A stretch of DNA of 50,805 nucleotides, from the IMG/VR virus record IMGVR_UViG_3300048919_000427, positions 1 to 50,805 of that record. One strand, 5' to 3'. The stretch's first letter is position 1; every line of letters begins with the position of its first letter. This DNA is from a virus. Below the pieces are notes generated by a model. The model was not told where the DNA came from. It ran no database searches and was given only the letters and a program-made list of their open reading frames with translations. Below are positions 1 through 50,805 of this stretch, in pieces. Both the position numbers and the translations under genes were made by a program.

Positions 1-127
1 TTTCTGTCTATATGAAAATATGTATTAAATGCATAAAATGCGAATGTAATTATACGCTATCGCATTTATAGGGTTTTATGGTGCCTTTTATAACGTATTG
101 TATTAATTATAATTCTTTGACTTTAGA
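1..127. repeat. Terminal direct repeat marking a circular molecule
   Basis: Bases 1-127 are repeated exactly at 50679-50805. An exact overlap of 127 bases at the two ends of a contig is typical of a circular molecule opened by a k-mer assembler. It holds part of the promoter region of the repressor gene at 137, so it is not a separate biological repeat. The true circle is therefore about 50,678 bp. Confidence 0.93.
50..69. promoter_or_regulatory. Probable repressor operator (palindrome), repressor/cro switch
   Basis: A near-palindrome TTATACG-CTAT-CGCATTTA lies between the divergent repressor (137) and Cro-like (50586, across the join) genes. A close relative, TTATGCGTTATCGTATAA, lies at 991-1008. 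ATGCAT half-boxes sit at about 21-40 and in 50582-50650. The position between divergent regulators is typical of phage operators; which protein binds is inference. Confidence 0.55.
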
Positions 128-136
128 GGATACAAA

Positions 137-859
137 ATGTCAAATATTAACACTCTTCCTGAAAATAAAAATGAAATTGCAGACACAATTGGCGACCGTA
201 TTGAAGCTCTAATGTTAAAGAATAAAATTGATCAATATACACTTGCCAAAAGTGCAGGGACAACTCAACCCACTATTAGCAGAATAATGTCTGGTAAGAC
301 TTCTAACAGTAAAACTGTTCCTAGGATTGCAAAGGTTTTAAAAACAACTGTTGAGTATTTAGTCTTTGGAACAGGAATTGAATCTCTTTCTTCCTCTGAA
401 GCATCTGAAAGTTTGCGTATAAAAGAAAATGATTTTATGCTAATTCGCATGTATGACAATGTGTCCGAGAACACAGAAAACTTGCATACGAATAAAAATG
501 CTGAGGACATTTTAATGTTAGAAAAAAGTTTAATTCCGTCGGGGTCCTGTTCAGATGATTTACGTTATTTAAAAATTGATGATAATTCTATGTCACCTAA
601 AATACCTGTTACAGCAAGGGTTTTCTTCAATATGAAAGATACAAATGTTATTGCAGGTAAAGCATATGCGATAAAATACGGACATTTACGTGAACAAGTC
701 CGTATCCTATATCCTCAGCCGGATGGTGGTTATCGCGTTAGAGTAACTGCTGAAATGGCGGCAGAATTTCCTGAAATTCAAGTGAGCAAGCAAGAAATAG
801 ATGATCAAATTTTTAAAGTTTTGGGGCGGGTATTTAGTGTTACTTCCCTGTGGGAATAA
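137..859 (+). CDS. Phage repressor, XRE helix-turn-helix plus S24/LexA-like domain
   Basis: A 240-residue protein with an N-terminal HTH (about residues 18-75, with QYTLAKSAGTTQPTISRIM as the core) and a C-terminal S24 peptidase-like fold. It should keep the lytic genes silent as the prophage-state repressor. The Ser of the usual SM motif is present (S151 in DDNSMSP). Where self-cleaving relatives carry the catalytic Lys (VKRL-type motif) this protein reads VRIL (R189), and I see no Ala-Gly or Cys-Gly in the linker, so RecA-stimulated self-cleavage may be lost. An AGAGG ribosome site precedes the ATG by 8 nt. A strong terminator follows. The gene diverges from the Cro-like gene at 50305-50586 across the join. 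Confidence 0.88.
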   Translation: MSNINTLPENKNEIADTIGDRIEALMLKNKIDQYTLAKSAGTTQPTISRIMSGKTSNSKTVPRIAKVLKTTVEYLVFGTGIESLSSSEASESLRIKENDFMLIRMYDNVSENTENLHTNKNAEDILMLEKSLIPSGSCSDDLRYLKIDDNSMSPKIPVTARVFFNMKDTNVIAGKAYAIKYGHLREQVRILYPQPDGGYRVRVTAEMAAEFPEIQVSKQEIDDQIFKVLGRVFSVTSLWE

Positions 860-870
860 GTTTTTATGAA

Positions 871-896
871 TAAAACGAGCGAAAGCTCGTTTTTTT
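871..896 (+). terminator. Rho-independent terminator of the repressor gene
   Basis: Stem AACGAGC / GCTCGTT with a GAAA tetraloop followed by a run of T, 15 nt after the repressor stop codon. Confidence 0.9.
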
Positions 897-990
897 ACAT
901 GCAAAGCTGAATAATTAAATACTTTTATGTATGAAAATTAATTTTTTTACAAATTGTTACGTTTGTAAAAATGCATAAAATTATTTTTAC

Positions 991-1008
991 TTATGCGTTA
1001 TCGTATAA
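991..1008. promoter_or_regulatory. Palindromic operator-like site
   Basis: TTATGCGTTATCGTATAA is an almost perfect palindrome, matching the one at 50-69. An ATGCATAAAA box lies 15 bp upstream (971). It is the only conserved element I see just behind the repressor gene and may be a distal operator. Confidence 0.45.
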
Positions 1009-1369
1009 AAATATACTTTAATGTATGGTGGTGCGTGCTGTTAAGTTGTTTAAATATGCAAACAACTCTATATGACAAGAAGCTGATCAAGTTCTTGTAT
1101 AAAAACCTGTGTCTGTTAAGCCAGTTTTAATTTTTATACAAATCATTTTATTTCTAATGATTTGTATTGTTCATCGTTATTCAATTATTTGTTCAATAAA
1201 ATTTTTACTGCTTGTGTTTTTTGATTTTTAGTTAACTGGTTCAATAGATGCAATTTTAATTACCCTCTCCTTTTTGTTTGCTGTTCTTATTTTTAATGTT
1301 CGTAAAATTGAACCCGAGAGTCGATTCTTTATATCCAACTCGCTACGGTAAATAATCCAGAAGGATAGA

Positions 1370-1438
1370 TGATCATTTTTCCATATAATTAAATGATCAC
1401 TTGTGTTTATGATCAAAAACCATTTGTTTAAGTGATCA
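1370..1438. repeat. TGATCA box cluster 1 (centromere-like)
   Basis: TGATCA occurs at 1370, 1394, 1410 and 1433: steps of 24, 16 and 23 bp. The bases between boxes are also alike (TTGTGTTTA, TTGTTTAAG). Confidence 0.7.
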
Positions 1439-1730
1439 AAAAAATATACCTCTGAGTTTCCACAATGGAAGAGCTAAAGTTATTCAGCTAATGCTGAACC
1501 ACATTAAATAAGCAATGAAAAAATTATATGCAAGCTAATATTTTTCTTTCATCAGAAGAATGAGAACAATTTTTTAAATTGCTGGGTGCACTAGGTCGTT
1601 CTTATTAAAAATTTTAAAAACACCAAATCACACTTACTCAATGACGAGAAACACTTTAAAAGCAGAAACCTCAGACATTAAGATATTTATCCATAGCCAA
1701 AATGAAAGTACTTTTATAGGAGTGTATAAA

Positions 1731-1776
1731 TGATCTTTTTTACATATATTTAAATGATCATTTGTTTATATGATCA
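1731..1776. repeat. TGATCA box cluster 2 (centromere-like)
   Basis: Boxes at 1731 (TGATCT), 1755 and 1771, with steps of 24 and 16 bp. The last two form TGATCA-TTTGTTTATA-TGATCA. Confidence 0.7.
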
Positions 1777-1853
1777 TTATTTTGTAAGGCAGACTTTATT
1801 TCCTTATTGTTGAAGCTTTAAAAGAAAAAACCAATCAGTAAATTTGAATGTAA

Positions 1854-2012
1854 TGATCATACGTGCAAATGTAATTATACTCATATGAGTTTTTTTACTT
1901 ATGTGGTTTTGATCATTAGTGTTAATGATCACTACAAATCTTTAATGTTTATAAAGGTATTTAGTTTTTAATTATGATCATATGTTTAAATGATCATTTG
2001 TGATTATGATCA
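1854..2012. repeat. TGATCA box cluster 3 (centromere-like)
   Basis: Boxes at 1854, 1910, 1926, 1975, 1991 and 2007. Steps are 56, 16, 49, 16 and 16 bp, nearly all multiples of 8, which suggests an 8-bp protein footprint repeated along the DNA. Confidence 0.7.
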
Positions 2013-2123
2013 TAATTTTAAAAAAGAAATGAGTTGATGTTTGAATTGAACTTATACCAATCTTGAAATCCTCATTAATCTAAAAGACAGCATCTATACT
2101 CCATTTGATAACGGAAAATTATG

Positions 2124-2169
2124 TGATCATATGATCATTAGTTATTTTGATCATTTAATAATTTGATCG
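2124..2169. repeat. TGATCA box cluster 4 (centromere-like)
   Basis: Boxes at 2124, 2132, 2148 and 2164 (TGATCG), with steps of 8, 16 and 16 bp. This is the cluster closest to parA and probably serves both as partition site and as parAB operator (inference). Confidence 0.7.
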
Positions 2170-2203
2170 TTTGTGTAAGTGAACTATTGAACAAGTGAAC
2201 ATA

Positions 2204-2317
2204 ATGAGTAAAATGAATACACCCGATGTACATAGCACTGCAAATGCACGTTTTAAAGATGTTTGTGTTTGCTTAATTTGTAGAAACATAAAAGGCAAAT
2301 TGATCGTGGCTATGTAA
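2204..2317 (+). CDS. Possible 37-residue protein upstream of parA
   Basis: An open frame of 37 codons (MSKMNTPDVHS start, Cys-rich KDVCVCLICRNIKGK middle) ends 5 bp before the first possible parA start. It has no clear ribosome site. It could be a small leader gene of the parAB operon, a remnant, or chance. I do not recognise it. Confidence 0.25.
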   Translation: MSKMNTPDVHSTANARFKDVCVCLICRNIKGKLIVAM

Positions 2318-2334
2318 ACAATATGGATTTCAGT

Positions 2335-2970
2335 ATGAAAACAAAATACATTTCGTCGCTACAACTTAAGGGTGGGGCAGGTAAGACTACTCTTGCTTGT
2401 AACCTTGTTGGTTACTTTATTTCAAAAAAGAAAAAAGTGTTAGGCGTCGATGCCGATATGAAACAGGGGACTATGTTCGCATGGTCTAAGATGTACAATC
2501 ATAAAAATTATCATTCAGTCGGTGCTCGTAATCTTGATGAGTTATTAACTGTTTTGCGTGAAGCTGACGGTGTTTACGATGTAGTAATCACTGATTTACC
2601 TCCGCGCTTAGAGGATATTGCAAGATCTGGACTCTTGTTTAGTGACTTGGTTCTGATGCCAGTTCCTGTTGCTGCACCCGATGTTTGGGCTGCGTCGGAT
2701 CTTACAGAGCTTGTAAACGCAGCTAAGCAAGAGGGAACTGTAAACATTCGTATAGTTTGGAATAAGTTCAAATCGACAAAACGTAAATTAGAAATGAAAG
2801 ATGAAGTTAAACAACTTCTAGGTCATGAAGATATTAAGCAAACAATTTCTGATTATGTTGCCTATTCTGATGCCATGGGTATGGGAACTTGGGTGGGTGA
2901 GCATAATCACGAAAAAGCTAAAGCTGAATTTTTAGAATTTGGCAAAGAAATTGAAAAGTTAATTAAATAG
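2335..2970 (+). CDS. parA: ParA-type partition ATPase (small, type Ib-like)
   Basis: A Walker-type ATPase of about 211 residues that should drive segregation of the replicon in the lysogen. The deviant Walker A motif LKGGAGKTT (signature Lys plus GKT) lies near residue 12, followed by VDADMKQG and a VITDLPP Walker B-like stretch. There is no N-terminal HTH domain, so it resembles the short ParA class, in which the small partner protein binds the DNA. I prefer the ATG at 2335, which has GGAT 7 nt upstream and begins MKTKYISSLQ as relatives do; the ATG at 2323 is in frame. The gene is followed 10 bp later by a ribbon-helix-helix-like partner. Confidence 0.87.
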   Translation: MKTKYISSLQLKGGAGKTTLACNLVGYFISKKKKVLGVDADMKQGTMFAWSKMYNHKNYHSVGARNLDELLTVLREADGVYDVVITDLPPRLEDIARSGLLFSDLVLMPVPVAAPDVWAASDLTELVNAAKQEGTVNIRIVWNKFKSTKRKLEMKDEVKQLLGHEDIKQTISDYVAYSDAMGMGTWVGEHNHEKAKAEFLEFGKEIEKLIK

Positions 2971-2980
2971 TGAGGTTGAT

Positions 2981-3241
2981 ATGACGACAAAGCCTAGGCC
3001 GCAATTTGCTAAACCAGGAGAGAATAAAGATCGTTTTTCAACTGCAGCAAGTTTTGCGAAGTCTACTGAAGAAATTAATTCATCAGCGACTATTGTAGAT
3101 GAAAGCCGTGAAAGTTGGGAATGTCCGACCGAGTTGCGTAAAGATATGAAACGTTATTTAGTGGACTCTAAACTATTCAAGAATAAAAAAGAGTTTCTAA
3201 CTCAATGCTTGATTGATGGTCTTGCAAAATATAAAGACTAA
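2981..3241 (+). CDS. Small ParB-like partner, probable ribbon-helix-helix DNA-binding protein
   Basis: An 86-residue protein directly downstream of parA, with a GAGG ribosome site 6 nt before its ATG. The N-terminal half is polar and probably unstructured. The C-terminal half (ECPTELRKDMKRYLVDSKLF, then a Lys-rich KNKKEFLTQCLIDGL helix) has the strand-helix-helix look of ParG/omega-type centromere binders. I infer that it binds the 8-bp-phased TGATCA boxes flanking the operon. Such partners usually also repress their own operon. The family assignment rests on size, position and pattern only. Confidence 0.65.
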   Translation: MTTKPRPQFAKPGENKDRFSTAASFAKSTEEINSSATIVDESRESWECPTELRKDMKRYLVDSKLFKNKKEFLTQCLIDGLAKYKD

Positions 3242-3248
3242 ATCAAAG

Positions 3249-3275
3249 AACCTAGGCCTTAAAACCTAGGTTTTT
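3249..3275 (+). terminator. Terminator of the parAB operon
   Basis: Stem AACCTAGG / CCTAGGTT with an 8-nt loop and a following T-run, 8 nt after the stop codon. Confidence 0.85.
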
Positions 3276-3281
3276 ATTTAT

Positions 3282-3316
3282 ATGCAAAAATGTATTTTAT
3301 GCATTAAATGCATATA
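3282..3316. promoter_or_regulatory. ATGCAT operator-like boxes after parB
   Basis: TATGCAAAAATGTATTTTAT runs into GCATTAAATGCATA, giving several overlapping ATGCAT/ATGTAT half-boxes like those at the repressor/cro switch and at 37160-37200 and 40365-40406. No promoter is obvious. Confidence 0.4.
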
Positions 3317-3350
3317 GCCTAAGATTTGTAGATGTCTAAAATAATACTTA

Positions 3351-3470
3351 TGATCATTCTGGATAATGATCAAATGAACATCTCATCAAAAGATCATTAT
3401 TTCAAAGAGTTTTTTATGATCATAATTTGAAATGTACATATGTAAAATTGATCAAATGTGTAAATGATCA
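3351..3470. repeat. TGATCA box cluster 5 (centromere-like), downstream of parAB
   Basis: Boxes at 3351, 3367, 3391 (AGATCA), 3417, 3449 and 3465; steps of 16, 24, 26, 32 and 16 bp. The last pair reads TGATCA-AATGTGTAAA-TGATCA, like the pairs upstream of parA. Confidence 0.7.
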
Positions 3471-3502
3471 TTTTTTAAGATATTGATTAATATTAAATTA
3501 AT

Positions 3503-4702
3503 TTATTGACTAAATTTATTATCAAGATAATCTGCCCACCATTGCATCATTTTAGATCGGTGTTCCACATACTCAGCATGGTTATATGTACCACGTACTT
3601 TGTTTTCGTCAGCATGTGAAAGTTGAGCTTCGATCCATTCACGTTTAAAAAGACCAGAGTCATTGAGTACTGTACTCATGGTTGCACGTAAGCCATGGGG
3701 AGATAATTCATCATTGGAATATCCCATGCGTCTTATTAATTGGCAGAATACATTGACGCCCATTTGTTGATTTGGCTTGTAAGGACTATTAAATAAGTAC
3801 TTTTCGCCAGCACTCCAAGCCTCAGCTTCTTTAATAATCTCTATGGCCTGATCTGAAAGTGGTATCAAATACTCCGGAACATTTGGATCTATAAGAGCTA
3901 GTTTTCTAAGCTGTTTGACGTTTTCAGGTGGGATTCGCCACACTTTTTTATCTAAATCAAATTGAGTTATTTGAGCTTGTCGCACTTCGGCACTTCGAAC
4001 GCCGGTATATGCTAAAAGTCTTAAAGCACGTTTGGTAATCGGAAATGCTTCAGCTTGTTCAAGTCTGGGACCAAAATCATTAAGCTCTGAATCTCTTAAG
4101 TGTGGGTAATTACGTTTTACTGTGTTGATTGCAATAAGTGATCTTAAATTGTCGGCAAGGTTGTATTCACCGTACTCGTGAAGAACGGCGAATTTATAAA
4201 TATCTTTTAAATATGTGCAGGTCTTTTCGACCGTATTTTTTGCTTCTCGTATTTCAATTGATCTGATGAGTTGGATTAAATCTAATTTGGTTACATCGCT
4301 AAATTTTTTTTCTCCCAATATTGGCAAGATATCAAAATCGAGTGAATTTCTAGAAGTCTTTATCATTCCAGCACGAGGAATTTCACCAAGGTATTTTTTT
4401 TGCCTGAATGCATGCCAGCTTTCGGCCACATCTGCAAAAGTAAGAACTTTAGGTTTAGCTATGTGTTCAACACTTTTATTTTTTTGAAAATTATCTCTTA
4501 TTGTGCGGGCTTCTTTAAGGCTTATCTCTGGGTACATGCCAATTTTCACAAGTGGCCGTTTTCCCGTTGGGTCCGTATATCTAACTTTCCAAGTTTTTTT
4601 GCCAGAAATATTAATGTATAGATATAAGCCATCACCATCGTTTACACAAAAAACTTCTGTTGATGGTTTGAGTTGGCGAATCTTGGTTTCAGTAAGAGCC
4701 AT
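3503..4702 (-). CDS. int: Tyrosine recombinase, P4/DUF4102-type integrase
   Basis: A 399-residue site-specific recombinase. The N-terminus (about 1-80, DGDGLYLYI...GKKTWKVRY...KIGMYPEISLKEAR) is the DUF4102 arm-binding domain found in prophage and island integrases; a SAM-like core-binding domain follows. The catalytic set is visible: R236 (TGVRSAEVR), H336xxR339 (HGLR), H363 and Y373 (GTYNH). All are present, so the enzyme looks intact. On a replicon with its own Rep and ParAB it may integrate the element into a chromosome or resolve multimers. A perfect 13-bp inverted repeat lies 70 bp upstream of its start (4772-4800). I see no clear ribosome site. Confidence 0.92.
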   Translation of the reverse strand: MALTETKIRQLKPSTEVFCVNDGDGLYLYINISGKKTWKVRYTDPTGKRPLVKIGMYPEISLKEARTIRDNFQKNKSVEHIAKPKVLTFADVAESWHAFRQKKYLGEIPRAGMIKTSRNSLDFDILPILGEKKFSDVTKLDLIQLIRSIEIREAKNTVEKTCTYLKDIYKFAVLHEYGEYNLADNLRSLIAINTVKRNYPHLRDSELNDFGPRLEQAEAFPITKRALRLLAYTGVRSAEVRQAQITQFDLDKKVWRIPPENVKQLRKLALIDPNVPEYLIPLSDQAIEIIKEAEAWSAGEKYLFNSPYKPNQQMGVNVFCQLIRRMGYSNDELSPHGLRATMSTVLNDSGLFKREWIEAQLSHADENKVRGTYNHAEYVEHRSKMMQWWADYLDNKFSQ

Positions 4703-4771
4703 TTATAGCGTTGTTAATTATTTGATGGTAATCGTTACGATATTTTATTTTTATTCAAAATACAAGAAATC

Positions 4772-4800
4772 ATCGTGATGCTTATTATAAGCATCACGAT
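4772..4800. repeat. Perfect inverted repeat beside the integrase gene
   Basis: ATCGTGATGCTTA and its exact reverse complement TAAGCATCACGAT are separated by TTA. There is no flanking T-run, so it is unlikely to be a terminator. Thirteen-bp arms with a short spacer next to a tyrosine recombinase suggest a core recombination site or integrase operator; this is inference. Confidence 0.5.
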
Positions 4801-4848
4801 ATAGCTTGTAATCCTTGAAAATAGAAGATTAAAGTGAATCTAATAAAT

Positions 4849-4892
4849 AAAAGTAGCCAGAAAAGTTACCAATTAATTAACGGCCACTTTTA
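4849..4892 (-). terminator. Possible terminator after the first sheath-domain gene
   Basis: On the minus strand AAAAGTGGCC and GGCTACTTTTA can pair (one wobble) across a long AT-rich loop, ending in a short T-run, just after the stop codon at 4906. Confidence 0.4.
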
Positions 4893-4905
4893 CACTAATC
4901 AAAGA

Positions 4906-5595
4906 TTAAGGAGCTGGAGCAAGACAGAATGATAAGTAAGCATTATGAGATCCGTCTTGTGGAACAAATGCAGCAGAAGGGTTCACTGGTGATTCAAATG
5001 TGCTAGGATCGCTGGCATCAACAATTTCAATTCTAATTCGAACATACTGATTAGATGTATTTTCAAAACGGGCACCTTCAGCACCATTATAGTAACCGTC
5101 AACGTTTTGTACTGGTTGCCAATTTGCATCTAAAGCAGTTAGAACAACACCGTGAACATTCCATAAATAATTTTTAAAATCATCACCTCTAAATATTTTA
5201 GTATTAGAGAATTGATCGTCATTCACGTATAGGAAATAAGTCCCTCCATCTGAAAGAATTTGTGCTCCCATTTTTGCGGTTGCACCGGCACAGCCAATAG
5301 GTACTACTGTACTACCACTATTAGAAGATTCTTTTACACGTAAAACTTGAATACTTTCAATGTTTGTATCAAGTGCATCCTGTACGGCGACATAATCTAA
5401 ATTCTTTGGATCATAGCCAAGCATTCCGCGTATGTTTGCTTTGGTAATGGTCATTGGTTTATCTAAACGGCCGCGCTTAAATTTTCCAACAAAAATATTA
5501 CTAATCGGTGTGGATCCTGTAGATCCCGTTTTATCTGTAACGCCTTGATATTGAATACCTGGTTCATTACCTAAAATTGATGTGATGTGTGGCAT
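4906..5595 (-). CDS. Sheath-N-domain variable protein 1
   Basis: A 229-residue virion-associated candidate. Residues 1-86 are nearly identical to those of the proteins at 22226-22894 and 23097-23762 and similar to 5707-6561. This part (NIFVGKFKRGRLDKPMTITK ... LDTNIESIQVLRV) resembles the N-terminal domain of phage tail sheath proteins. The rest (87-229) is unique here and looks like a beta-rich domain. The likely arrangement is a shared docking domain with a swappable exposed domain. It has its own late promoter (5644-5658), and its GAGG ribosome site lies inside a leader hairpin (5601-5630). Function beyond a virion or tail role is not known to me. Confidence 0.7.
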   Translation of the reverse strand: MPHITSILGNEPGIQYQGVTDKTGSTGSTPISNIFVGKFKRGRLDKPMTITKANIRGMLGYDPKNLDYVAVQDALDTNIESIQVLRVKESSNSGSTVVPIGCAGATAKMGAQILSDGGTYFLYVNDDQFSNTKIFRGDDFKNYLWNVHGVVLTALDANWQPVQNVDGYYNGAEGARFENTSNQYVRIRIEIVDASDPSTFESPVNPSAAFVPQDGSHNAYLSFCLAPAP

Positions 5596-5600
5596 AAGTT

Positions 5601-5630
5601 TTACCTCTGTTTTTTTATATTTTGAGGTAA
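5601..5630 (-). promoter_or_regulatory. Leader hairpin covering the ribosome site of the gene at 4906-5595
   Basis: Minus-strand arms TTACCTC and GAGGTAA (perfect 7 bp, extendable with a bulge) place the GAGG ribosome site inside the stem, 6-10 nt before the ATG. Confidence 0.6.
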
Positions 5631-5643
5631 CTTTTTTACTAAT

Positions 5644-5658
5644 TTTATTGAAATTCCA
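5644..5658 (-). promoter_or_regulatory. Late promoter motif, upstream of the gene at 4906-5595
   Basis: TGGAATTTCAATAAA on the minus strand, first T 63 nt before the ATG and directly behind the terminator at 5662-5686. One of 14 such sites. Confidence 0.7.
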
Positions 5659-5661
5659 TAA

Positions 5662-5686
5662 TAAAAAAGAGGGCAGAGCCCTCTTA
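5662..5686 (-). terminator. Terminator after the gene at 5707-6561
   Basis: Minus-strand stem AAGAGGGC / GCCCTCTT with a 3-nt loop and a run of T. Confidence 0.9.
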
Positions 5687-5706
5687 CTTCGTGATATTAA
5701 AATTTA

Positions 5707-6561
5707 CTATATTTTAATAAGTTGCCCACTTTTATTGACTGCATCAAAAGTGATTTTTCCGACTGTTGCCCCTTCGGTACCATTAGTCAATCTATAAGCC
5801 ATTAACCTGTGATCGATTAAAATATCTTGAATGATTTGCCCGCCGACATTATCAAAATTTACATCATTCTGTACCATTTGACCGCCCTTGTATGTAGCAA
5901 ATCTCAATTTGAAATTCCCTGATAGAACCTCACTAAACCAGAAGGCCCTTAATTCAATTTCAAAGTTATTAGCTGTAGGGTAGTCTGTTTGAAGTTGAAT
6001 CAGATTTAATAAAATATCTTCACGGCCAGTTCTTCTATTGTCTCCACTCCATACTAAATAAGAGCTATCACTTCCGTTTTTATTCCATCCTACAATTACT
6101 TCCCTTGTTGGTTTGGTAATCAATGTTCGTGTATCCATATCTGTTCCACCAGAACTATCCCAAATATAACTAATGACCGCAAAATCAAAGGGTAAAATTT
6201 GCGTTACATTTGGATCTTCAGGCTCGGGTTGAGGTGTTGGCTCTTCTGGTTGTGGTTCAGGTTGCGGCTCGGGATCTTCTGGGAAAAATGGTTCTGTATA
6301 TATTCTTAAAACTGATATTTCATCAATGCCATTATCTAGAGCATCATATACGGCTACATAATCAGGATTCCAAGGTTCATGACCCAAAACGCCACGTACA
6401 TTGGCTTTAGTCACTTTCATTGGTTTATCAAGACGACCGCGTTTAAATTTTCCTATAAATACATTGTTAAAAGGAATTTTAGGAGTGTTATCGTCGATAA
6501 CGTTTACTCCATTGTTTTGAATTCCTGATTCATTTTGAAGGGGGGGAGTTATTTGAGCCAT
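5707..6561 (-). CDS. Sheath-N-domain variable protein 2, with Pro/Glu-rich linker
   Basis: About 284 residues, the most divergent of the four relatives. The N-terminal sheath-like domain (NNVFIGKFKRGRLDKPMKVT ... VYDALDNGIDEISVLRI) is followed by a repetitive linker of Pro, Glu and Gln (EPQPEPQPEEPTPQPEPE), then a C-terminal domain of about 165 residues, probably beta-sandwich, with Trp and Gly. The linker suggests that the C-terminal domain projects from the virion. I start it at the ATG at 6561 (MAQITPP) because this aligns with MPHIT in the relatives; an upstream TTG at 6570 is in frame. It has no late promoter motif and probably depends on read-through from the lysis genes. Confidence 0.68.
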   Translation of the reverse strand: MAQITPPLQNESGIQNNGVNVIDDNTPKIPFNNVFIGKFKRGRLDKPMKVTKANVRGVLGHEPWNPDYVAVYDALDNGIDEISVLRIYTEPFFPEDPEPQPEPQPEEPTPQPEPEDPNVTQILPFDFAVISYIWDSSGGTDMDTRTLITKPTREVIVGWNKNGSDSSYLVWSGDNRRTGREDILLNLIQLQTDYPTANNFEIELRAFWFSEVLSGNFKLRFATYKGGQMVQNDVNFDNVGGQIIQDILIDHRLMAYRLTNGTEGATVGKITFDAVNKSGQLIKI

Positions 6562-6605
6562 GGTTATCAAGTCAATGAGCCCTGCTAGCAGGGTTATATA
6601 TGTAA

Positions 6606-7217
6606 TTAAGATGTGAAGAGTTGTTTCTCTGCGGTACGGCGGTTTACTAATCCTTCAACCCTGCGACCAGCATCAAACACCCAACGATCAAATTGTTCAG
6701 CTGCGGCGCGACTCTGATTTGCATTGATTAAACGTAGCATCGTGCTTTTGATAAATTGAGTTTCACCCACGTTATAGACAAAGCTCGCTAGTGCATCGAA
6801 TTGATTTTGTGTAATATTTACAGTCACATATCGATCAAGACAAGTATCTACCCACTTGCAGTCATTCATAAGCCATTGTGTTGCTTGATCTTCTGTACAA
6901 CTATCACCTTGTTTAACTGCACGGCCATCCGGATATTTAATAGTACCGAAGCCAATAGTCCAAACATTGCCAGTATCTAAGTACGCACTTGCTCGAAAAC
7001 CTTCTAACTTTTTGATTAGTGCATAGCCTTTAGCTGATATATCTCGAGAACCAGAAGCACCGTTAAGCGTAAAGTTAATTGATTTAGCAAAAGTCTCTAA
7101 ACCTACTGCAGCAATAATTTGATCGCTTGCATTAACTTGCTCTTGGGTTAAGGCCCCACCTGACATGGTTTTTAACCATGAAAATGTCGCAGCAATTTGT
7201 TCTTGGTTGTTGTTCAT
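6606..7217 (-). CDS. Endolysin, T4/P22-type lysozyme (GH24)
   Basis: A 203-residue muramidase that should cut the glycan strands of peptidoglycan at lysis. The GH24 catalytic pattern E-x8-D-x5-T is exact: E72 (KKLEGF), D81 and T87 (YLDTGNVWTIGFGT). An N-terminal region of about 55 residues precedes the lysozyme domain and has no signal-anchor helix, so a holin is needed for export. I choose the ATG at 7217, which has GGAAGG 9 nt upstream and overlaps the preceding stop as ATGA; the ATG at 7226 would leave no space for a ribosome site. Confidence 0.93.
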   Translation of the reverse strand: MNNNQEQIAATFSWLKTMSGGALTQEQVNASDQIIAAVGLETFAKSINFTLNGASGSRDISAKGYALIKKLEGFRASAYLDTGNVWTIGFGTIKYPDGRAVKQGDSCTEDQATQWLMNDCKWVDTCLDRYVTVNITQNQFDALASFVYNVGETQFIKSTMLRLINANQSRAAAEQFDRWVFDAGRRVEGLVNRRTAEKQLFTS

Positions 7218-7474
7218 AAGTCGCATCCTTCCAATTTTTTAAAATAAACAGTTAGGAAGTGAATACATAATGCAGCTAGCAAGACGAAAAATATAAAAGT
7301 TCCAAGTAGATTTTTATTTGCAATAAAACTGCATGACGAAAGTATGCTTAAAACAATAATCCAACTTCGCTTACAGCTAGCTGTATATAAAATATGGTCG
7401 GGCAAAAAAGTACATATAACCGTGATGAGAATAATCGTTAAACAAATAATGTTTTTAAGTGTGAAAAAGTCCAT
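7214..7474 (-). CDS. Small membrane protein of the lysis cassette
   Basis: An 86-residue hydrophobic protein with about three predicted membrane helices (LKNIICLTIILITVICTF, WIIVLSILSSCSF and LGTFIFFVLLAALCIHFLTV). It sits between the probable holin and the endolysin and overlaps the endolysin start by 4 bp, so the two are translationally coupled. A second holin or antiholin is the natural guess, but no family motif is visible. GAGG lies 7-8 nt before the ATG. Confidence 0.6.
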   Translation of the reverse strand: MDFFTLKNIICLTIILITVICTFLPDHILYTASCKRSWIIVLSILSSCSFIANKNLLGTFIFFVLLAALCIHFLTVYFKKLEGCDL

Positions 7475-7476
7475 GA

Positions 7477-7971
7477 TTAAGCCTCATCACGAAAGGTTTT
7501 TTTGATTCTTTCTAGATCTTCTTCAGTTACACCTGTTTTCTCTTCTGCTTTTTTGATCATTGCAGCGTGGAATAAATGAATAATTGCAGGGGAAACGAAA
7601 GAAACGCCAGCGACCCAGAAAATTACGCCCGTAGTAATTTCATTCTCTGTATGAATGTAATATACAAATGCAATAAAACCACATGTGATTGATATTAATA
7701 GTTTTATTGATTTTGGAATTGGCTTAGCGCCATATTGAGGGGTGGGAAAGAAGTAACCGATCGTGCTACCTAAGATCAGTACAATCACGCAAGCTACAGT
7801 CAAAATAAAATCACTATGACTTGCTGTAGATTCTCGAAGGACTTCATTGGTCAGCAATGAAGCAGTTTTGGTGTCCTTATTAAAGGCTGCAAAAGCAGCC
7901 TCAGTACAAGGGAGAAATAACCAGACAATGCGCCAAAGCAATGCACTGATTATTTTTAAATTGTCGCTCAT
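7477..7971 (-). CDS. Probable holin
   Basis: A 164-residue membrane protein with three or four hydrophobic segments (around residues 8-28, 55-75, 90-107 and 112-135) and a charged C-terminal tail (KKAEEKTGVTEEDLERIKKTF). Position directly upstream of a small membrane protein and an endolysin makes a holin role likely: it would permeabilise the inner membrane to release the lysozyme. The sequence alone does not settle the holin class. I saw no spanin pair in the cassette. Confidence 0.6.
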   Translation of the reverse strand: MSDNLKIISALLWRIVWLFLPCTEAAFAAFNKDTKTASLLTNEVLRESTASHSDFILTVACVIVLILGSTIGYFFPTPQYGAKPIPKSIKLLISITCGFIAFVYYIHTENEITTGVIFWVAGVSFVSPAIIHLFHAAMIKKAEEKTGVTEEDLERIKKTFRDEA

Positions 7972-7982
7972 TATTAGCTCGC

Positions 7983-8237
7983 TTATCTGTAACTCGCAAA
8001 ACTGCGAAGTAATTCAGCGTTCATTTGAGCATTTTTCTTCTCTTCTTCTTTCTTAACCTTCCATGCCTCACTCGCATAATATTCGTCGATAAAGTTAAAA
8101 GGCATTTCTAATACAGCTTCTAATTTGATATCACTATCGAGACTAAACTGTTGAATTTTCTTCCACCACGATTGCAAAAAGCTGTTTTGCTGGTCCTGTG
8201 ATTGCAGAATTAATGCGAAATCGAACGGGTGCATCAT
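7983..8237 (-). CDS. Overlapping downstream gene, possible frameshift extension of the gene at 8143
   Basis: An open frame of about 84 codons from the tandem ATGs at 8237/8234 (MMHPFDFALILQSQ) to 7983, open upstream to a TTG at 8267. It overlaps the 3' end of the 239-residue gene by roughly 90-125 bp in the frame reached by a -2 (or +1) slip. The C-terminal part is charged and helical (KVKKEEEKKNAQMNAELL). Tail-assembly chaperones are often made as a short form plus a frameshifted longer form, and a G5 run (8243-8247) lies at the right place. Independent translation from the ATGs, preceded by GGGGGT, is the alternative. Confidence 0.55.
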   Translation of the reverse strand: MMHPFDFALILQSQDQQNSFLQSWWKKIQQFSLDSDIKLEAVLEMPFNFIDEYYASEAWKVKKEEEKKNAQMNAELLRSFASYR

Positions 8238-8862
8238 CCGTACCCCCATTGATCTTGTTAAGAACAATTCCTTTGTAATAACTGATATTTACAAGAGTGT
8301 GGAGCTCTTGATCTAGATTTCGAAATTTGTAAATTAAGTCGTTTAAAATTGGTTGATCAAGTTCATTTAACGTATCAAGTCTGTTTTTGATCATCTGACC
8401 CGTATAACCAATATCCTTTAATAGATCTGCTTGAATTGGTGGAAGCTCATCACAACCAATTTGCATGCACATGGCTCCTAAGATCCAATCCGCAGTATTT
8501 TCACATCCAATTTCTAAAGCTTCAGCTTCAATGCCTGTTAAATGTCGAACTTGAATATTATCGCCTTTAATCCAATCACGTTTAAAAACACTCAAATCTG
8601 AATGTAAAAATTGCTTAATGTTGATCGACTGATCGATGTTTTTGTCTTCAATAGCATCTAAGTATGTAAGAAGAATTGCATAACGTTCTTGAGTCGTTAA
8701 AGTGCGGGCATTAACGTCAGATCCAATGATTGTACCCAAACCGCGAGTAAGCATAGCTTCATAATGCGTTGATTTAAGTTTTGCCATATCTTGAATGACA
8801 CTATTTTTTAAGTGATTAAATTTATAGTTGCGATTCGCAATCGTCTCTTGCATGAAGCTCAT
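8143..8862 (-). CDS. Baseplate or tail-assembly chaperone-like protein
   Basis: A 239-residue protein between a probable tube/baseplate protein and the lysis cassette. The middle contains ALEIGCENTADWILGAMCMQ with a following IGCDELP, then a long helical C-terminal half. The size, the adjacent overlapping frame and the tail context recall T4 gp26/gp51-like hub chaperones or lambda G/GT-type chaperones; I cannot confirm either. A good AGGG ribosome site precedes the ATG, which follows the upstream gene at once. Confidence 0.45.
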   Translation of the reverse strand: MSFMQETIANRNYKFNHLKNSVIQDMAKLKSTHYEAMLTRGLGTIIGSDVNARTLTTQERYAILLTYLDAIEDKNIDQSINIKQFLHSDLSVFKRDWIKGDNIQVRHLTGIEAEALEIGCENTADWILGAMCMQIGCDELPPIQADLLKDIGYTGQMIKNRLDTLNELDQPILNDLIYKFRNLDQELHTLVNISYYKGIVLNKINGGTDDAPVRFRINSAITGPAKQLFAIVVEENSTV

Positions 8863-8865
8863 AAG

Positions 8866-9642
8866 TTACCCTAAATATAGTTTAGAAATATTGTTTTTAT
8901 CCCAAGCTTCGCGACTCAGGAAATTAACTGGTACCGTAATAAACATTCGATTCCCTTTTGAATCCTTAGGCATAGTTAAAGATTCTGAATAACTTTGAAT
9001 AAGGAGTGGTGCGTATCTTTTACCGCCGTAGTACACAGCAACGAACGGCGGTACCTTTGAGGGAAATAATGATTCAAGAGTTCTTTCTTGTGCAAAACTT
9101 GCTAAAAGTGATTGGTCGCTTAATTCCTCTGGTAAGGACCATTGTTTTAATAGATCTAACTGATCTTCTACTTCATTCTTTGCATCTTCCCATGCCTCAA
9201 AATATAGAGTGAATGGCATGTTTACAGGATTCGTTGATGTAAAAATTTGAGTAGAGTTTTCTTTAGTTAAGCTGCTACGACCATTGAGGTATCTTAATTT
9301 TTCTTGCGTCGCATCACTCAAATCAGCCCCAGCTGTGCCGAACAAAACGTTTACAGTATCAACCCAATTGCCAGATTGTAGTTGTGCTAACAGCGTTGGA
9401 AGTTTTTGCTCCGGATTAGAGTTTTCAAATGGTGAAGTGTACTGATTATCAATTGTCATCTCACCATCTATGCCCAATGCGGTTATTTGATCTGCTTCAC
9501 CTTCAAGCAAGTTGCCTTTATCATCACAACGACGGATCCGAACTAAAAGATGATTGTTAATCGATCCAAAATTTGAAGAGTTTTTATATTGGGTGGGTTC
9601 TTTAGGAGTGTTTTCAGGTTCAACTGGTGGGTTAAATGCCAT
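8866..9642 (-). CDS. Probable tail tube-baseplate junction protein
   Basis: 258 residues. A Pro-rich N-terminus is followed by a region like tube-baseplate adaptor proteins: PFTLYFEAWEDAKNEVEDQL, then LKQWSLP, PPFVAVYYGGKRYAPLLIQS and a closing FITVPVNFLSREAW, the usual order of beta elements in gp48/gp54- or gp53-type proteins. It is the first gene of a late unit running through the chaperone-like and lysis genes, with promoter motif at 9699-9713 and a leader hairpin (9649-9682). The assignment is by pattern only. Confidence 0.5.
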   Translation of the reverse strand: MAFNPPVEPENTPKEPTQYKNSSNFGSINNHLLVRIRRCDDKGNLLEGEADQITALGIDGEMTIDNQYTSPFENSNPEQKLPTLLAQLQSGNWVDTVNVLFGTAGADLSDATQEKLRYLNGRSSLTKENSTQIFTSTNPVNMPFTLYFEAWEDAKNEVEDQLDLLKQWSLPEELSDQSLLASFAQERTLESLFPSKVPPFVAVYYGGKRYAPLLIQSYSESLTMPKDSKGNRMFITVPVNFLSREAWDKNNISKLYLG

Positions 9643-9648
9643 GACGCA

Positions 9649-9682
9649 CCGATAAAATGAATAATTAAACCCATCTTATCGG
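9649..9682 (-). promoter_or_regulatory. Leader hairpin upstream of the gene at 8866-9642
   Basis: Minus-strand arms CCGATAAGATG and CATTTTATCGG pair over 11 bp with one wobble, ending 6 nt before the ATG. Confidence 0.5.
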
Positions 9683-9698
9683 CTTGAAAACTGTAGTT

Positions 9699-9713
9699 TT
9701 TATTAAGATTCCA
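9699..9713 (-). promoter_or_regulatory. Late promoter motif, tube junction/lysis unit
   Basis: TGGAATCTTAATAAA on the minus strand, first T 71 nt before the ATG at 9642. Confidence 0.7.
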
Positions 9714-9963
9714 TCTTATTTTTTAACGTAGTTTGGAAAGTCTTTTAAAATATTTTTACATAAGTGATATTCCTATTAATAAAGTAAAAACTGGTATTAA
9801 AAATAAGGAATCAGCAACACAAGACCTAAAGTTGTTTTTGGATAGAATACCGCTAATAAACAACTAAAAAACAGATAGTTAATTGTAATATTTGGTCAGT
9901 GTAATATATTTTATTATTAACTATATTGATCAAAAAATACCACATTTAATTTTGGATAAAATT
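9714..9963. other. Intergenic region upstream of the plus-strand membrane genes
   Basis: AT-rich and without a convincing gene. It must hold the promoter of the plus-strand membrane gene at 9964; I could not single out a strong -35/-10 pair. An in-frame TTG at 9892 extends the downstream reading but has no ribosome site. Confidence 0.4.
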
Positions 9964-10350
9964 ATGGGAAAAAATTCTGGAGATTGGTCTGGTCTTTTAA
10001 TTTTTATTCTAATAGCTCTTGCAGTGATCGGTTCGATTATTCTTTTTTTTCAAGATTCGTTTTCTTTACCAGGTCAAATAGCTCAAGAAGTTGGTCTAAA
10101 ATTCAGCGGTTTTGTAATTATTGTTTGGTTACTTTCATTAGCTTTTAACAGTATTTTTACTGTTCTATTTACTATTGCTATTCCAACATCAATTTTTTGG
10201 TATCGACCGATATTAAATGAAAAAGCTCTACAGGTTATTAAAACAACTGGTGAAATCCCTTTTTATGGAACCAATAATGGTCAAATGATCATTGCTTTTA
10301 TCGTAGCCTTAGCCTCTTTTGGATTTTGGGCATTTCACAAATATAAATGA
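9964..10350 (+). CDS. Membrane protein A of a paralogous pair (moron candidate)
   Basis: About 128 residues with hydrophobic helices near residues 10-30, 48-80 and 107-123. The C-terminal part (YRPILNEK ... GEIPFYGTNNGQMIIAFIVA ... FGFWAFHKYK) matches the neighbour at 10474-10857 (IRPILEYK ... GKIPIYVTHSGQGIILLTIS ... ALWAYMDDS), so the two genes arose by duplication. It lies on the plus strand inside the minus-strand late block and ends at its own terminator, the layout of a phage moron expressed in lysogens. A role such as superinfection exclusion is a guess. The ATG at 9964 has GGAT 8 nt upstream. Confidence 0.6.
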   Translation: MGKNSGDWSGLLIFILIALAVIGSIILFFQDSFSLPGQIAQEVGLKFSGFVIIVWLLSLAFNSIFTVLFTIAIPTSIFWYRPILNEKALQVIKTTGEIPFYGTNNGQMIIAFIVALASFGFWAFHKYK

Positions 10351-10369
10351 GCAAAATAGTGATTACTTG

Positions 10370-10392
10370 GGCCTCTTTAGGAGGTCTTTTTT
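10370..10392 (+). terminator. Terminator after membrane protein A
   Basis: Stem GGCCTC / GAGGTC (one G-U pair), 5-nt loop, then a run of T. Confidence 0.8.
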
Positions 10393-10473
10393 GAATAAAA
10401 ATTTAATAATGGTTAATGTATTATATGTTTTTATAAAGTATATTTATCTAAAGTGACTTTATACTAATTAAAA

Positions 10474-10857
10474 ATGTTAAATGTATCAAATCCCGCAAAT
10501 ATCATTATTGTGAGTATTATTTTACTCATTACATTAATGACTACATTGACTTATCATTTTCCAAAAATGATAGGAATCGATATCTATACAAGCCATGAGG
10601 TATTATTTAATACTCTTCTATATGCAGTTGTAATAGGACTGTTCAGCTTCAAATTTCGTTATACCATTAAAATCCGTAATTCTTTAATTTTCTCCTTACC
10701 TATCTACTTTTTTTGTATTCGTCCAATTTTAGAATATAAAGAAAATCATGCGATTGGAAAGATACCTATATATGTGACACATTCAGGTCAGGGGATAATA
10801 TTATTGACTATTTCTCTGTTAGCTTGTGCTTTGTGGGCTTATATGGATGATTCGTGA
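10474..10857 (+). CDS. Membrane protein B of a paralogous pair (moron candidate)
   Basis: 127 residues with about four membrane segments (near 8-28, 45-60, 70-85 and 107-122). It shares the C-terminal pattern RPIL-K-G-IP-Y-T-GQ-II-W-A with the gene upstream but differs elsewhere, indicating an old duplication. The 120-bp gap and the intervening terminator imply a separate promoter. It ends at a bidirectional terminator shared with the LPD3 gene on the other strand. Function unknown; membrane location and moron-like placement are the only clues. Confidence 0.6.
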   Translation: MLNVSNPANIIIVSIILLITLMTTLTYHFPKMIGIDIYTSHEVLFNTLLYAVVIGLFSFKFRYTIKIRNSLIFSLPIYFFCIRPILEYKENHAIGKIPIYVTHSGQGIILLTISLLACALWAYMDDS

Positions 10858-10885
10858 AAAAAGCCCTCTTAATGAGGGCTTTTTT
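10857..10885. terminator. Bidirectional terminator between membrane protein B and the LPD3 gene
   Basis: AAAAAAGCCCTC / GAGGGCTTTTTT with a 5-nt loop, symmetric, so it works on both strands. Confidence 0.92.
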
Positions 10886-10896
10886 AATATTTGGGG

Positions 10897-12804
10897 TTAT
10901 TTCATAGCTTCATCTTTATAAATAAACAGGTTCAGTAAGGTATCGCGCGCATCTTCTTCCTCGTTATCATCAGAGATAGCGCTATCAAGAAGATGTATAT
11001 TGACAGAGGTCTCGCCATTTTCTAGAATAGAGGTGTCTAGGTGGCAGCGACCTATGCGGATCAGTGGATCAAGTTCTTCTTGTGAGACTCCCGTCGTTGG
11101 AATAGCTGTTACATTAAGCCCGTCTAATAGCGGGCTTTTTGTATTTTTAGGTATGTCTTTTTCTTCAATGCGATGATCATAGTGATATTGGCCTTTATCA
11201 TCTTCACGGATTACAAAACGAACTTTTAGGTGCTCACCTTGTAAAATAACCGGGGCTTGTAAGTAGTGATAAGCCTTGATATTTGACTCCGTTTCAGGTG
11301 TATAAGTGGTTTTTTCATCAACTTTTTTAGCGATGAAAATAAGCTCTTTTAAAGCTGCAATGACCTTGAGCTTTTTGGGGTCTGCACTATATCTAAAGAT
11401 TTTCTTCATTCCGTGTTTACGGATTTCGACAGGTTTATCTAACGCTGGGCATTCAACCCATTCACCAAGCATCTTTGTAAACTCTTCTTTAGCAGCATTT
11501 CTAAGCGCTTTAAGACCTTCGGGTGTATCAGGGAATTCACCAAGCTCGTTCCCATTTAGAACCACAGCTTGACCGCTATGAAGTATACTTGTCCCCTTTG
11601 CTGGAACTTGTTTATCCCCTTTATGGGATAAATCATCAGGTTTATTGGCTTTAGCTGCTCCGTTTTCTGCAGCCACTGAATTTTCAAAATTTTCTTGCTG
11701 CTTTTGAGCGTGTTCATCGATTAGTTTTTGCTGGTCTTCAATTTGCTGATCTAAAAAAGCCAACGTATCTTGTGCAGTTGTTAAAGCTTGTTTTGCGTTA
11801 TCAAATTTTTGCTGAAGACGTAATTTTTCGGCTTGCGCTCGAATATAACGAGGATGGTTACTGACAAGTAATTTCATCATTCGTTGAGCAATCAAATTGA
11901 ACTTTTTAGAGTCAACTGCACGCGGTTGTAGTGCTGCTGTTACATCACGGCGGTTTAACATCCATTTCCATGATGTGAGTACATCTTCTGGTGAAAGTTT
12001 GGATGGGGTTGAGTCTGGATTATTGAGAATTACAGTAATTGTTTGAGTGTCAGACATCGTAAATACTGCAGCAATGTTTACCACTCCTAAGCGCTTAAAT
12101 GGCTTTAATTTAGTCACCTCTTCAACGTAGAATTTTTGGTCACCGAGTGCTTGCAGTTGCTTTGTGATTTTATCAATGACTTTGTCGAATTCCTGGTATT
12201 GAATCACCATGGCGTCGTGAATAGCGAATTCACAGTGTTGATCAATCAAGGTTTCGGCAATTTGTCTTGGTGTTACTGAGTCAAATAATTCGGCACTAGA
12301 ATCATTTTGCACAATATCAAAGATGAACTGAGCAAAAAGGCCGCCATGTGATTTAATTGAGCACTCATCCCAAATGGGTTGCTCTTTACTAATTCGATTA
12401 TTGAAATGCTCAGCATCATCTTTCAATAAGTACTGAGTGTTTGAAGGGATTTGTGCACTATTAAGGAAGCGCTTCATTCCGCTATCAGTGAGCGATTGAG
12501 AGCTGTGTAATTTCCCATTCATTAACGGTAATAAATAGCGTTTTACAAGCCGTTCTGCTTGATCTTCACTCACAGCACCAGCTACGGCAACTTGTTCAGT
12601 ACGATCCGGTTGAACAACATTAAATACTGACCAGTTTGCAGACCCGGCATTATCGCAAAGAATTGCCGAAATCTGTCTAGATTGGCCTTGTAGTGTGCCG
12701 ATATTTGCAATGCACAAATCATTGTGTATTGATCCATCGGGCATTTTAAAATTTCGCTCGTCACCAGTTTGGTATACAGCATTAAAAAGGGCAGTTTTTG
12801 ACAT
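10897..12804 (-). CDS. Large polyvalent-type protein with LPD3-like domain
   Basis: A 635-residue protein in the late block with its own promoter motif. The region at about 440-560 (GEWVECPALDKPVEIRKHGM ... KKLKVIAALKELIFIAKKV ... IKAYHYLQAPVILQGEHLKV ... DDKGQYHYDHRIEEKD) follows the pattern of the LPD3 domain of phage polyvalent proteins, which are packaged in the capsid and enter the host with the DNA. A coiled-coil stretch (about 325-375) separates this from an N-terminal region of unknown fold. Co-injection and host takeover or counter-defence are inferred from the family. The start codon sits in a leader stem (12801-12845). Confidence 0.65.
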   Translation of the reverse strand: MSKTALFNAVYQTGDERNFKMPDGSIHNDLCIANIGTLQGQSRQISAILCDNAGSANWSVFNVVQPDRTEQVAVAGAVSEDQAERLVKRYLLPLMNGKLHSSQSLTDSGMKRFLNSAQIPSNTQYLLKDDAEHFNNRISKEQPIWDECSIKSHGGLFAQFIFDIVQNDSSAELFDSVTPRQIAETLIDQHCEFAIHDAMVIQYQEFDKVIDKITKQLQALGDQKFYVEEVTKLKPFKRLGVVNIAAVFTMSDTQTITVILNNPDSTPSKLSPEDVLTSWKWMLNRRDVTAALQPRAVDSKKFNLIAQRMMKLLVSNHPRYIRAQAEKLRLQQKFDNAKQALTTAQDTLAFLDQQIEDQQKLIDEHAQKQQENFENSVAAENGAAKANKPDDLSHKGDKQVPAKGTSILHSGQAVVLNGNELGEFPDTPEGLKALRNAAKEEFTKMLGEWVECPALDKPVEIRKHGMKKIFRYSADPKKLKVIAALKELIFIAKKVDEKTTYTPETESNIKAYHYLQAPVILQGEHLKVRFVIREDDKGQYHYDHRIEEKDIPKNTKSPLLDGLNVTAIPTTGVSQEELDPLIRIGRCHLDTSILENGETSVNIHLLDSAISDDNEEEDARDTLLNLFIYKDEAMK

Positions 12805-12845
12805 CAGGTTCGCCTTATGAGTATTTAACTCATTGTTGCTGATGT
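12801..12845 (-). promoter_or_regulatory. Leader hairpin containing the start codon of the LPD3 gene
   Basis: Minus-strand ACATCAG pairs with CTGATGT, which contains the ATG at 12804. A smaller stem ATGAGT / ACTCAT lies inside (12817-12833). Confidence 0.5.
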
Positions 12846-12857
12846 AAATTTTGCCCT

Positions 12858-12872
12858 TTTTCCGTTATTCCA
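12858..12872 (-). promoter_or_regulatory. Late promoter motif, LPD3 gene
   Basis: TGGAATAACGGAAAA on the minus strand, first T 68 nt before the ATG at 12804. It overlaps the stop codon of the tube gene. Confidence 0.7.
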
Positions 12873-13530
12873 AGCTAAATGGCCGTAGAACTTTCAGCGT
12901 CACAGGTACTCTTAGAGATTCAAAATTATTGGAAGCGAGGTTATCTAGTGAGGTCATGCTAGGGGCAACTAAAAAGGTACGGGCGAAAGGCTTGTCATCA
13001 AGCCCTAATTCACGCGAGAAAAGACCTATGGTGAGTTCGACGGCATAACTTGCAGGTGGGTTAAGTGTCCCATCATCATTCACCATCATTTCGAGCCATT
13101 GCTGAAAGCTCGTTAAAATTCGAGCATCTTTTGTTTCAATGAATGTGAGCTGAATATCAGATTCTTGAACACCGCTTAATGTATTGAAATAAAAGGCCCC
13201 AGCTTTGACTTGCTCGTAATCGGCTTCGATTACAGATAAATTTGTTTCCGTCGCCAAAAAACCTGTTAATTGATCTTCAAAAAATCTGAGGTCCTTAGTG
13301 TGATTGTCTTTGTATGGCTTCATTTCAACAAAGTAATGAGCACTGACAATATCACCCAGCTCATAAAGCTCTCGATACAATTGTTGGGCATCAGCTGCCG
13401 TGTGTCCTGCCCATAATTTCTTACTAGATGCCTGAACTGTTATTGTATCTAGCTTTGCATTAACTGGCTTTTTTGTGCTTTGGGGTTGTGATTGCCCAGC
13501 AGTGCTAACTTCATTAAAATTATAAGCCAT
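12865..13530 (-). CDS. Probable tail tube protein (gp19-like)
   Basis: About 221 residues, immediately after the portal gene. The region DIQLTFIETKDARILTSFQQ-WLEMMVNDDG followed by a Tyr-rich strand resembles the conserved core of T4 gp19-type tube proteins (xVTFYE ... VxxFFxxW). The tube forms the inner channel of a contractile tail. I choose the ATG at 13530 (MAYNFNEV), which has AAGGGGA about 6 nt upstream and sits just after the portal stop; the frame is open 54 bp further upstream. It is coupled to the portal gene in the unit driven from 15199-15213. Confidence 0.5.
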   Translation of the reverse strand: MAYNFNEVSTAGQSQPQSTKKPVNAKLDTITVQASSKKLWAGHTAADAQQLYRELYELGDIVSAHYFVEMKPYKDNHTKDLRFFEDQLTGFLATETNLSVIEADYEQVKAGAFYFNTLSGVQESDIQLTFIETKDARILTSFQQWLEMMVNDDGTLNPPASYAVELTIGLFSRELGLDDKPFARTFLVAPSMTSLDNLASNNFESLRVPVTLKVLRPFSLE

Positions 13531-13531
13531 C

Positions 13532-15142
13532 TTATTCCCCTTCTTCTGCGTTAGGATTGTCATTCGGATCTGAATCATCATCACCGTTAGTTAATCCATT
13601 TTGTTGCTGTTGTAAGCTTTCCTCTGTGGTTTTTACCTTTTCCATAGATTGAGCAATTAGGTCTGCTTTTGTTATATCCATGCCTAGATATTCATCAAGT
13701 AATACGGTATTTGCTTGGCTTGTTAAATCCAGTTCTTTCAGAGCCTGAATACTTTGTACGGTCGTCATTAATGTGTTGGCTCGAGTATTTTTATTATTTA
13801 AAGATTCTGTGGCCGCGGCGCTGATATCGCTGTAGAACTTAATTGTAAAAGGCAAATCACTGCGCTGATAAATTTCACCGTATTTATAGGCAAAATGCAG
13901 AATACATAAGTCGATTAAAGGTTCAGTCAATGCTTGGCGAATTAACGCGGAACGTTGCATGACCTGTGCGCTAGTATGGAATGCTGCACCCTCTCCTAGC
14001 CCACCTGCTAACATATCAGCCCAGCCGAGTAATGAAATATCTAGGCCAAGTGCTCCGACCGCACGGCGCATATGTGTCATGACCAATTCCATGCTTAGGG
14101 GTGTATTACGTTGAGCAGTGTCCCCCAACGGGTTCATAACTTGTTTATCTCCCCATTGAGGGAGCACGATCCAGTTTGTTGCCCAAAGCGGATCTCCACC
14201 CATTAATGCATCTTTGGCTTTTTCATGTTGTTTCAAAATTGCGGTCGTTAAACCTTCTTTATAAATTTTACGGTTCTCAGGAGGCATGCCTGAGACATCA
14301 ATAGTCAAAAATGCTGTTTTAACACTATCGACAATTTGCTGTGTATTTAGTGCTGTGAAGTTAAGTACGACATCGCGCCAAGCTGTTTCAACATTTTGTA
14401 AAAAGGATCCACCCACTGGACTCGGTATCACAGGTACTTTGCTAATATCGTCTTCTTCTAAAAGTCGCTGCGTATAAACTTGATCTACTCGGAACTGTGG
14501 AACGGGTGCAATACGTTGCATTTTCATGCGAATCATTTGCGAACGTGTCAATTTCGTCAAAACCTGATTATCAATATTGCCTTTTTCTAGAACATGATAG
14601 CCAACGGTTTGCCCTGCTTGTTCGTATGCTTGAATATTTGGTGGCTCTACATGTTCATCGCAAAGCACGTGATGTACACCGTAGCCCTCTGTTGAGTAAA
14701 TACGCGCATAAGAGTCACCGTAGGTAATCCCATTTCGAGCAAAAGCAAAAACGAATGAATTAATGAGCGACTGTAAGTGTTTTGATTCTTTTTCTACAAT
14801 TGCACGTAGTTTTTTGGCTCTCATTCCCTCGCCATGACGAATATGGTCAGCAGGTGAAATGAAAACGATTTCACCACCTGTTTCATGTCCTCCAAGTGCT
14901 GCTGTAACTAAAAGGTTTAAAGCAGCATCAATGGTCGGATCCTTTTGCATAATTTTATAGGTTGTATAGATCTGCTTTCGGTCACGCTCTTGTAAATCTT
15001 TTGAGGAATATGTACCCAGTGAATATGGTGCAAAATTCTCGTAAACTTTATTGATTGAATTAAGATCACTTGTTGTATGTGTCTGCATTTCGGCTTGCCG
15101 TGCGCCAAAAGCCGCAGACAATAAATTGCCAAATCTACTCAT
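13532..15142 (-). CDS. Portal protein
   Basis: A portal protein of about 536 residues, forming the ring through which DNA enters and leaves the head. Recognisable portal features are IYTTYKIMQKDPTIDAALNL, the NGITYGDSYARIY strand, a central region rich in MTHMRRAVGALGLDISLLGW and a long helical C-terminus ending in an acidic tail. The frame is open to a TTG at 15196, but the late promoter motif lies only 17 nt above it; the ATG at 15142 (MSRFGNLLSAAFG) fits the 63-77 nt spacing of the other late genes, so I choose it. I found no terminase gene next to it or elsewhere. Confidence 0.88.
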   Translation of the reverse strand: MSRFGNLLSAAFGARQAEMQTHTTSDLNSINKVYENFAPYSLGTYSSKDLQERDRKQIYTTYKIMQKDPTIDAALNLLVTAALGGHETGGEIVFISPADHIRHGEGMRAKKLRAIVEKESKHLQSLINSFVFAFARNGITYGDSYARIYSTEGYGVHHVLCDEHVEPPNIQAYEQAGQTVGYHVLEKGNIDNQVLTKLTRSQMIRMKMQRIAPVPQFRVDQVYTQRLLEEDDISKVPVIPSPVGGSFLQNVETAWRDVVLNFTALNTQQIVDSVKTAFLTIDVSGMPPENRKIYKEGLTTAILKQHEKAKDALMGGDPLWATNWIVLPQWGDKQVMNPLGDTAQRNTPLSMELVMTHMRRAVGALGLDISLLGWADMLAGGLGEGAAFHTSAQVMQRSALIRQALTEPLIDLCILHFAYKYGEIYQRSDLPFTIKFYSDISAAATESLNNKNTRANTLMTTVQSIQALKELDLTSQANTVLLDEYLGMDITKADLIAQSMEKVKTTEESLQQQQNGLTNGDDDSDPNDNPNAEEGE

Positions 15143-15198
15143 TTCGAACCAACTATTTAAATCATTGGCCGTATTGTCAAATGTTTTAAAAATCAATT

Positions 15199-15213
15199 AT
15201 TTTGGTTATTCCA
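15199..15213 (-). promoter_or_regulatory. Late promoter motif, portal/tube unit
   Basis: TGGAATAACCAAAAT on the minus strand, first T 71 nt before the ATG at 15142. It lies directly behind the spike gene stop. Confidence 0.7.
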
Positions 15214-15215
15214 CC

Positions 15216-15731
15216 CTAACTTGGACCTGGGCTATTTCCATGTTTATGAAGCTCAAATTTAATTCCACTAATTGTTGCTCCACCCGCTAAAGTAGATTGA
15301 CCTACTACTTCATACTTACCTGTCGTTTTAGAGTCGCCTTCATGAATAATATTTTTAGCCTTTAATCGAATGGTTTCTGCTTCAAAGAGGATTTCATTAT
15401 TAGCTTTTAAAGAAATATTTGCTTCAGCAAGCAGTTCAATATTTTCTTGGCGGATTCGACGATGACTCACTTCCGCCCCTTCCCCTCGTGAGCGATAACC
15501 ACTAATTACAGGACTGCAAGGATCACCTTGCAAGAAAAATACATAAACATCGGCACCTGCTAATATTTGGATTTCAGTATCAAAGTCATCTTCTCCGATC
15601 GCATATTGAAAGGTCGCTTTAATACCACTTTCTAAACCATCAGTAATAGGTGAAATCTGAACGTTTGCAGTTCTACCCTCACGGTCTACTGAAACAATTT
15701 TTGCAGGCCAAAAACCATTGTAATTATTCAT
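15216..15731 (-). CDS. Baseplate spike protein (gpV/gp45-like)
   Basis: About 171 residues with the build of a Mu gp45/P2 gpV spike: an N-terminal OB-fold (WPAKIVSVDREGRTANVQIS ... DVYVFFLQGDPCSPVISGYR), then a beta-helix of short strands (NIELLAEANISLKANNEILF ... TIRLKAKNII) and a tip ending FELHKHGNSPGPS. The HKH triplet near the end matches the HxH that holds an iron at the tip of such spikes. It pierces the outer membrane on tail contraction. The ATG at 15731 overlaps the hub gene stop as ATGA; an earlier in-frame ATG at 15755 is less likely. Confidence 0.85.
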   Translation of the reverse strand: MNNYNGFWPAKIVSVDREGRTANVQISPITDGLESGIKATFQYAIGEDDFDTEIQILAGADVYVFFLQGDPCSPVISGYRSRGEGAEVSHRRIRQENIELLAEANISLKANNEILFEAETIRLKAKNIIHEGDSKTTGKYEVVGQSTLAGGATISGIKFELHKHGNSPGPS

Positions 15732-16624
15732 AATGAAACAACCTGAGCAATCCAAAATTTTGAGGCTGATACAGACGCGTCGCCTAATGCTCCCGAATCA
15801 AATCTATGCGCTGCCGTTAAAATGACATATTTCTCTTTATTGATTAGGACAACATCACCCGCGTTAAGTGTTGGGTTCAATGATCGCTGAATAGTGCCTT
15901 TTACTACCAACGCAGTACTTAAATTCTTTAAACGGCGTGGATCTAGAGATGGCTGAAACTTAGCAATTTGACCGGGTTTAATCTCGCCTTCAATAGTTTT
16001 ACCGTCAGTATTGACCGTTACATAGGAAGGTATTGAGTGTGTGATCTGATGTTGGTTATTAACCCAGCTTATAGCGGAAGCATCGAGTTTAAGTTTAGGC
16101 TCGCGCTGTAATACGGTGGTTAATCGCCGAATTGCAATTTTTCCATCTGAATCCATAAACATTACCGCAGCTTCTTCAGCACAAGCACGGGCAATCAAAT
16201 AAGTCGGGATGGCTCCATTTGGCACAAAGAACTTCATCAATGGTACATCTTCGGAAATAGCAGCTTTGATACCGCTTGCCCGTAAAGCTGCCCCAATGGA
16301 AGTACTTTCGAGATAAATGGCTTTGGCTGCGGGCTTAATCAGTTTTTCACAGCCAGCCAAGACAGCAATAAAAGAACCAATAACCTGACGCTCATCACCC
16401 TGAACAATAGAAGTTCTATTGATTACTGCTTTGATGATTTTCATTTCTACATAATCATCGGTCATATAGATAATGCTATCTTCTTTTAACTTTGCTTCCA
16501 GATCCGCATTCAAAGAAACCTGAAACTCAACGGTTAAAGGCACTGGAATACAATCAGAACGCAATACGACCGATACCAGCCGATTTAGAGGGATTGTTGA
16601 CGAGTCTGAAAGCACAATACGCAA
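15728..16624 (-). CDS. Baseplate hub protein (gpD/gp44-like)
   Basis: 298 residues. Context (directly before the spike, 4-bp overlap) and pattern fit the hub that holds the spike: VPLTVEFQVSLNADLEAKL and DDYVEMKIIKAVINRTSIVQ early, a middle PTYLIARACAEEAAVMFMDS with SDGKIAIRRL, and a late NPTLNAGDVVLINKEKYVIL beta region near the C-terminus. The start is a TTG at 16624, with GAGTGAG upstream; no ATG alternative keeps the conserved N-terminus. Confidence 0.65.
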   Translation of the reverse strand: MRIVLSDSSTIPLNRLVSVVLRSDCIPVPLTVEFQVSLNADLEAKLKEDSIIYMTDDYVEMKIIKAVINRTSIVQGDERQVIGSFIAVLAGCEKLIKPAAKAIYLESTSIGAALRASGIKAAISEDVPLMKFFVPNGAIPTYLIARACAEEAAVMFMDSDGKIAIRRLTTVLQREPKLKLDASAISWVNNQHQITHSIPSYVTVNTDGKTIEGEIKPGQIAKFQPSLDPRRLKNLSTALVVKGTIQRSLNPTLNAGDVVLINKEKYVILTAAHRFDSGALGDASVSASKFWIAQVVSL

Positions 16625-16638
16625 GGTTTTTACTCACT

Positions 16639-17091
16639 CTACATAAAGCGTTGAGGCTTGTGATAGTCATAATCAATGGTAAAGGGCGTTTCCACAAAGG
16701 CTTCCTTTTTCATTGTTTCTTTCGCTAGTGAGTAGGCTTGTTCTGCTTCACTTGAAGTTAGACCAAAGCGATCGCCACCCATGGCACCACTTGCTTCCAT
16801 TCGTTGAGCTTGAATGAAATTAATATGAGCACGTACAACGGCTTCTAAAATGCCCCATTCACCAACTGAAATTACTGAGTTTTGATCAATTAAAAAGCTT
16901 GTTTGCAGCTGGCTCTTTGTAATGGCCCAACCTGCATAGAACAAAAAGTCGGTTTTTAGGACTTCAATAATGTCTTCTTTCGCCAAGCTATAGCCGATCG
17001 CCATATAATGACTAGAAAGCAGTTCAGCAAGTGCATGAATTGCACCTGCCTCACTGATTTGAAAGCTTCTATCATATTGTTTTAATAACAT
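16639..17091 (-). CDS. Tail-region protein of unknown function
   Basis: 150 residues, between the tube-like gene at 17095 and the hub gene, with gaps of 3 and 14 bp, so clearly part of the same unit. It is largely helical, with no motif that I recognise. Its place suggests a tail or baseplate assembly part. The ATG at 17091 has AGGAC about 10 nt upstream. Confidence 0.6.
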   Translation of the reverse strand: MLLKQYDRSFQISEAGAIHALAELLSSHYMAIGYSLAKEDIIEVLKTDFLFYAGWAITKSQLQTSFLIDQNSVISVGEWGILEAVVRAHINFIQAQRMEASGAMGGDRFGLTSSEAEQAYSLAKETMKKEAFVETPFTIDYDYHKPQRFM

Positions 17092-17094
17092 GAT

Positions 17095-17721
17095 TTATAA
17101 TTGTCCTAGCGCTCGAATAAGCGTATTGCCTGACTGAACAATGTTTAAAACATCATTCGCTTTTTGTAGGAAATTATCAAAAGCTGGCGTTGCATTCTGC
17201 ATTTTTCCAGTGGCAGGTGTTGAAGAACCTAAGCTTGAGTTCATACCGAAATACATATATTTGATTGGTGCACTGACTTTCATAATCGTATTTCGCCCTT
17301 CTGCATCAATTTCACTACCTTCAAAGGTAATTGCACAGTCTGTTAATTGATATGCAAGGGTAAAACGATCTTTACGGCCATCAAAAACAATACAGTCTGT
17401 GCAACCGCCATTTGCCATGAGAAGTTCAGCAAATCCAGCAATTTGCCCTGTGTCAGTTTCAATAAACTGTAATTGTCCTTCATGACTTGTTTTAGGTACA
17501 CCAGTACGATGAGCTTGTAGACCACCTGCAAAAATAACTTCGGTGGATTCTGTATAGGTGGTCACTGGTCGAGGGGCTTGAGAAATTAACAGCGCAATTT
17601 CAGGGGCAATCGCAGGGACAATCATGGCGTTGCATGACAACATCGCTGTACCTAAGCTTTTGGCTGTTTCGTAATCCTGACAGTAGTCAAGGAGGGTTTG
17701 TTCAAAGTTACTTGCTCGCAT
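17095..17721 (-). CDS. Tail protein, possibly tube-initiator-like
   Basis: About 208 residues. The middle is beta-rich (PVTTYTESTEVIFAGGLQAH, HEGQLQFIETDTG, RFTLAYQLTDCAITFEGSEI, NTIMKVSAPIKYMYFG), in the style of tail tube or tube-initiator folds. The C-terminus (DNFLQKANDVLNIVQSGNTL) is helical. I start at the ATG at 17721 because the promoter motif is 77 nt above it; a TTG at 17766 is in frame but too near the motif. It leads a unit with the hub and spike genes. Confidence 0.5.
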   Translation of the reverse strand: MRASNFEQTLLDYCQDYETAKSLGTAMLSCNAMIVPAIAPEIALLISQAPRPVTTYTESTEVIFAGGLQAHRTGVPKTSHEGQLQFIETDTGQIAGFAELLMANGGCTDCIVFDGRKDRFTLAYQLTDCAITFEGSEIDAEGRNTIMKVSAPIKYMYFGMNSSLGSSTPATGKMQNATPAFDNFLQKANDVLNIVQSGNTLIRALGQL

Positions 17722-17783
17722 AGCTTGGATATTCCGAAAATATGAAATGTTCGGAATATTCTGCAAGCTTTTGAAAATGGCCT

Positions 17784-17798
17784 TTTAACGCAATTCCA
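17784..17798 (-). promoter_or_regulatory. Late promoter motif, tube-like/hub/spike unit
   Basis: TGGAATTGCGTTAAA on the minus strand, first T 77 nt before the ATG at 17721. A hairpin with arms ATATTCCG / CGGAATAT lies between the two. Confidence 0.7.
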
Positions 17799-17815
17799 CC
17801 CTACAATCTCAAAAA

Positions 17816-18430
17816 TTATTGATACTGAAAGGCTCCAACTTTCGTACCAATCATAGCCGCGCCCATATTTACATCAATTGAATCGCCTAAATTGATACGG
17901 ATCCCCACGGTCGGGAAAATATGAGCTGGTACTAAGTTTTGTAATGTTGGTGTCAATTCAATTAATTCCTGACGATCGACTTCATCATCCATGAGAATAA
18001 AAATACGTGACGTCAAAAAACTATTTTCTGTTTCATGTTCTGTTGCCAAAACAGGATATTGATTCACACGTGGAATACTGTGATAGAGCCGAATAATTTG
18101 CCATTGGTTAGGCCACAGCATTTGAAGTACGAACTCCAAAAATGCAAGGCCTTGTTTTGAAGACAAAGATTTCCAATTTGCATAGATAACCCGCATGATC
18201 AGAGCACTCACCTGAGGCCGTCTGAGTACAACTAAACCATCTTGTTTTGTAAAACGCTCGACTACATTGGCACTGCCAAGATGAGGCATGCCGTAATAGT
18301 GAATATCATTGAGTTGATCTTTGAAAAGTTGCTCAAATAAACGAATGAAAAACTCTTTTAAGAAAGCTTCATCTTCATCGAAGGTATCAGACTGCTTTAG
18401 CGGGTAAAGTAGATCTAGATGATCGACCAT
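17816..18430 (-). CDS. Baseplate wedge protein, gpI-like position
   Basis: 204 residues, directly after the gpJ-like gene and overlapping it by 16 bp, as gpI follows gpJ in P2-type baseplates. Visible elements include DTFDEDEAFLKEFFIRLFEQ near the start and WPNQWQIIRLYHSIPRVNQY in the middle. The family call is from gene order; the sequence itself is not decisive. The GGGGGAAG ribosome site lies inside the upstream gene. Confidence 0.55.
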   Translation of the reverse strand: MVDHLDLLYPLKQSDTFDEDEAFLKEFFIRLFEQLFKDQLNDIHYYGMPHLGSANVVERFTKQDGLVVLRRPQVSALIMRVIYANWKSLSSKQGLAFLEFVLQMLWPNQWQIIRLYHSIPRVNQYPVLATEHETENSFLTSRIFILMDDEVDRQELIELTPTLQNLVPAHIFPTVGIRINLGDSIDVNMGAAMIGTKVGAFQYQ

Positions 18431-19866
18431 CGGCTTCCCCCGCTATTCTTTGTTTGCTTGATATCTAAAGTAATACTATCTGCGGTTAAATAGGTCCATT
18501 GATGAGGCTTAATTGGATTGTTCTCTAGATCCTCCATCATTATCTTAAAATCGCTTGTACGATCTTGAAATGCGCTGATATTGTCACTAAGTAGTTTTGC
18601 AATTTCTTGTGAGTTAAAACCATCAGCAATATAGTAACTCGTCGCTATTGTTTCGCGGCCGTAGTACTTCAAAAGCAAAGTTTTAATTTGCTCTTTAACA
18701 GCCTCTGCATTGTGGACGGGTGAAAGTAATCCTTGAATTGTTAAATTGAAAGCTCTTTCTTCGACCGCATGAAAGACGACTTTGCCCTTATACAGGTTAT
18801 TCAACAACGCAATATAGTTTGCCAAGTCTTCCTGCAACAAGGTCTGTTCGGGAGAGTTTTTTGCGGCTACGGCTACAAACATTTTATTAATGTTTAAATA
18901 ACTCGGTCCGTAATTCGCTTCTTGTTCAACTTCATTCCATACATTTAAAAAGTTAGAGCGTGGTAAAAATCGCTTTAAACAGGAATAGTTATAATTGCCC
19001 AAGAATACAGCGTCATCTGAATCAGGATATGAAGAAAGTAAGCGTAATTGTTCAATATTCAGAGGATCTGCACCGGTTCGGAATAAACCATCAGTTTTAA
19101 AGCGAATTACAGCGCGTTGTTCTGTTGCTGTATCAACTGTCTCTAAAGATGCTTCACGCAATAAGGCCGCATCAATTTCACCAAAACTTTCAATAATCTG
19201 AATCGTTAAAATCGTGCCCGCTTGTAAGGTAGTGCCAAAACGCGAGCTATCGCCAAACTCCAAGGTCATTTTACGATGGGTATTGGTTTTCAGAATAATT
19301 GCTTTATCGTTGGCGTTTGTATTCATCCAGCGTGTGACAAAGCCATAGCTGTTTCCGTCTTGATCAGTAACCGATAATTGCACTAAATCTACGTCACTTT
19401 GTAGATCAAGTGCGTAATTATGAAATTGTTCTGTCACAGTCGGACTATAAGTAATTTCTCTTAATTCTGATTGTTCAGCAAGAACAGCTACTGTTTCACC
19501 CTTCGCGGCATTAACGCTCTGTAATAAGCGCCATGGACGACCTTGACCGTCGAGAATTACACGACCGCTTGCAAGTGATAAGTTATTGTTACCATTATTT
19601 ATGACTTCAATATAGTGCTGACACGGGGTACATAAGGGCAAAATCCCTTTGTTGCTAGCATCCGCTAAAATAGTGGCATCGCGTGTTTTGATGAAGGGTT
19701 CAAGTTCTGAAATATCAACATCACGACCAAACTCTGCCAAGACATGTTGAATGACCTGTAAAGGTGCCGTAATGGTTGGATCCCCAGCTGCATAACGCGC
19801 TGCGTATGCCGGATAATCTTGCAGTACTTGTAAAGATAATTCCTGAATTTTAGCCAGCGTTGGCAT
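18415..19866 (-). CDS. Baseplate wedge protein J (gp47/gpJ-like)
   Basis: A 483-residue baseplate J-like protein, part of the wedge that links the hub to the fibres and triggers sheath contraction. The pattern fits the family: an N-terminal helical region (SLQVLQDYPAYAARYAAGDP, then ITAPLQVIQHVLAEFGRDVD), a middle beta-rich domain and a C-terminal section with ERAFNLTIQGLLSPVHNAEA followed by helices. It overlaps the gp25-like gene upstream and the gpI-like gene downstream (order W-J-I). GGAGA lies before the ATG. Confidence 0.78.
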   Translation of the reverse strand: MPTLAKIQELSLQVLQDYPAYAARYAAGDPTITAPLQVIQHVLAEFGRDVDISELEPFIKTRDATILADASNKGILPLCTPCQHYIEVINNGNNNLSLASGRVILDGQGRPWRLLQSVNAAKGETVAVLAEQSELREITYSPTVTEQFHNYALDLQSDVDLVQLSVTDQDGNSYGFVTRWMNTNANDKAIILKTNTHRKMTLEFGDSSRFGTTLQAGTILTIQIIESFGEIDAALLREASLETVDTATEQRAVIRFKTDGLFRTGADPLNIEQLRLLSSYPDSDDAVFLGNYNYSCLKRFLPRSNFLNVWNEVEQEANYGPSYLNINKMFVAVAAKNSPEQTLLQEDLANYIALLNNLYKGKVVFHAVEERAFNLTIQGLLSPVHNAEAVKEQIKTLLLKYYGRETIATSYYIADGFNSQEIAKLLSDNISAFQDRTSDFKIMMEDLENNPIKPHQWTYLTADSITLDIKQTKNSGGSRWSII

Positions 19867-20191
19867 CGTAAGTATCTCCTGTCGGATTTCTTAAATCTGC
19901 TTGTGAAGGGAGTGGTATCAAAATAGTGCCGATCTCAATAAAAAATTCTTTTTTATCAATATCAATAGTGCGGCTTCTTATATTTAATTTGTCAGTGGGA
20001 AGGCTTCTAAATAAAGGAATATCTTCACGCAGCCACTGCAAAATCAGATCAGCACTATCTTCGGTCATAGGCTTAAAAAGAATTTCTTGCCAATTACGAC
20101 CATAGTTCACGCCGATATAGCCATTTGGCCTTGCGTTTAACCAGTGATTGATAATTTTGATCGTATTTTCAACGGTTAATGGATAGCTCAT
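19850..20191 (-). CDS. Baseplate wedge protein, gp25/gpW-like
   Basis: About 113 residues, the typical size of gp25/gpW. VENTIKIINHWLNARPNGYI ... RNWQEILFKPMTEDSADLIL ... and a strand-rich end (EFFIEIGTILIPLP) match the gp25 lysozyme-like fold in outline. It precedes and overlaps gpJ, as in P2. I choose the ATG at 20191, which overlaps the preceding stop as ATGA; the frame is open upstream to 20278 but that part is the shadow of the membrane gene. Confidence 0.68.
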   Translation of the reverse strand: MSYPLTVENTIKIINHWLNARPNGYIGVNYGRNWQEILFKPMTEDSADLILQWLREDIPLFRSLPTDKLNIRSRTIDIDKKEFFIEIGTILIPLPSQADLRNPTGDTYDANAG

Positions 20192-20556
20192 AAGTAACGT
20201 TCTACGACTGAAAATGCTATTTGATAGATAGCAACACGCCATAAAAGCATGAGTGCTTGAATAAATAGGAATACCCAAATTTCAAGGGACCAAATCCCCC
20301 ATATTTCTAATATTCTTGCCTCTGAATAGAGGACGTATAAGAATGGAATACAGCTCACAAGAACTCTTAATAGAAGGTTAAACTTGTAACTCTGTAATAC
20401 GGTTTCGAATAATGCTCGATTCTGTTTATTACAAATCACTGAAAACCGATATAAAAGTGATTGGCCTTCAGTTTTTTTTAACATGAGCCGATATTGAAGA
20501 ATGCTAAACCATAACCAACCAAGACAAATTACACAGATATGAAACTTTAGAATCAT
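20188..20556 (-). CDS. Membrane protein inside the baseplate operon
   Basis: 122 residues with an N-terminal hydrophobic segment (LKFHICVICLGWLWFSILQY) and two more helices in the C-terminal half (LLLRVLVSCIPFLYVLYS and IWVFLFIQALMLLWRVAIYQ). It overlaps both neighbours by 4 bp, so it is translated with the baseplate genes. A membrane protein here is unusual; it might help lysis or anchor assembly at the membrane. I do not recognise a family. Confidence 0.6.
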   Translation of the reverse strand: MILKFHICVICLGWLWFSILQYRLMLKKTEGQSLLYRFSVICNKQNRALFETVLQSYKFNLLLRVLVSCIPFLYVLYSEARILEIWGIWSLEIWVFLFIQALMLLWRVAIYQIAFSVVERYL

Positions 20557-21080
20557 GGTGTACCTGCATTTGTCAAAGCTTGGTATTCATTCTTTTTAGA
20601 CGCTAATAACTGTTGTTTTTCAGCAATTTTTTTATTTGCTGCATTAACCAGCATCAAAACGCTTTCGGTCTGTTTTTTGATGTAGTCTTTTCGGCTTACT
20701 GAGTCATTTGGAACTTGTACATGCTGTTTCTGACGAGCTTGATCAAACTTGGGTTGTTCAGCCTTAATTTTAAGTGCTAACTCTTCAATTCCAGCTTTAA
20801 AGTCCTCTAGGTTGTCGTAGTCCATTACATGACGTAACGGGACCTCTTTTTTATTGAGGTAGGTCTTGATAACGTCGCCGTCAGTTCTTAACGTAAGCGT
20901 AAGGGATTGACCCTCTTCCAAATTAAAAAGAGCGTCTTTTGTTGCAGCACCTGCCACTTTTCGCATTTTATCAACAAGAATGTATACAATTTTTTGCTGA
21001 GTGGCTTTCTCAAGCGTCTTTTTGATAAACGTGATTAATTCATGTGTTTCAGATAATGAAGCGAGTTCAAAAGTTGCCAT
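20553..21080 (-). CDS. Virion-region protein of unknown function
   Basis: 175 residues leading the gp25-J-I unit. The first two thirds are mixed alpha/beta (ITFIKKTLEKATQQKIVYIL, TLTLRTDGDVIKTYLNKKEV), the last third is a long coiled-coil-like helix (KQTESVLMLVNAANKKIAEK). The start codon lies within a perfect 10-bp leader stem (21074-21126). No family is recognised; a tail assembly or injected protein are both possible. Confidence 0.6.
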   Translation of the reverse strand: MATFELASLSETHELITFIKKTLEKATQQKIVYILVDKMRKVAGAATKDALFNLEEGQSLTLTLRTDGDVIKTYLNKKEVPLRHVMDYDNLEDFKAGIEELALKIKAEQPKFDQARQKQHVQVPNDSVSRKDYIKKQTESVLMLVNAANKKIAEKQQLLASKKNEYQALTNAGTP

Positions 21081-21126
21081 AGCATTTAACCAAATAATCT
21101 TTAATCACTATTTTGGGCTATGGCAA
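21074..21126 (-). promoter_or_regulatory. Leader hairpin containing the start codon of the gene at 20553-21080
   Basis: Minus-strand TTGCCATAGC and GCTATGGCAA are exact complements over 10 bp; the second arm contains the ATG at 21080. The loop is about 33 nt. Confidence 0.65.
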
Positions 21127-21135
21127 AACTTGAAA

Positions 21136-21150
21136 ATTAAGGATATTCCA
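21136..21150 (-). promoter_or_regulatory. Late promoter motif, baseplate wedge unit
   Basis: TGGAATATCCTTAAT on the minus strand, first T 70 nt before the ATG at 21080. Confidence 0.7.
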
Positions 21151-21155
21151 CACAA

Positions 21156-21530
21156 CTAGCTGTGATTAAAATCATGTGGAAAACGTTCTGGAATGCTAGA
21201 AAGGATCTGCTCAGTAAAGGTTTGCAAATTTTCATAGCAATGGTACTGATCGGATAAAACACTAAACGGATGCTGGGGCTCAGAAGCAATGAAAAGGTTG
21301 GAAAATCGAAGTCCTTCATCTAATCTAGAATCACTTTCCCAAACAAAAATATACTGTTGTAAGTGTCTAGGAATGATCTGAACAAGCCCTGCTTTAGCAC
21401 CAAAAACCATAATCACAGTGTCTTTTTCAATAAGATTAAGCAAAATATCGGTGAGCCCATATTCTAGGCCTTTTGCTGAAATAACAATCCGCTTCTCAGG
21501 CTTTCCGAACCATCCCATAAAGACACTCAT
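21156..21530 (-). CDS. Unknown protein downstream of the glycosyltransferase
   Basis: 124 residues, following the glycosyltransferase gene directly, with AGGTGGG before the ATG. Alternating strands and helices (RIVISAKGLEYGLTDILLNL, TVIMVFGAKAGLVQIIPRHL, QQYIFVWESDSR) suggest a compact alpha/beta fold. No known family is apparent. It probably belongs with the sheath-domain protein and glycosyltransferase upstream in one unit. Confidence 0.6.
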   Translation of the reverse strand: MSVFMGWFGKPEKRIVISAKGLEYGLTDILLNLIEKDTVIMVFGAKAGLVQIIPRHLQQYIFVWESDSRLDEGLRFSNLFIASEPQHPFSVLSDQYHCYENLQTFTEQILSSIPERFPHDFNHS

Positions 21531-22214
21531 TTAGCCCACCTTAATCATATTTCCATGATGGTCAATCACATCAGCTTTACCCCATGTTTGAGGGTAATTC
21601 ACTGGTGGACTTGGCTTGTCATAATTTTTGATCTCACCGTTATTTACATACTTATCTTTTTGTTCGCGTGTGTTTTGAATTGCAGCCACTCGATACGATG
21701 CGTGAATTGGATAATATTTAAGTTTGTGAGCTCTTACTCTTAAGTCGCCATCGTCTCCTTTTAAACCTACAATGGTTTCGTCATAACCTTGTAAACGGTA
21801 AAAAGCATCTCGGGTATATCCTACTCGTCCTAAAATACCTTCGTTTTCAATCCCTAATCTTGGTAAAAAGAGCTGGTAGTCCTTAAGTAAGCGCAATTCA
21901 TATAAAAGCCCGTCATATATGTAATTATCGCCGTCCAAATTAAATAGAATGTCACCTGTAGCGAGTCGATGAGCTACATTTTTCGCATAAGCCGATGTAT
22001 AAGCGTAATCATCGACCATTTGAAAATATTTAAGTTGGCCGTTCTCTAGATACTCTTGAAAATTTTCAAAGATCCAATCTTTTAAACCATCAGGCGACTG
22101 ATAATCTAACAAAATAATCTCTGAATGCTCATCGAGCATTTTTAAATTACCAGGTAAAGTCTGGCTCAATTGCCACAAACGGCCTTTACACGTTGTACAG
22201 AATGAAATACGCAT
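21531..22214 (-). CDS. GT-A glycosyltransferase, family 2-like
   Basis: About 227 residues. MRISFCTTCKGRLWQLSQTL at the N-terminus is the nucleotide-sugar-binding start of GT-A enzymes; NVAHRLATGDILFNLDGDNY contains the metal-binding D-x-D (D94-G-D96); RDAFYRLQGYDE and GLKGDDGDLRVRAHK match the conserved second half. It should move a sugar from a nucleotide donor to an acceptor in the cytoplasm. Its unit contains a sheath-domain variable protein, and a decayed second copy follows another such protein (23001-23081), so the pair seems linked: it may glycosylate that virion protein, or alter the host surface. The ATG at 22214 has AAGGA 9 nt upstream. Confidence 0.78.
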   Translation of the reverse strand: MRISFCTTCKGRLWQLSQTLPGNLKMLDEHSEIILLDYQSPDGLKDWIFENFQEYLENGQLKYFQMVDDYAYTSAYAKNVAHRLATGDILFNLDGDNYIYDGLLYELRLLKDYQLFLPRLGIENEGILGRVGYTRDAFYRLQGYDETIVGLKGDDGDLRVRAHKLKYYPIHASYRVAAIQNTREQKDKYVNNGEIKNYDKPSPPVNYPQTWGKADVIDHHGNMIKVG

Positions 22215-22225
22215 CAAATAGTTCC

Positions 22226-22894
22226 TTATGTACTTGGCTCATAAGCACAAAGTTCTACGTTTTCAATTAATTTTATAGTGCTATAAACTGGATCATTCAC
22301 GCTATTCGTACTATTACTTTGCAGAACCACACTTGCTGTTAATTCCAGTTTTACACATTCGGGTTGTAAATTTTGAAGGTAAAGCTCCCCGTTATTGCTT
22401 GAACTAAGTGAATATGAGAGGAGGTTCATTAATTCAGTTTCATAATTTGAAGTAAAAACTGCGCTTATGCCTTCCTCAATTGAATAACTTGTAGTGTTTG
22501 GAATAACAGCATTAAAGACTTTTTCATTAATTTTAAGTTTATAGATCACTGAACCATAGTTCATTGGGCCAGATTGAGCATATAGGTCTGATAATGTGTA
22601 TAAGTCTGATGTACAGACGCAATCATTTTCCGAAACACGTAAAACCTGAATACTTTCAATATTGGTATCAAGAGCATCTTGTACGGCGACATAGTCCAAA
22701 TTCTTAGGATCATAGCCGAGCATTCCGCGTATGTTAGCTTTGGTAATGGTCATTGGTTTATCTAAACGGCCACGTTTAAACTTGCCGATAAAGATATTGT
22801 TAATCGATGTGGATCCTGTAGATCCTGTTTTGTCTGTAACGCCCTGATATTGAATACCCGGTTCATTACCTAATATTGTTGTGATGTGTGGCAT
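22226..22894 (-). CDS. Sheath-N-domain variable protein 3
   Basis: 222 residues. Residues 1-86 are almost identical to the proteins at 23097-23762 and 4906-5595. The C-terminal domain (87-222) is related to that of 23097-23762 but clearly diverged; both keep Cys at the start, SVIYKL/SIIYSL, STNSV-DP-YS and end VELCA. It therefore looks like a duplicate that diversified in its exposed part. It is followed 11 bp later by the glycosyltransferase gene. Promoter motif at 22947-22961. Confidence 0.7.
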   Translation of the reverse strand: MPHITTILGNEPGIQYQGVTDKTGSTGSTSINNIFIGKFKRGRLDKPMTITKANIRGMLGYDPKNLDYVAVQDALDTNIESIQVLRVSENDCVCTSDLYTLSDLYAQSGPMNYGSVIYKLKINEKVFNAVIPNTTSYSIEEGISAVFTSNYETELMNLLSYSLSSSNNGELYLQNLQPECVKLELTASVVLQSNSTNSVNDPVYSTIKLIENVELCAYEPST

Positions 22895-22946
22895 GGTGTT
22901 AGCTCATATAAAACTAACTTATTATTAAATTTTTAAAACTGGCCGT

Positions 22947-22961
22947 ATTTTTAAAGTTCCA
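22947..22961 (-). promoter_or_regulatory. Late promoter motif, sheath-domain protein 3 unit
   Basis: TGGAACTTTAAAAAT on the minus strand, first T 67 nt before the ATG, right at the T-run of the preceding terminator. A short GTTAG / CTAAC stem ends 3 nt before the ATG. Confidence 0.7.
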
Positions 22962-22962
22962 T

Positions 22963-22993
22963 AAAAAAAAGATCCATTTTAGGGATCTTTTTT
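22963..22993 (-). terminator. Terminator between the two duplicated sheath-domain units
   Basis: Minus-strand AAAAAGATCC / GGATCTTTTT with a 7-nt loop and a T-run. Confidence 0.88.
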
Positions 22994-23000
22994 AAAAATA

Positions 23001-23081
23001 TTTGGCTTAAAAAACTACTATTTCAAAGTCTTTCTCGATATAGCCATAAGCTACCTTTGGAGGTTGGCCAGAATGGAATAC
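23001..23081 (-). pseudogene. Remnant of a second glycosyltransferase gene
   Basis: Minus strand, 16 nt after the stop of 23097-23762, begins ATGCGTATTCCATTCTGG and reads MRIPFWPTSKGSLWL before a stop. The intact gene at 21531-22214 begins MRISFCTTCKGRLWQ. About 33 of the first 43 bases match. Only this start survives; the rest of the short region ends in another frame (PPKVAYGYIEKDFEIVVF then stop). It shows that a module of sheath-domain protein plus glycosyltransferase was duplicated and one transferase lost. Confidence 0.65.
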
Positions 23082-23096
23082 GCATTTAAAAATTCT

Positions 23097-23762
23097 TTAT
23101 GGACGCTGTTCAAAAGCACAAAGTTCTACGTTATCAATCAAATAGTAGTTACTATAAATAGGATCATCTACACTATTCGTACTTTCACTAGGCAGCACTA
23201 AGTTTGCCGATAAAAAAACATTTAAACATTCATTGGTTAAGTTTTGAAGAGTAATTGTTCCGTTATTAGCAACACTCACTGAATAAGATACTATTCCATT
23301 AAAATTGGATACTTCACCAATAACTGCATCCAACCCGTTTAGAATTGAAAAGGACTCAGCATATGGCACAACTGCTTCGTACACTTGATTATTCAAACTT
23401 AAAGAATAGATAATCGATCCGTGTTGTTGCATAGGATATGTAAATTCATATGCATCATTTAATGTATAAGTGTCTGATTCGCAGTTACAAGCAGGTACCG
23501 CAACTCGCAACACTTGAATACTTTCAATATTGGTATCAAGAGCATCTTGTACGGCCACATAGTCTAAATTCTTAGGATCATAGCCGAGCATTCCACGTAT
23601 ATTTGCTTTGGTAATAGTCATCGGTTGATCTAAACGGCCACGTTTAAACTTGCCGATAAAGATATTGTTAATCGATGTGGATCCTGTAGATCCTGTTTTG
23701 TCTGTAACGCCCTGATATTGAATACCCGGTTCGTTTCCTAATATTGTTGTGATGTGTGGCAT
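23097..23762 (-). CDS. Sheath-N-domain variable protein 4
   Basis: 221 residues with the shared 86-residue sheath-like N-terminal domain (one Lys-to-Gln change in GRLDQPMTITK relative to 22226-22894) and a C-terminal domain diverged from it. The upstream 60 bp are nearly identical to those of 22226-22894, supporting recent duplication of promoter, leader and N-domain together. It is the first such gene after the tail sheath unit, in line with a tail location. Confidence 0.7.
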   Translation of the reverse strand: MPHITTILGNEPGIQYQGVTDKTGSTGSTSINNIFIGKFKRGRLDQPMTITKANIRGMLGYDPKNLDYVAVQDALDTNIESIQVLRVAVPACNCESDTYTLNDAYEFTYPMQQHGSIIYSLSLNNQVYEAVVPYAESFSILNGLDAVIGEVSNFNGIVSYSVSVANNGTITLQNLTNECLNVFLSANLVLPSESTNSVDDPIYSNYYLIDNVELCAFEQRP

Positions 23763-23814
23763 GGTGTTAGCTCATATAAAACTAACTTATTATTCAGTTT
23801 TTTAAACTGGCCGT

Positions 23815-23829
23815 ATTTTTAAAGTTCCA
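23815..23829 (-). promoter_or_regulatory. Late promoter motif, sheath-domain protein 4
   Basis: TGGAACTTTAAAAAT on the minus strand, first T 67 nt before the ATG, adjoining the preceding terminator. It is identical to the site at 22947-22961. Confidence 0.7.
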
Positions 23830-23830
23830 T

Positions 23831-23858
23831 AAAAAAACCGCACAACAGCGGTTTTTTT
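23831..23858 (-). terminator. Terminator of the capsid/sheath unit
   Basis: AAAAAAACCGC / GCGGTTTTTTT with a 6-nt loop. Confidence 0.92.
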
Positions 23859-23870
23859 ATAGGTAAACGA

Positions 23871-24614
23871 TTAGTATAAGCCTGCTCGGTTATCTTTTTT
23901 GACAGCATGAAGATGGCTACTTAAAGCAGCACTTGAAAAGGCTTTTTCTCGTGCTTTAGTTAACGCAGCTTTCTGTTTTACTGAAAGCTTTGCTTTCTCA
24001 CCTACTCGCTTATTTGCAACTGTAATTTTACCATTACGTACTGCTTTGTTCGCTTTGTAAGAGACTTTCCCAAACTTACTACCGATAGCAGCTGAGTCCA
24101 GAATCTTTCCAGAATCATCAATATCGCCATAAACGAAAGTTTTTACAAAGGCGTTAAGTTTATCATCATCCGTTGGAACATGAGATTCTACGATTTCAGC
24201 AATAGACTGAAGCGCTTGATCAGCGTCTTCAACACTACTTCCGAAAGCAGCATCAATCATGCTGCTATCAGAAATGCCAAGAGATTCCATAGCATCTTTT
24301 ACGTGGGCAGTAATGATATCTAAAGTCGTCTGATCAATATTAACTTCATCTCGATCTTCGTTACCACTGAATCCAGCGAGTAAAGCAGCAAAACGATCCG
24401 CTGGTAATTCATCTTCATCTAGATCGTTACTCAAAATTGAATCTGTAAAGATGAGTACCAGTGATAAAGCCGATAAACGCAACATACGATTTTGCTGATT
24501 GAACTCAGCAATATCGAGGGCTGTCGCATCCTTAGTAATTTTTGCAGCGGCGTCAGCCGCAGCACTGTCTAAAACAGGCAAAAATGTAGGATTTAGAGAG
24601 TCAAATAAATGCAA
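23871..24614 (-). CDS. Virion-region protein of unknown function, downstream of the sheath
   Basis: 247 residues; Ala/Asp-rich and acidic in the first two thirds, then a strongly basic C-terminus (KANKAVRNGKITVANKRVGE, KLSVKQKAALTKAREKAFSS). The start is a TTG at 24614 with a strong CCAGGAG ribosome site 7 nt upstream; its first codon follows the sheath stop almost directly, so it is coupled to the sheath gene. No known family is visible. A structural or assembly role is inferred from context. Confidence 0.6.
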   Translation of the reverse strand: MHLFDSLNPTFLPVLDSAAADAAAKITKDATALDIAEFNQQNRMLRLSALSLVLIFTDSILSNDLDEDELPADRFAALLAGFSGNEDRDEVNIDQTTLDIITAHVKDAMESLGISDSSMIDAAFGSSVEDADQALQSIAEIVESHVPTDDDKLNAFVKTFVYGDIDDSGKILDSAAIGSKFGKVSYKANKAVRNGKITVANKRVGEKAKLSVKQKAALTKAREKAFSSAALSSHLHAVKKDNRAGLY

Positions 24615-24615
24615 T

Positions 24616-25938
24616 TTATACTCCTGGTTTAACTACAGCAAAATTCGAGAATGCAGCACGAGAGGCGCCATTTGTACAGTAGTTACAGGTTACATCTGAA
24701 GCATCAAATGGACGATCTGCACGCGGTACAATTGAGAGTTCGTAATAACCATTGATTTCAGTTGATCGAACTAATAATGGACGGTCTTTTGAAACACATG
24801 AATCAAGAAACTTAGTACATTCTTTAGTAGCATCTTCAATGTAGGTCGTCATACCTTTTAAAAGATGGCGCATAACAATAGCATTTAAAGTGTTGTCAAT
24901 AAACAGTGAAATATCAGAAGAGTTCACTAACTTTAAAGCAGAGGTATTGTCGCCATTTGCGGTCAACACATCACCTAAAATGAAGCGCTTACCTGTACGG
25001 AAAACTTGACGTTCAACCACATTCACTTGAACATTTGCGAGACGCTTACGTGTCGTATCGTCAAGAACAATGTCCGCACGTTTAGTCATGCCAATGTACT
25101 TAAATGGGAAGTCATGACCAGCAATCGGAGTATGATAAGGCGGAATCCCCTTCACGTTTGTTTGAACATCACGCAGGGCATTTCGTCCCAATAGTGTGCC
25201 AACTGCTAAACGTGGTACTAACTTACCGCGTAAGCCTTGAGCGTTAAGAGGTCGCGCTAAATTGGGGTTCCAAATAAATGAAACTCGATGATCAAACGGT
25301 GATAAATCTTGGGCAACTTGTTCAACTTGATTTACGGTTAAAGTAGGATCTAATTCAACCAATAAACGAATATTTAATTTATCGGCTACACGTAAAAGCT
25401 CGGTATATAGAGCAACATCATCAGTGAATGCATAACCTAAACGAGTAGGTAGGTCATCAAGTTGTGTGAGGATGTTATAAACATTGTTTACGTTTGACTC
25501 AATTGGGTCACTATCCCAATTTAAATCAAGGTATTTACGGCTGAGAGTGCCATATAAATTAAATGCATCGCATAGCTGGATATATTGAATTAACTGCTCA
25601 GCATTATGTACTTCAACAGAAAATTCTTTAAATTCTTCAGAGGCCTCTGCAACAGCCATAATTGAATTGGTAGCCGATTCAGAAGGATCTAATGTACCAA
25701 TCAACTGATAAATCTGGTCATTTGTCGCTGTGTCAAAAAACGTCAACTCCATCTTGATATTTTCTAAGGTCACATGTGGATCTGTGGCCGTAAGCTTAAC
25801 CCGGACATTTACGCCATCGCCTAAATGACTATGGGGGTCCATCATAATGACCAATGGTGTTCCTAGAAACATCTCATTTAGTTCATTTTCGCGTTTAAGA
25901 AATAGATATCCCTGTGGGCCTATATATAAATAATGCAT
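24616..25938 (-). CDS. Probable tail sheath protein
   Basis: 440 residues in the capsid unit. The second half fits contractile sheath proteins: FDHRVSFIWNPNLARPL ... KLVPRLAVGTLLGRNALRD (surface, subunit contact), ANVQVNVVERQVFRTGKRFI, then helices (NTLNAIVMRHLLKGMTTYIE) and a closing strand EINGYYELSIVPRADRPF. The sheath contracts to drive the tube into the host. Its N-terminus lacks the FIGxxxRGxLxxP segment seen in many sheaths; that segment is instead found in four separate small proteins here. AGGAT lies before the ATG. Confidence 0.6.
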   Translation of the reverse strand: MHYLYIGPQGYLFLKRENELNEMFLGTPLVIMMDPHSHLGDGVNVRVKLTATDPHVTLENIKMELTFFDTATNDQIYQLIGTLDPSESATNSIMAVAEASEEFKEFSVEVHNAEQLIQYIQLCDAFNLYGTLSRKYLDLNWDSDPIESNVNNVYNILTQLDDLPTRLGYAFTDDVALYTELLRVADKLNIRLLVELDPTLTVNQVEQVAQDLSPFDHRVSFIWNPNLARPLNAQGLRGKLVPRLAVGTLLGRNALRDVQTNVKGIPPYHTPIAGHDFPFKYIGMTKRADIVLDDTTRKRLANVQVNVVERQVFRTGKRFILGDVLTANGDNTSALKLVNSSDISLFIDNTLNAIVMRHLLKGMTTYIEDATKECTKFLDSCVSKDRPLLVRSTEINGYYELSIVPRADRPFDASDVTCNYCTNGASRAAFSNFAVVKPGV

Positions 25939-25943
25939 AAAAA

Positions 25944-26336
25944 TTATCCTTCCACTTTGAATCGAGCTTTACCGGATAAAGCATTTAATTGTGCAAAGTT
26001 TTTCTGAGCTAATGTTTTAGCTCCAATCGTTTTGTAGGTAATAACTACACGTTTGTTTTGGTTAAGCTCTTTACGAGAAACATTACAGTGAGTATTTGCA
26101 CCCAGATTGGTCACAGCTAGATCTAAAGGACCTAAAACAATACTTTGAGAAGACGTATCAATTTCTGTTTCTACAGCTGTTTCAGTTGCAGGTACAACGG
26201 CTTCGGCATCTACAACTGTCTCAGGTACAGGCAGAGAGGTTGCAGTTTTTTCAGCTGTATCAACTGATTTGGTTCTTGATTTTGAACGTGACGTTACTGT
26301 TTTTTTTGGATCTTCAGTATCAATAATTTCAGCCAT
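25944..26336 (-). CDS. Small virion-region protein between capsid and sheath genes
   Basis: 130 residues. The first 65 are low-complexity, rich in Thr, Val, Glu and Ala and likely disordered; the last 65 form a compact domain (SIVLGPLDLAVTNLGANTHC ... VVITYKTIGAKTLAQKNFAQ). Position suggests a capsid decoration, head-completion or tail-terminator role, none proven. AGGAAA precedes the ATG. A weak late-motif variant (TTGAAATTAATG, 26398-26403) lies 67 nt upstream. Confidence 0.55.
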   Translation of the reverse strand: MAEIIDTEDPKKTVTSRSKSRTKSVDTAEKTATSLPVPETVVDAEAVVPATETAVETEIDTSSQSIVLGPLDLAVTNLGANTHCNVSRKELNQNKRVVITYKTIGAKTLAQKNFAQLNALSGKARFKVEG

Positions 26337-26349
26337 TTTAGTTTCCTAA

Positions 26350-26392
26350 ATGATTTAAATAAGAATGAAAATGAAGGCAGCAGAATACCTTC
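26350..26392 (-). terminator. Possible attenuating hairpin after the capsid gene
   Basis: Minus-strand GAAGG ... CCTTC around an 11-nt loop followed by ATTTTCATTC; a weak terminator that could reduce transcription beyond the abundant capsid gene. Confidence 0.4.
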
Positions 26393-26407
26393 ATTAATTT
26401 CAATGGG

Positions 26408-28267
26408 TTAAGGCAGTGAAACGGTTAGAGCTGCAGGTAAATTCATAACATGCAGGATTTCAACTTGATCCGCATAGCGGGCAATTTCGTTTACTTGAGC
26501 AGCAGAGCGCGACATGTACCAAACACCTTGTACAAAATCTTCTGAAGTAACGTCTTTGGTAATAACTGGTACAGCGGTATGGCCTACGAAAACAGATTTA
26601 GCAGGTACAGCGTTACGTCCGATGACTAACATTTCGCCAAATTGCGACGTTTCACCGTTAACTACGACTTCACCTTCTAATACGACCTCTGCAGATTCAG
26701 GCACGTAGTAATAGTTATCTTGGCCTTTAGAGCCGATACGTGTGATTTCAGTCGGAATACCAAAAGTTAGGCTTGAAGGTACAAAGTTGGTATCGTTTGC
26801 TAGGACTTTCATTAGAGTAGAAAGAGATCCTGTACAGTAGATATCAAAACCATCAGGTTTGTGAGTTGTACGTGTGATAACACGACGTTTACAGTCTTCA
26901 ACGGCTGGGAAGATTTCAGCGCCAATCGTTGCTGTGCTATTAAACGCTTGAGTCATTTCAGTGCCACGCGTTAAATCGCACTTACGTGCAAAGCCCAAAC
27001 CTTTTGCACGTCCTGCAATTTCTTTCAATAAACGTACATTTTGCTCAAGCATTAATTTTGCAATCACAATCGCAACAAAAGCTGATCGCATATCAACGCC
27101 TAGCTCGTTTTGCATTTGTGTTAATGCTTCGATTGTCGCGTGATAAACAGCGCGGACTGGATATGCATGTACTTCTGTATAATCTAAATCGATGTCAGCA
27201 TTTGGCGCTTGTAAAATCACATTACCGTTTGTATCTTTGCGCTGATAATCGGCTACGACTTGAATTGTTACCTCTGCATCGGCTGGTAACTCTTTATCAA
27301 ATTCGATTGTGATTGTGTCATTTGAAGCACTATGTGTACCCGACTTTAATGTGTAAGATTCACCGTCAATTTGAACAACTACACCATCTGCTGGATAGAA
27401 ATTAGTAATATCTTGGGTTTTACCGCGAACACCTACGTCATTACCAACGTGAACACCATTTAAGTAAACACGTGAAGCACCAACAATAATTGGTAAACGG
27501 TCATTACCTACTGGATCTAAATCAGCATTAACCACGCGTTTTGTAGTTAATGTGAAGATCTTATGATCCAATGTCGCCATACGGAATTTATGGACAGCAT
27601 CAAAGTATTGAGCAGCAGCTTTAATTCCATCAAGAAAATCGCCTTTACGCGTTTGACCATAATCACGGCCCGCAATTTGGCGCACATACACAAGTGGTAA
27701 AGTATTTGTACCCATTGGGTTTGGAAGGTACGCTACAAGTGGAGACGAGCTCGCAATCATCATGGTGATTGTAACCATTGCTAATGCTGGTACATCTGCA
27801 ATATGACTTGAACTACCCACTGAAACACTGTCATAGAAAGAGCGTGTTTCATTGTTTGTAGTACGTGCACTTGCACTATCAAACAAGCCATCTGTATTTG
27901 ATGGCGTTAAACCGTCATAAATTAAATGACCTGCATCAAGTGCAGCTGCTACCGCTGCCGCCGTTGGCATGTTTCCGCCATGAGCATTTCGGTAAAGTTC
28001 GATACCTTTTGCAACTGAATCAAGAAGCTGATTTTTTGAAGCTGGATTTTCTTTAAAAAGGTCAATTAAACCAGTTAAAGACTTTGGAATGAGCGCATTA
28101 ACATTCATATTGTTTTGAGCGCATTGAGCAACAATACTATCGTACTGAGATACAGAGTTAGCAGGACGACCATTTTGATACTGCATTGCAGCTAAGAACT
28201 TGCCGACCGTTGCTAAAGTCGAACTCGTGTTTTGAGCATGATCACGTAGTTGTTCGTTGTTAAACAT
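26408..28267 (-). CDS. Major capsid protein
   Basis: 619 residues, large for a HK97-fold capsid protein. SYDSVSVGSSSHI-like and VTITMMIASSSPLVAYLPNP regions, QNELGVDMRSAFVAIVIAKL (spine-helix-like), KPDGFDIYCTGSLSTLMKVL and the closing strands support a capsid call. A segment around residues 255-345 (IIVGASRVYLNGVHVGNDVG ... SNDTITIEFDKELPADAEVT) looks like an inserted Ig- or jelly-roll-like domain that could act as built-in decoration. The start codon sits at a leader stem (28266-28306). It leads the unit with the sheath gene. Confidence 0.72.
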   Translation of the reverse strand: MFNNEQLRDHAQNTSSTLATVGKFLAAMQYQNGRPANSVSQYDSIVAQCAQNNMNVNALIPKSLTGLIDLFKENPASKNQLLDSVAKGIELYRNAHGGNMPTAAAVAAALDAGHLIYDGLTPSNTDGLFDSASARTTNNETRSFYDSVSVGSSSHIADVPALAMVTITMMIASSSPLVAYLPNPMGTNTLPLVYVRQIAGRDYGQTRKGDFLDGIKAAAQYFDAVHKFRMATLDHKIFTLTTKRVVNADLDPVGNDRLPIIVGASRVYLNGVHVGNDVGVRGKTQDITNFYPADGVVVQIDGESYTLKSGTHSASNDTITIEFDKELPADAEVTIQVVADYQRKDTNGNVILQAPNADIDLDYTEVHAYPVRAVYHATIEALTQMQNELGVDMRSAFVAIVIAKLMLEQNVRLLKEIAGRAKGLGFARKCDLTRGTEMTQAFNSTATIGAEIFPAVEDCKRRVITRTTHKPDGFDIYCTGSLSTLMKVLANDTNFVPSSLTFGIPTEITRIGSKGQDNYYYVPESAEVVLEGEVVVNGETSQFGEMLVIGRNAVPAKSVFVGHTAVPVITKDVTSEDFVQGVWYMSRSAAQVNEIARYADQVEILHVMNLPAALTVSLP

Positions 28268-28306
28268 AGGTTCCTTAGCCTAATTGTTTGCTTGTGATGA
28301 ACCTAT
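28266..28306 (-). promoter_or_regulatory. Leader hairpin at the major capsid start codon
   Basis: Minus-strand ATAGGTTC and GAACCTAT are exact complements; the second arm contains the AAGGAA-proximal region and the first two bases of the ATG. Confidence 0.6.
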
Positions 28307-28329
28307 TCTGAAGACAATAAAAAGGGGGG

Positions 28330-28344
28330 AATATTGAAATTCCA
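28330..28344 (-). promoter_or_regulatory. Late promoter motif, capsid/sheath unit
   Basis: TGGAATTTCAATATT on the minus strand, first T 77 nt before the ATG. GGGG-T-GGAAT can pair with the following ATTCC-CCCC. Confidence 0.7.
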
Positions 28345-28375
28345 CCCCCTTTAAGACGTTTATTGATATGTTTTA

Positions 28376-29863
28376 TCAACTCACTTTCATTTTTAAATCT
28401 GAGACCTCTTTACTTAGCTCTTGAATCGCTTTGATCAAGTTAGGAATAAGCTCGGAATAGCCAATCGACTTAACGTCTAAACCATCTGAAGTTGCATGAT
28501 CTTGATACGCGGCATGGTCAACGCCCATTTCATCTAAGACTTGCTTTAGTTCCTGTGCAATTAACCCATGATGATAACGTTTTCGAACTTTTGAACCGTC
28601 TTTTACTGGGTTAGCAAAGAATGCAATTCGAGCTTGTTGATTAAGTTGATAGGCGTTATCAAAAGATTCATCATCTTCAAAATCTAATCGATTAGGCAAT
28701 GGAAACATTTCACGGGCATAGTCGTCTCGATAGTCCCATCGGTACTTCACTGGTCGTAATCGATTAACAAAATCTAGTCCTAGGTCTACGTCTTGAATAT
28801 CGGTCTTGTCTCGCATATCCGAACGATCTTGAACAGCGCCAAAGGCATAGGTTGTCGTGCTCGTATTGCCTAATTGAATTTGATAGTTACCAGTTACTGA
28901 AGCGCCGTATCCAAGTGACACGCAATAATGACTTGAAGCATTAGCCGTAGTTCCGAATGCTTGGCTTCCAACACCTGAGGCCAAAGCTCCAAAACCTACA
29001 GCCGTGGAATAGTTTTTTGATGCATTCGAAGATTGACCTATTGCAATCGCTCTTGATCCCCCTGTGGAACTACCACTACCAACGGCAATTCCATGATCTA
29101 TTGAACTTAGACTAGCCTCACCAATTGAAATACTACCTTCAGCGATTGCTTGTGTTCCTGGCCCAATTGCAACTGCATTTAAACCAATTGCACCATCGTT
29201 ATTATAATTTTCATTACTCTCGGCAGCATTCACCGATAAAAAATGAACTGAACTACTCGTCTCAGCATGACCAGAATCAGCGTTATTCATAACAGCAGTT
29301 AATTGCGCCTGAACTTTTCCTAAAGCCACCACAATTGAGTCTGTGCTTTGAATGCTCTCGGCTGACTCAGGTATCACTAAATCTATAAGTAATGTACTTA
29401 GTACGCGTTCTGCCGAGAAGTATAGATTTAATTGCCCTTCTGTAATTTGGTCAGTGCTGGCAGCAGTACCACCTCCTCCTTGCTGTTCAAACCACTCATG
29501 ATCCGAAGCATCCCAAACAAAAACTTTAAGCTGCTCATTTTGTCCAGCATCTACGTGTGCATAGTCGCCGTTTATTGCCTCAGGTAAAGCTTGTTTTAAA
29601 GCTTGTACAGATAGAAACACCCCTTTGAAATGCTGTTCATAACTTGCTTTGTCGAGTTTGGTCTGTAATTTTTCTTCTAGATTATCTAGGCTAATTTTTG
29701 AGGATAAGTCTTTTTGAATCGCATCAAGTGATTGACCCATTTCCTTCATCACTAAGTCAAATTCAGTTCTACCTATTCCTTCGCTATGAAGTACAAAATC
29801 AAAAACTTCTTGGAAATTATGAATGTTAATTCCAGCCCTAATCATATCGTCAATTAGACTCAT
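28376..29863 (-). CDS. Tail fibre with YadA-like repeats and S74 chaperone domain
   Basis: 495 residues. The N-terminal part is helical, the middle (about 225-345) is a row of trimeric-adhesin head repeats (AVAIGPGTQAIAEGSISIGE, HGIAVGSGSSTGGSRAIAIG, STAVGFGALASGVGSQAFGT), and the end is a peptidase S74 intramolecular chaperone: RSDMRDKTDIQDVDLGL with the Ser-Asp pair at the cleavage site, then KYHHGLIAQELKQVL-like stretch. S74 domains help the fibre to trimerise, then cut themselves off. The protein should bind the host surface. AGGGGCC precedes the ATG. Confidence 0.9.
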   Translation of the reverse strand: MSLIDDMIRAGINIHNFQEVFDFVLHSEGIGRTEFDLVMKEMGQSLDAIQKDLSSKISLDNLEEKLQTKLDKASYEQHFKGVFLSVQALKQALPEAINGDYAHVDAGQNEQLKVFVWDASDHEWFEQQGGGGTAASTDQITEGQLNLYFSAERVLSTLLIDLVIPESAESIQSTDSIVVALGKVQAQLTAVMNNADSGHAETSSSVHFLSVNAAESNENYNNDGAIGLNAVAIGPGTQAIAEGSISIGEASLSSIDHGIAVGSGSSTGGSRAIAIGQSSNASKNYSTAVGFGALASGVGSQAFGTTANASSHYCVSLGYGASVTGNYQIQLGNTSTTTYAFGAVQDRSDMRDKTDIQDVDLGLDFVNRLRPVKYRWDYRDDYAREMFPLPNRLDFEDDESFDNAYQLNQQARIAFFANPVKDGSKVRKRYHHGLIAQELKQVLDEMGVDHAAYQDHATSDGLDVKSIGYSELIPNLIKAIQELSKEVSDLKMKVS

Positions 29864-29865
29864 TT

Positions 29866-31014
29866 TTAGGCCCCTTGTAACTGTGTAAGATCGAGACTAA
29901 AGCTATAGCTTTCACCATTTAAAAGAGAAAGGCTATATTGATTCGTCATGCCTAGTGTTGCCATAACCACGACTAAGTACAATTTACGGACTGGGTCATA
30001 ATTCATAGGCATGATGTCAAATGATCGTATATCCCCCATAGACACTTTAACGGTCTGACCTAAAGCCAAGTCATCTTTAATTGAGTTCACTAAGTTCTTA
30101 TGGTCGATACCAATCAAGAAATAACTGATCATTTCATTGTTCGCTACTACTGCATTTACAGGGCTGTCAGCAGACAATACGTAAGTCTCGTTTTCTCCAA
30201 GATCTACATGAATTTTTGTGGTGTCATCTTTGGTAAAGGTAAAAGGGGTATTGCTGTAATTCACCGTAGAAAAGAGATTTGCGACGGCCACATTACTCGA
30301 AAGCTCATTATCGTGAGGGGTCAGCAGCTTAAACTTCCATACAGTTACTTCATCGTCATTAATGGTTGCAGTGTCTTGCGAATTTGTAGAAATAATAGGT
30401 AAAGCGGAGTAAATCAATTTCGAGAGGTCGGTAGGAAATTTATTGACTGCTGGTTTAAGTAGATCTTCTTGCGAAGTAAACGGTTCTAAATGTTCGAGTG
30501 GATCACGCACATTAAACATGTATTTAACCCCATGGCTTATCGGTAGAGATATACCCTTAACACCGATACATTCAAGCCATTTAATGCTTTGATCACTGAT
30601 CATAAGTGCAAAAATATCGCCTTTTTCTGGTGTCCAGTCAGGAATATTGCTCTGCATTTGTTTTATTACACCGTAATCTTCAAGATTAAAAGGCTCAACC
30701 TGAGCTGAAATAGTGGCTTCACCAATGTTTAAATCTACGCTATTACTCCAAATACTCCCCCCCGTAAAACGATCAAAAAGTAATTTGGCAAAACCTTGAA
30801 GTTCATAGCGTGTTGCATGCTCTTCGTGGCTTCCGAGTACCTCTGCACCTGGATATACTGTTTCATTTCGTGTTTGTTGATCGTTAACAGGATCTACATA
30901 TCTACGAAATACATGGCAATCGCCCGCAGAAAGGCTTGTAATGACTACAGAACGGGCAGCCATACGACGGCCATCAAGTACCTGATTAGTTTCTTGTCGA
31001 ATCGGTTTTAACAT
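29866..31014 (-). CDS. Virion-region protein of unknown function in the fibre unit
   Basis: 382 residues between two small genes and the S74 fibre gene, with a 2-bp gap to the fibre and an overlap with the 34-codon gene upstream. Mostly beta-strands (RRMAARSVVITSLSAGDCHV, VNLNIGEATISAQVEPF-like, YLVVVMATLGMTNQYSLSLL). No motif is recognised. A fibre-linking or neck part is plausible from position. Confidence 0.6.
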   Translation of the reverse strand: MLKPIRQETNQVLDGRRMAARSVVITSLSAGDCHVFRRYVDPVNDQQTRNETVYPGAEVLGSHEEHATRYELQGFAKLLFDRFTGGSIWSNSVDLNIGEATISAQVEPFNLEDYGVIKQMQSNIPDWTPEKGDIFALMISDQSIKWLECIGVKGISLPISHGVKYMFNVRDPLEHLEPFTSQEDLLKPAVNKFPTDLSKLIYSALPIISTNSQDTATINDDEVTVWKFKLLTPHDNELSSNVAVANLFSTVNYSNTPFTFTKDDTTKIHVDLGENETYVLSADSPVNAVVANNEMISYFLIGIDHKNLVNSIKDDLALGQTVKVSMGDIRSFDIMPMNYDPVRKLYLVVVMATLGMTNQYSLSLLNGESYSFSLDLTQLQGA

Positions 31015-31112
31015 GCTTCACCTGTTTTGGTCGTCTTTAAATCTTTAGCAAAGCCATCCTTTCGTATTGCCTCTTTAAAATTATCGAGTTCAAAATCGGC
31101 ATCTTTAAGCAT
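31008..31112 (-). CDS. 34-residue protein in the fibre unit
   Basis: A short gene (MLKDADFELDNFKEAIRKDG ... GEAC) with GGAG 7 nt before its ATG. Its start overlaps the stop of the 95-residue gene and its stop overlaps the start of the 382-residue gene, so all three are translationally coupled. These overlaps are the main evidence that it is real. Charged and helical; function unknown. Confidence 0.6.
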   Translation of the reverse strand: MLKDADFELDNFKEAIRKDGFAKDLKTTKTGEAC

Positions 31113-31392
31113 TTTTCACTCCGTGTAACTTTTGCAGTCGGATGATTTCACTTAAACGTGGCAGTAAGATAATTTTTTCCTCTAAAGATTCATGAAAAAA
31201 TGAAGCATTACAGGCAATTCGTACCACATCAGAATGATGACGTGTTTTATATACACGCTCACTAATCAATGAATGATCATAGATTTCATCAATTCCGACT
31301 TGATACTGAAATAAAACATTAGCGTGAGAAGCCTTATTTTTATTGAGTTCAATTAAGCGTCGTATATCAATTAAATATTCATTAACAGACAT
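31105..31392 (-). CDS. Unknown 95-residue protein leading the fibre unit
   Basis: Helical, with no recognised motif. First gene after promoter motif 31449-31463; its leader contains a perfect 10-bp hairpin with a T-run (31411-31439), placed between promoter and gene like an attenuator. No known family. Confidence 0.6.
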   Translation of the reverse strand: MSVNEYLIDIRRLIELNKNKASHANVLFQYQVGIDEIYDHSLISERVYKTRHHSDVVRIACNASFFHESLEEKIILLPRLSEIIRLQKLHGVKNA

Positions 31393-31410
31393 ATTTTTTT
31401 CGCAAATAAA

Positions 31411-31439
31411 AAGGGATAACTCATTTTCAGTTATCCCTT
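31411..31439 (-). terminator. Terminator-like hairpin inside a late leader
   Basis: AAGGGATAAC / GTTATCCCTT plus TTTTT on the minus strand. It lies after the promoter motif at 31463 and before the ATG at 31392, so it could be the terminator of the fibre gene at 31467 placed downstream of the new promoter, or an attenuator. Confidence 0.75.
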
Positions 31440-31448
31440 CTTTTTACT

Positions 31449-31463
31449 TTTATGGTTATTCCA
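31449..31463 (-). promoter_or_regulatory. Late promoter motif, second fibre unit
   Basis: TGGAATAACCATAAA on the minus strand, first T 71 nt before the ATG at 31392. Confidence 0.7.
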
Positions 31464-31466
31464 CTG

Positions 31467-32897
31467 TTAAACGCTCATAACACTCGCAAAACCGCTGATA
31501 CCAAATTCACCATTCCAACCAGTCGGTACTAAACCACCTGATCCAATTGTAAGAGATAAGAATATTGTATCTGTGGTCGGGTTGCTTATTCGTAACTTGA
31601 TATAAGCACCCGAGCCACCGCCACCACCGAATGACCAACCTTCATCACCATGGCCATCGCCACCATCACCACCAGAACCATAAAGAGGTCTAGGACCTAC
31701 CGAAACACCGCCTCCATGTGAACTTTGTGATTCCGCATGCCCTTTATTCCCCGCTACAGTTTCAAGGAATGTTACATTTGGAGTACTTACAGTTAATGGC
31801 TGACCACCTTCACCACCGACGCCATTGTCATACGATGAACCATTACCCCAAACGCCTTCCTTACCTCCTAAGCCGGCAGACGCAACTGCAAACACAACAC
31901 CGTCAATTGCAAGTGTCGTGTTTGAACCATCAAAACCATCACCATTTTGCCCATATTGTTCACTCCATCTGAATGAACCGCCGCCGCCGCCTGCTCCAAC
32001 TAAAATGATTTCTTTAGTTGCCTGGGCAGGGATACCAATCATGTAATCCCCTGGTACGGTGTACTCCCCATCTCCTAGAATTGCACTGTCTGCAGAGGTT
32101 TGTGTAACACTCCAATTTACAAATCCACCGTAACCAATACGGCTGGTACCCGAGCGGTTAAAAACAACATAAGTAAAAGTTTTATTACCTCTAGAAAGGC
32201 TCCACCCTTCATGAGTTGCTTCAGGAGTAATTGAAATAACGTATTTTGTGTCTCGTAGATCAGTCACAATACTACTGAGATTAATCGTTGCACTTCCGTT
32301 TGAAACACCGCTTGCAATTACTCTTGGATAAAGTTCAGCAACTTCTTGTACCACCTCATTGATTTGATCTTGCAAATGCTGATCTTTAGCATCGACATCA
32401 ACTTTCTTAGCATATTGTGGGTGTGGATTTGCCGCAGTTTCATGCATCACCATCAATTGTTGCATGATAGGCACATCAGTTTGCACGATCACATTAATGT
32501 TTGAGGTTGTACCAAGAGCCAAACCAAAAGAACCTACGAAAGAGATTCCTTTATCTAAAGTGAAATACATTCCGTCAGGTAAACTTGCTACAGCAAATAA
32601 AGTACCATCCTCTGCATACACCCCTATTTCACTGACTTGTAAAGCTTTGTTTGATACAAAATTCACTGAAAGAATCAGTGTGTTTTTGCTCGCTTCAATT
32701 CCACCCGCAGATAAAGCAGCTTCAACCACTTTATTTTGCAGTTCTGTACGTTGGTCATCGTCAATACTTGCGTAGTGACCATTACCAAAACCAATTTTAT
32801 TTAGTGAAAGATCTAAGCCGTTATTGTCTTCGCTTAATGCAGCCAAGCGCCCTGCGGCTGTGACCTTGAATATAACTGGTACGGTTTCTTCACTCAT
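31467..32897 (-). CDS. Tail-collar fibre protein with Gly-rich receptor-binding end
   Basis: 476 residues. The N-terminus (VIFKVTAAGRLAALSEDNNG ... LDLSLNKIGFGNGHY ... LQVSEIGVYAEDGTLFAVAS) is the tail-collar fibre domain that attaches P2-type fibres to the baseplate; ANPHPQYAKK is a typical linker. The last 190 residues are very rich in Gly (GAGGGGGSFRW, GGVSVGPRPLYGSGGDGGDG, SFGGGGGSGAYIKLRIS), like Gly-rich adhesins of T-even type, in which loops choose the receptor. It has its own promoter motif and an 11-bp leader stem next to the ATG. Confidence 0.88.
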   Translation of the reverse strand: MSEETVPVIFKVTAAGRLAALSEDNNGLDLSLNKIGFGNGHYASIDDDQRTELQNKVVEAALSAGGIEASKNTLILSVNFVSNKALQVSEIGVYAEDGTLFAVASLPDGMYFTLDKGISFVGSFGLALGTTSNINVIVQTDVPIMQQLMVMHETAANPHPQYAKKVDVDAKDQHLQDQINEVVQEVAELYPRVIASGVSNGSATINLSSIVTDLRDTKYVISITPEATHEGWSLSRGNKTFTYVVFNRSGTSRIGYGGFVNWSVTQTSADSAILGDGEYTVPGDYMIGIPAQATKEIILVGAGGGGGSFRWSEQYGQNGDGFDGSNTTLAIDGVVFAVASAGLGGKEGVWGNGSSYDNGVGGEGGQPLTVSTPNVTFLETVAGNKGHAESQSSHGGGVSVGPRPLYGSGGDGGDGHGDEGWSFGGGGGSGAYIKLRISNPTTDTIFLSLTIGSGGLVPTGWNGEFGISGFASVMSV

Positions 32898-32933
32898 GAG
32901 CTATAAATCCTAATTTTTCAGTATTTATAGCTC
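32898..32933 (-). promoter_or_regulatory. Leader hairpin adjacent to the fibre start codon
   Basis: Minus-strand GAGCTATAAAT and ATTTATAGCTC are exact complements (11 bp) ending directly before the ATG at 32897. Confidence 0.7.
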
Positions 32934-32949
32934 GTCAAATCAGTCTGCC

Positions 32950-32964
32950 TTGGCAAAAATTCCA
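32950..32964 (-). promoter_or_regulatory. Late promoter motif, Gly-rich fibre
   Basis: TGGAATTTTTGCCAA on the minus strand, first T 67 nt before the ATG. Confidence 0.65.
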
Positions 32965-33027
32965 CTAACTTAAGCGTTCAAAACTCATCTGCTTCAGATA
33001 AATACAACTTTTCTCAAAAATGGGTAC

Positions 33028-33792
33028 TTATAGTTTTGGAGTCTCCTTAGCCACTACTTCTGAACTACGTTCGCCTGTGTACTTATCTGCGTTTAAACGT
33101 GTGAAATATGGCGAAGGCCTGTCTTTAAACATGTCCGCTTCAATAACAACCGACCAAGGCGCAGGCTGATTAGGGTCTAACCCCGCTGTAATTTGTGGTA
33201 ATAAGCCCTGAGCGACAAAATCAAAGATACCAATTGTGAGGTTATCTTCTTCAATCGATGCAGTATCAGGAAGGAGCGAATTATCAAGTATGGTAAGAGG
33301 CCATGAGTCAGACACATCTTCGGCAAATTGATAGATCACCGGAAAACGGCGTTTTTCCTGCAACTCAAAATAGTTACTGAATTGATCTGTAAGGCTCGAC
33401 GCGCTATCCGGATCATTGACCAAAAAGGCAATTTGGACTCGAAACGCCCGTGCCAAAGCGCGAAGCGTGATATTTCGCTTTTGCGGGTCTGTAGAAATAC
33501 GAGTTTTTAAATCGTATGGAACAGCGTGCAAGCTACTCGCCTCTGGTTTTTCTTTAATACGCTGGACGGCTAAAAAGAGTCGTGGCAAGCGAGCTGTACC
33601 TGTTGAACGATAACTGTCCAGCATAGATTGAATATCGTCAATCATACGTCCCTCAACCACCACAATCGGTAAAGGATCGTTTTTCCATACCTCTAATGCA
33701 GCAGTGTCGGCGATCATCCACTTTTGGAAATCTAGAATGACATCACATAACGCTGTTTTAACAAACTCACGTGTAGAACGTTGTTGATTCAT
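33028..33792 (-). CDS. Probable tail completion or neck protein
   Basis: 254 residues, following the protease/scaffold gene by 11 bp. It has no clear family motif; the N-terminal helix (VKTALCDVILDFQKWMIADT), central beta segments and TIGIFDFVAQGLLPQITAGL give a tail-terminator or neck-like impression. Context (head genes) supports a structural role, but the call is weak. Confidence 0.4.
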   Translation of the reverse strand: MNQQRSTREFVKTALCDVILDFQKWMIADTAALEVWKNDPLPIVVVEGRMIDDIQSMLDSYRSTGTARLPRLFLAVQRIKEKPEASSLHAVPYDLKTRISTDPQKRNITLRALARAFRVQIAFLVNDPDSASSLTDQFSNYFELQEKRRFPVIYQFAEDVSDSWPLTILDNSLLPDTASIEEDNLTIGIFDFVAQGLLPQITAGLDPNQPAPWSVVIEADMFKDRPSPYFTRLNADKYTGERSSEVVAKETPKL

Positions 33793-33803
33793 GATGCTCT
33801 ACC

Positions 33804-34646
33804 TTAGAAAAAGTTAAAAAAACCACCCAAAAGCTTAGCTTCAGGCTGAGTTTGAGTTTTGGGATTTGAGGGCTGACCAATTTCAAGAAAACGATTTGAT
33901 TCTTTTAAGAAGTCTTCAAGCTTTAACGTGGGGCATAAAGCACTGTCATATACTTCATTTTGACGTTGTTTTTGTAATAAGCGTTGTCGCTCAATCCGAG
34001 CTTGTTTTTCTAGAAACTTATTTTCAAGCTGCATTGCTTGTAGTAATCGTTCATTTGCATCTTCAAGCGTAAAATTGGCGTATTGCACATCATTGATACA
34101 GTCAAGGATTGCAGCTAAACCAAATTCCAAAGATTCTCGAATTAATGGCGTTTGAGTCATTGCAGAATCGAGCACATAGCCACGATTTTCTACATAGTTT
34201 TGCTGTAAGACATAATCCATTCCACCCATGATGGTCGGCATGAAGCGCCCACCGACAGGCTGAGCATCTACAGCCATCGAAAAGCCGCCTACTTTGGCCT
34301 TAAAGTTCCTAAATGCGTATTCACCTGCATCTGTTTCTAAAAATTCTTCACGATGAGAAACATTACCCGCACGGTCTGCACTAAACTCAATGGTCCGAAC
34401 TGCTGGGCTCAGACGGTATTCTTTACCAGCTAAAAACGCCGTTTCAGGCGGGGTCATTCCAAAAAGCTGACGCACTTGATGGCCGTAATATCCAAAAAGA
34501 CCGCCTGTTTTTACCATTTCTTGCGTTTCGGGTGAGTTAATCAGATCTACCCATGCTTGGACATCTACGTCTGATCGATCTTGTCCCGTAAACTTTCGGC
34601 CTCGATCATTTAAATTAAACGTGATGACTTGCGTGACACGTGACAT
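33804..34646 (-). CDS. Probable prohead protease, possibly fused to a scaffold
   Basis: 280 residues. GLFGYYGHQVRQLFGMTPPE, RLSPAVRTIEFSADRAGNVS-HREEFLETDAG and NFKAKVGGFSMAVDAQPVGG follow the pattern of phage head-maturation proteases (conserved His, then His with an acidic loop, then GGFS with the nucleophile Ser). The C-terminal 90 residues are a charged helix (FLEKQARIERQRLLQKQRQN), like an attached scaffold. It would shape and then trim the prohead. It has its own promoter motif and a 15-bp leader hairpin. Confidence 0.6.
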   Translation of the reverse strand: MSRVTQVITFNLNDRGRKFTGQDRSDVDVQAWVDLINSPETQEMVKTGGLFGYYGHQVRQLFGMTPPETAFLAGKEYRLSPAVRTIEFSADRAGNVSHREEFLETDAGEYAFRNFKAKVGGFSMAVDAQPVGGRFMPTIMGGMDYVLQQNYVENRGYVLDSAMTQTPLIRESLEFGLAAILDCINDVQYANFTLEDANERLLQAMQLENKFLEKQARIERQRLLQKQRQNEVYDSALCPTLKLEDFLKESNRFLEIGQPSNPKTQTQPEAKLLGGFFNFF

Positions 34647-34647
34647 A

Positions 34648-34682
34648 AAAATAGCCCTAAATTCAATATTTAGGGCTATTTT
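34648..34682 (-). terminator. Strong hairpin with T-run in the protease gene leader
   Basis: 15-bp perfect stem (AAAATAGCCCTAAAT and its complement) with a TTTTT tail that ends at the ATG. It lies between the promoter motif at 34718 and the start codon, so it either ends transcription from the oxygenase-like gene or regulates the protease gene. Confidence 0.75.
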
Positions 34683-34703
34683 GTTTTAACCAACTAACGT
34701 AAA

Positions 34704-34718
34704 TTTTTCATTATTCCA
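34704..34718 (-). promoter_or_regulatory. Late promoter motif, protease unit
   Basis: TGGAATAATGAAAAA on the minus strand, first T 72 nt before the ATG at 34646. Confidence 0.7.
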
Positions 34719-34719
34719 C

Positions 34720-35199
34720 CTACACACAGGCTGCTGTAAATTTTGGTAAAACCACATTTAGGAGATAATCTTCTGTGATGAATTTCTTATGTACTGGCCC
34801 TAAAAATGCTGCAACAACACGGCCATCACCCTCTGTTGAATGAGATACCTGATCATTAAGGGCATAAATAGTCCCTATCTCAAGCTTAATTCGCTCAGTT
34901 TCCTTAACTTTTGGGTCATTGGTTGGCTTTTCGACTAATAAAAAATCTTCAGACTCCATATTAATCGGCATGAAGAAAATATAACCCGAGTTGTCTTGGT
35001 GTTCCGCTATTGGTGATTTCCATCCGTAATATTGAATATGATCACTTTGTGCCGTAGTAATGATATTTAAGCCAGGCAAATCTTTATGAAGTATTTGATT
35101 AACTGTTGAAATGATAGGGAGAAGTGTTGTCGAAATCGTGGGGACAGTTCCCACTAAAAAAACTTGTTTTATTTTGGCATTTGAATCAAAAATATCCAT
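34720..35199 (-). CDS. Possible 2-oxoglutarate/Fe(II) oxygenase-like protein
   Basis: About 159 residues. It carries the spacing of the double-stranded beta-helix oxygenase site: H67-Q-D69 (EHQDNSGYIFFMPI), distal H120 (NDQVSHS) and R127 seven residues later (GDGRVVAAFLG), where a 2-oxoglutarate carboxylate would bind. Small enzymes of this class occur in several T4-like phages; the substrate is unknown. A cupin without catalysis remains possible. I start at the ATG at 35199 since the promoter motif is 70 nt above; a GTG at 35211 is in frame. It forms a one-gene late unit. Confidence 0.5.
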   Translation of the reverse strand: MDIFDSNAKIKQVFLVGTVPTISTTLLPIISTVNQILHKDLPGLNIITTAQSDHIQYYGWKSPIAEHQDNSGYIFFMPINMESEDFLLVEKPTNDPKVKETERIKLEIGTIYALNDQVSHSTEGDGRVVAAFLGPVHKKFITEDYLLNVVLPKFTAACV

Positions 35200-35205
35200 A
35201 AAGGG

Positions 35206-35226
35206 AACCACATTTATTATGTGGTT
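35206..35226 (-). promoter_or_regulatory. Leader hairpin before the oxygenase-like gene
   Basis: Minus-strand AACCACAT / ATGTGGTT, perfect 8 bp with a 5-nt loop, ending 6 nt before the ATG. Confidence 0.6.
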
Positions 35227-35248
35227 TTATTATTCTTCAGCAATAAAA

Positions 35249-35277
35249 AGCCCCTATAGCGTTATTCCATAGAGGCT
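35249..35277 (-). terminator. Terminator with a late promoter motif in its loop
   Basis: Minus-strand AGCCTCTAT / ATAGGGGCT (one wobble) plus TTTTT ends the unit of 35294-35563. The next unit's motif (35255-35269) begins in the loop, merging the two signals. Confidence 0.7.
35255..35269 (-). promoter_or_regulatory. Late promoter motif, oxygenase-like gene
   Basis: TGGAATAACGCTATA on the minus strand, first T 70 nt before the ATG at 35199. Confidence 0.65.
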
Positions 35278-35293
35278 TCTGACCTATGTATGC

Positions 35294-35563
35294 TTACCCA
35301 TTCGAAAAAATAGCATCATATGCTTGATCATAACTATTGTAATATGCCACAAGTGAACCTTGTTCTACAGACTTAATAAGCTCCTTAATTTCATCAGTAG
35401 CATTAACTACGCGAAGTTCGGTTACTCCAGAAGAAATCCAGCTATCGATCAGCTCATTTGCCTTTTCTTCAGTTTTATTGTTGCCAAAAAATAGGATGTA
35501 AGCACCTGTTCCATCGTCTTTTTTCATTAATTCAAGACGGGTAAGTGTTTGTAATACTGACAT
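35294..35563 (-). CDS. Unknown 89-residue protein
   Basis: An acidic alpha/beta protein (YILFFGNNKTEEKANELIDS, VTELRVVNATDEIKELIKSV) with AAGGT before the ATG and a terminator after it. No family is recognised. A degenerate late-type site (CTGAATAATATC, 35618-35629) lies 66 nt upstream, the usual distance, so it probably belongs to the late genes. Confidence 0.6.
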   Translation of the reverse strand: MSVLQTLTRLELMKKDDGTGAYILFFGNNKTEEKANELIDSWISSGVTELRVVNATDEIKELIKSVEQGSLVAYYNSYDQAYDAIFSNG

Positions 35564-35824
35564 TATTCTACCTTTTTAAATTATGAAGTTTATGCCACTA
35601 GAAAAGTGTAGAGACAAGATATTATTCAGGTTTAGCGTTTTCGCTGTACCCTACAGAGTTAAAGCAATTAGCTTGGTTCAACTCATATAAATAACTATAT
35701 ATTATTGAATGCTTAAATATTTACAAAAAGCAGTAATGATTTGTATTTTCAAACCTTACGAATAGAACAGTTCCACATAGCCTCGATTTCTTTTTTTGCT
35801 ACATAATCCAGCATACACTTTAAA

Positions 35825-35878
35825 TGATCACATACTCAAATAAACAAATGATCATTTACACATTTGCATAAATGATCA
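35825..35878. repeat. TGATCA box cluster 6 (centromere-like), distant from parAB
   Basis: Boxes at 35825, 35849 and 35873, 24 bp apart each. This cluster lies between the late block and the gene at 35928, on the far side of the circle from parAB. Confidence 0.7.
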
Positions 35879-35927
35879 AATTTAAATAGATTGTTTATTT
35901 TCTAACTCATCAATATTATTAAGCTTT

Positions 35928-36176
35928 TTAACTACTTCCGGCTCCAGTTCCTTTAAATCTTCTCGTAGAAAACAAACGGAGGTCTAATTTTTTACCTAAA
36001 TGCAGTTCACGGCCATCAGCTTTTCTTAAACCAGTTTTACCCACTATTATTTTTCGATGTTTAGACTTCAACTCATACCGTGCACTTTTTCCATCGGTGA
36101 TTTTTATGAGTTGATATAAAGCACTATCAGCAGGATGACGACGTACAACCACATCGCCAATACTATAATTTTCCAT
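35928..36176 (-). CDS. Unknown small basic protein
   Basis: 82 residues, basic, with a beta-rich start (YSIGDVVVRRHPADSALYQL). GAGAT precedes the ATG. It lies downstream of the zinc-ribbon gene and may share its operon. It resembles small SH3-like phage proteins only in size and charge. Function unknown. Confidence 0.55.
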   Translation of the reverse strand: MENYSIGDVVVRRHPADSALYQLIKITDGKSARYELKSKHRKIIVGKTGLRKADGRELHLGKKLDLRLFSTRRFKGTGAGSS

Positions 36177-36287
36177 TGTTTAATCTCAAAATGGCATGAA
36201 CTTACTAAGCAAATTTACAAGGAGAAGTAACTTTGCTCATTTCAACAAATAAGGCTTAAAAAGTAATTAATTGCATACTTGAATTTA

Positions 36288-37013
36288 TTACTCATTTTCT
36301 TCATCCAAAATATTAAGTGCATATTTCAGATCTTCCAATTCAATGAAAATCAGGTTTTCGATGCTTAAATTACCGTTAGCTTTTAAGTTTCCGTATGTCT
36401 CTCGCCAATTTTGTAACATTGCATCATATGAGTAAAATGTCATTCCGAGTGGTTCAATAGCTTCACGTACAGCAACAACAACGCCGTCCAGTTGAGTGTA
36501 GAAATAATGGCTATATTCATTACTATCAGCCCACAACACCCTTACCACCACAGACGCTAGTTCGTGTGCTGTTTTAAGTATTTCTCTAGCCTTATTCTCT
36601 CCACCTGCTTTTTGTATGAGTGTTATCGCGAATGCAAAAGAAATGGTAGGAACATTAACCAACTGAGATTTTGCATTAGACCTGTGTTGACTGAATGTAT
36701 GTGTTTCTTCGTCATACCAAATATCCGTTTGTGGATTTTTACAACTTTGCAAAATGGCTTTCGCACGTGCCACCCCAAATTCATTCAGGTAATTTGCATA
36801 GTCATATTCTGTTGCCAAGTTTGTTCCACAGAAAGGACAATGAGAAATAATGGACTGATTTTTTGTAGATGTTCCGACAATAATAGCTAAACGGCTTTGA
36901 TTAAGTGCTTGCGAAGTAAAAACCTGTTCATAAAAGCCTAAACGCTGAGACACGATGGTATCAGCAAGAGGTTCGCACATTTTGATCCAATTGCCCGTAT
37001 TAGCGCAGTTCAT
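36288..37013 (-). CDS. Unknown protein with a zinc-ribbon-like CxxC
   Basis: 241 residues. HCPFCGTNL is a half zinc ribbon; a partner CxxC is not evident (other Cys are scattered), so metal binding is uncertain. The rest is helical, with no known domain. AGGTG precedes the ATG. The upstream region (37150-37200) has a TATAAT-type -10 with ATGCAT boxes over it, so this gene is likely repressed in the lysogen and made early in induction. Confidence 0.6.
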   Translation of the reverse strand: MNCANTGNWIKMCEPLADTIVSQRLGFYEQVFTSQALNQSRLAIIVGTSTKNQSIISHCPFCGTNLATEYDYANYLNEFGVARAKAILQSCKNPQTDIWYDEETHTFSQHRSNAKSQLVNVPTISFAFAITLIQKAGGENKAREILKTAHELASVVVRVLWADSNEYSHYFYTQLDGVVVAVREAIEPLGMTFYSYDAMLQNWRETYGNLKANGNLSIENLIFIELEDLKYALNILDEENE

Positions 37014-37149
37014 GCCACACCTTTGAGGGTATTGATCAGTGAAAGGTCCATTAAAAATCTATGTTCCATTTATTTCCCTTTAAATTTAATTGGCTCCACA
37101 CACGGCGCACTAAATACAAATGTTTTACCCACTTAAAGACCCGCACATT

Positions 37150-37200
37150 ATATACATTTACGCATATTTTTAAATACATATTATGCATTAATGTATTTTT
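37150..37200. promoter_or_regulatory. ATGCAT operator boxes over a minus-strand promoter
   Basis: TATGCATTAATGTAT at 37182-37196 is the exact reverse complement of 40392-40406. A second box, ATACATTTACGCATA, is at 37151-37166, overlapping a minus-strand TATAAT sequence. The location suits a repressor-controlled promoter for the gene at 36288-37013. Confidence 0.55.
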
Positions 37201-37206
37201 ATAATT

Positions 37207-37242
37207 AAAAAAACCCTCTAGCTATTTCACCAAAGGGTTTTT
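37207..37242. terminator. Terminator after the tape-measure gene
   Basis: AAAAACCCT / AGGGTTTTT with T-runs on both sides, between the tape-measure stop and the operator region. Confidence 0.8.
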
Positions 37243-37250
37243 GTATGCAC

Positions 37251-39284
37251 TTATGCATTATAGCTTGAGCCTAAACCTCCTGTTACGACATGTGCTAAAT
37301 TGCGGTCTGAGATATTTTGGGGAATCATTCCATCTTGCTTATTAATTACAACCTGCGCTTGTTGTTGTGCTGGACTATTCACTTTTGATAATTGATTCAC
37401 TTGCGGTACTTGGATTTTTTGGCCTTTGGTTGCTTGTGGATTAGGCTTTGAATTAATTACAGCTCTTTGTTCTGGCAATGCATAAGGGACTTGCACATCT
37501 GTACGAACCTTTTTAGATGCATTTGTATCATCATTACCTTGAATTTGAGCATCAATGCTATCGCGATAATTATATTCTTTCGCAAGATGTGAACGATAAT
37601 CGAATGATTTACCATTTCTTAATCTGGTTTGGCCGTATGCCCATTTTACATATTGTTTCCCCAAAACACGTGCAATATCTTCTTTCGAAGCGTTGGGGTT
37701 ATTCTTCATATACTCTTTCACTTTGGCAAAACGCGGATCTGTATCAATCTCCTGTTTCATGAAAACAGCTTGAGCATCTAGAGAGGCTTGTCCCCTAATA
37801 ATATTACCATTGCTATCAAGCAAGCCCCGTTTACTCATAAAGTCATTTAAGCGCTTTCGACGCTCGCCCTGCCATGAAATCATCCCCATATTTATTCCGC
37901 CAGCTTTATCCGTGTGCTTGCCGAAAAGATACTTATCTTGATAATCATTTTCTCGTCCAATAGTCGCAGTAAGACCAGCGGCCCAATTGTTATTAAACCC
38001 GGCTTTCTTTACGGCATTAAAAACGGCCATCTGTTTATCTTTAGTTTTTCGACCGATCGGAGAATTAGAAGCAGCTACGTCTGTGCCTATTGCACCATCT
38101 GTAAGTTTATATGCGCCTTGGCTTGCTTTATCCCATAATGATTTCCCCCAACCAGCAATTGATTGGATAGGATGAGAAGCAAATTCTTTTGTATTTTTTT
38201 TAATTGATGAAATAGCATCGGTAAAAAGTTGGGCAAAGTCTATTTTCTTGAGGTCATCGGTCCACTCACCAACTTTTTGACCAAATATACCGCCTAAATA
38301 AACTCCCAAACCGCCACCAGCGATCGTTCCAACTGGACCAAAGAATGTACCTAAGGCAGATCCGACGAGTCCCCCTACAATTTCCCCAATGCCTTTACCT
38401 TTACCTCCTGAATTTAGCGTATTCCAGTCTTTAGCCAATAACCCGCCGCCAATTAAGGCCCCAATCAAAGGTAAACGTTTCAGAACACCTCGTCCTAATT
38501 TAAGTAAGCCCTTACCCCCTCTTAGTCCTCCACCCAACAAATTAGAGAATAAATCTGTTGATTTTAAGCGGCTCTTAGCGCCTCGAACTACATCAATTAA
38601 CCGTTTAAGAAGCTTATTGCGTTCTTTATCACTGGTTTCTTCACGACGGTTAGCTTTTGCTTGCTCATCAGGAACGACTTCATCCGAACGACGTTTACGC
38701 ATACGACCACGAAATAAGCCCACAGCTTTACCCGTCATTTTTGCAAAAACAGACCCAACTGGTGATACCGCATCTTTTAATTCTAATAGTGCATCAACTG
38801 TTGGTTCATAGCCGCGTATATCAACATTAGCATGAGCAAAATTAAGGATATCTTTAACTTGATTAAGTAGGTTTCCATTATCATCGTTCTCTCCACTAGA
38901 ACTGTCATTTTCTTCATTCTGTCTCTCTCGTGAAGCTTGTGCCCGTTCTGAAGCACTCTCCGTTACAGGGGGCCGCTCTGAAGCATCGTGAGGAATAACA
39001 ACAGTTGTTTGGGTTTCTTGATGACTGTCTTTAACATGCCCACTTTGTGGTTTAATCTCTTCTCTTTTCTTACTGTTATTCTCTGTATTCTCAATCGCAT
39101 CTACGGCTCTATTGATCACTTTGTTAAAGCCTTCACGTTCGCTATCAACGGCCTCTTTTAAATTGCTTACTAATACATCGAGAATATGTTCTGTATTGTC
39201 ACGTATCTGATCAATACTCGCTGCCATTTGTTTGATTTGTTTTTCACCAATAATAAAACCCAAATCATCTGATTGAATTGCCAT
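37251..39284 (-). CDS. Probable tape measure protein with tail lysozyme domain
   Basis: About 677 residues. A helical N-terminus is followed by an acidic linker, a basic segment, then hydrophobic Gly-rich stretches (LPLIGALIGGGLLAKDW, GEIVGGLVGSALGTFFGPVG, TIAGGGLGVYLGGIFG), typical of tape measures that pass the membrane. Next is a tail-lysozyme-like domain (NNNWAAGLTATIGRENDYQD ... INMGMISWQGERRKRLNDFM), with the probable catalytic Glu in GREND. It would set tail length and cut peptidoglycan at entry. I start at the ATG at 39284 (MAIQSDDLG) because the late motif lies 71 nt above it; the frame extends to 39434 but runs through that promoter and the terminator before it. Confidence 0.68.
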   Translation of the reverse strand: MAIQSDDLGFIIGEKQIKQMAASIDQIRDNTEHILDVLVSNLKEAVDSEREGFNKVINRAVDAIENTENNSKKREEIKPQSGHVKDSHQETQTTVVIPHDASERPPVTESASERAQASRERQNEENDSSSGENDDNGNLLNQVKDILNFAHANVDIRGYEPTVDALLELKDAVSPVGSVFAKMTGKAVGLFRGRMRKRRSDEVVPDEQAKANRREETSDKERNKLLKRLIDVVRGAKSRLKSTDLFSNLLGGGLRGGKGLLKLGRGVLKRLPLIGALIGGGLLAKDWNTLNSGGKGKGIGEIVGGLVGSALGTFFGPVGTIAGGGLGVYLGGIFGQKVGEWTDDLKKIDFAQLFTDAISSIKKNTKEFASHPIQSIAGWGKSLWDKASQGAYKLTDGAIGTDVAASNSPIGRKTKDKQMAVFNAVKKAGFNNNWAAGLTATIGRENDYQDKYLFGKHTDKAGGINMGMISWQGERRKRLNDFMSKRGLLDSNGNIIRGQASLDAQAVFMKQEIDTDPRFAKVKEYMKNNPNASKEDIARVLGKQYVKWAYGQTRLRNGKSFDYRSHLAKEYNYRDSIDAQIQGNDDTNASKKVRTDVQVPYALPEQRAVINSKPNPQATKGQKIQVPQVNQLSKVNSPAQQQAQVVINKQDGMIPQNISDRNLAHVVTGGLGSSYNA

Positions 39285-39340
39285 AAATCTAGAACCACAT
39301 TTACTAATATCGGCATTATCAGGCTTTAGATTGGTGTAAC

Positions 39341-39355
39341 TTTCTCCAAGTTCCA
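39341..39355 (-). promoter_or_regulatory. Late promoter motif, tape-measure gene
   Basis: TGGAACTTGGAGAAA on the minus strand, first T 71 nt before the ATG at 39284. Confidence 0.65.
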
Positions 39356-39357
39356 GA

Positions 39358-39394
39358 CAAAAAAAAGCCTCACTTAAAAATGAGAGCGAGGCTT
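39358..39394 (-). terminator. Terminator of the XRE regulator operon
   Basis: Minus-strand AAGCCTC / GAGGCTT plus eight T, directly before the tape-measure promoter motif. Confidence 0.8.
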
Positions 39395-39540
39395 GCTTTA
39401 AAATGTAGAACCTTAAGTGAATAGCCATGACCAAGTAGCTATGAAGTAGGTTTATCTAGAAATGCCTGTTGATGCTTAACATCATTTCTTGGTTTGCTTT
39501 GCAGATATCGTAATTGAACCGCACATTCGGTATATGCCCG

Positions 39541-40215
39541 TTAGATTTCTATATACTCAAGCTGAGCAGGTTCAGGCTTGTTGAGCTGGTCTCTGGTTAG
39601 AGCCAGATTCATTTTTTCATAACCTTCAATATGTTCAACCATGTTCAACTCCAGAGCACGCTGATATTTAGCCATCATTGTTTCAAAAGCAATCACATGA
39701 GTTTGAAGATCGTGAGCACTCTCAACTAAATCGCCATAAACACCTGTAAAAGCTAAATCGTTACTATGCTTTAAAATTTCTTTTACTAAATTCTTAGCTG
39801 CAACATGAAGCATTGCACCTTGAAATTTTGGTAGATTTTGCATTGTTTTTGACAATGACATACTAATGACATCAGCAACCTCTAAAGCTGTGCTTCTCAT
39901 TGTCTCAAGAATGAGACCATTGTGAGATGCCGCTAAATTTGGCTCAATCTCATTACTGATCCCAAATAGAAAATCGATACTGCATTTATAAGCAAGACAC
40001 ACTTTATACAGCGTATGAGTCGATATCGGCTTGGACCCCTTCTCAAGCTCTACAATTCGATTAAGTTGCTTTTCATCTTTATAACCAAAGATTAAATGCA
40101 TAGCTTCGAACCGAGTCATGCCATGCCATTGCCGTGCTCGCTTACAGTTTTCTCCAATTAAGCGCTGTAAACGTTCTTTATCAACTGCGTTTCTATAAGT
40201 AATTTCTACTGTCAT
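39541..40215 (-). CDS. XRE-family transcriptional regulator
   Basis: 224 residues. An N-terminal HTH (about 15-90) is seen in CKRARQWHGMTRFEAMHLIF ... LNRIVELEKGSKPISTHTLY, followed by a helical C-terminal domain of unknown type without an S24 fold. It is coupled to a 44-residue upstream gene (TAA directly followed by ATG). ATGCAT boxes cover its promoter region (40365-40406), so it is probably repressed by, or itself binds, that operator family. It might be a second regulator that controls the lytic or late switch. Confidence 0.75.
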   Translation of the reverse strand: MTVEITYRNAVDKERLQRLIGENCKRARQWHGMTRFEAMHLIFGYKDEKQLNRIVELEKGSKPISTHTLYKVCLAYKCSIDFLFGISNEIEPNLAASHNGLILETMRSTALEVADVISMSLSKTMQNLPKFQGAMLHVAAKNLVKEILKHSNDLAFTGVYGDLVESAHDLQTHVIAFETMMAKYQRALELNMVEHIEGYEKMNLALTRDQLNKPEPAQLEYIEI

Positions 40216-40350
40216 TTAGATTTCCAGATAAGCTTTTATGGTATCAATTGCATCTGCCACTGAGCGATATACAACGACGTTGTTGCCTAATTTTTGAAGT
40301 AATGCTTTAAAGCCCAGCAGCCCCCAAAAAGCAATTAAGTTATCTTTCAT
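40216..40350 (-). CDS. 44-residue protein upstream of the XRE regulator
   Basis: MKDNLIAFWGLLGFKALLQK is hydrophobic/amphipathic, then NNVVVYRSVADAIDTIKAYL to the end. The stop is immediately followed by the regulator's ATG, and the regulator's GGA ribosome site is within this gene, so the two are coupled. No family is known to me. Confidence 0.55.
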   Translation of the reverse strand: MKDNLIAFWGLLGFKALLQKLGNNVVVYRSVADAIDTIKAYLEI

Positions 40351-40364
40351 ATGTCACAAACATA

Positions 40365-40406
40365 CATTTATGCATAAATTATTAAACAATTATACATTAA
40401 TGCATA
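40365..40406. promoter_or_regulatory. ATGCAT operator boxes upstream of the XRE operon
   Basis: ATACATTTATGCATAA at 40365-40380 and ATACATTAATGCATA at 40392-40406. The second matches 37182-37196 exactly in reverse complement. Confidence 0.55.
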
Positions 40407-40860
40407 CATAATACAAATTTGAATTTTTAGCATATGGAAGTAAGTAGATCTTTTCGAATCGTTTTAAAGGGGAAAGTGAACCAGTGATGGTTAATAGTCA
40501 ATTTTCATCCTTACAACATGACTTGTTAGCCTAAAAAAATGTTCATACCGATTGATTTACTGGGATGAGCGAATCGCCAATGATTGAGCATCTTTTGTGA
40601 GAACGGCTACCGCTAAAAATATTGAAGTAACCGAATAAAAATGAACAAGGTATATTTTTCATTTCAAATACAATTTATATATTTGTTTTTTATTATTTTT
40701 TTGACAAATTAAAATCCAATCTATATCCTTTTGCAACGGTAATAAATGAATATTTATTACTTATCAGAGTCCCACTGGGCAAGCACTTTGGAACTAACAA
40801 CTAATAGCAATGAAAGAGAATTTCTTATGCTCCAAATTAACTTATTTAAACGAGGTACGA
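40407..40860. other. Intergenic region upstream of the RES gene
   Basis: No supported gene. A 15-codon frame at 40486-40533 (MVNSQFSSLQHDLLA) with GGGG upstream may be a gene remnant. A plus-strand promoter candidate is TTGACA at 40701 and TATCCT at 40724, 17 bp apart. Confidence 0.45.
40701..40729 (+). promoter_or_regulatory. Sigma70-type promoter of the RES gene
   Basis: TTGACA and TATCCT with a 17-bp spacer, about 130 bp before the chosen RES start. Confidence 0.5.
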
Positions 40861-41502
40861 ATGTTCACAAAATTAGAGGACGTCCTAAAGAATGACAAAT
40901 TAGATCAAATATTAGCACTTGAAAAACAAGGTAAGTTAAAGCTTACGAAAGTTATAAAAGCTGGAACTGTGTATTTTAAAGTGCAAGATGATTTTCATGA
41001 GGGGAATGGAATTTATTTTTCTTCTGGAGCCGAAAGTAGATTTTCCTTATTCGATAAGTCTAAGGGAACAATGTACTTAGCAGAATCACCACACACTGGC
41101 CTTCATGAATATTTCCAAGATGCGAAAGATGAAGATGGTGGTTTTCTAGATCGTAATGATTTAGAAAGTGGCTGCATGGCTGAAATTGAGATTAAAAAAG
41201 ATTTGCGAATCTTAAATATTTCACAGCTTGCTCCTCATCTTGATGTGCCAGTAGCAGAATTGATGGCGAATAAAACCATATATCCTCTGACACAGCAATT
41301 GGCTCAAAGATTATCAAAACATTTTGATGGTATGGAATATCTATCACGTCAAAATGGTGAACGATGTTTAGTTTTATGGTCGGATAACCAAGGTGAAGAC
41401 ATACTTTTCAATAAAAGTGTTACACGTTTAGTTGATTATCAGTATAAATCTAGTAGCGCCAGAGACATACTAAAACAACAATGTGGAATTCAGGTTACGT
41501 AA
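40861..41502 (+). CDS. RES-domain protein, probable toxin
   Basis: About 213 residues. AESRFSLFDKSKGTMYLAES ... TGLHEYFQD and the later MEYLSRQNGERCLVLW follow the RES family, with its conserved Arg (SRF), Glu (LHEYF) and Ser (YLS). RES toxins degrade NAD or ADP-ribosylate a target and are usually paired with a Xre-MbcA/ParS-type antitoxin. Such an antitoxin-like gene lies directly opposite at 41544-42218, tail to tail. I start at the ATG at 40861 with GAGGT 5-6 nt upstream; the frame is open to 40810. Confidence 0.75.
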   Translation: MFTKLEDVLKNDKLDQILALEKQGKLKLTKVIKAGTVYFKVQDDFHEGNGIYFSSGAESRFSLFDKSKGTMYLAESPHTGLHEYFQDAKDEDGGFLDRNDLESGCMAEIEIKKDLRILNISQLAPHLDVPVAELMANKTIYPLTQQLAQRLSKHFDGMEYLSRQNGERCLVLWSDNQGEDILFNKSVTRLVDYQYKSSSARDILKQQCGIQVT

Positions 41503-41511
41503 AGTAAAACT

Positions 41512-41546
41512 GAAAGTTTGGCTAATGTAAATTAGCCAAACTTTTA
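41512..41546. terminator. Bidirectional terminator between RES gene and its partner
   Basis: AAGTTTGGCTAA / TTAGCCAAACTT with a 6-nt loop, A- and T-rich on either side, between two convergent genes. Confidence 0.85.
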
Positions 41547-42218
41547 TATTAAATTGTTGGTACCAAAGTTCTTTGCGAGAAAGCGAAAATACTCCATTTG
41601 CTCTTCTGAACTACCTTTTCTTAATACATCAAGTATAGAAGTTTTTTCAGCTTCTCCTGGTATTTCAATTTTTCTTGTGAAGAAATTACATTTCCGCACA
41701 GCACTTACCTTATGTGTAATTAACGCCAAAAGCTCTGGAATTCCCTTCAACATTCCCTTTTCACTATTTTCTTCATGGGTTGAAAATTGAAAAACAGGGA
41801 ATAAGTTCTCAGCCCCCCAATTTATGACAATTAACTTGTTAGTCTTTCCATATTTAATCACTGTTGGTGCTGTTACAGATAGTAATTTCATAACTGTAGA
41901 AGATTTATGAACACCTCCATACTTTTCTAATTTCTTTAGAAAAGCCTGTCTAGCCTCAGCATATTCTTCCTGCTCTATTTTTTCCGGTGTTTTATTATTT
42001 ATTAAGCTTTGCGTTAGTGCTTCTACTTTAATATTAGACCAAAACTCTTCATCTGAAAGTGTCAACAACGTCTGCAAATTCTGCTCAGGTAGAGAATCTA
42101 TTGTCTTGATAAATTTTTTTCCAATATTTTGTAAACGTTCTTGGATTAAGTTCAATACCATACTGTCTTGTTGAAGCTGGTTGGAACTAGTCGTTCTTTT
42201 GATGCTTCCAGTAACCAT
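41544..42218 (-). CDS. MbcA/ParS-like antitoxin candidate, convergent with the RES gene
   Basis: 224 residues. The last 130 follow the Xre-MbcA-ParS toxin-binding domain in outline: VMKLLSVTAPTVIKYGKTNK (HTH-like), WGAENLFPVFQFS (the usual YPxxQF), GIPELLALIT and ILDVLRKGSSEEQ (the usual LxxGxxE). The N-terminal 90 residues are helical and without a standard HTH. AGAGG precedes the ATG. Neutralising the RES protein is the likely role; the tail-to-tail arrangement is unusual, since such antitoxins normally precede the toxin in one operon. Confidence 0.6.
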   Translation of the reverse strand: MVTGSIKRTTSSNQLQQDSMVLNLIQERLQNIGKKFIKTIDSLPEQNLQTLLTLSDEEFWSNIKVEALTQSLINNKTPEKIEQEEYAEARQAFLKKLEKYGGVHKSSTVMKLLSVTAPTVIKYGKTNKLIVINWGAENLFPVFQFSTHEENSEKGMLKGIPELLALITHKVSAVRKCNFFTRKIEIPGEAEKTSILDVLRKGSSEEQMEYFRFLAKNFGTNNLI

Positions 42219-42605
42219 AACAACCTCTTTGTTTAAGATTTATATAAATCAAGATATGATAAATCTTAAAAAAAAGCAATAATACTTATATTTTAATCGT
42301 GACAAAAGCGCCTTTTCATGGCTGCTTAACTTCTAATTTTATTTTCTCAATAAAAAATTTGAGAATCAGAACTTATAGTTAGATGCTATCCAAAATAATA
42401 TATTTCAAATAAAATCAATTGCTTAAAAAAACAAATCCTAAAAAACAAGCCGAACTATAAATAAGTCGGCTTGTTTTTTAAGGCTCCGTATCACTTTTAG
42501 ACAATAAAGCTAATTAATAAAAGATGAAGCCTTCAAGACATCACATATTTTTAATTCAAATATAAAATTTAAGCTAACTCCATCTGTGTAATGGTTATAA
42601 AAACT
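42219..42605. other. Intergenic region with an orphan terminator
   Basis: No gene seen. It contains the promoter of the antitoxin-like gene on the minus strand and the isolated hairpin at 42441-42477. Confidence 0.5.
42441..42477. terminator. Orphan bidirectional terminator
   Basis: AAAAACAAGCCGA / TCGGCTTGTTTTT, 13-bp perfect stem. No gene ends beside it on either strand, so it may end a small RNA or mark a lost gene. Confidence 0.75.
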
Positions 42606-42646
42606 ATAACTCTAGGGTTATTGAAAATATATAACTCTAGAGTTAT
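42606..42646. promoter_or_regulatory. Twin palindromic operator of hicAB
   Basis: ATAACTCTAGGGTTAT (42606-42621) and the perfect palindrome ATAACTCTAGAGTTAT (42631-42646), 25 bp apart, just upstream of hicA. The C-terminal DNA-binding domain of HicB is expected to bind here and repress the operon. Confidence 0.75.
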
Positions 42647-42679
42647 ACTAACCTCATCGTGATTGATAGTGGTAATGAA

Positions 42680-42862
42680 GTGAAAAGCCAAGATTTAATC
42701 AAGATGATCGAGGCCGATGGTTGGTATCTAGTTAGAGTGAATGGTAGTCACCATCACTTTAAACATCCTTCAAAGTCAGGACTGGTAACGGTTCCGCACC
42801 CAAAGAAGGATCTACCACCAAAGACTAGAGATAGTATCTTGAAGCAAGCAGGTCTTAAATGA
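42680..42862 (+). CDS. hicA: HicA-type mRNA interferase toxin
   Basis: About 60 residues from a GTG start: VKSQDLIKMIEADGWYLVRV, then NGSHHHFKHPSKSGLVTVPH and KDLPPKTRDSILKQAGL. This is the double-stranded-RNA-binding-like HicA fold with the catalytic His in GSHHHF. HicA cuts mRNA and stops growth. The usual HicA start (MKSxxLIKxI) points to the GTG at 42680; another GTG at 42659 is in frame. It is followed by hicB, the normal order. Confidence 0.88.
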   Translation: MKSQDLIKMIEADGWYLVRVNGSHHHFKHPSKSGLVTVPHPKKDLPPKTRDSILKQAGLK

Positions 42863-42911
42863 CATGCCATTTTTGGCAGGGTTCTTCAGAGCAATAATCG
42901 GAGTAAATAAT

Positions 42912-43316
42912 ATGTATTATTCTGTTGCCGTTGAAAAAGGTGATGAAAATAATGCTTTTGGCGTAACTGTACCTGATATACCAGGCTGCTTCTCTGCAGG
43001 TGATACATTTGAAGAAGCCATCCAAGGTGTTAAAGAAGCAATTGCAGGGCATTTAGAGTTACTTGCTGAAGAAGGCGAAGAGATTCCTCTTGCATCAAAT
43101 GCAAGTAAATTTATAGATCTTGAAGAGTACCAAGGTTATATCTGGGCCGTCGTTGATATAGATGTAAGCCGCTACTTAGGTAAAGCTGAAAAAATTAATG
43201 TTACTTTACCAAGTCGACTCATTCATATGATCGATGACAAAGTAAAAGCAGATGCTCGTTTTAAAAGCAGATCAGCATTTTTAGCTGCTGGTGCTGAACA
43301 ACTTTTAAAAGCATAA
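42912..43316 (+). CDS. hicB: HicB-type antitoxin
   Basis: About 134 residues. YYSVAVEKGDENNAFGVTVP-DIPGCFSAGDTFEEAIQG is the partial-RNase-H-like HicB domain that blocks HicA; EKINVTLPSRLIHMIDDKVK ... SRSAFLAAGAEQLL is a ribbon-helix-helix DNA-binding domain for autoregulation. The ATG at 42912 has GGAG 8 nt upstream; the frame extends 48 bp further but without a ribosome site. With hicA it should kill or arrest cells that lose the element. Confidence 0.92.
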   Translation: MYYSVAVEKGDENNAFGVTVPDIPGCFSAGDTFEEAIQGVKEAIAGHLELLAEEGEEIPLASNASKFIDLEEYQGYIWAVVDIDVSRYLGKAEKINVTLPSRLIHMIDDKVKADARFKSRSAFLAAGAEQLLKA

Positions 43317-43317
43317 C

Positions 43318-43342
43318 GAATGCCTTAAGGGGCATTTTTATG
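43318..43342 (+). terminator. Terminator of hicAB
   Basis: AATGCC / GGCATT with a short loop and TTTTT just behind the hicB stop. Confidence 0.75.
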
Positions 43343-43648
43343 TTTCTAATCAGAAATACAATATTGCTGTCTATTACAAACATAGACAGCAATTTTTTTC
43401 TCGATATTTTATATTATTAATATAGGTTGGAAAAATATATCTTATCACTCTAAAATAATTAATAAATGAGTTATAAATCACACAATATATAATCCAATTC
43501 AATTAACACAATATTTTATTAAATAGGAAAGTTTTTTATTTACATTCATTAATAGAAAATTAATATAACAAAACACTTATTATATATATTGATAATGTTT
43601 TAAAAAGGAGTAAATTTTTAAATATAACAATATAAAGAGTATTAAAAA
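43343..43648. other. AT-rich intergenic region upstream of the lipoprotein operon
   Basis: Very AT-rich, no gene. An imperfect pairing of TTGCTGTCTAT and ATAGACAGCAA at 43360-43391 forms an exact 11-bp hairpin. Promoter elements for 43649 are too numerous in the AT-rich sequence to choose. Confidence 0.45.
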
Positions 43649-44836
43649 ATGGACAAGAATATTCTCTGTATAGCAGTTATGGCAACTCTACTAACAGGTT
43701 GTATAAGTAATAAGGTTAACCATGCTCATACAACCGCTGTAAACTTATCTCAGGATATGGAAAAGTTTGTTCTCTTATCTAACACCTCTATCGAATTAAA
43801 TAAGGCATTAGCATTAAAAGAACAAGATCATCAGCTTGGAAATGGCCTACTTCCTAAAATTAGTTTAAGCAAAACAGACCGTGAAACAACTGTTAAATAT
43901 AATACTTTTCATGCTTACGATCTTATTTATAGTAATAAAGAAGTGAATGAAGCATTTACAAAGCAAAATCAATTATTAGTTGAATATTTTAAAAATTTAT
44001 CACCCATACTTGAAGATAAAAGCGTAGATGTAGCTGGCTTAGTTAAAAATATTGACTATTTAAATCAAGTGATTGAAAAAAATGTAAGTGAAGATGGTCA
44101 AGTTAATGGAGGCCTTAATGAGGTTGAAGTGGACCTAATCACAAAGACACTCTCATCAGGTTTTAAATTTCATCAATATAAGGTATTTGAAAACGCAATA
44201 CGTGAACAATTTCCTATAATCATAGAAGCCCTATATTGGCAAAAAGTATTGTTTAATGATAATGCAGATTATATTTCTGGGAATCATCTCAATGAAAATT
44301 TTGCATTGGAATATAGAAATATTGAAAAAAATCTTCTAAATCAATTTAATGTTTATGATGATTTGCGGGTTAGAGGAGGAAAACCCGTTCCTACGTATAA
44401 TCTAAAGGAAATAAAAAAATTTGATGAATTAACTAGTCAACCATACACATATTTCAATTACTTAAAACCTGTAGACTATAAGTATGAGGAACCAAGTGTT
44501 AAGTCAGCATCCTACATTAAAATTTGTGAAATTGATAAAAATAAACAAGAGAATGAATTTTCGAATTTTATTACCCAAAATAAAAATAATTTAGTTGAAG
44601 TAAAAGATGTCAGTCAAGCTCCCCCAACCTTCCAGTATGTTTTCTATGATGTCGAAAGAAAATACTTACAAAGTGGAGATCAATTAATATGCGAATTAAT
44701 TAATATTGTTGGTTTAATGCAAGAAAATAAATTTGATGATGTAAAACTAAAAGGGCTTGAAAAGTATTTGAGCAATTATGATGAATTATTAAAATACTTT
44801 TCTAACTTATATCTTCCTAAAAAAGAGGATGAATAA
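43649..44836 (+). CDS. Exported lipoprotein of unknown function
   Basis: 395 residues with a lipoprotein signal: short charged start, hydrophobic stretch and lipobox LLTGC with the lipidated C18. The mature part is polar, Asn/Lys/Glu-rich, mostly helical, with no known domain. It would sit in the cell envelope. The next gene starts immediately after its stop, so the two form an operon. The region is more AT-rich than the phage genes and lies beside the toxin modules, suggesting separate acquisition. Superinfection exclusion, a surface change or a defence role are guesses. Confidence 0.65.
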   Translation: MDKNILCIAVMATLLTGCISNKVNHAHTTAVNLSQDMEKFVLLSNTSIELNKALALKEQDHQLGNGLLPKISLSKTDRETTVKYNTFHAYDLIYSNKEVNEAFTKQNQLLVEYFKNLSPILEDKSVDVAGLVKNIDYLNQVIEKNVSEDGQVNGGLNEVEVDLITKTLSSGFKFHQYKVFENAIREQFPIIIEALYWQKVLFNDNADYISGNHLNENFALEYRNIEKNLLNQFNVYDDLRVRGGKPVPTYNLKEIKKFDELTSQPYTYFNYLKPVDYKYEEPSVKSASYIKICEIDKNKQENEFSNFITQNKNNLVEVKDVSQAPPTFQYVFYDVERKYLQSGDQLICELINIVGLMQENKFDDVKLKGLEKYLSNYDELLKYFSNLYLPKKEDE

Positions 44837-45169
44837 ATGAAAGGACAATCTGCCGCACTCCAAATACTTGAAGAAATTAAAATGTTAAAATTAGCACAAT
44901 ATTTGGTTGAAAAATTACTTCCTGAAGACTATGAGTTAAATATGGAACGTTTAGACGTTATCACTGGTAAGATTCAAAAGTTAAGGAAAGTTTACTATTA
45001 CACATTAAAAGTAGGAATGAATGAAATAGAAACTAATTTAGAAAATGCGTTAAATGATCTAAAAAATTACAATGATGGAATTAATCGTGATGTTACTGAT
45101 CTTGCGCAAATCAATCAAATGCTAAAACTAGTAGCCCAAGTCATATTTGTTGCTTTTGGTTTAGGCTAA
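44837..45169 (+). CDS. Partner of the lipoprotein gene, unknown function
   Basis: 110 residues, start directly after the lipoprotein stop (TAA-ATG) with GAGGAT inside the upstream gene. Helical, with a coiled-coil-like centre (NEIETNLENALNDLKNYNDG) and a hydrophobic C-terminal segment (MLKLVAQVIFVAFGLG) that may touch the membrane. No signal peptide. The tight coupling suggests that it works with the lipoprotein. Confidence 0.62.
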   Translation: MKGQSAALQILEEIKMLKLAQYLVEKLLPEDYELNMERLDVITGKIQKLRKVYYYTLKVGMNEIETNLENALNDLKNYNDGINRDVTDLAQINQMLKLVAQVIFVAFGLG

Positions 45170-45184
45170 AAATCAGACTTAGAA

Positions 45185-45220
45185 TTAATGAGAGTACAAA
45201 AATACTCTCATTAATTTTAA
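45185..45220 (+). terminator. Terminator of the lipoprotein operon
   Basis: TTAATGAGAGTA / TACTCTCATTAA, perfect 12-bp stem, 6-nt loop, T-rich tail. Confidence 0.85.
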
Positions 45221-45455
45221 ATTATATATTGTACTAATCTTCTTTATTTACATTCAAAATCCCTCGTAATTTCCTTAATTTACCACCTAGCAACCTCGGT
45301 TACCCACACCACATGCTTATTCACCTCTTAAATACGATCCTTAAGCATTTCTTTTGATTTAAACACTCGTTCATGTGTAAAGCAGATCAAAAAAACAAGG
45401 ATGAGTTACATATAGTTAAAGAATAATGTTGTTTATTTTAAATGACTTACTTAAA

Positions 45456-45501
45456 TGATCAAATAAACAAATGATCATTTACACAAAAATTCAAATGATC
45501 A
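45456..45501. repeat. TGATCA box cluster 7 (centromere-like), next to rep
   Basis: Boxes at 45456, 45472 and 45496 (steps of 16 and 24 bp). TGATCATTTACACA is shared with the cluster at 35849. Confidence 0.7.
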
Positions 45502-45593
45502 TACACCTTTAATGTCTTTCATCCTTAAACTGAATTCTTCATCAAACTTAGGCTATTAATCTACCAATAATTCACACGAGTTATTTCAAATAA

Positions 45594-45620
45594 AAAAACC
45601 TCCACTTTGGGAGGTTTTAA
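45594..45620 (-). terminator. Terminator of the rep gene
   Basis: Minus-strand AAAACCTCC / GGAGGTTTT with a T-run after it, 16 nt behind the stop codon. Confidence 0.85.
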
Positions 45621-45635
45621 TTCAGACATACTTTT

Positions 45636-46892
45636 TTAAATTTCTAGCTCATCAACACTACTTTCAATGTCATCTTCTGTACCATCCCGATCATTTTCAC
45701 TTTTTTGTAAATTCAACAAGCCATTGTTTAGCTGACAGTAAACATAATAATCAAAGTCAATTAGCTTAATATCATTTAATAGGCTTGGCTTACTTCTCAG
45801 AAGAGTCGCAAGGATGTCTTTAGCAAGCTTTCGATTACTTACTTCATCATCAGTTGTTGAGCCAGCATAAAACTCGCTGTAATCATTTAGGAATTGTGGA
45901 CATGACACCAAGAAACCAATTTGCTTAGGCGTAAAGGAATCAATACGGTTAATATATTTCTCGCGATCAGATGATTTAAAGTGTGAACCATCTTCACTGT
46001 AAGGAATGCCCGCTTTCAACAACTTCGCTTTAAATTCTTGTAATTTATCTTCTATCTTCTTAATACGGTCAGAAGCTTTATATTCATAGTTAAAACGTAA
46101 ACCAACAACACTTCTACCACTCTTAAGATTTTCAACCTTTAGAATCGTAATATTAGATACCGCATTAATTTCTTCAACTGAAGGTTTGATAATACGTCTC
46201 TTTAAATTATCAATATCATGATATGAAGGCTTATCTTCTAGGTCTAATGAAAACTTAAGATCATCAAGAGAGATATCAAGTGTATTTGACTTCCATTTGT
46301 TTTCAATCAGCATTCGATAGATTCTCATTGAATAGAATCCGTCAAGCTGAGTCACTTGCTTTAGCTCATGTGAAAAGTAGCCATAAAGTTTAGCTTCATC
46401 TACTTTATCAGCTAAAACCCGATAAAAATATTCGTAAAACTCTGGTGCGAAACGTATATCAATACTTTTACTTTTTGCAATGTATTTGCAATAGGTAATC
46501 ATAGGTACTTTAGCTGGAACTGGTGAATCAGGTTCTTTCACTTTCATCACGAGTGGCTGAAATTTGTTATAAATACGGAGTAGGGCTTTATCTGCTGTTT
46601 TTTCTATGAGTTGTAGTTCTGCTTCATCTAAAGAAGTAACTTCACCACTAATAATTTTTTTATGTGTAAGTTCAGCGTAATTACGTGCAGAGATACGTAT
46701 TTTCGAATTTGGATCAATTGGACCTTTATTTTCAAGTTCTAACTTACGTATAACAATCATAGCTGCAAACATAAGTTTTTCTTGATTCGGATCGTTACTA
46801 TAACTTGCATAGGCCATCGTATTACGAGTTACGACCAGAGAGTCTTTTTTCACTCGTTTAGATATAATTAACTCTTCTTTTTGTTCGCTCAT
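45636..46892 (-). CDS. Rep_3-family plasmid replication initiator
   Basis: 418 residues. Two winged-helix domains typical of RepE/Pi/RepB initiators are visible: the first with LVVTRNTMAYASYSNDPNQE and KIRISARNYAELT, the second with DGFYSMRIYRMLIENKWKSN, LDISLDDLKFSLDLEDKPSY and LKRRIIKPSVEEINAVSNIT. A C-terminal extension of about 130 residues follows. It binds the iterons at 47005-47506 to start replication as a plasmid and to control copy number. It is transcribed away from the iterons. Confidence 0.92.
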   Translation of the reverse strand: MSEQKEELIISKRVKKDSLVVTRNTMAYASYSNDPNQEKLMFAAMIVIRKLELENKGPIDPNSKIRISARNYAELTHKKIISGEVTSLDEAELQLIEKTADKALLRIYNKFQPLVMKVKEPDSPVPAKVPMITYCKYIAKSKSIDIRFAPEFYEYFYRVLADKVDEAKLYGYFSHELKQVTQLDGFYSMRIYRMLIENKWKSNTLDISLDDLKFSLDLEDKPSYHDIDNLKRRIIKPSVEEINAVSNITILKVENLKSGRSVVGLRFNYEYKASDRIKKIEDKLQEFKAKLLKAGIPYSEDGSHFKSSDREKYINRIDSFTPKQIGFLVSCPQFLNDYSEFYAGSTTDDEVSNRKLAKDILATLLRSKPSLLNDIKLIDFDYYVYCQLNNGLLNLQKSENDRDGTEDDIESSVDELEI

Positions 46893-47004
46893 CCAGAAAA
46901 CCCCAACAAAACCTACAAATTATAGTTTTGTACGTTTATAACATCTTTTTAGATAACTTTCTCCAGTTAATTAGATTATTTACATACAGAAACAACGTTT
47001 TTTA

Positions 47005-47506
47005 GAGACATGTTGTAGGGTTTTAATGAAATTCATCTTTTTTAGCCCCCTCCCCTATCATTTTAAGGCTTTTTTTGAGACATGTTGTACGGTTTTAAAG
47101 TTCAGAATGGCCTCTATATGGAATGAAAATATCAATTTTTAAGGTGGTTTAGGGTGTTTAACACCGAATAGAGGTTTTTGAGACATGTTGTACGGTTTTA
47201 AAATTATTGAGACATCTTGTACGGTTAATTAATTTCGGCCAAATTTTAACTATAAAATCATCAAAATCATTGAATTGAATAGTTTCCACCTAATTGTGGA
47301 TAGCTTTGTTGATAAAACAGGACATCTTGTACGGAGTTAAGACACGTTGTACGGTTTTCAAGACACGTTGTACGGTTTTCAAGACACATTGTACGGTTTC
47401 CAAGACGCTCTGTACGGTCTTCAAGACATGTTGTACGGTTTAAAATACATGTTGTACGGCCTTCGAGACAACTTGTACGGAATTAAAGACAACTTGTACG
47501 GAGTTT
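47005..47506. repeat. Plasmid origin: Rep-binding iterons
   Basis: Thirteen copies of a 19-21-bp repeat near AGACATGTTGTACGGTTTT. Four are spread out (47005, 47077, 47170, 47209) and nine are in tandem at a 21-bp period (47320, 47340, 47361, 47382, 47403, 47424, 47445, 47466, 47487). The core TTGTACGG is nearly fixed. The single copies closest to rep may serve autoregulation, the tandem block initiation. Confidence 0.93.
47295..47303. promoter_or_regulatory. Probable DnaA box in the plasmid origin
   Basis: TGTGGATAG matches the DnaA box complement TGTGNATAA at 8 of 9 positions, between the spread and the tandem iterons. Confidence 0.6.
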
Positions 47507-47539
47507 GTTCTGTAAGTTTATGTTTTATATGAATTATTT

Positions 47540-47640
47540 AACCTTCTAAAACCATTCCTAAAACCTTCTAAAACCCTCTCTAAAACCTTTTTAAAACCCT
47601 TCTAAAATCTATTTAAAACTATATAAAACCCTCATATACT
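47540..47640. repeat. TAAAACC tandem repeats, probable unwinding element
   Basis: About eight units of (C/T)TAAAACC with 10-12 bp period follow the iterons. The AT-rich, repeated make-up and position beside the iterons fit a DNA-unwinding element. Confidence 0.6.
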
Positions 47641-47911
47641 TTTTTAAATCTACTTTAAATTTATTTAGCACGATCGATATCTCAGAGAAAGCATATCTTT
47701 CAAATCTTAAAACTATCAGACTGACAATCTTACATACTATCCCCTAAGCTTAACAATCAGTCCAATCCATATAACAATAACTTATTCAATCGAACATTTT
47801 GGTGTATTACTGCTAAAAAAGAGCAGATATTGCTTCAACAGCAAACTTGGTATCCATAGAGCTCATATTTAAGATTGCTTAGAACTCCTTTGCTTATTCT
47901 TTTCTAATTGT
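47641..47911. other. Intergenic region beyond the origin
   Basis: AT-rich; no gene, terminator or clear repeat seen. Confidence 0.4.
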
Positions 47912-48118
47912 TCAGCATAAGGCTTTAGCTATATTTTCCCTAATTTTCTTCCTGTAAAAATTTATACAGTCTGAACATCTGCATTGGTAAATATTAGGAG
48001 CCCTATAAGAATTATGCTTTGTTCTTTGATTCGAAAACTCCCCTATTTCTCTAGAATTTTCTTGTAGAGAAGTATTCGCAATTTTTTTATCAAGTGGATT
48101 CAGTTTTGTCATGTTCAT
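47912..48118 (-). CDS. Small Cys-rich protein
   Basis: About 68 residues from the ATG at 48118 (MNMTKLNPLDKKIANTSLQE), with GAG shortly upstream. The C-terminus has a cluster CRCSDCINFYRKKIRENIAK that might bind zinc. It is downstream of the DnaC-like gene but separated by 245 bp with a TGATCA pair, so it has its own promoter. No known family. Confidence 0.42.
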   Translation of the reverse strand: MNMTKLNPLDKKIANTSLQENSREIGEFSNQRTKHNSYRAPNIYQCRCSDCINFYRKKIRENIAKALC

Positions 48119-48151
48119 TTTCTCAAAAGGGTAAAAGTACATTTGTGTGAA

Positions 48152-48165
48152 TGATCATATGATCA
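48152..48165. repeat. TGATCA pair, cluster 8
   Basis: Two boxes 8 bp apart (48152 and 48160), the same tight spacing as at 2124/2132, about 35 bp upstream of the small Cys-rich gene. Confidence 0.55.
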
Positions 48166-48363
48166 TTTTAGTTAATTAAAATATTTAAAATTTCTCTATG
48201 ATATTCATTTCATCTCGCATATTTTGAAGATCGTATTTACTTTCATGTTTAGCAAATTGTCTGTGCTATCCGATCCTCTTCTTTTTCATGAGATAAATTA
48301 TCCATTAGATAATTGAGATAGCCCTGATAGCAAATGAGAGGATGATCCATATAACTTATCCTA

Positions 48364-49326
48364 CTAAATCACCGTAATTGGCTTACGCTGGCGATAACTC
48401 CCCCAATCGCAATTAATCACAAGGATACGATCAGACTCTAAAAAGCGGTCAGCTGAACGGCTACCAATCAATTGATATAATTCATCATGAGCAACATTCG
48501 ATGTCATGATTGTTGGTAGTTGTCTTTTATATCTTTCATCAAGAATTGTTGAGTAGGCTTCAAATAGATGAGTACTCGATTCTAAGCTGCCGATATCATC
48601 AATACACAAGATAGGTACGCGTGAGAGCCGTTGAATAATAGCTTTAACAGTATTGTTGCTGGTATTACTCCATGTTTCTTTAATGTCATGGATAATCTGA
48701 GCTTCTGTAATGAATAAACAACGTAATTTATTCTTGTATGCGATGTCGTTTGCATCATGGCTCGTGCAGGTAACAGAGCGCTTTATGATGTTTTGTATAA
48801 ATATCGAAGCCATAGCTGTTTTACCTGTACCCATCGCACCACCAAGATAAATATTTCGATGATTTAGAGCCTCCCCTTTTTCCAGCATATTTTTAATGTC
48901 TTCGATGAGTGTTGAAACAATCAGACTTTGCTTAGTACTTTGCGATAAATCCAAATTCTCAAAAGACATATTCAAAGAATTTTTAGGCAAATTTGCGTTC
49001 ATGTATTCATCTTGAATACGTAAATTGATAGAGGCTTCAATAGCTGGCTTTTTTTCGAGTAACCGACATTCATCGCAAGTATTTTCGACCTTCTCTGAAA
49101 TACTCGAAGGAATCTGAATTTCTTTAAATCCATGTGTTAAACAACCGACTTTCACTGTTTTAATTGAAAGTAGAGATTGAATAGGATGATTGTTTTTTAA
49201 AGTGTTAGCTTTAGCCTCAGCTTGGATGCAATAAGGGCAACTTGTATCTTGATCATTGTTAAATTTTCGATATTCCCCATGGGAAAGGCATGAAAATGTT
49301 TTAAATAAACTATGCATAGCACCCAT
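48364..49326 (-). CDS. DnaC-like replicative helicase loader (AAA+)
   Basis: 320 residues. The AAA+ core has Walker A GGAMGTGKT (162-170), Walker B ILCIDDIG (239-246), sensor I TSN (275-277) and an arginine finger region GSRSADRF (288-295), as in DnaC/IstB. It should load the host helicase on the phage origin. The N-terminus holds two similar Cys/His units (CLSHGE...CPYC and CLTHGF...CDEC), probably zinc ribbons, a longer N-terminal part than in E. coli DnaC. AAGGG lies 9 nt before the ATG, which follows the O-like stop by 2 bp. Confidence 0.88.
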   Translation of the reverse strand: MGAMHSLFKTFSCLSHGEYRKFNNDQDTSCPYCIQAEAKANTLKNNHPIQSLLSIKTVKVGCLTHGFKEIQIPSSISEKVENTCDECRLLEKKPAIEASINLRIQDEYMNANLPKNSLNMSFENLDLSQSTKQSLIVSTLIEDIKNMLEKGEALNHRNIYLGGAMGTGKTAMASIFIQNIIKRSVTCTSHDANDIAYKNKLRCLFITEAQIIHDIKETWSNTSNNTVKAIIQRLSRVPILCIDDIGSLESSTHLFEAYSTILDERYKRQLPTIMTSNVAHDELYQLIGSRSADRFLESDRILVINCDWGSYRQRKPITVI

Positions 49327-49328
49327 TC

Positions 49329-50288
49329 TTAAAAGCCCTTAAATGGATTGATATTTGAAGCGACTACAGGCTGTGTCGGCTCTGTTTTAAATGCAATCGG
49401 TAAAATAAAACGATCAAAATTTTTCTTTTTGGAAGAAGTAGGTTTTCTAACATCATGATGTGCAGTGCTACCAAGTGCTTTCAGTCGGGCAACATGTGCT
49501 CTTTGTCCAACTCGCGAATGTTGAATCTTCAAAAGAAATTTAATGAAATTATTCAAGCGTTGATGATCAGATATTTTTTTGTATTGATCGTGATTAACAT
49601 TGAAATCAAGAAGGAATGTATCAAGTTGCCTTTGTGTTTGAACTAACAATCCTAAGCCTGACATCTTTATTCGCTCTGCTACGATTGGATCATCTAATTT
49701 TAAATGGAAACGTTCCAAAAGATCTTTGTCATTAACTACTTCCCCCTCCCTCTTATTAAATATTAAATTACTTCTTAAATTATTGTATTTATTAGTTAAG
49801 GGTTTACCGTCAACGGAAAAGCCGTTAACGGTTTCCTCTTTTGAATCATTAATCTGCGCTTCAAAATCAAAGCCCAGTTGAGCCTGTTCAAGCAATTTAG
49901 CAGCCTCATTTTCACCAGACTGGCTATCTTCAATAACAGCCATAATTTTGCCATCTTGAGCGCTTTCAAAAATTTGATAAACAACTTTGCCAAAAGTTCC
50001 GTCAGAATTTTTAATTTGGGTTTTTTTTATATAACCAGCATCATCCAGTCGGTTAAGCATGCCTTGAATAGCATCTCTGCCCTCTTTCCCTCGATTGACC
50101 AAAGCCTGAACACAAACGCGATGTTTATCTCCCCATGAAAGAAGTTCTACAAGCAAGCCTTTATCAGAACGTTTAATGTTTGGGTCGCGCAATAGTTTGT
50201 TCGAAATGACTGTGTAAGGGTTGTCTTTATTATGTTCGGCACGAAAGATCGTCCGTTCTAGAATGTCTAGTACAGCTAAGTTGGTCAT
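49329..50288 (-). CDS. O-like phage replication protein (winged helix)
   Basis: 319 residues. The N-terminal winged-helix domain (NPYTVISNKLLRDPNIKRSD-KGLLVELLSW ... VNRGKEGRDAIQGMLNRLDD-AGYI) is common in phage initiators that pair with a DnaC-like loader. The middle is low-complexity at the DNA level and contains two CCGTTAACGG-type palindromes (49807-49831) next to an AT-rich stretch, so the gene probably carries its own origin as in lambda O. The C-terminus is basic. It follows the Cro-like gene by 16 bp. Confidence 0.8.
   Translation of the reverse strand: MTNLAVLDILERTIFRAEHNKDNPYTVISNKLLRDPNIKRSDKGLLVELLSWGDKHRVCVQALVNRGKEGRDAIQGMLNRLDDAGYIKKTQIKNSDGTFGKVVYQIFESAQDGKIMAVIEDSQSGENEAAKLLEQAQLGFDFEAQINDSKEETVNGFSVDGKPLTNKYNNLRSNLIFNKREGEVVNDKDLLERFHLKLDDPIVAERIKMSGLGLLVQTQRQLDTFLLDFNVNHDQYKKISDHQRLNNFIKFLLKIQHSRVGQRAHVARLKALGSTAHHDVRKPTSSKKKNFDRFILPIAFKTEPTQPVVASNINPFKGF
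49746..49831. other. Probable phage (lytic) replication origin inside the O-like gene
   Basis: CCGTCAACGG (49807-49816) and the perfect palindrome CCGTTAACGG (49822-49831) are 15 bp apart and adjoin about 55 bp of nearly pure A/T (49746-49800). Lambda-type origins have this order within the initiator gene. Confidence 0.5.
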
Positions 50289-50304
50289 GTTAATATCCAG
50301 TTAA

Positions 50305-50586
50305 TCAGTTTCTTATGAGTTGTTCTACAGTCACAGCGCCATTCGACGCTTCAGACAGTGCTTTTGCAGCAAAATATGAAATTCCTGTTTCACCGCTGAG
50401 GTAGCGGCTCATTGTTCCCTGAGAAACTTTTAGCTTCAAAGCAGCTTCTTCTTGGCTACGAAATAACAATCGATAGTGACTCCGTAAAAGCAAAAGCTTC
50501 TCTTGATTTTCAATTGAAAGCCCCATAAAAATTTCATTTAAACGAACTTGACGTGACGCTCGTCTCACTGTGTTAATTTTTTGCAT
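50305..50586 (-). CDS. Cro-like HTH regulator
   Basis: 93 residues. The HTH is RSQEEAALKLKVSQGTMSRYLSG-type (about 43-70), followed by ISYFAAKALSEASNGAVTVE, as in Cro or YdaS-like proteins. It is the first gene of the lytic replication operon (Cro-like, O-like, DnaC-like) and diverges from the repressor at 137 across the contig join, with about 228 bp in between. It likely represses the repressor gene after induction. Confidence 0.82.
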   Translation of the reverse strand: MQKINTVRRASRQVRLNEIFMGLSIENQEKLLLLRSHYRLLFRSQEEAALKLKVSQGTMSRYLSGETGISYFAAKALSEASNGAVTVEQLIRN

Positions 50587-50678
50587 ACTTGTATTATATA
50601 TGCTGATTATGTATAAAGATGATTAATAATATGCGTTTGTGCATAAAATTACAATCCCTTTAGTTCCTGGTACGTACT
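50587..50678. promoter_or_regulatory. Left half of the repressor/cro control region
   Basis: Contains ATGCGTTTGTGCATAAAA and related ATGCAT-like half-boxes (50625-50650) and the minus-strand promoter of the Cro-like gene. It continues at position 1 of the window on the circle. Confidence 0.6.
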
Positions 50679-50805
50679 TTTCTGTCTATATGAAAATATG
50701 TATTAAATGCATAAAATGCGAATGTAATTATACGCTATCGCATTTATAGGGTTTTATGGTGCCTTTTATAACGTATTGTATTAATTATAATTCTTTGACT
50801 TTAGA
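50679..50805. repeat. Second copy of the 127-base terminal repeat
   Basis: Identical to 1-127; assembly overlap of a circular molecule. Confidence 0.93.

Follow-up and report, generated by a model that had tools for sequence, protein, structure and literature searches.

The stretch of DNA analysed here (the window) is the whole virus record IMGVR_UViG_3300048919_000427, a linear fragment of 50.8 kb (50,805 nt). It contains genes of an S24-type repressor, ParA, a tyrosine integrase and a Rep3 initiator, so it is likely to represent a phage-plasmid; its relatives include plasmids of Acinetobacter. The initial annotation had pointed to four proteins with a common N-terminal part (the N-domain) and different C-terminal parts (the heads). 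All four open reading frames are present and lie on the minus strand, as do the neighbouring genes considered below.

4906..5595, minus strand: protein 1, sheath N-domain followed by a 141-aa head with orthologues in G001, G002 and G003
5332..5595, minus strand: sheath N-domain of protein 1
5707..6561, minus strand: protein 2, diverged N-domain, a Pro/Glu/Gln-rich linker directly after it, then a head of about 165 aa
6298..6561, minus strand: diverged sheath N-domain of protein 2, 59% identical to the other three
21531..22217, minus strand: family 2 glycosyltransferase (Pfam PF10111/PF00535), adjoining the gene of protein 3
22226..22894, minus strand: protein 3, sheath N-domain followed by a beta-rich head of about 134 aa (AlphaFold2 model)
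22631..22894, minus strand: sheath N-domain of protein 3
23097..23762, minus strand: protein 4, sheath N-domain followed by a head of about 133 aa
23499..23762, minus strand: sheath N-domain of protein 4
23871..24614, minus strand: conserved 247-aa protein (phrog_1053), directly after the sheath gene
24616..25938, minus strand: tail sheath core of the P1 gp22 type, lacking the N-terminal arm and the first segment of domain II

The first 87 residues of proteins 1, 3 and 4 are 95%, 94% and 99% identical to one another, and those of protein 2 are 59% identical to them. A search of the record with protein 3 matched exactly four places, with E-values from 4e-146 to 4e-28, which excludes a chance likeness. 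When the N-domain DNA of proteins 1 and 3 is compared, 21 of the 27 differences fall in synonymous codons, and this excess indicates selection at the protein level. The C-terminal parts are unrelated or diverged, as had been noticed at first: the heads of proteins 3 and 4 are 50% identical, and those of proteins 1 and 2 match neither these nor each other. A Pfam scan assigned no convincing family to the heads of proteins 1-3. Foldseek gave weak beta-sandwich matches for the head of protein 3; a FliD/flagellin surface domain fold was considered for it and set aside, the structural match being weak (Z about 5). No inverted repeats were found around 21-26 kb of the window, and one imperfect 21-nt pair at about 4.9-7.0 kb was all that the other locus offered, so a shufflon or inversion was rejected as the source of head variety.

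The resemblance of the N-domain to the beginning of a contractile tail sheath was borne out by profile comparison. In the PHROG tail-sheath profile phrog_1036, the N-domains match the opening part (positions 4-103, E 1e-3 to 1e-4) and the gene at 24616 matches the stretch from position 120 to 530 (E 5e-92). Since the core and the N-domains match complementary parts of phrog_1036, the sheath gene of the window truly lacks its N-terminal piece. The sheath protein gp22 of phage P1 was found both by a profile built from cores and full-length sheaths (E 3e-22) and by the N-domain profile alone, which matched its residues 4-89 (E 0.0022). The AlphaFold2 model of the core (pLDDT 89.6) aligns over residues 1-437 with P1 gp22 residues 103-529 (PDB 9ay3, Z 23.8), and in the model of protein 3 residues 25-91 of the N-domain superimpose on P1 gp22 residues 30-100. 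The best structural matches of this N-domain segment are sheaths, at their residues of about 20-100 (Z 5-6), with 26-28% identity to P1; the arm (residues 7-31) is modelled with low confidence when predicted alone. In sequence alignments and models, then, the N-domain and the core tile one sheath protein, corresponding to residues 30-100 and 103-529 of P1 gp22.

The same division was found in related genomes. In non-Acinetobacter relatives (Pseudomonas, Burkholderia, Xanthomonas phage Rb1) the sheath is 539-550 aa long, and its first 90 or so residues align with the N-domain (SGVQ...IGRF.RGR.DK...LG). The sheaths of Acinetobacter are 429-444 aa long and begin where this segment of the full-length sheaths ends; every truncated core is without the N-terminal arm and the opening segment of domain II, which are encoded apart. 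In a larger set, a sheath gene occurs in 31 Acinetobacter records and is truncated in every one; 30 of them also hold from one to seven separate N-domain genes, the exception being a 14-kb fragment. Whole-record searches of six Acinetobacter records gave 1, 1, 3, 2, 2 and 1 separate N-domains. Where the sheath is full-length, there is exactly one N-domain, inside the sheath reading frame (6/6 and 32/32 records in two sets), and it does not occur as a separate gene in any of these 38 records, two of which are counted twice, as pKF715C and a P. fluorescens plasmid occur in both sets. The records include duplicates (e.g., G013/G027 and G014/G028), and many are plasmids, contigs or fragments.

This complementarity strongly supports, as far as sequences can, a sheath split into two chains. 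It also changes the meaning of the N-domain, which had been taken for a docking domain on the sheath: it is the very part that the sheath gene lacks, with the handshake arm and the opening segment of domain II. Docking onto a complete sheath was rejected, because the sheath of the window lacks this piece and no relative whose sheath is complete has the N-domain as a separate gene. The four proteins of the window are thus predicted to be sheath subunits and not accessories. The distribution also bears on the idea that the headed proteins are intracellular decoys or inhibitors, whose N-domain blocks sheath assembly of rival phages or of the type VI secretion system (T6SS). Sheath poisoning by a free handshake arm is conceivable. 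However, truncated sheaths come with a free N-domain in all records but the 14-kb fragment, and full-length ones in none, which means that the phage itself needs this domain; moreover, the genes of the window lie in the late region, and the heads of some relatives match tail-fibre and receptor-binding families. A role as decoys is therefore highly improbable.

The position of the genes suggests how the split sheath came about. In five records (L048, L055, L091, L093 and L096) the N-domain gene and the core are adjacent, and the core has its own ATG, no more than about ten bases away from where the N-domain gene stops, an arrangement to be expected if one gene was cut in place. A frameshift or readthrough joining the two parts in L055 and L091 was rejected: the DNA contains an in-frame TAA and then an ATG for the core, and so they were read as two genes. 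The open reading frame listing of G011 gives a longer frame of 533 aa, at odds with the TAA in the G011 DNA. The 247-aa gene follows the sheath gene in both split and unsplit relatives, and this synteny indicates the core to be the true sheath orthologue. In the Acinetobacter phage vB_AbaM_ABMM1 a free 92-aa N-domain follows the 247-aa gene, the place occupied in the window by proteins 3 and 4. Sheath trees built with and without the N-domain columns placed split and unsplit sheaths in one group each, the former with 26 cores. With P1 gp22 and other single-chain sheaths as the root, the split would be the derived state.

Decay of a defective prophage could also leave a truncated sheath and separate N-domains, and many of the records are plasmids or contigs without known particles. 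Nevertheless, the split has been kept across the 26 cores of one group, the differences between N-domains are mostly synonymous, and N-domain and core co-vary. Phage ABMM1 shares the split and is a plaque-forming phage with a contractile tail; it already contradicts this explanation, for which there is scarcely any room left.

The heads are far more diverse than the domain that carries them. After the removal of near-copies, 63 N-domain proteins from 25 genomes remained, ranging from 91 to 1256 aa. Seven of them have linker-like Pro/Glu, Val-Pro-Asp or Gly-Asn repeats shortly after the N-domain. By profile matches, some relatives appear to carry heads of receptor-binding or adhesin-type families. 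The head of a 717-aa protein of G003 (L041:10682-12841) matches the non-contractile tail sheath TIM barrel (PF23844/PF23845) and phrog_15324 (‘tail sheath and receptor binding’). Another head (L088) matches BspA-type leucine-rich repeats (LRR_5) and, weakly, an Ig-like domain; two more (L049 and L116) match DUF285, and that of L042 matches tail-fibre PHROGs, its designation as collagen-like being a reading of Gly-rich repeats. In the window, G001, G003 and an A. oleivorans plasmid, a glycosyltransferase gene directly follows a head of the protein 3 type; in A. boissieri it comes after another head type. The linked homologues in these four relatives are those of L037, L040, L006 and L124. The recurrent linkage suggests that the protein 3 head type may be glycosylated.

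The heads and the N-domains have different histories. The identities of N-domain and core between 29 genomes are correlated (Mantel r 0.91, p 1e-4), a value to which shared ancestry alone can contribute. In 81 of 96 comparisons the N-domain is closer to a paralogue from the same genome than to that of the owner of a homologous head elsewhere. A head of G004, for instance, shares 37% identity with its counterpart in G024 over 478 columns, and their N-domains share 43%, while the N-domain of the same G004 protein is 93% identical to that of a paralogue in its own genome. Thus, the proposed modularity held when related elements were compared: heads are common to several genomes, and N-domains follow their own core. 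The exceptions include the class of protein 2, whose diverged N-domain and head stay together across genomes; this head is kept in several relatives, and the gene adjoins the endolysin gene.

The constancy of this class is consistent with another explanation, in which one N-domain protein builds the sheath and the headed paralogues occupy special positions, such as the first ring at the baseplate or the last ring at the neck, where the heads would serve assembly or attachment. The diverged N-domain class next to the endolysin (5707-6561 and its relatives) does keep its own head family across genomes, and 12 of the 63 non-redundant N-domain proteins are short (110 aa or less). But no such short form occurs in 14 of the 25 genomes, some of which are incomplete, and the N-domains of many paralogues within a genome are 90-98% identical, suggesting equivalent seats. 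In the A. oleivorans plasmid the sole N-domain gene carries a head, so that headed subunits should be able to fill the whole sheath there. Confinement to special positions seems a rather unlikely, though still considerable, alternative.

The reading that we consider very probable is a two-chain sheath, split once, that serves as a display scaffold. In one clade of P1-related phage-plasmids of Acinetobacter, the sheath gene has been cut where P1 gp22 has its residue 100 or thereabouts, and this much the sequences show. Of the two products, the smaller (about 88-100 aa) contains the handshake arm at the N-terminus together with the opening segment of domain II, and the larger (about 430-475 aa) contains the rest; both chains would be expected to co-fold into one sheath subunit, as TssB and TssC do in the T6SS. 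In P1 gp22 the handshake arm comprises residues 3-34, domain II residues 35-99 and 243-425, and domain III, located outside the sheath, residues 100-242; the N-terminus swings nearly 100 degrees at contraction (PMC10304247). A cut near residue 100 would put the C-terminus of the small chain at the root of the outer domain. As the P1 chain enters domain III at this point, the heads should face outward, and they probably stud the exterior of the tail.

The small piece has been duplicated, and its copies bear different heads, some of them on Pro- or Gly-rich linkers. Since every subunit needs one small piece, the sheath would become a scaffold with many positions for one or several kinds of head. 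The P1 tail sheath consists of 53 rings of six subunits (PMC10304247), and a shorter tail, such as that of ABMM1 (118 nm), would offer an estimated hundred or more positions. If the A. oleivorans plasmid makes virions, its headed subunit would occupy all of them, being the product of the sole N-domain gene. Along its length, the tail would most likely use the heads to attach multivalently to cells or surfaces; the roles in receptor range or immune evasion suggested at first are conjectural. It is somewhat favoured on balance that the sheath is mixed, with several kinds of adhesin repeated on one virion and with heads traded while concerted evolution keeps the sheath-fitting part matched to the core. 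A contractile tail with a split sheath would also provide a display site that is natural and can be separated genetically, and phrog_14345, phrog_5283 and phrog_24956, families of so far unknown function, are likely to be sheath subunits with heads.

In 5.39 million open papers, which take in neither preprints nor most subscription journals, no account was found of a phage whose tail sheath is divided between two chains. Phage P1 gp22 (PDB 8jaj, 8jan, 9ay3; phrog_1036) is homologous to both pieces and has the same fold, but it is one chain encoded by one gene, whereas the Acinetobacter clade has two chains, the small one in several headed versions. Another close case is ABMM1, a propagated, plaque-forming phage with a contractile tail of 118 nm by TEM (PMC10345192). 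It has the same split, with a 431-aa core and a free 92-aa N-domain, both annotated as ‘tail sheath protein’; unlike the window, it has a single N-domain gene without a head. Both pieces are listed in its description as sheath proteins (Gp12 and Gp14); the text does not name the bands confirmed by LC-MS/MS, nor whether the 92-aa protein was one of them, and no remark on the split was found in it (PMC10345192).

Among other tails, the head of the G003 protein resembles the non-contractile tail sheath and receptor-binding protein gp65 of phage N4, which recognises NfrA (PMC12892993). Proteins of this type form the non-contractile sheath of podophages, whereas the G003 version is fused to the N-domain of a contractile sheath. 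The proposed display also recalls, by description only, the ‘hairy’ tail of jumbo phage CBB, which is reported to have whisker-like structures along its contractile tail (PMC5259590).

A two-chain sheath is otherwise known from the T6SS (TssB/TssC, or VipA/VipB), where the small chain TssB supplies the handshake arm as well as two strands of domain 2 (PMC5807055). The N-domain matches the same elements, the arm and the start of domain II, and the model of the core aligns with TssC chains (Z about 17). There was no TssB among the profile or structure matches of the N-domain, an absence that carries no weight. The T6SS sheath is recycled by ClpV, and we know of no exchangeable heads in multiple paralogues of TssB. 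The likeness of the two splits is one of layout and does not imply a shared origin. The Acinetobacter sheath would be the second case, beside the T6SS, of a sheath in which the cut comes behind the handshake arm and the beginning of domain II, and with two cases of the same cut, the reason why it falls there becomes testable.

The following genes of the window are considered here:

21531-22217, glycosyltransferase of family 2 that is associated with a single type of head (the head being the C-terminal part fused to the N-domain)
28376-29863, tail spike or fibre containing an endosialidase chaperone domain as well as head repeats of the YadA type
39541-40215, HTH regulator-like protein
40810-41502, RES-domain protein, encoded near the latter

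A stretch of about 70 bases following protein 4 (23097-23762, minus strand) resembles the glycosyltransferase gene, looking like a remnant copy of its start, which suggests that the unit of head and glycosyltransferase was duplicated in tandem. The RES-domain and HTH regulator-like proteins possibly constitute a RES-Xre toxin-antitoxin pair.

In the closest relative (G001), the counterpart of protein 2 (L038 9436-9753) comprises 97 aa and ends at the Pro-rich linker, so the head has been lost. Another related locus encodes an N-domain protein of 1256 aa (L088 9983-13759) that contains leucine-rich repeats of the BspA type and also gives a weak Ig-like match. A single phage-plasmid, G004 (L042, L044, L256 and L257), contains seven N-domain matches; two of its N-domain proteins have long Gly/Asn linkers, and one is collagen-like. 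The related Acinetobacter soli plasmid pGFJ2 carries a cluster annotated as encoding a lasso peptide (L020 19644-23874).
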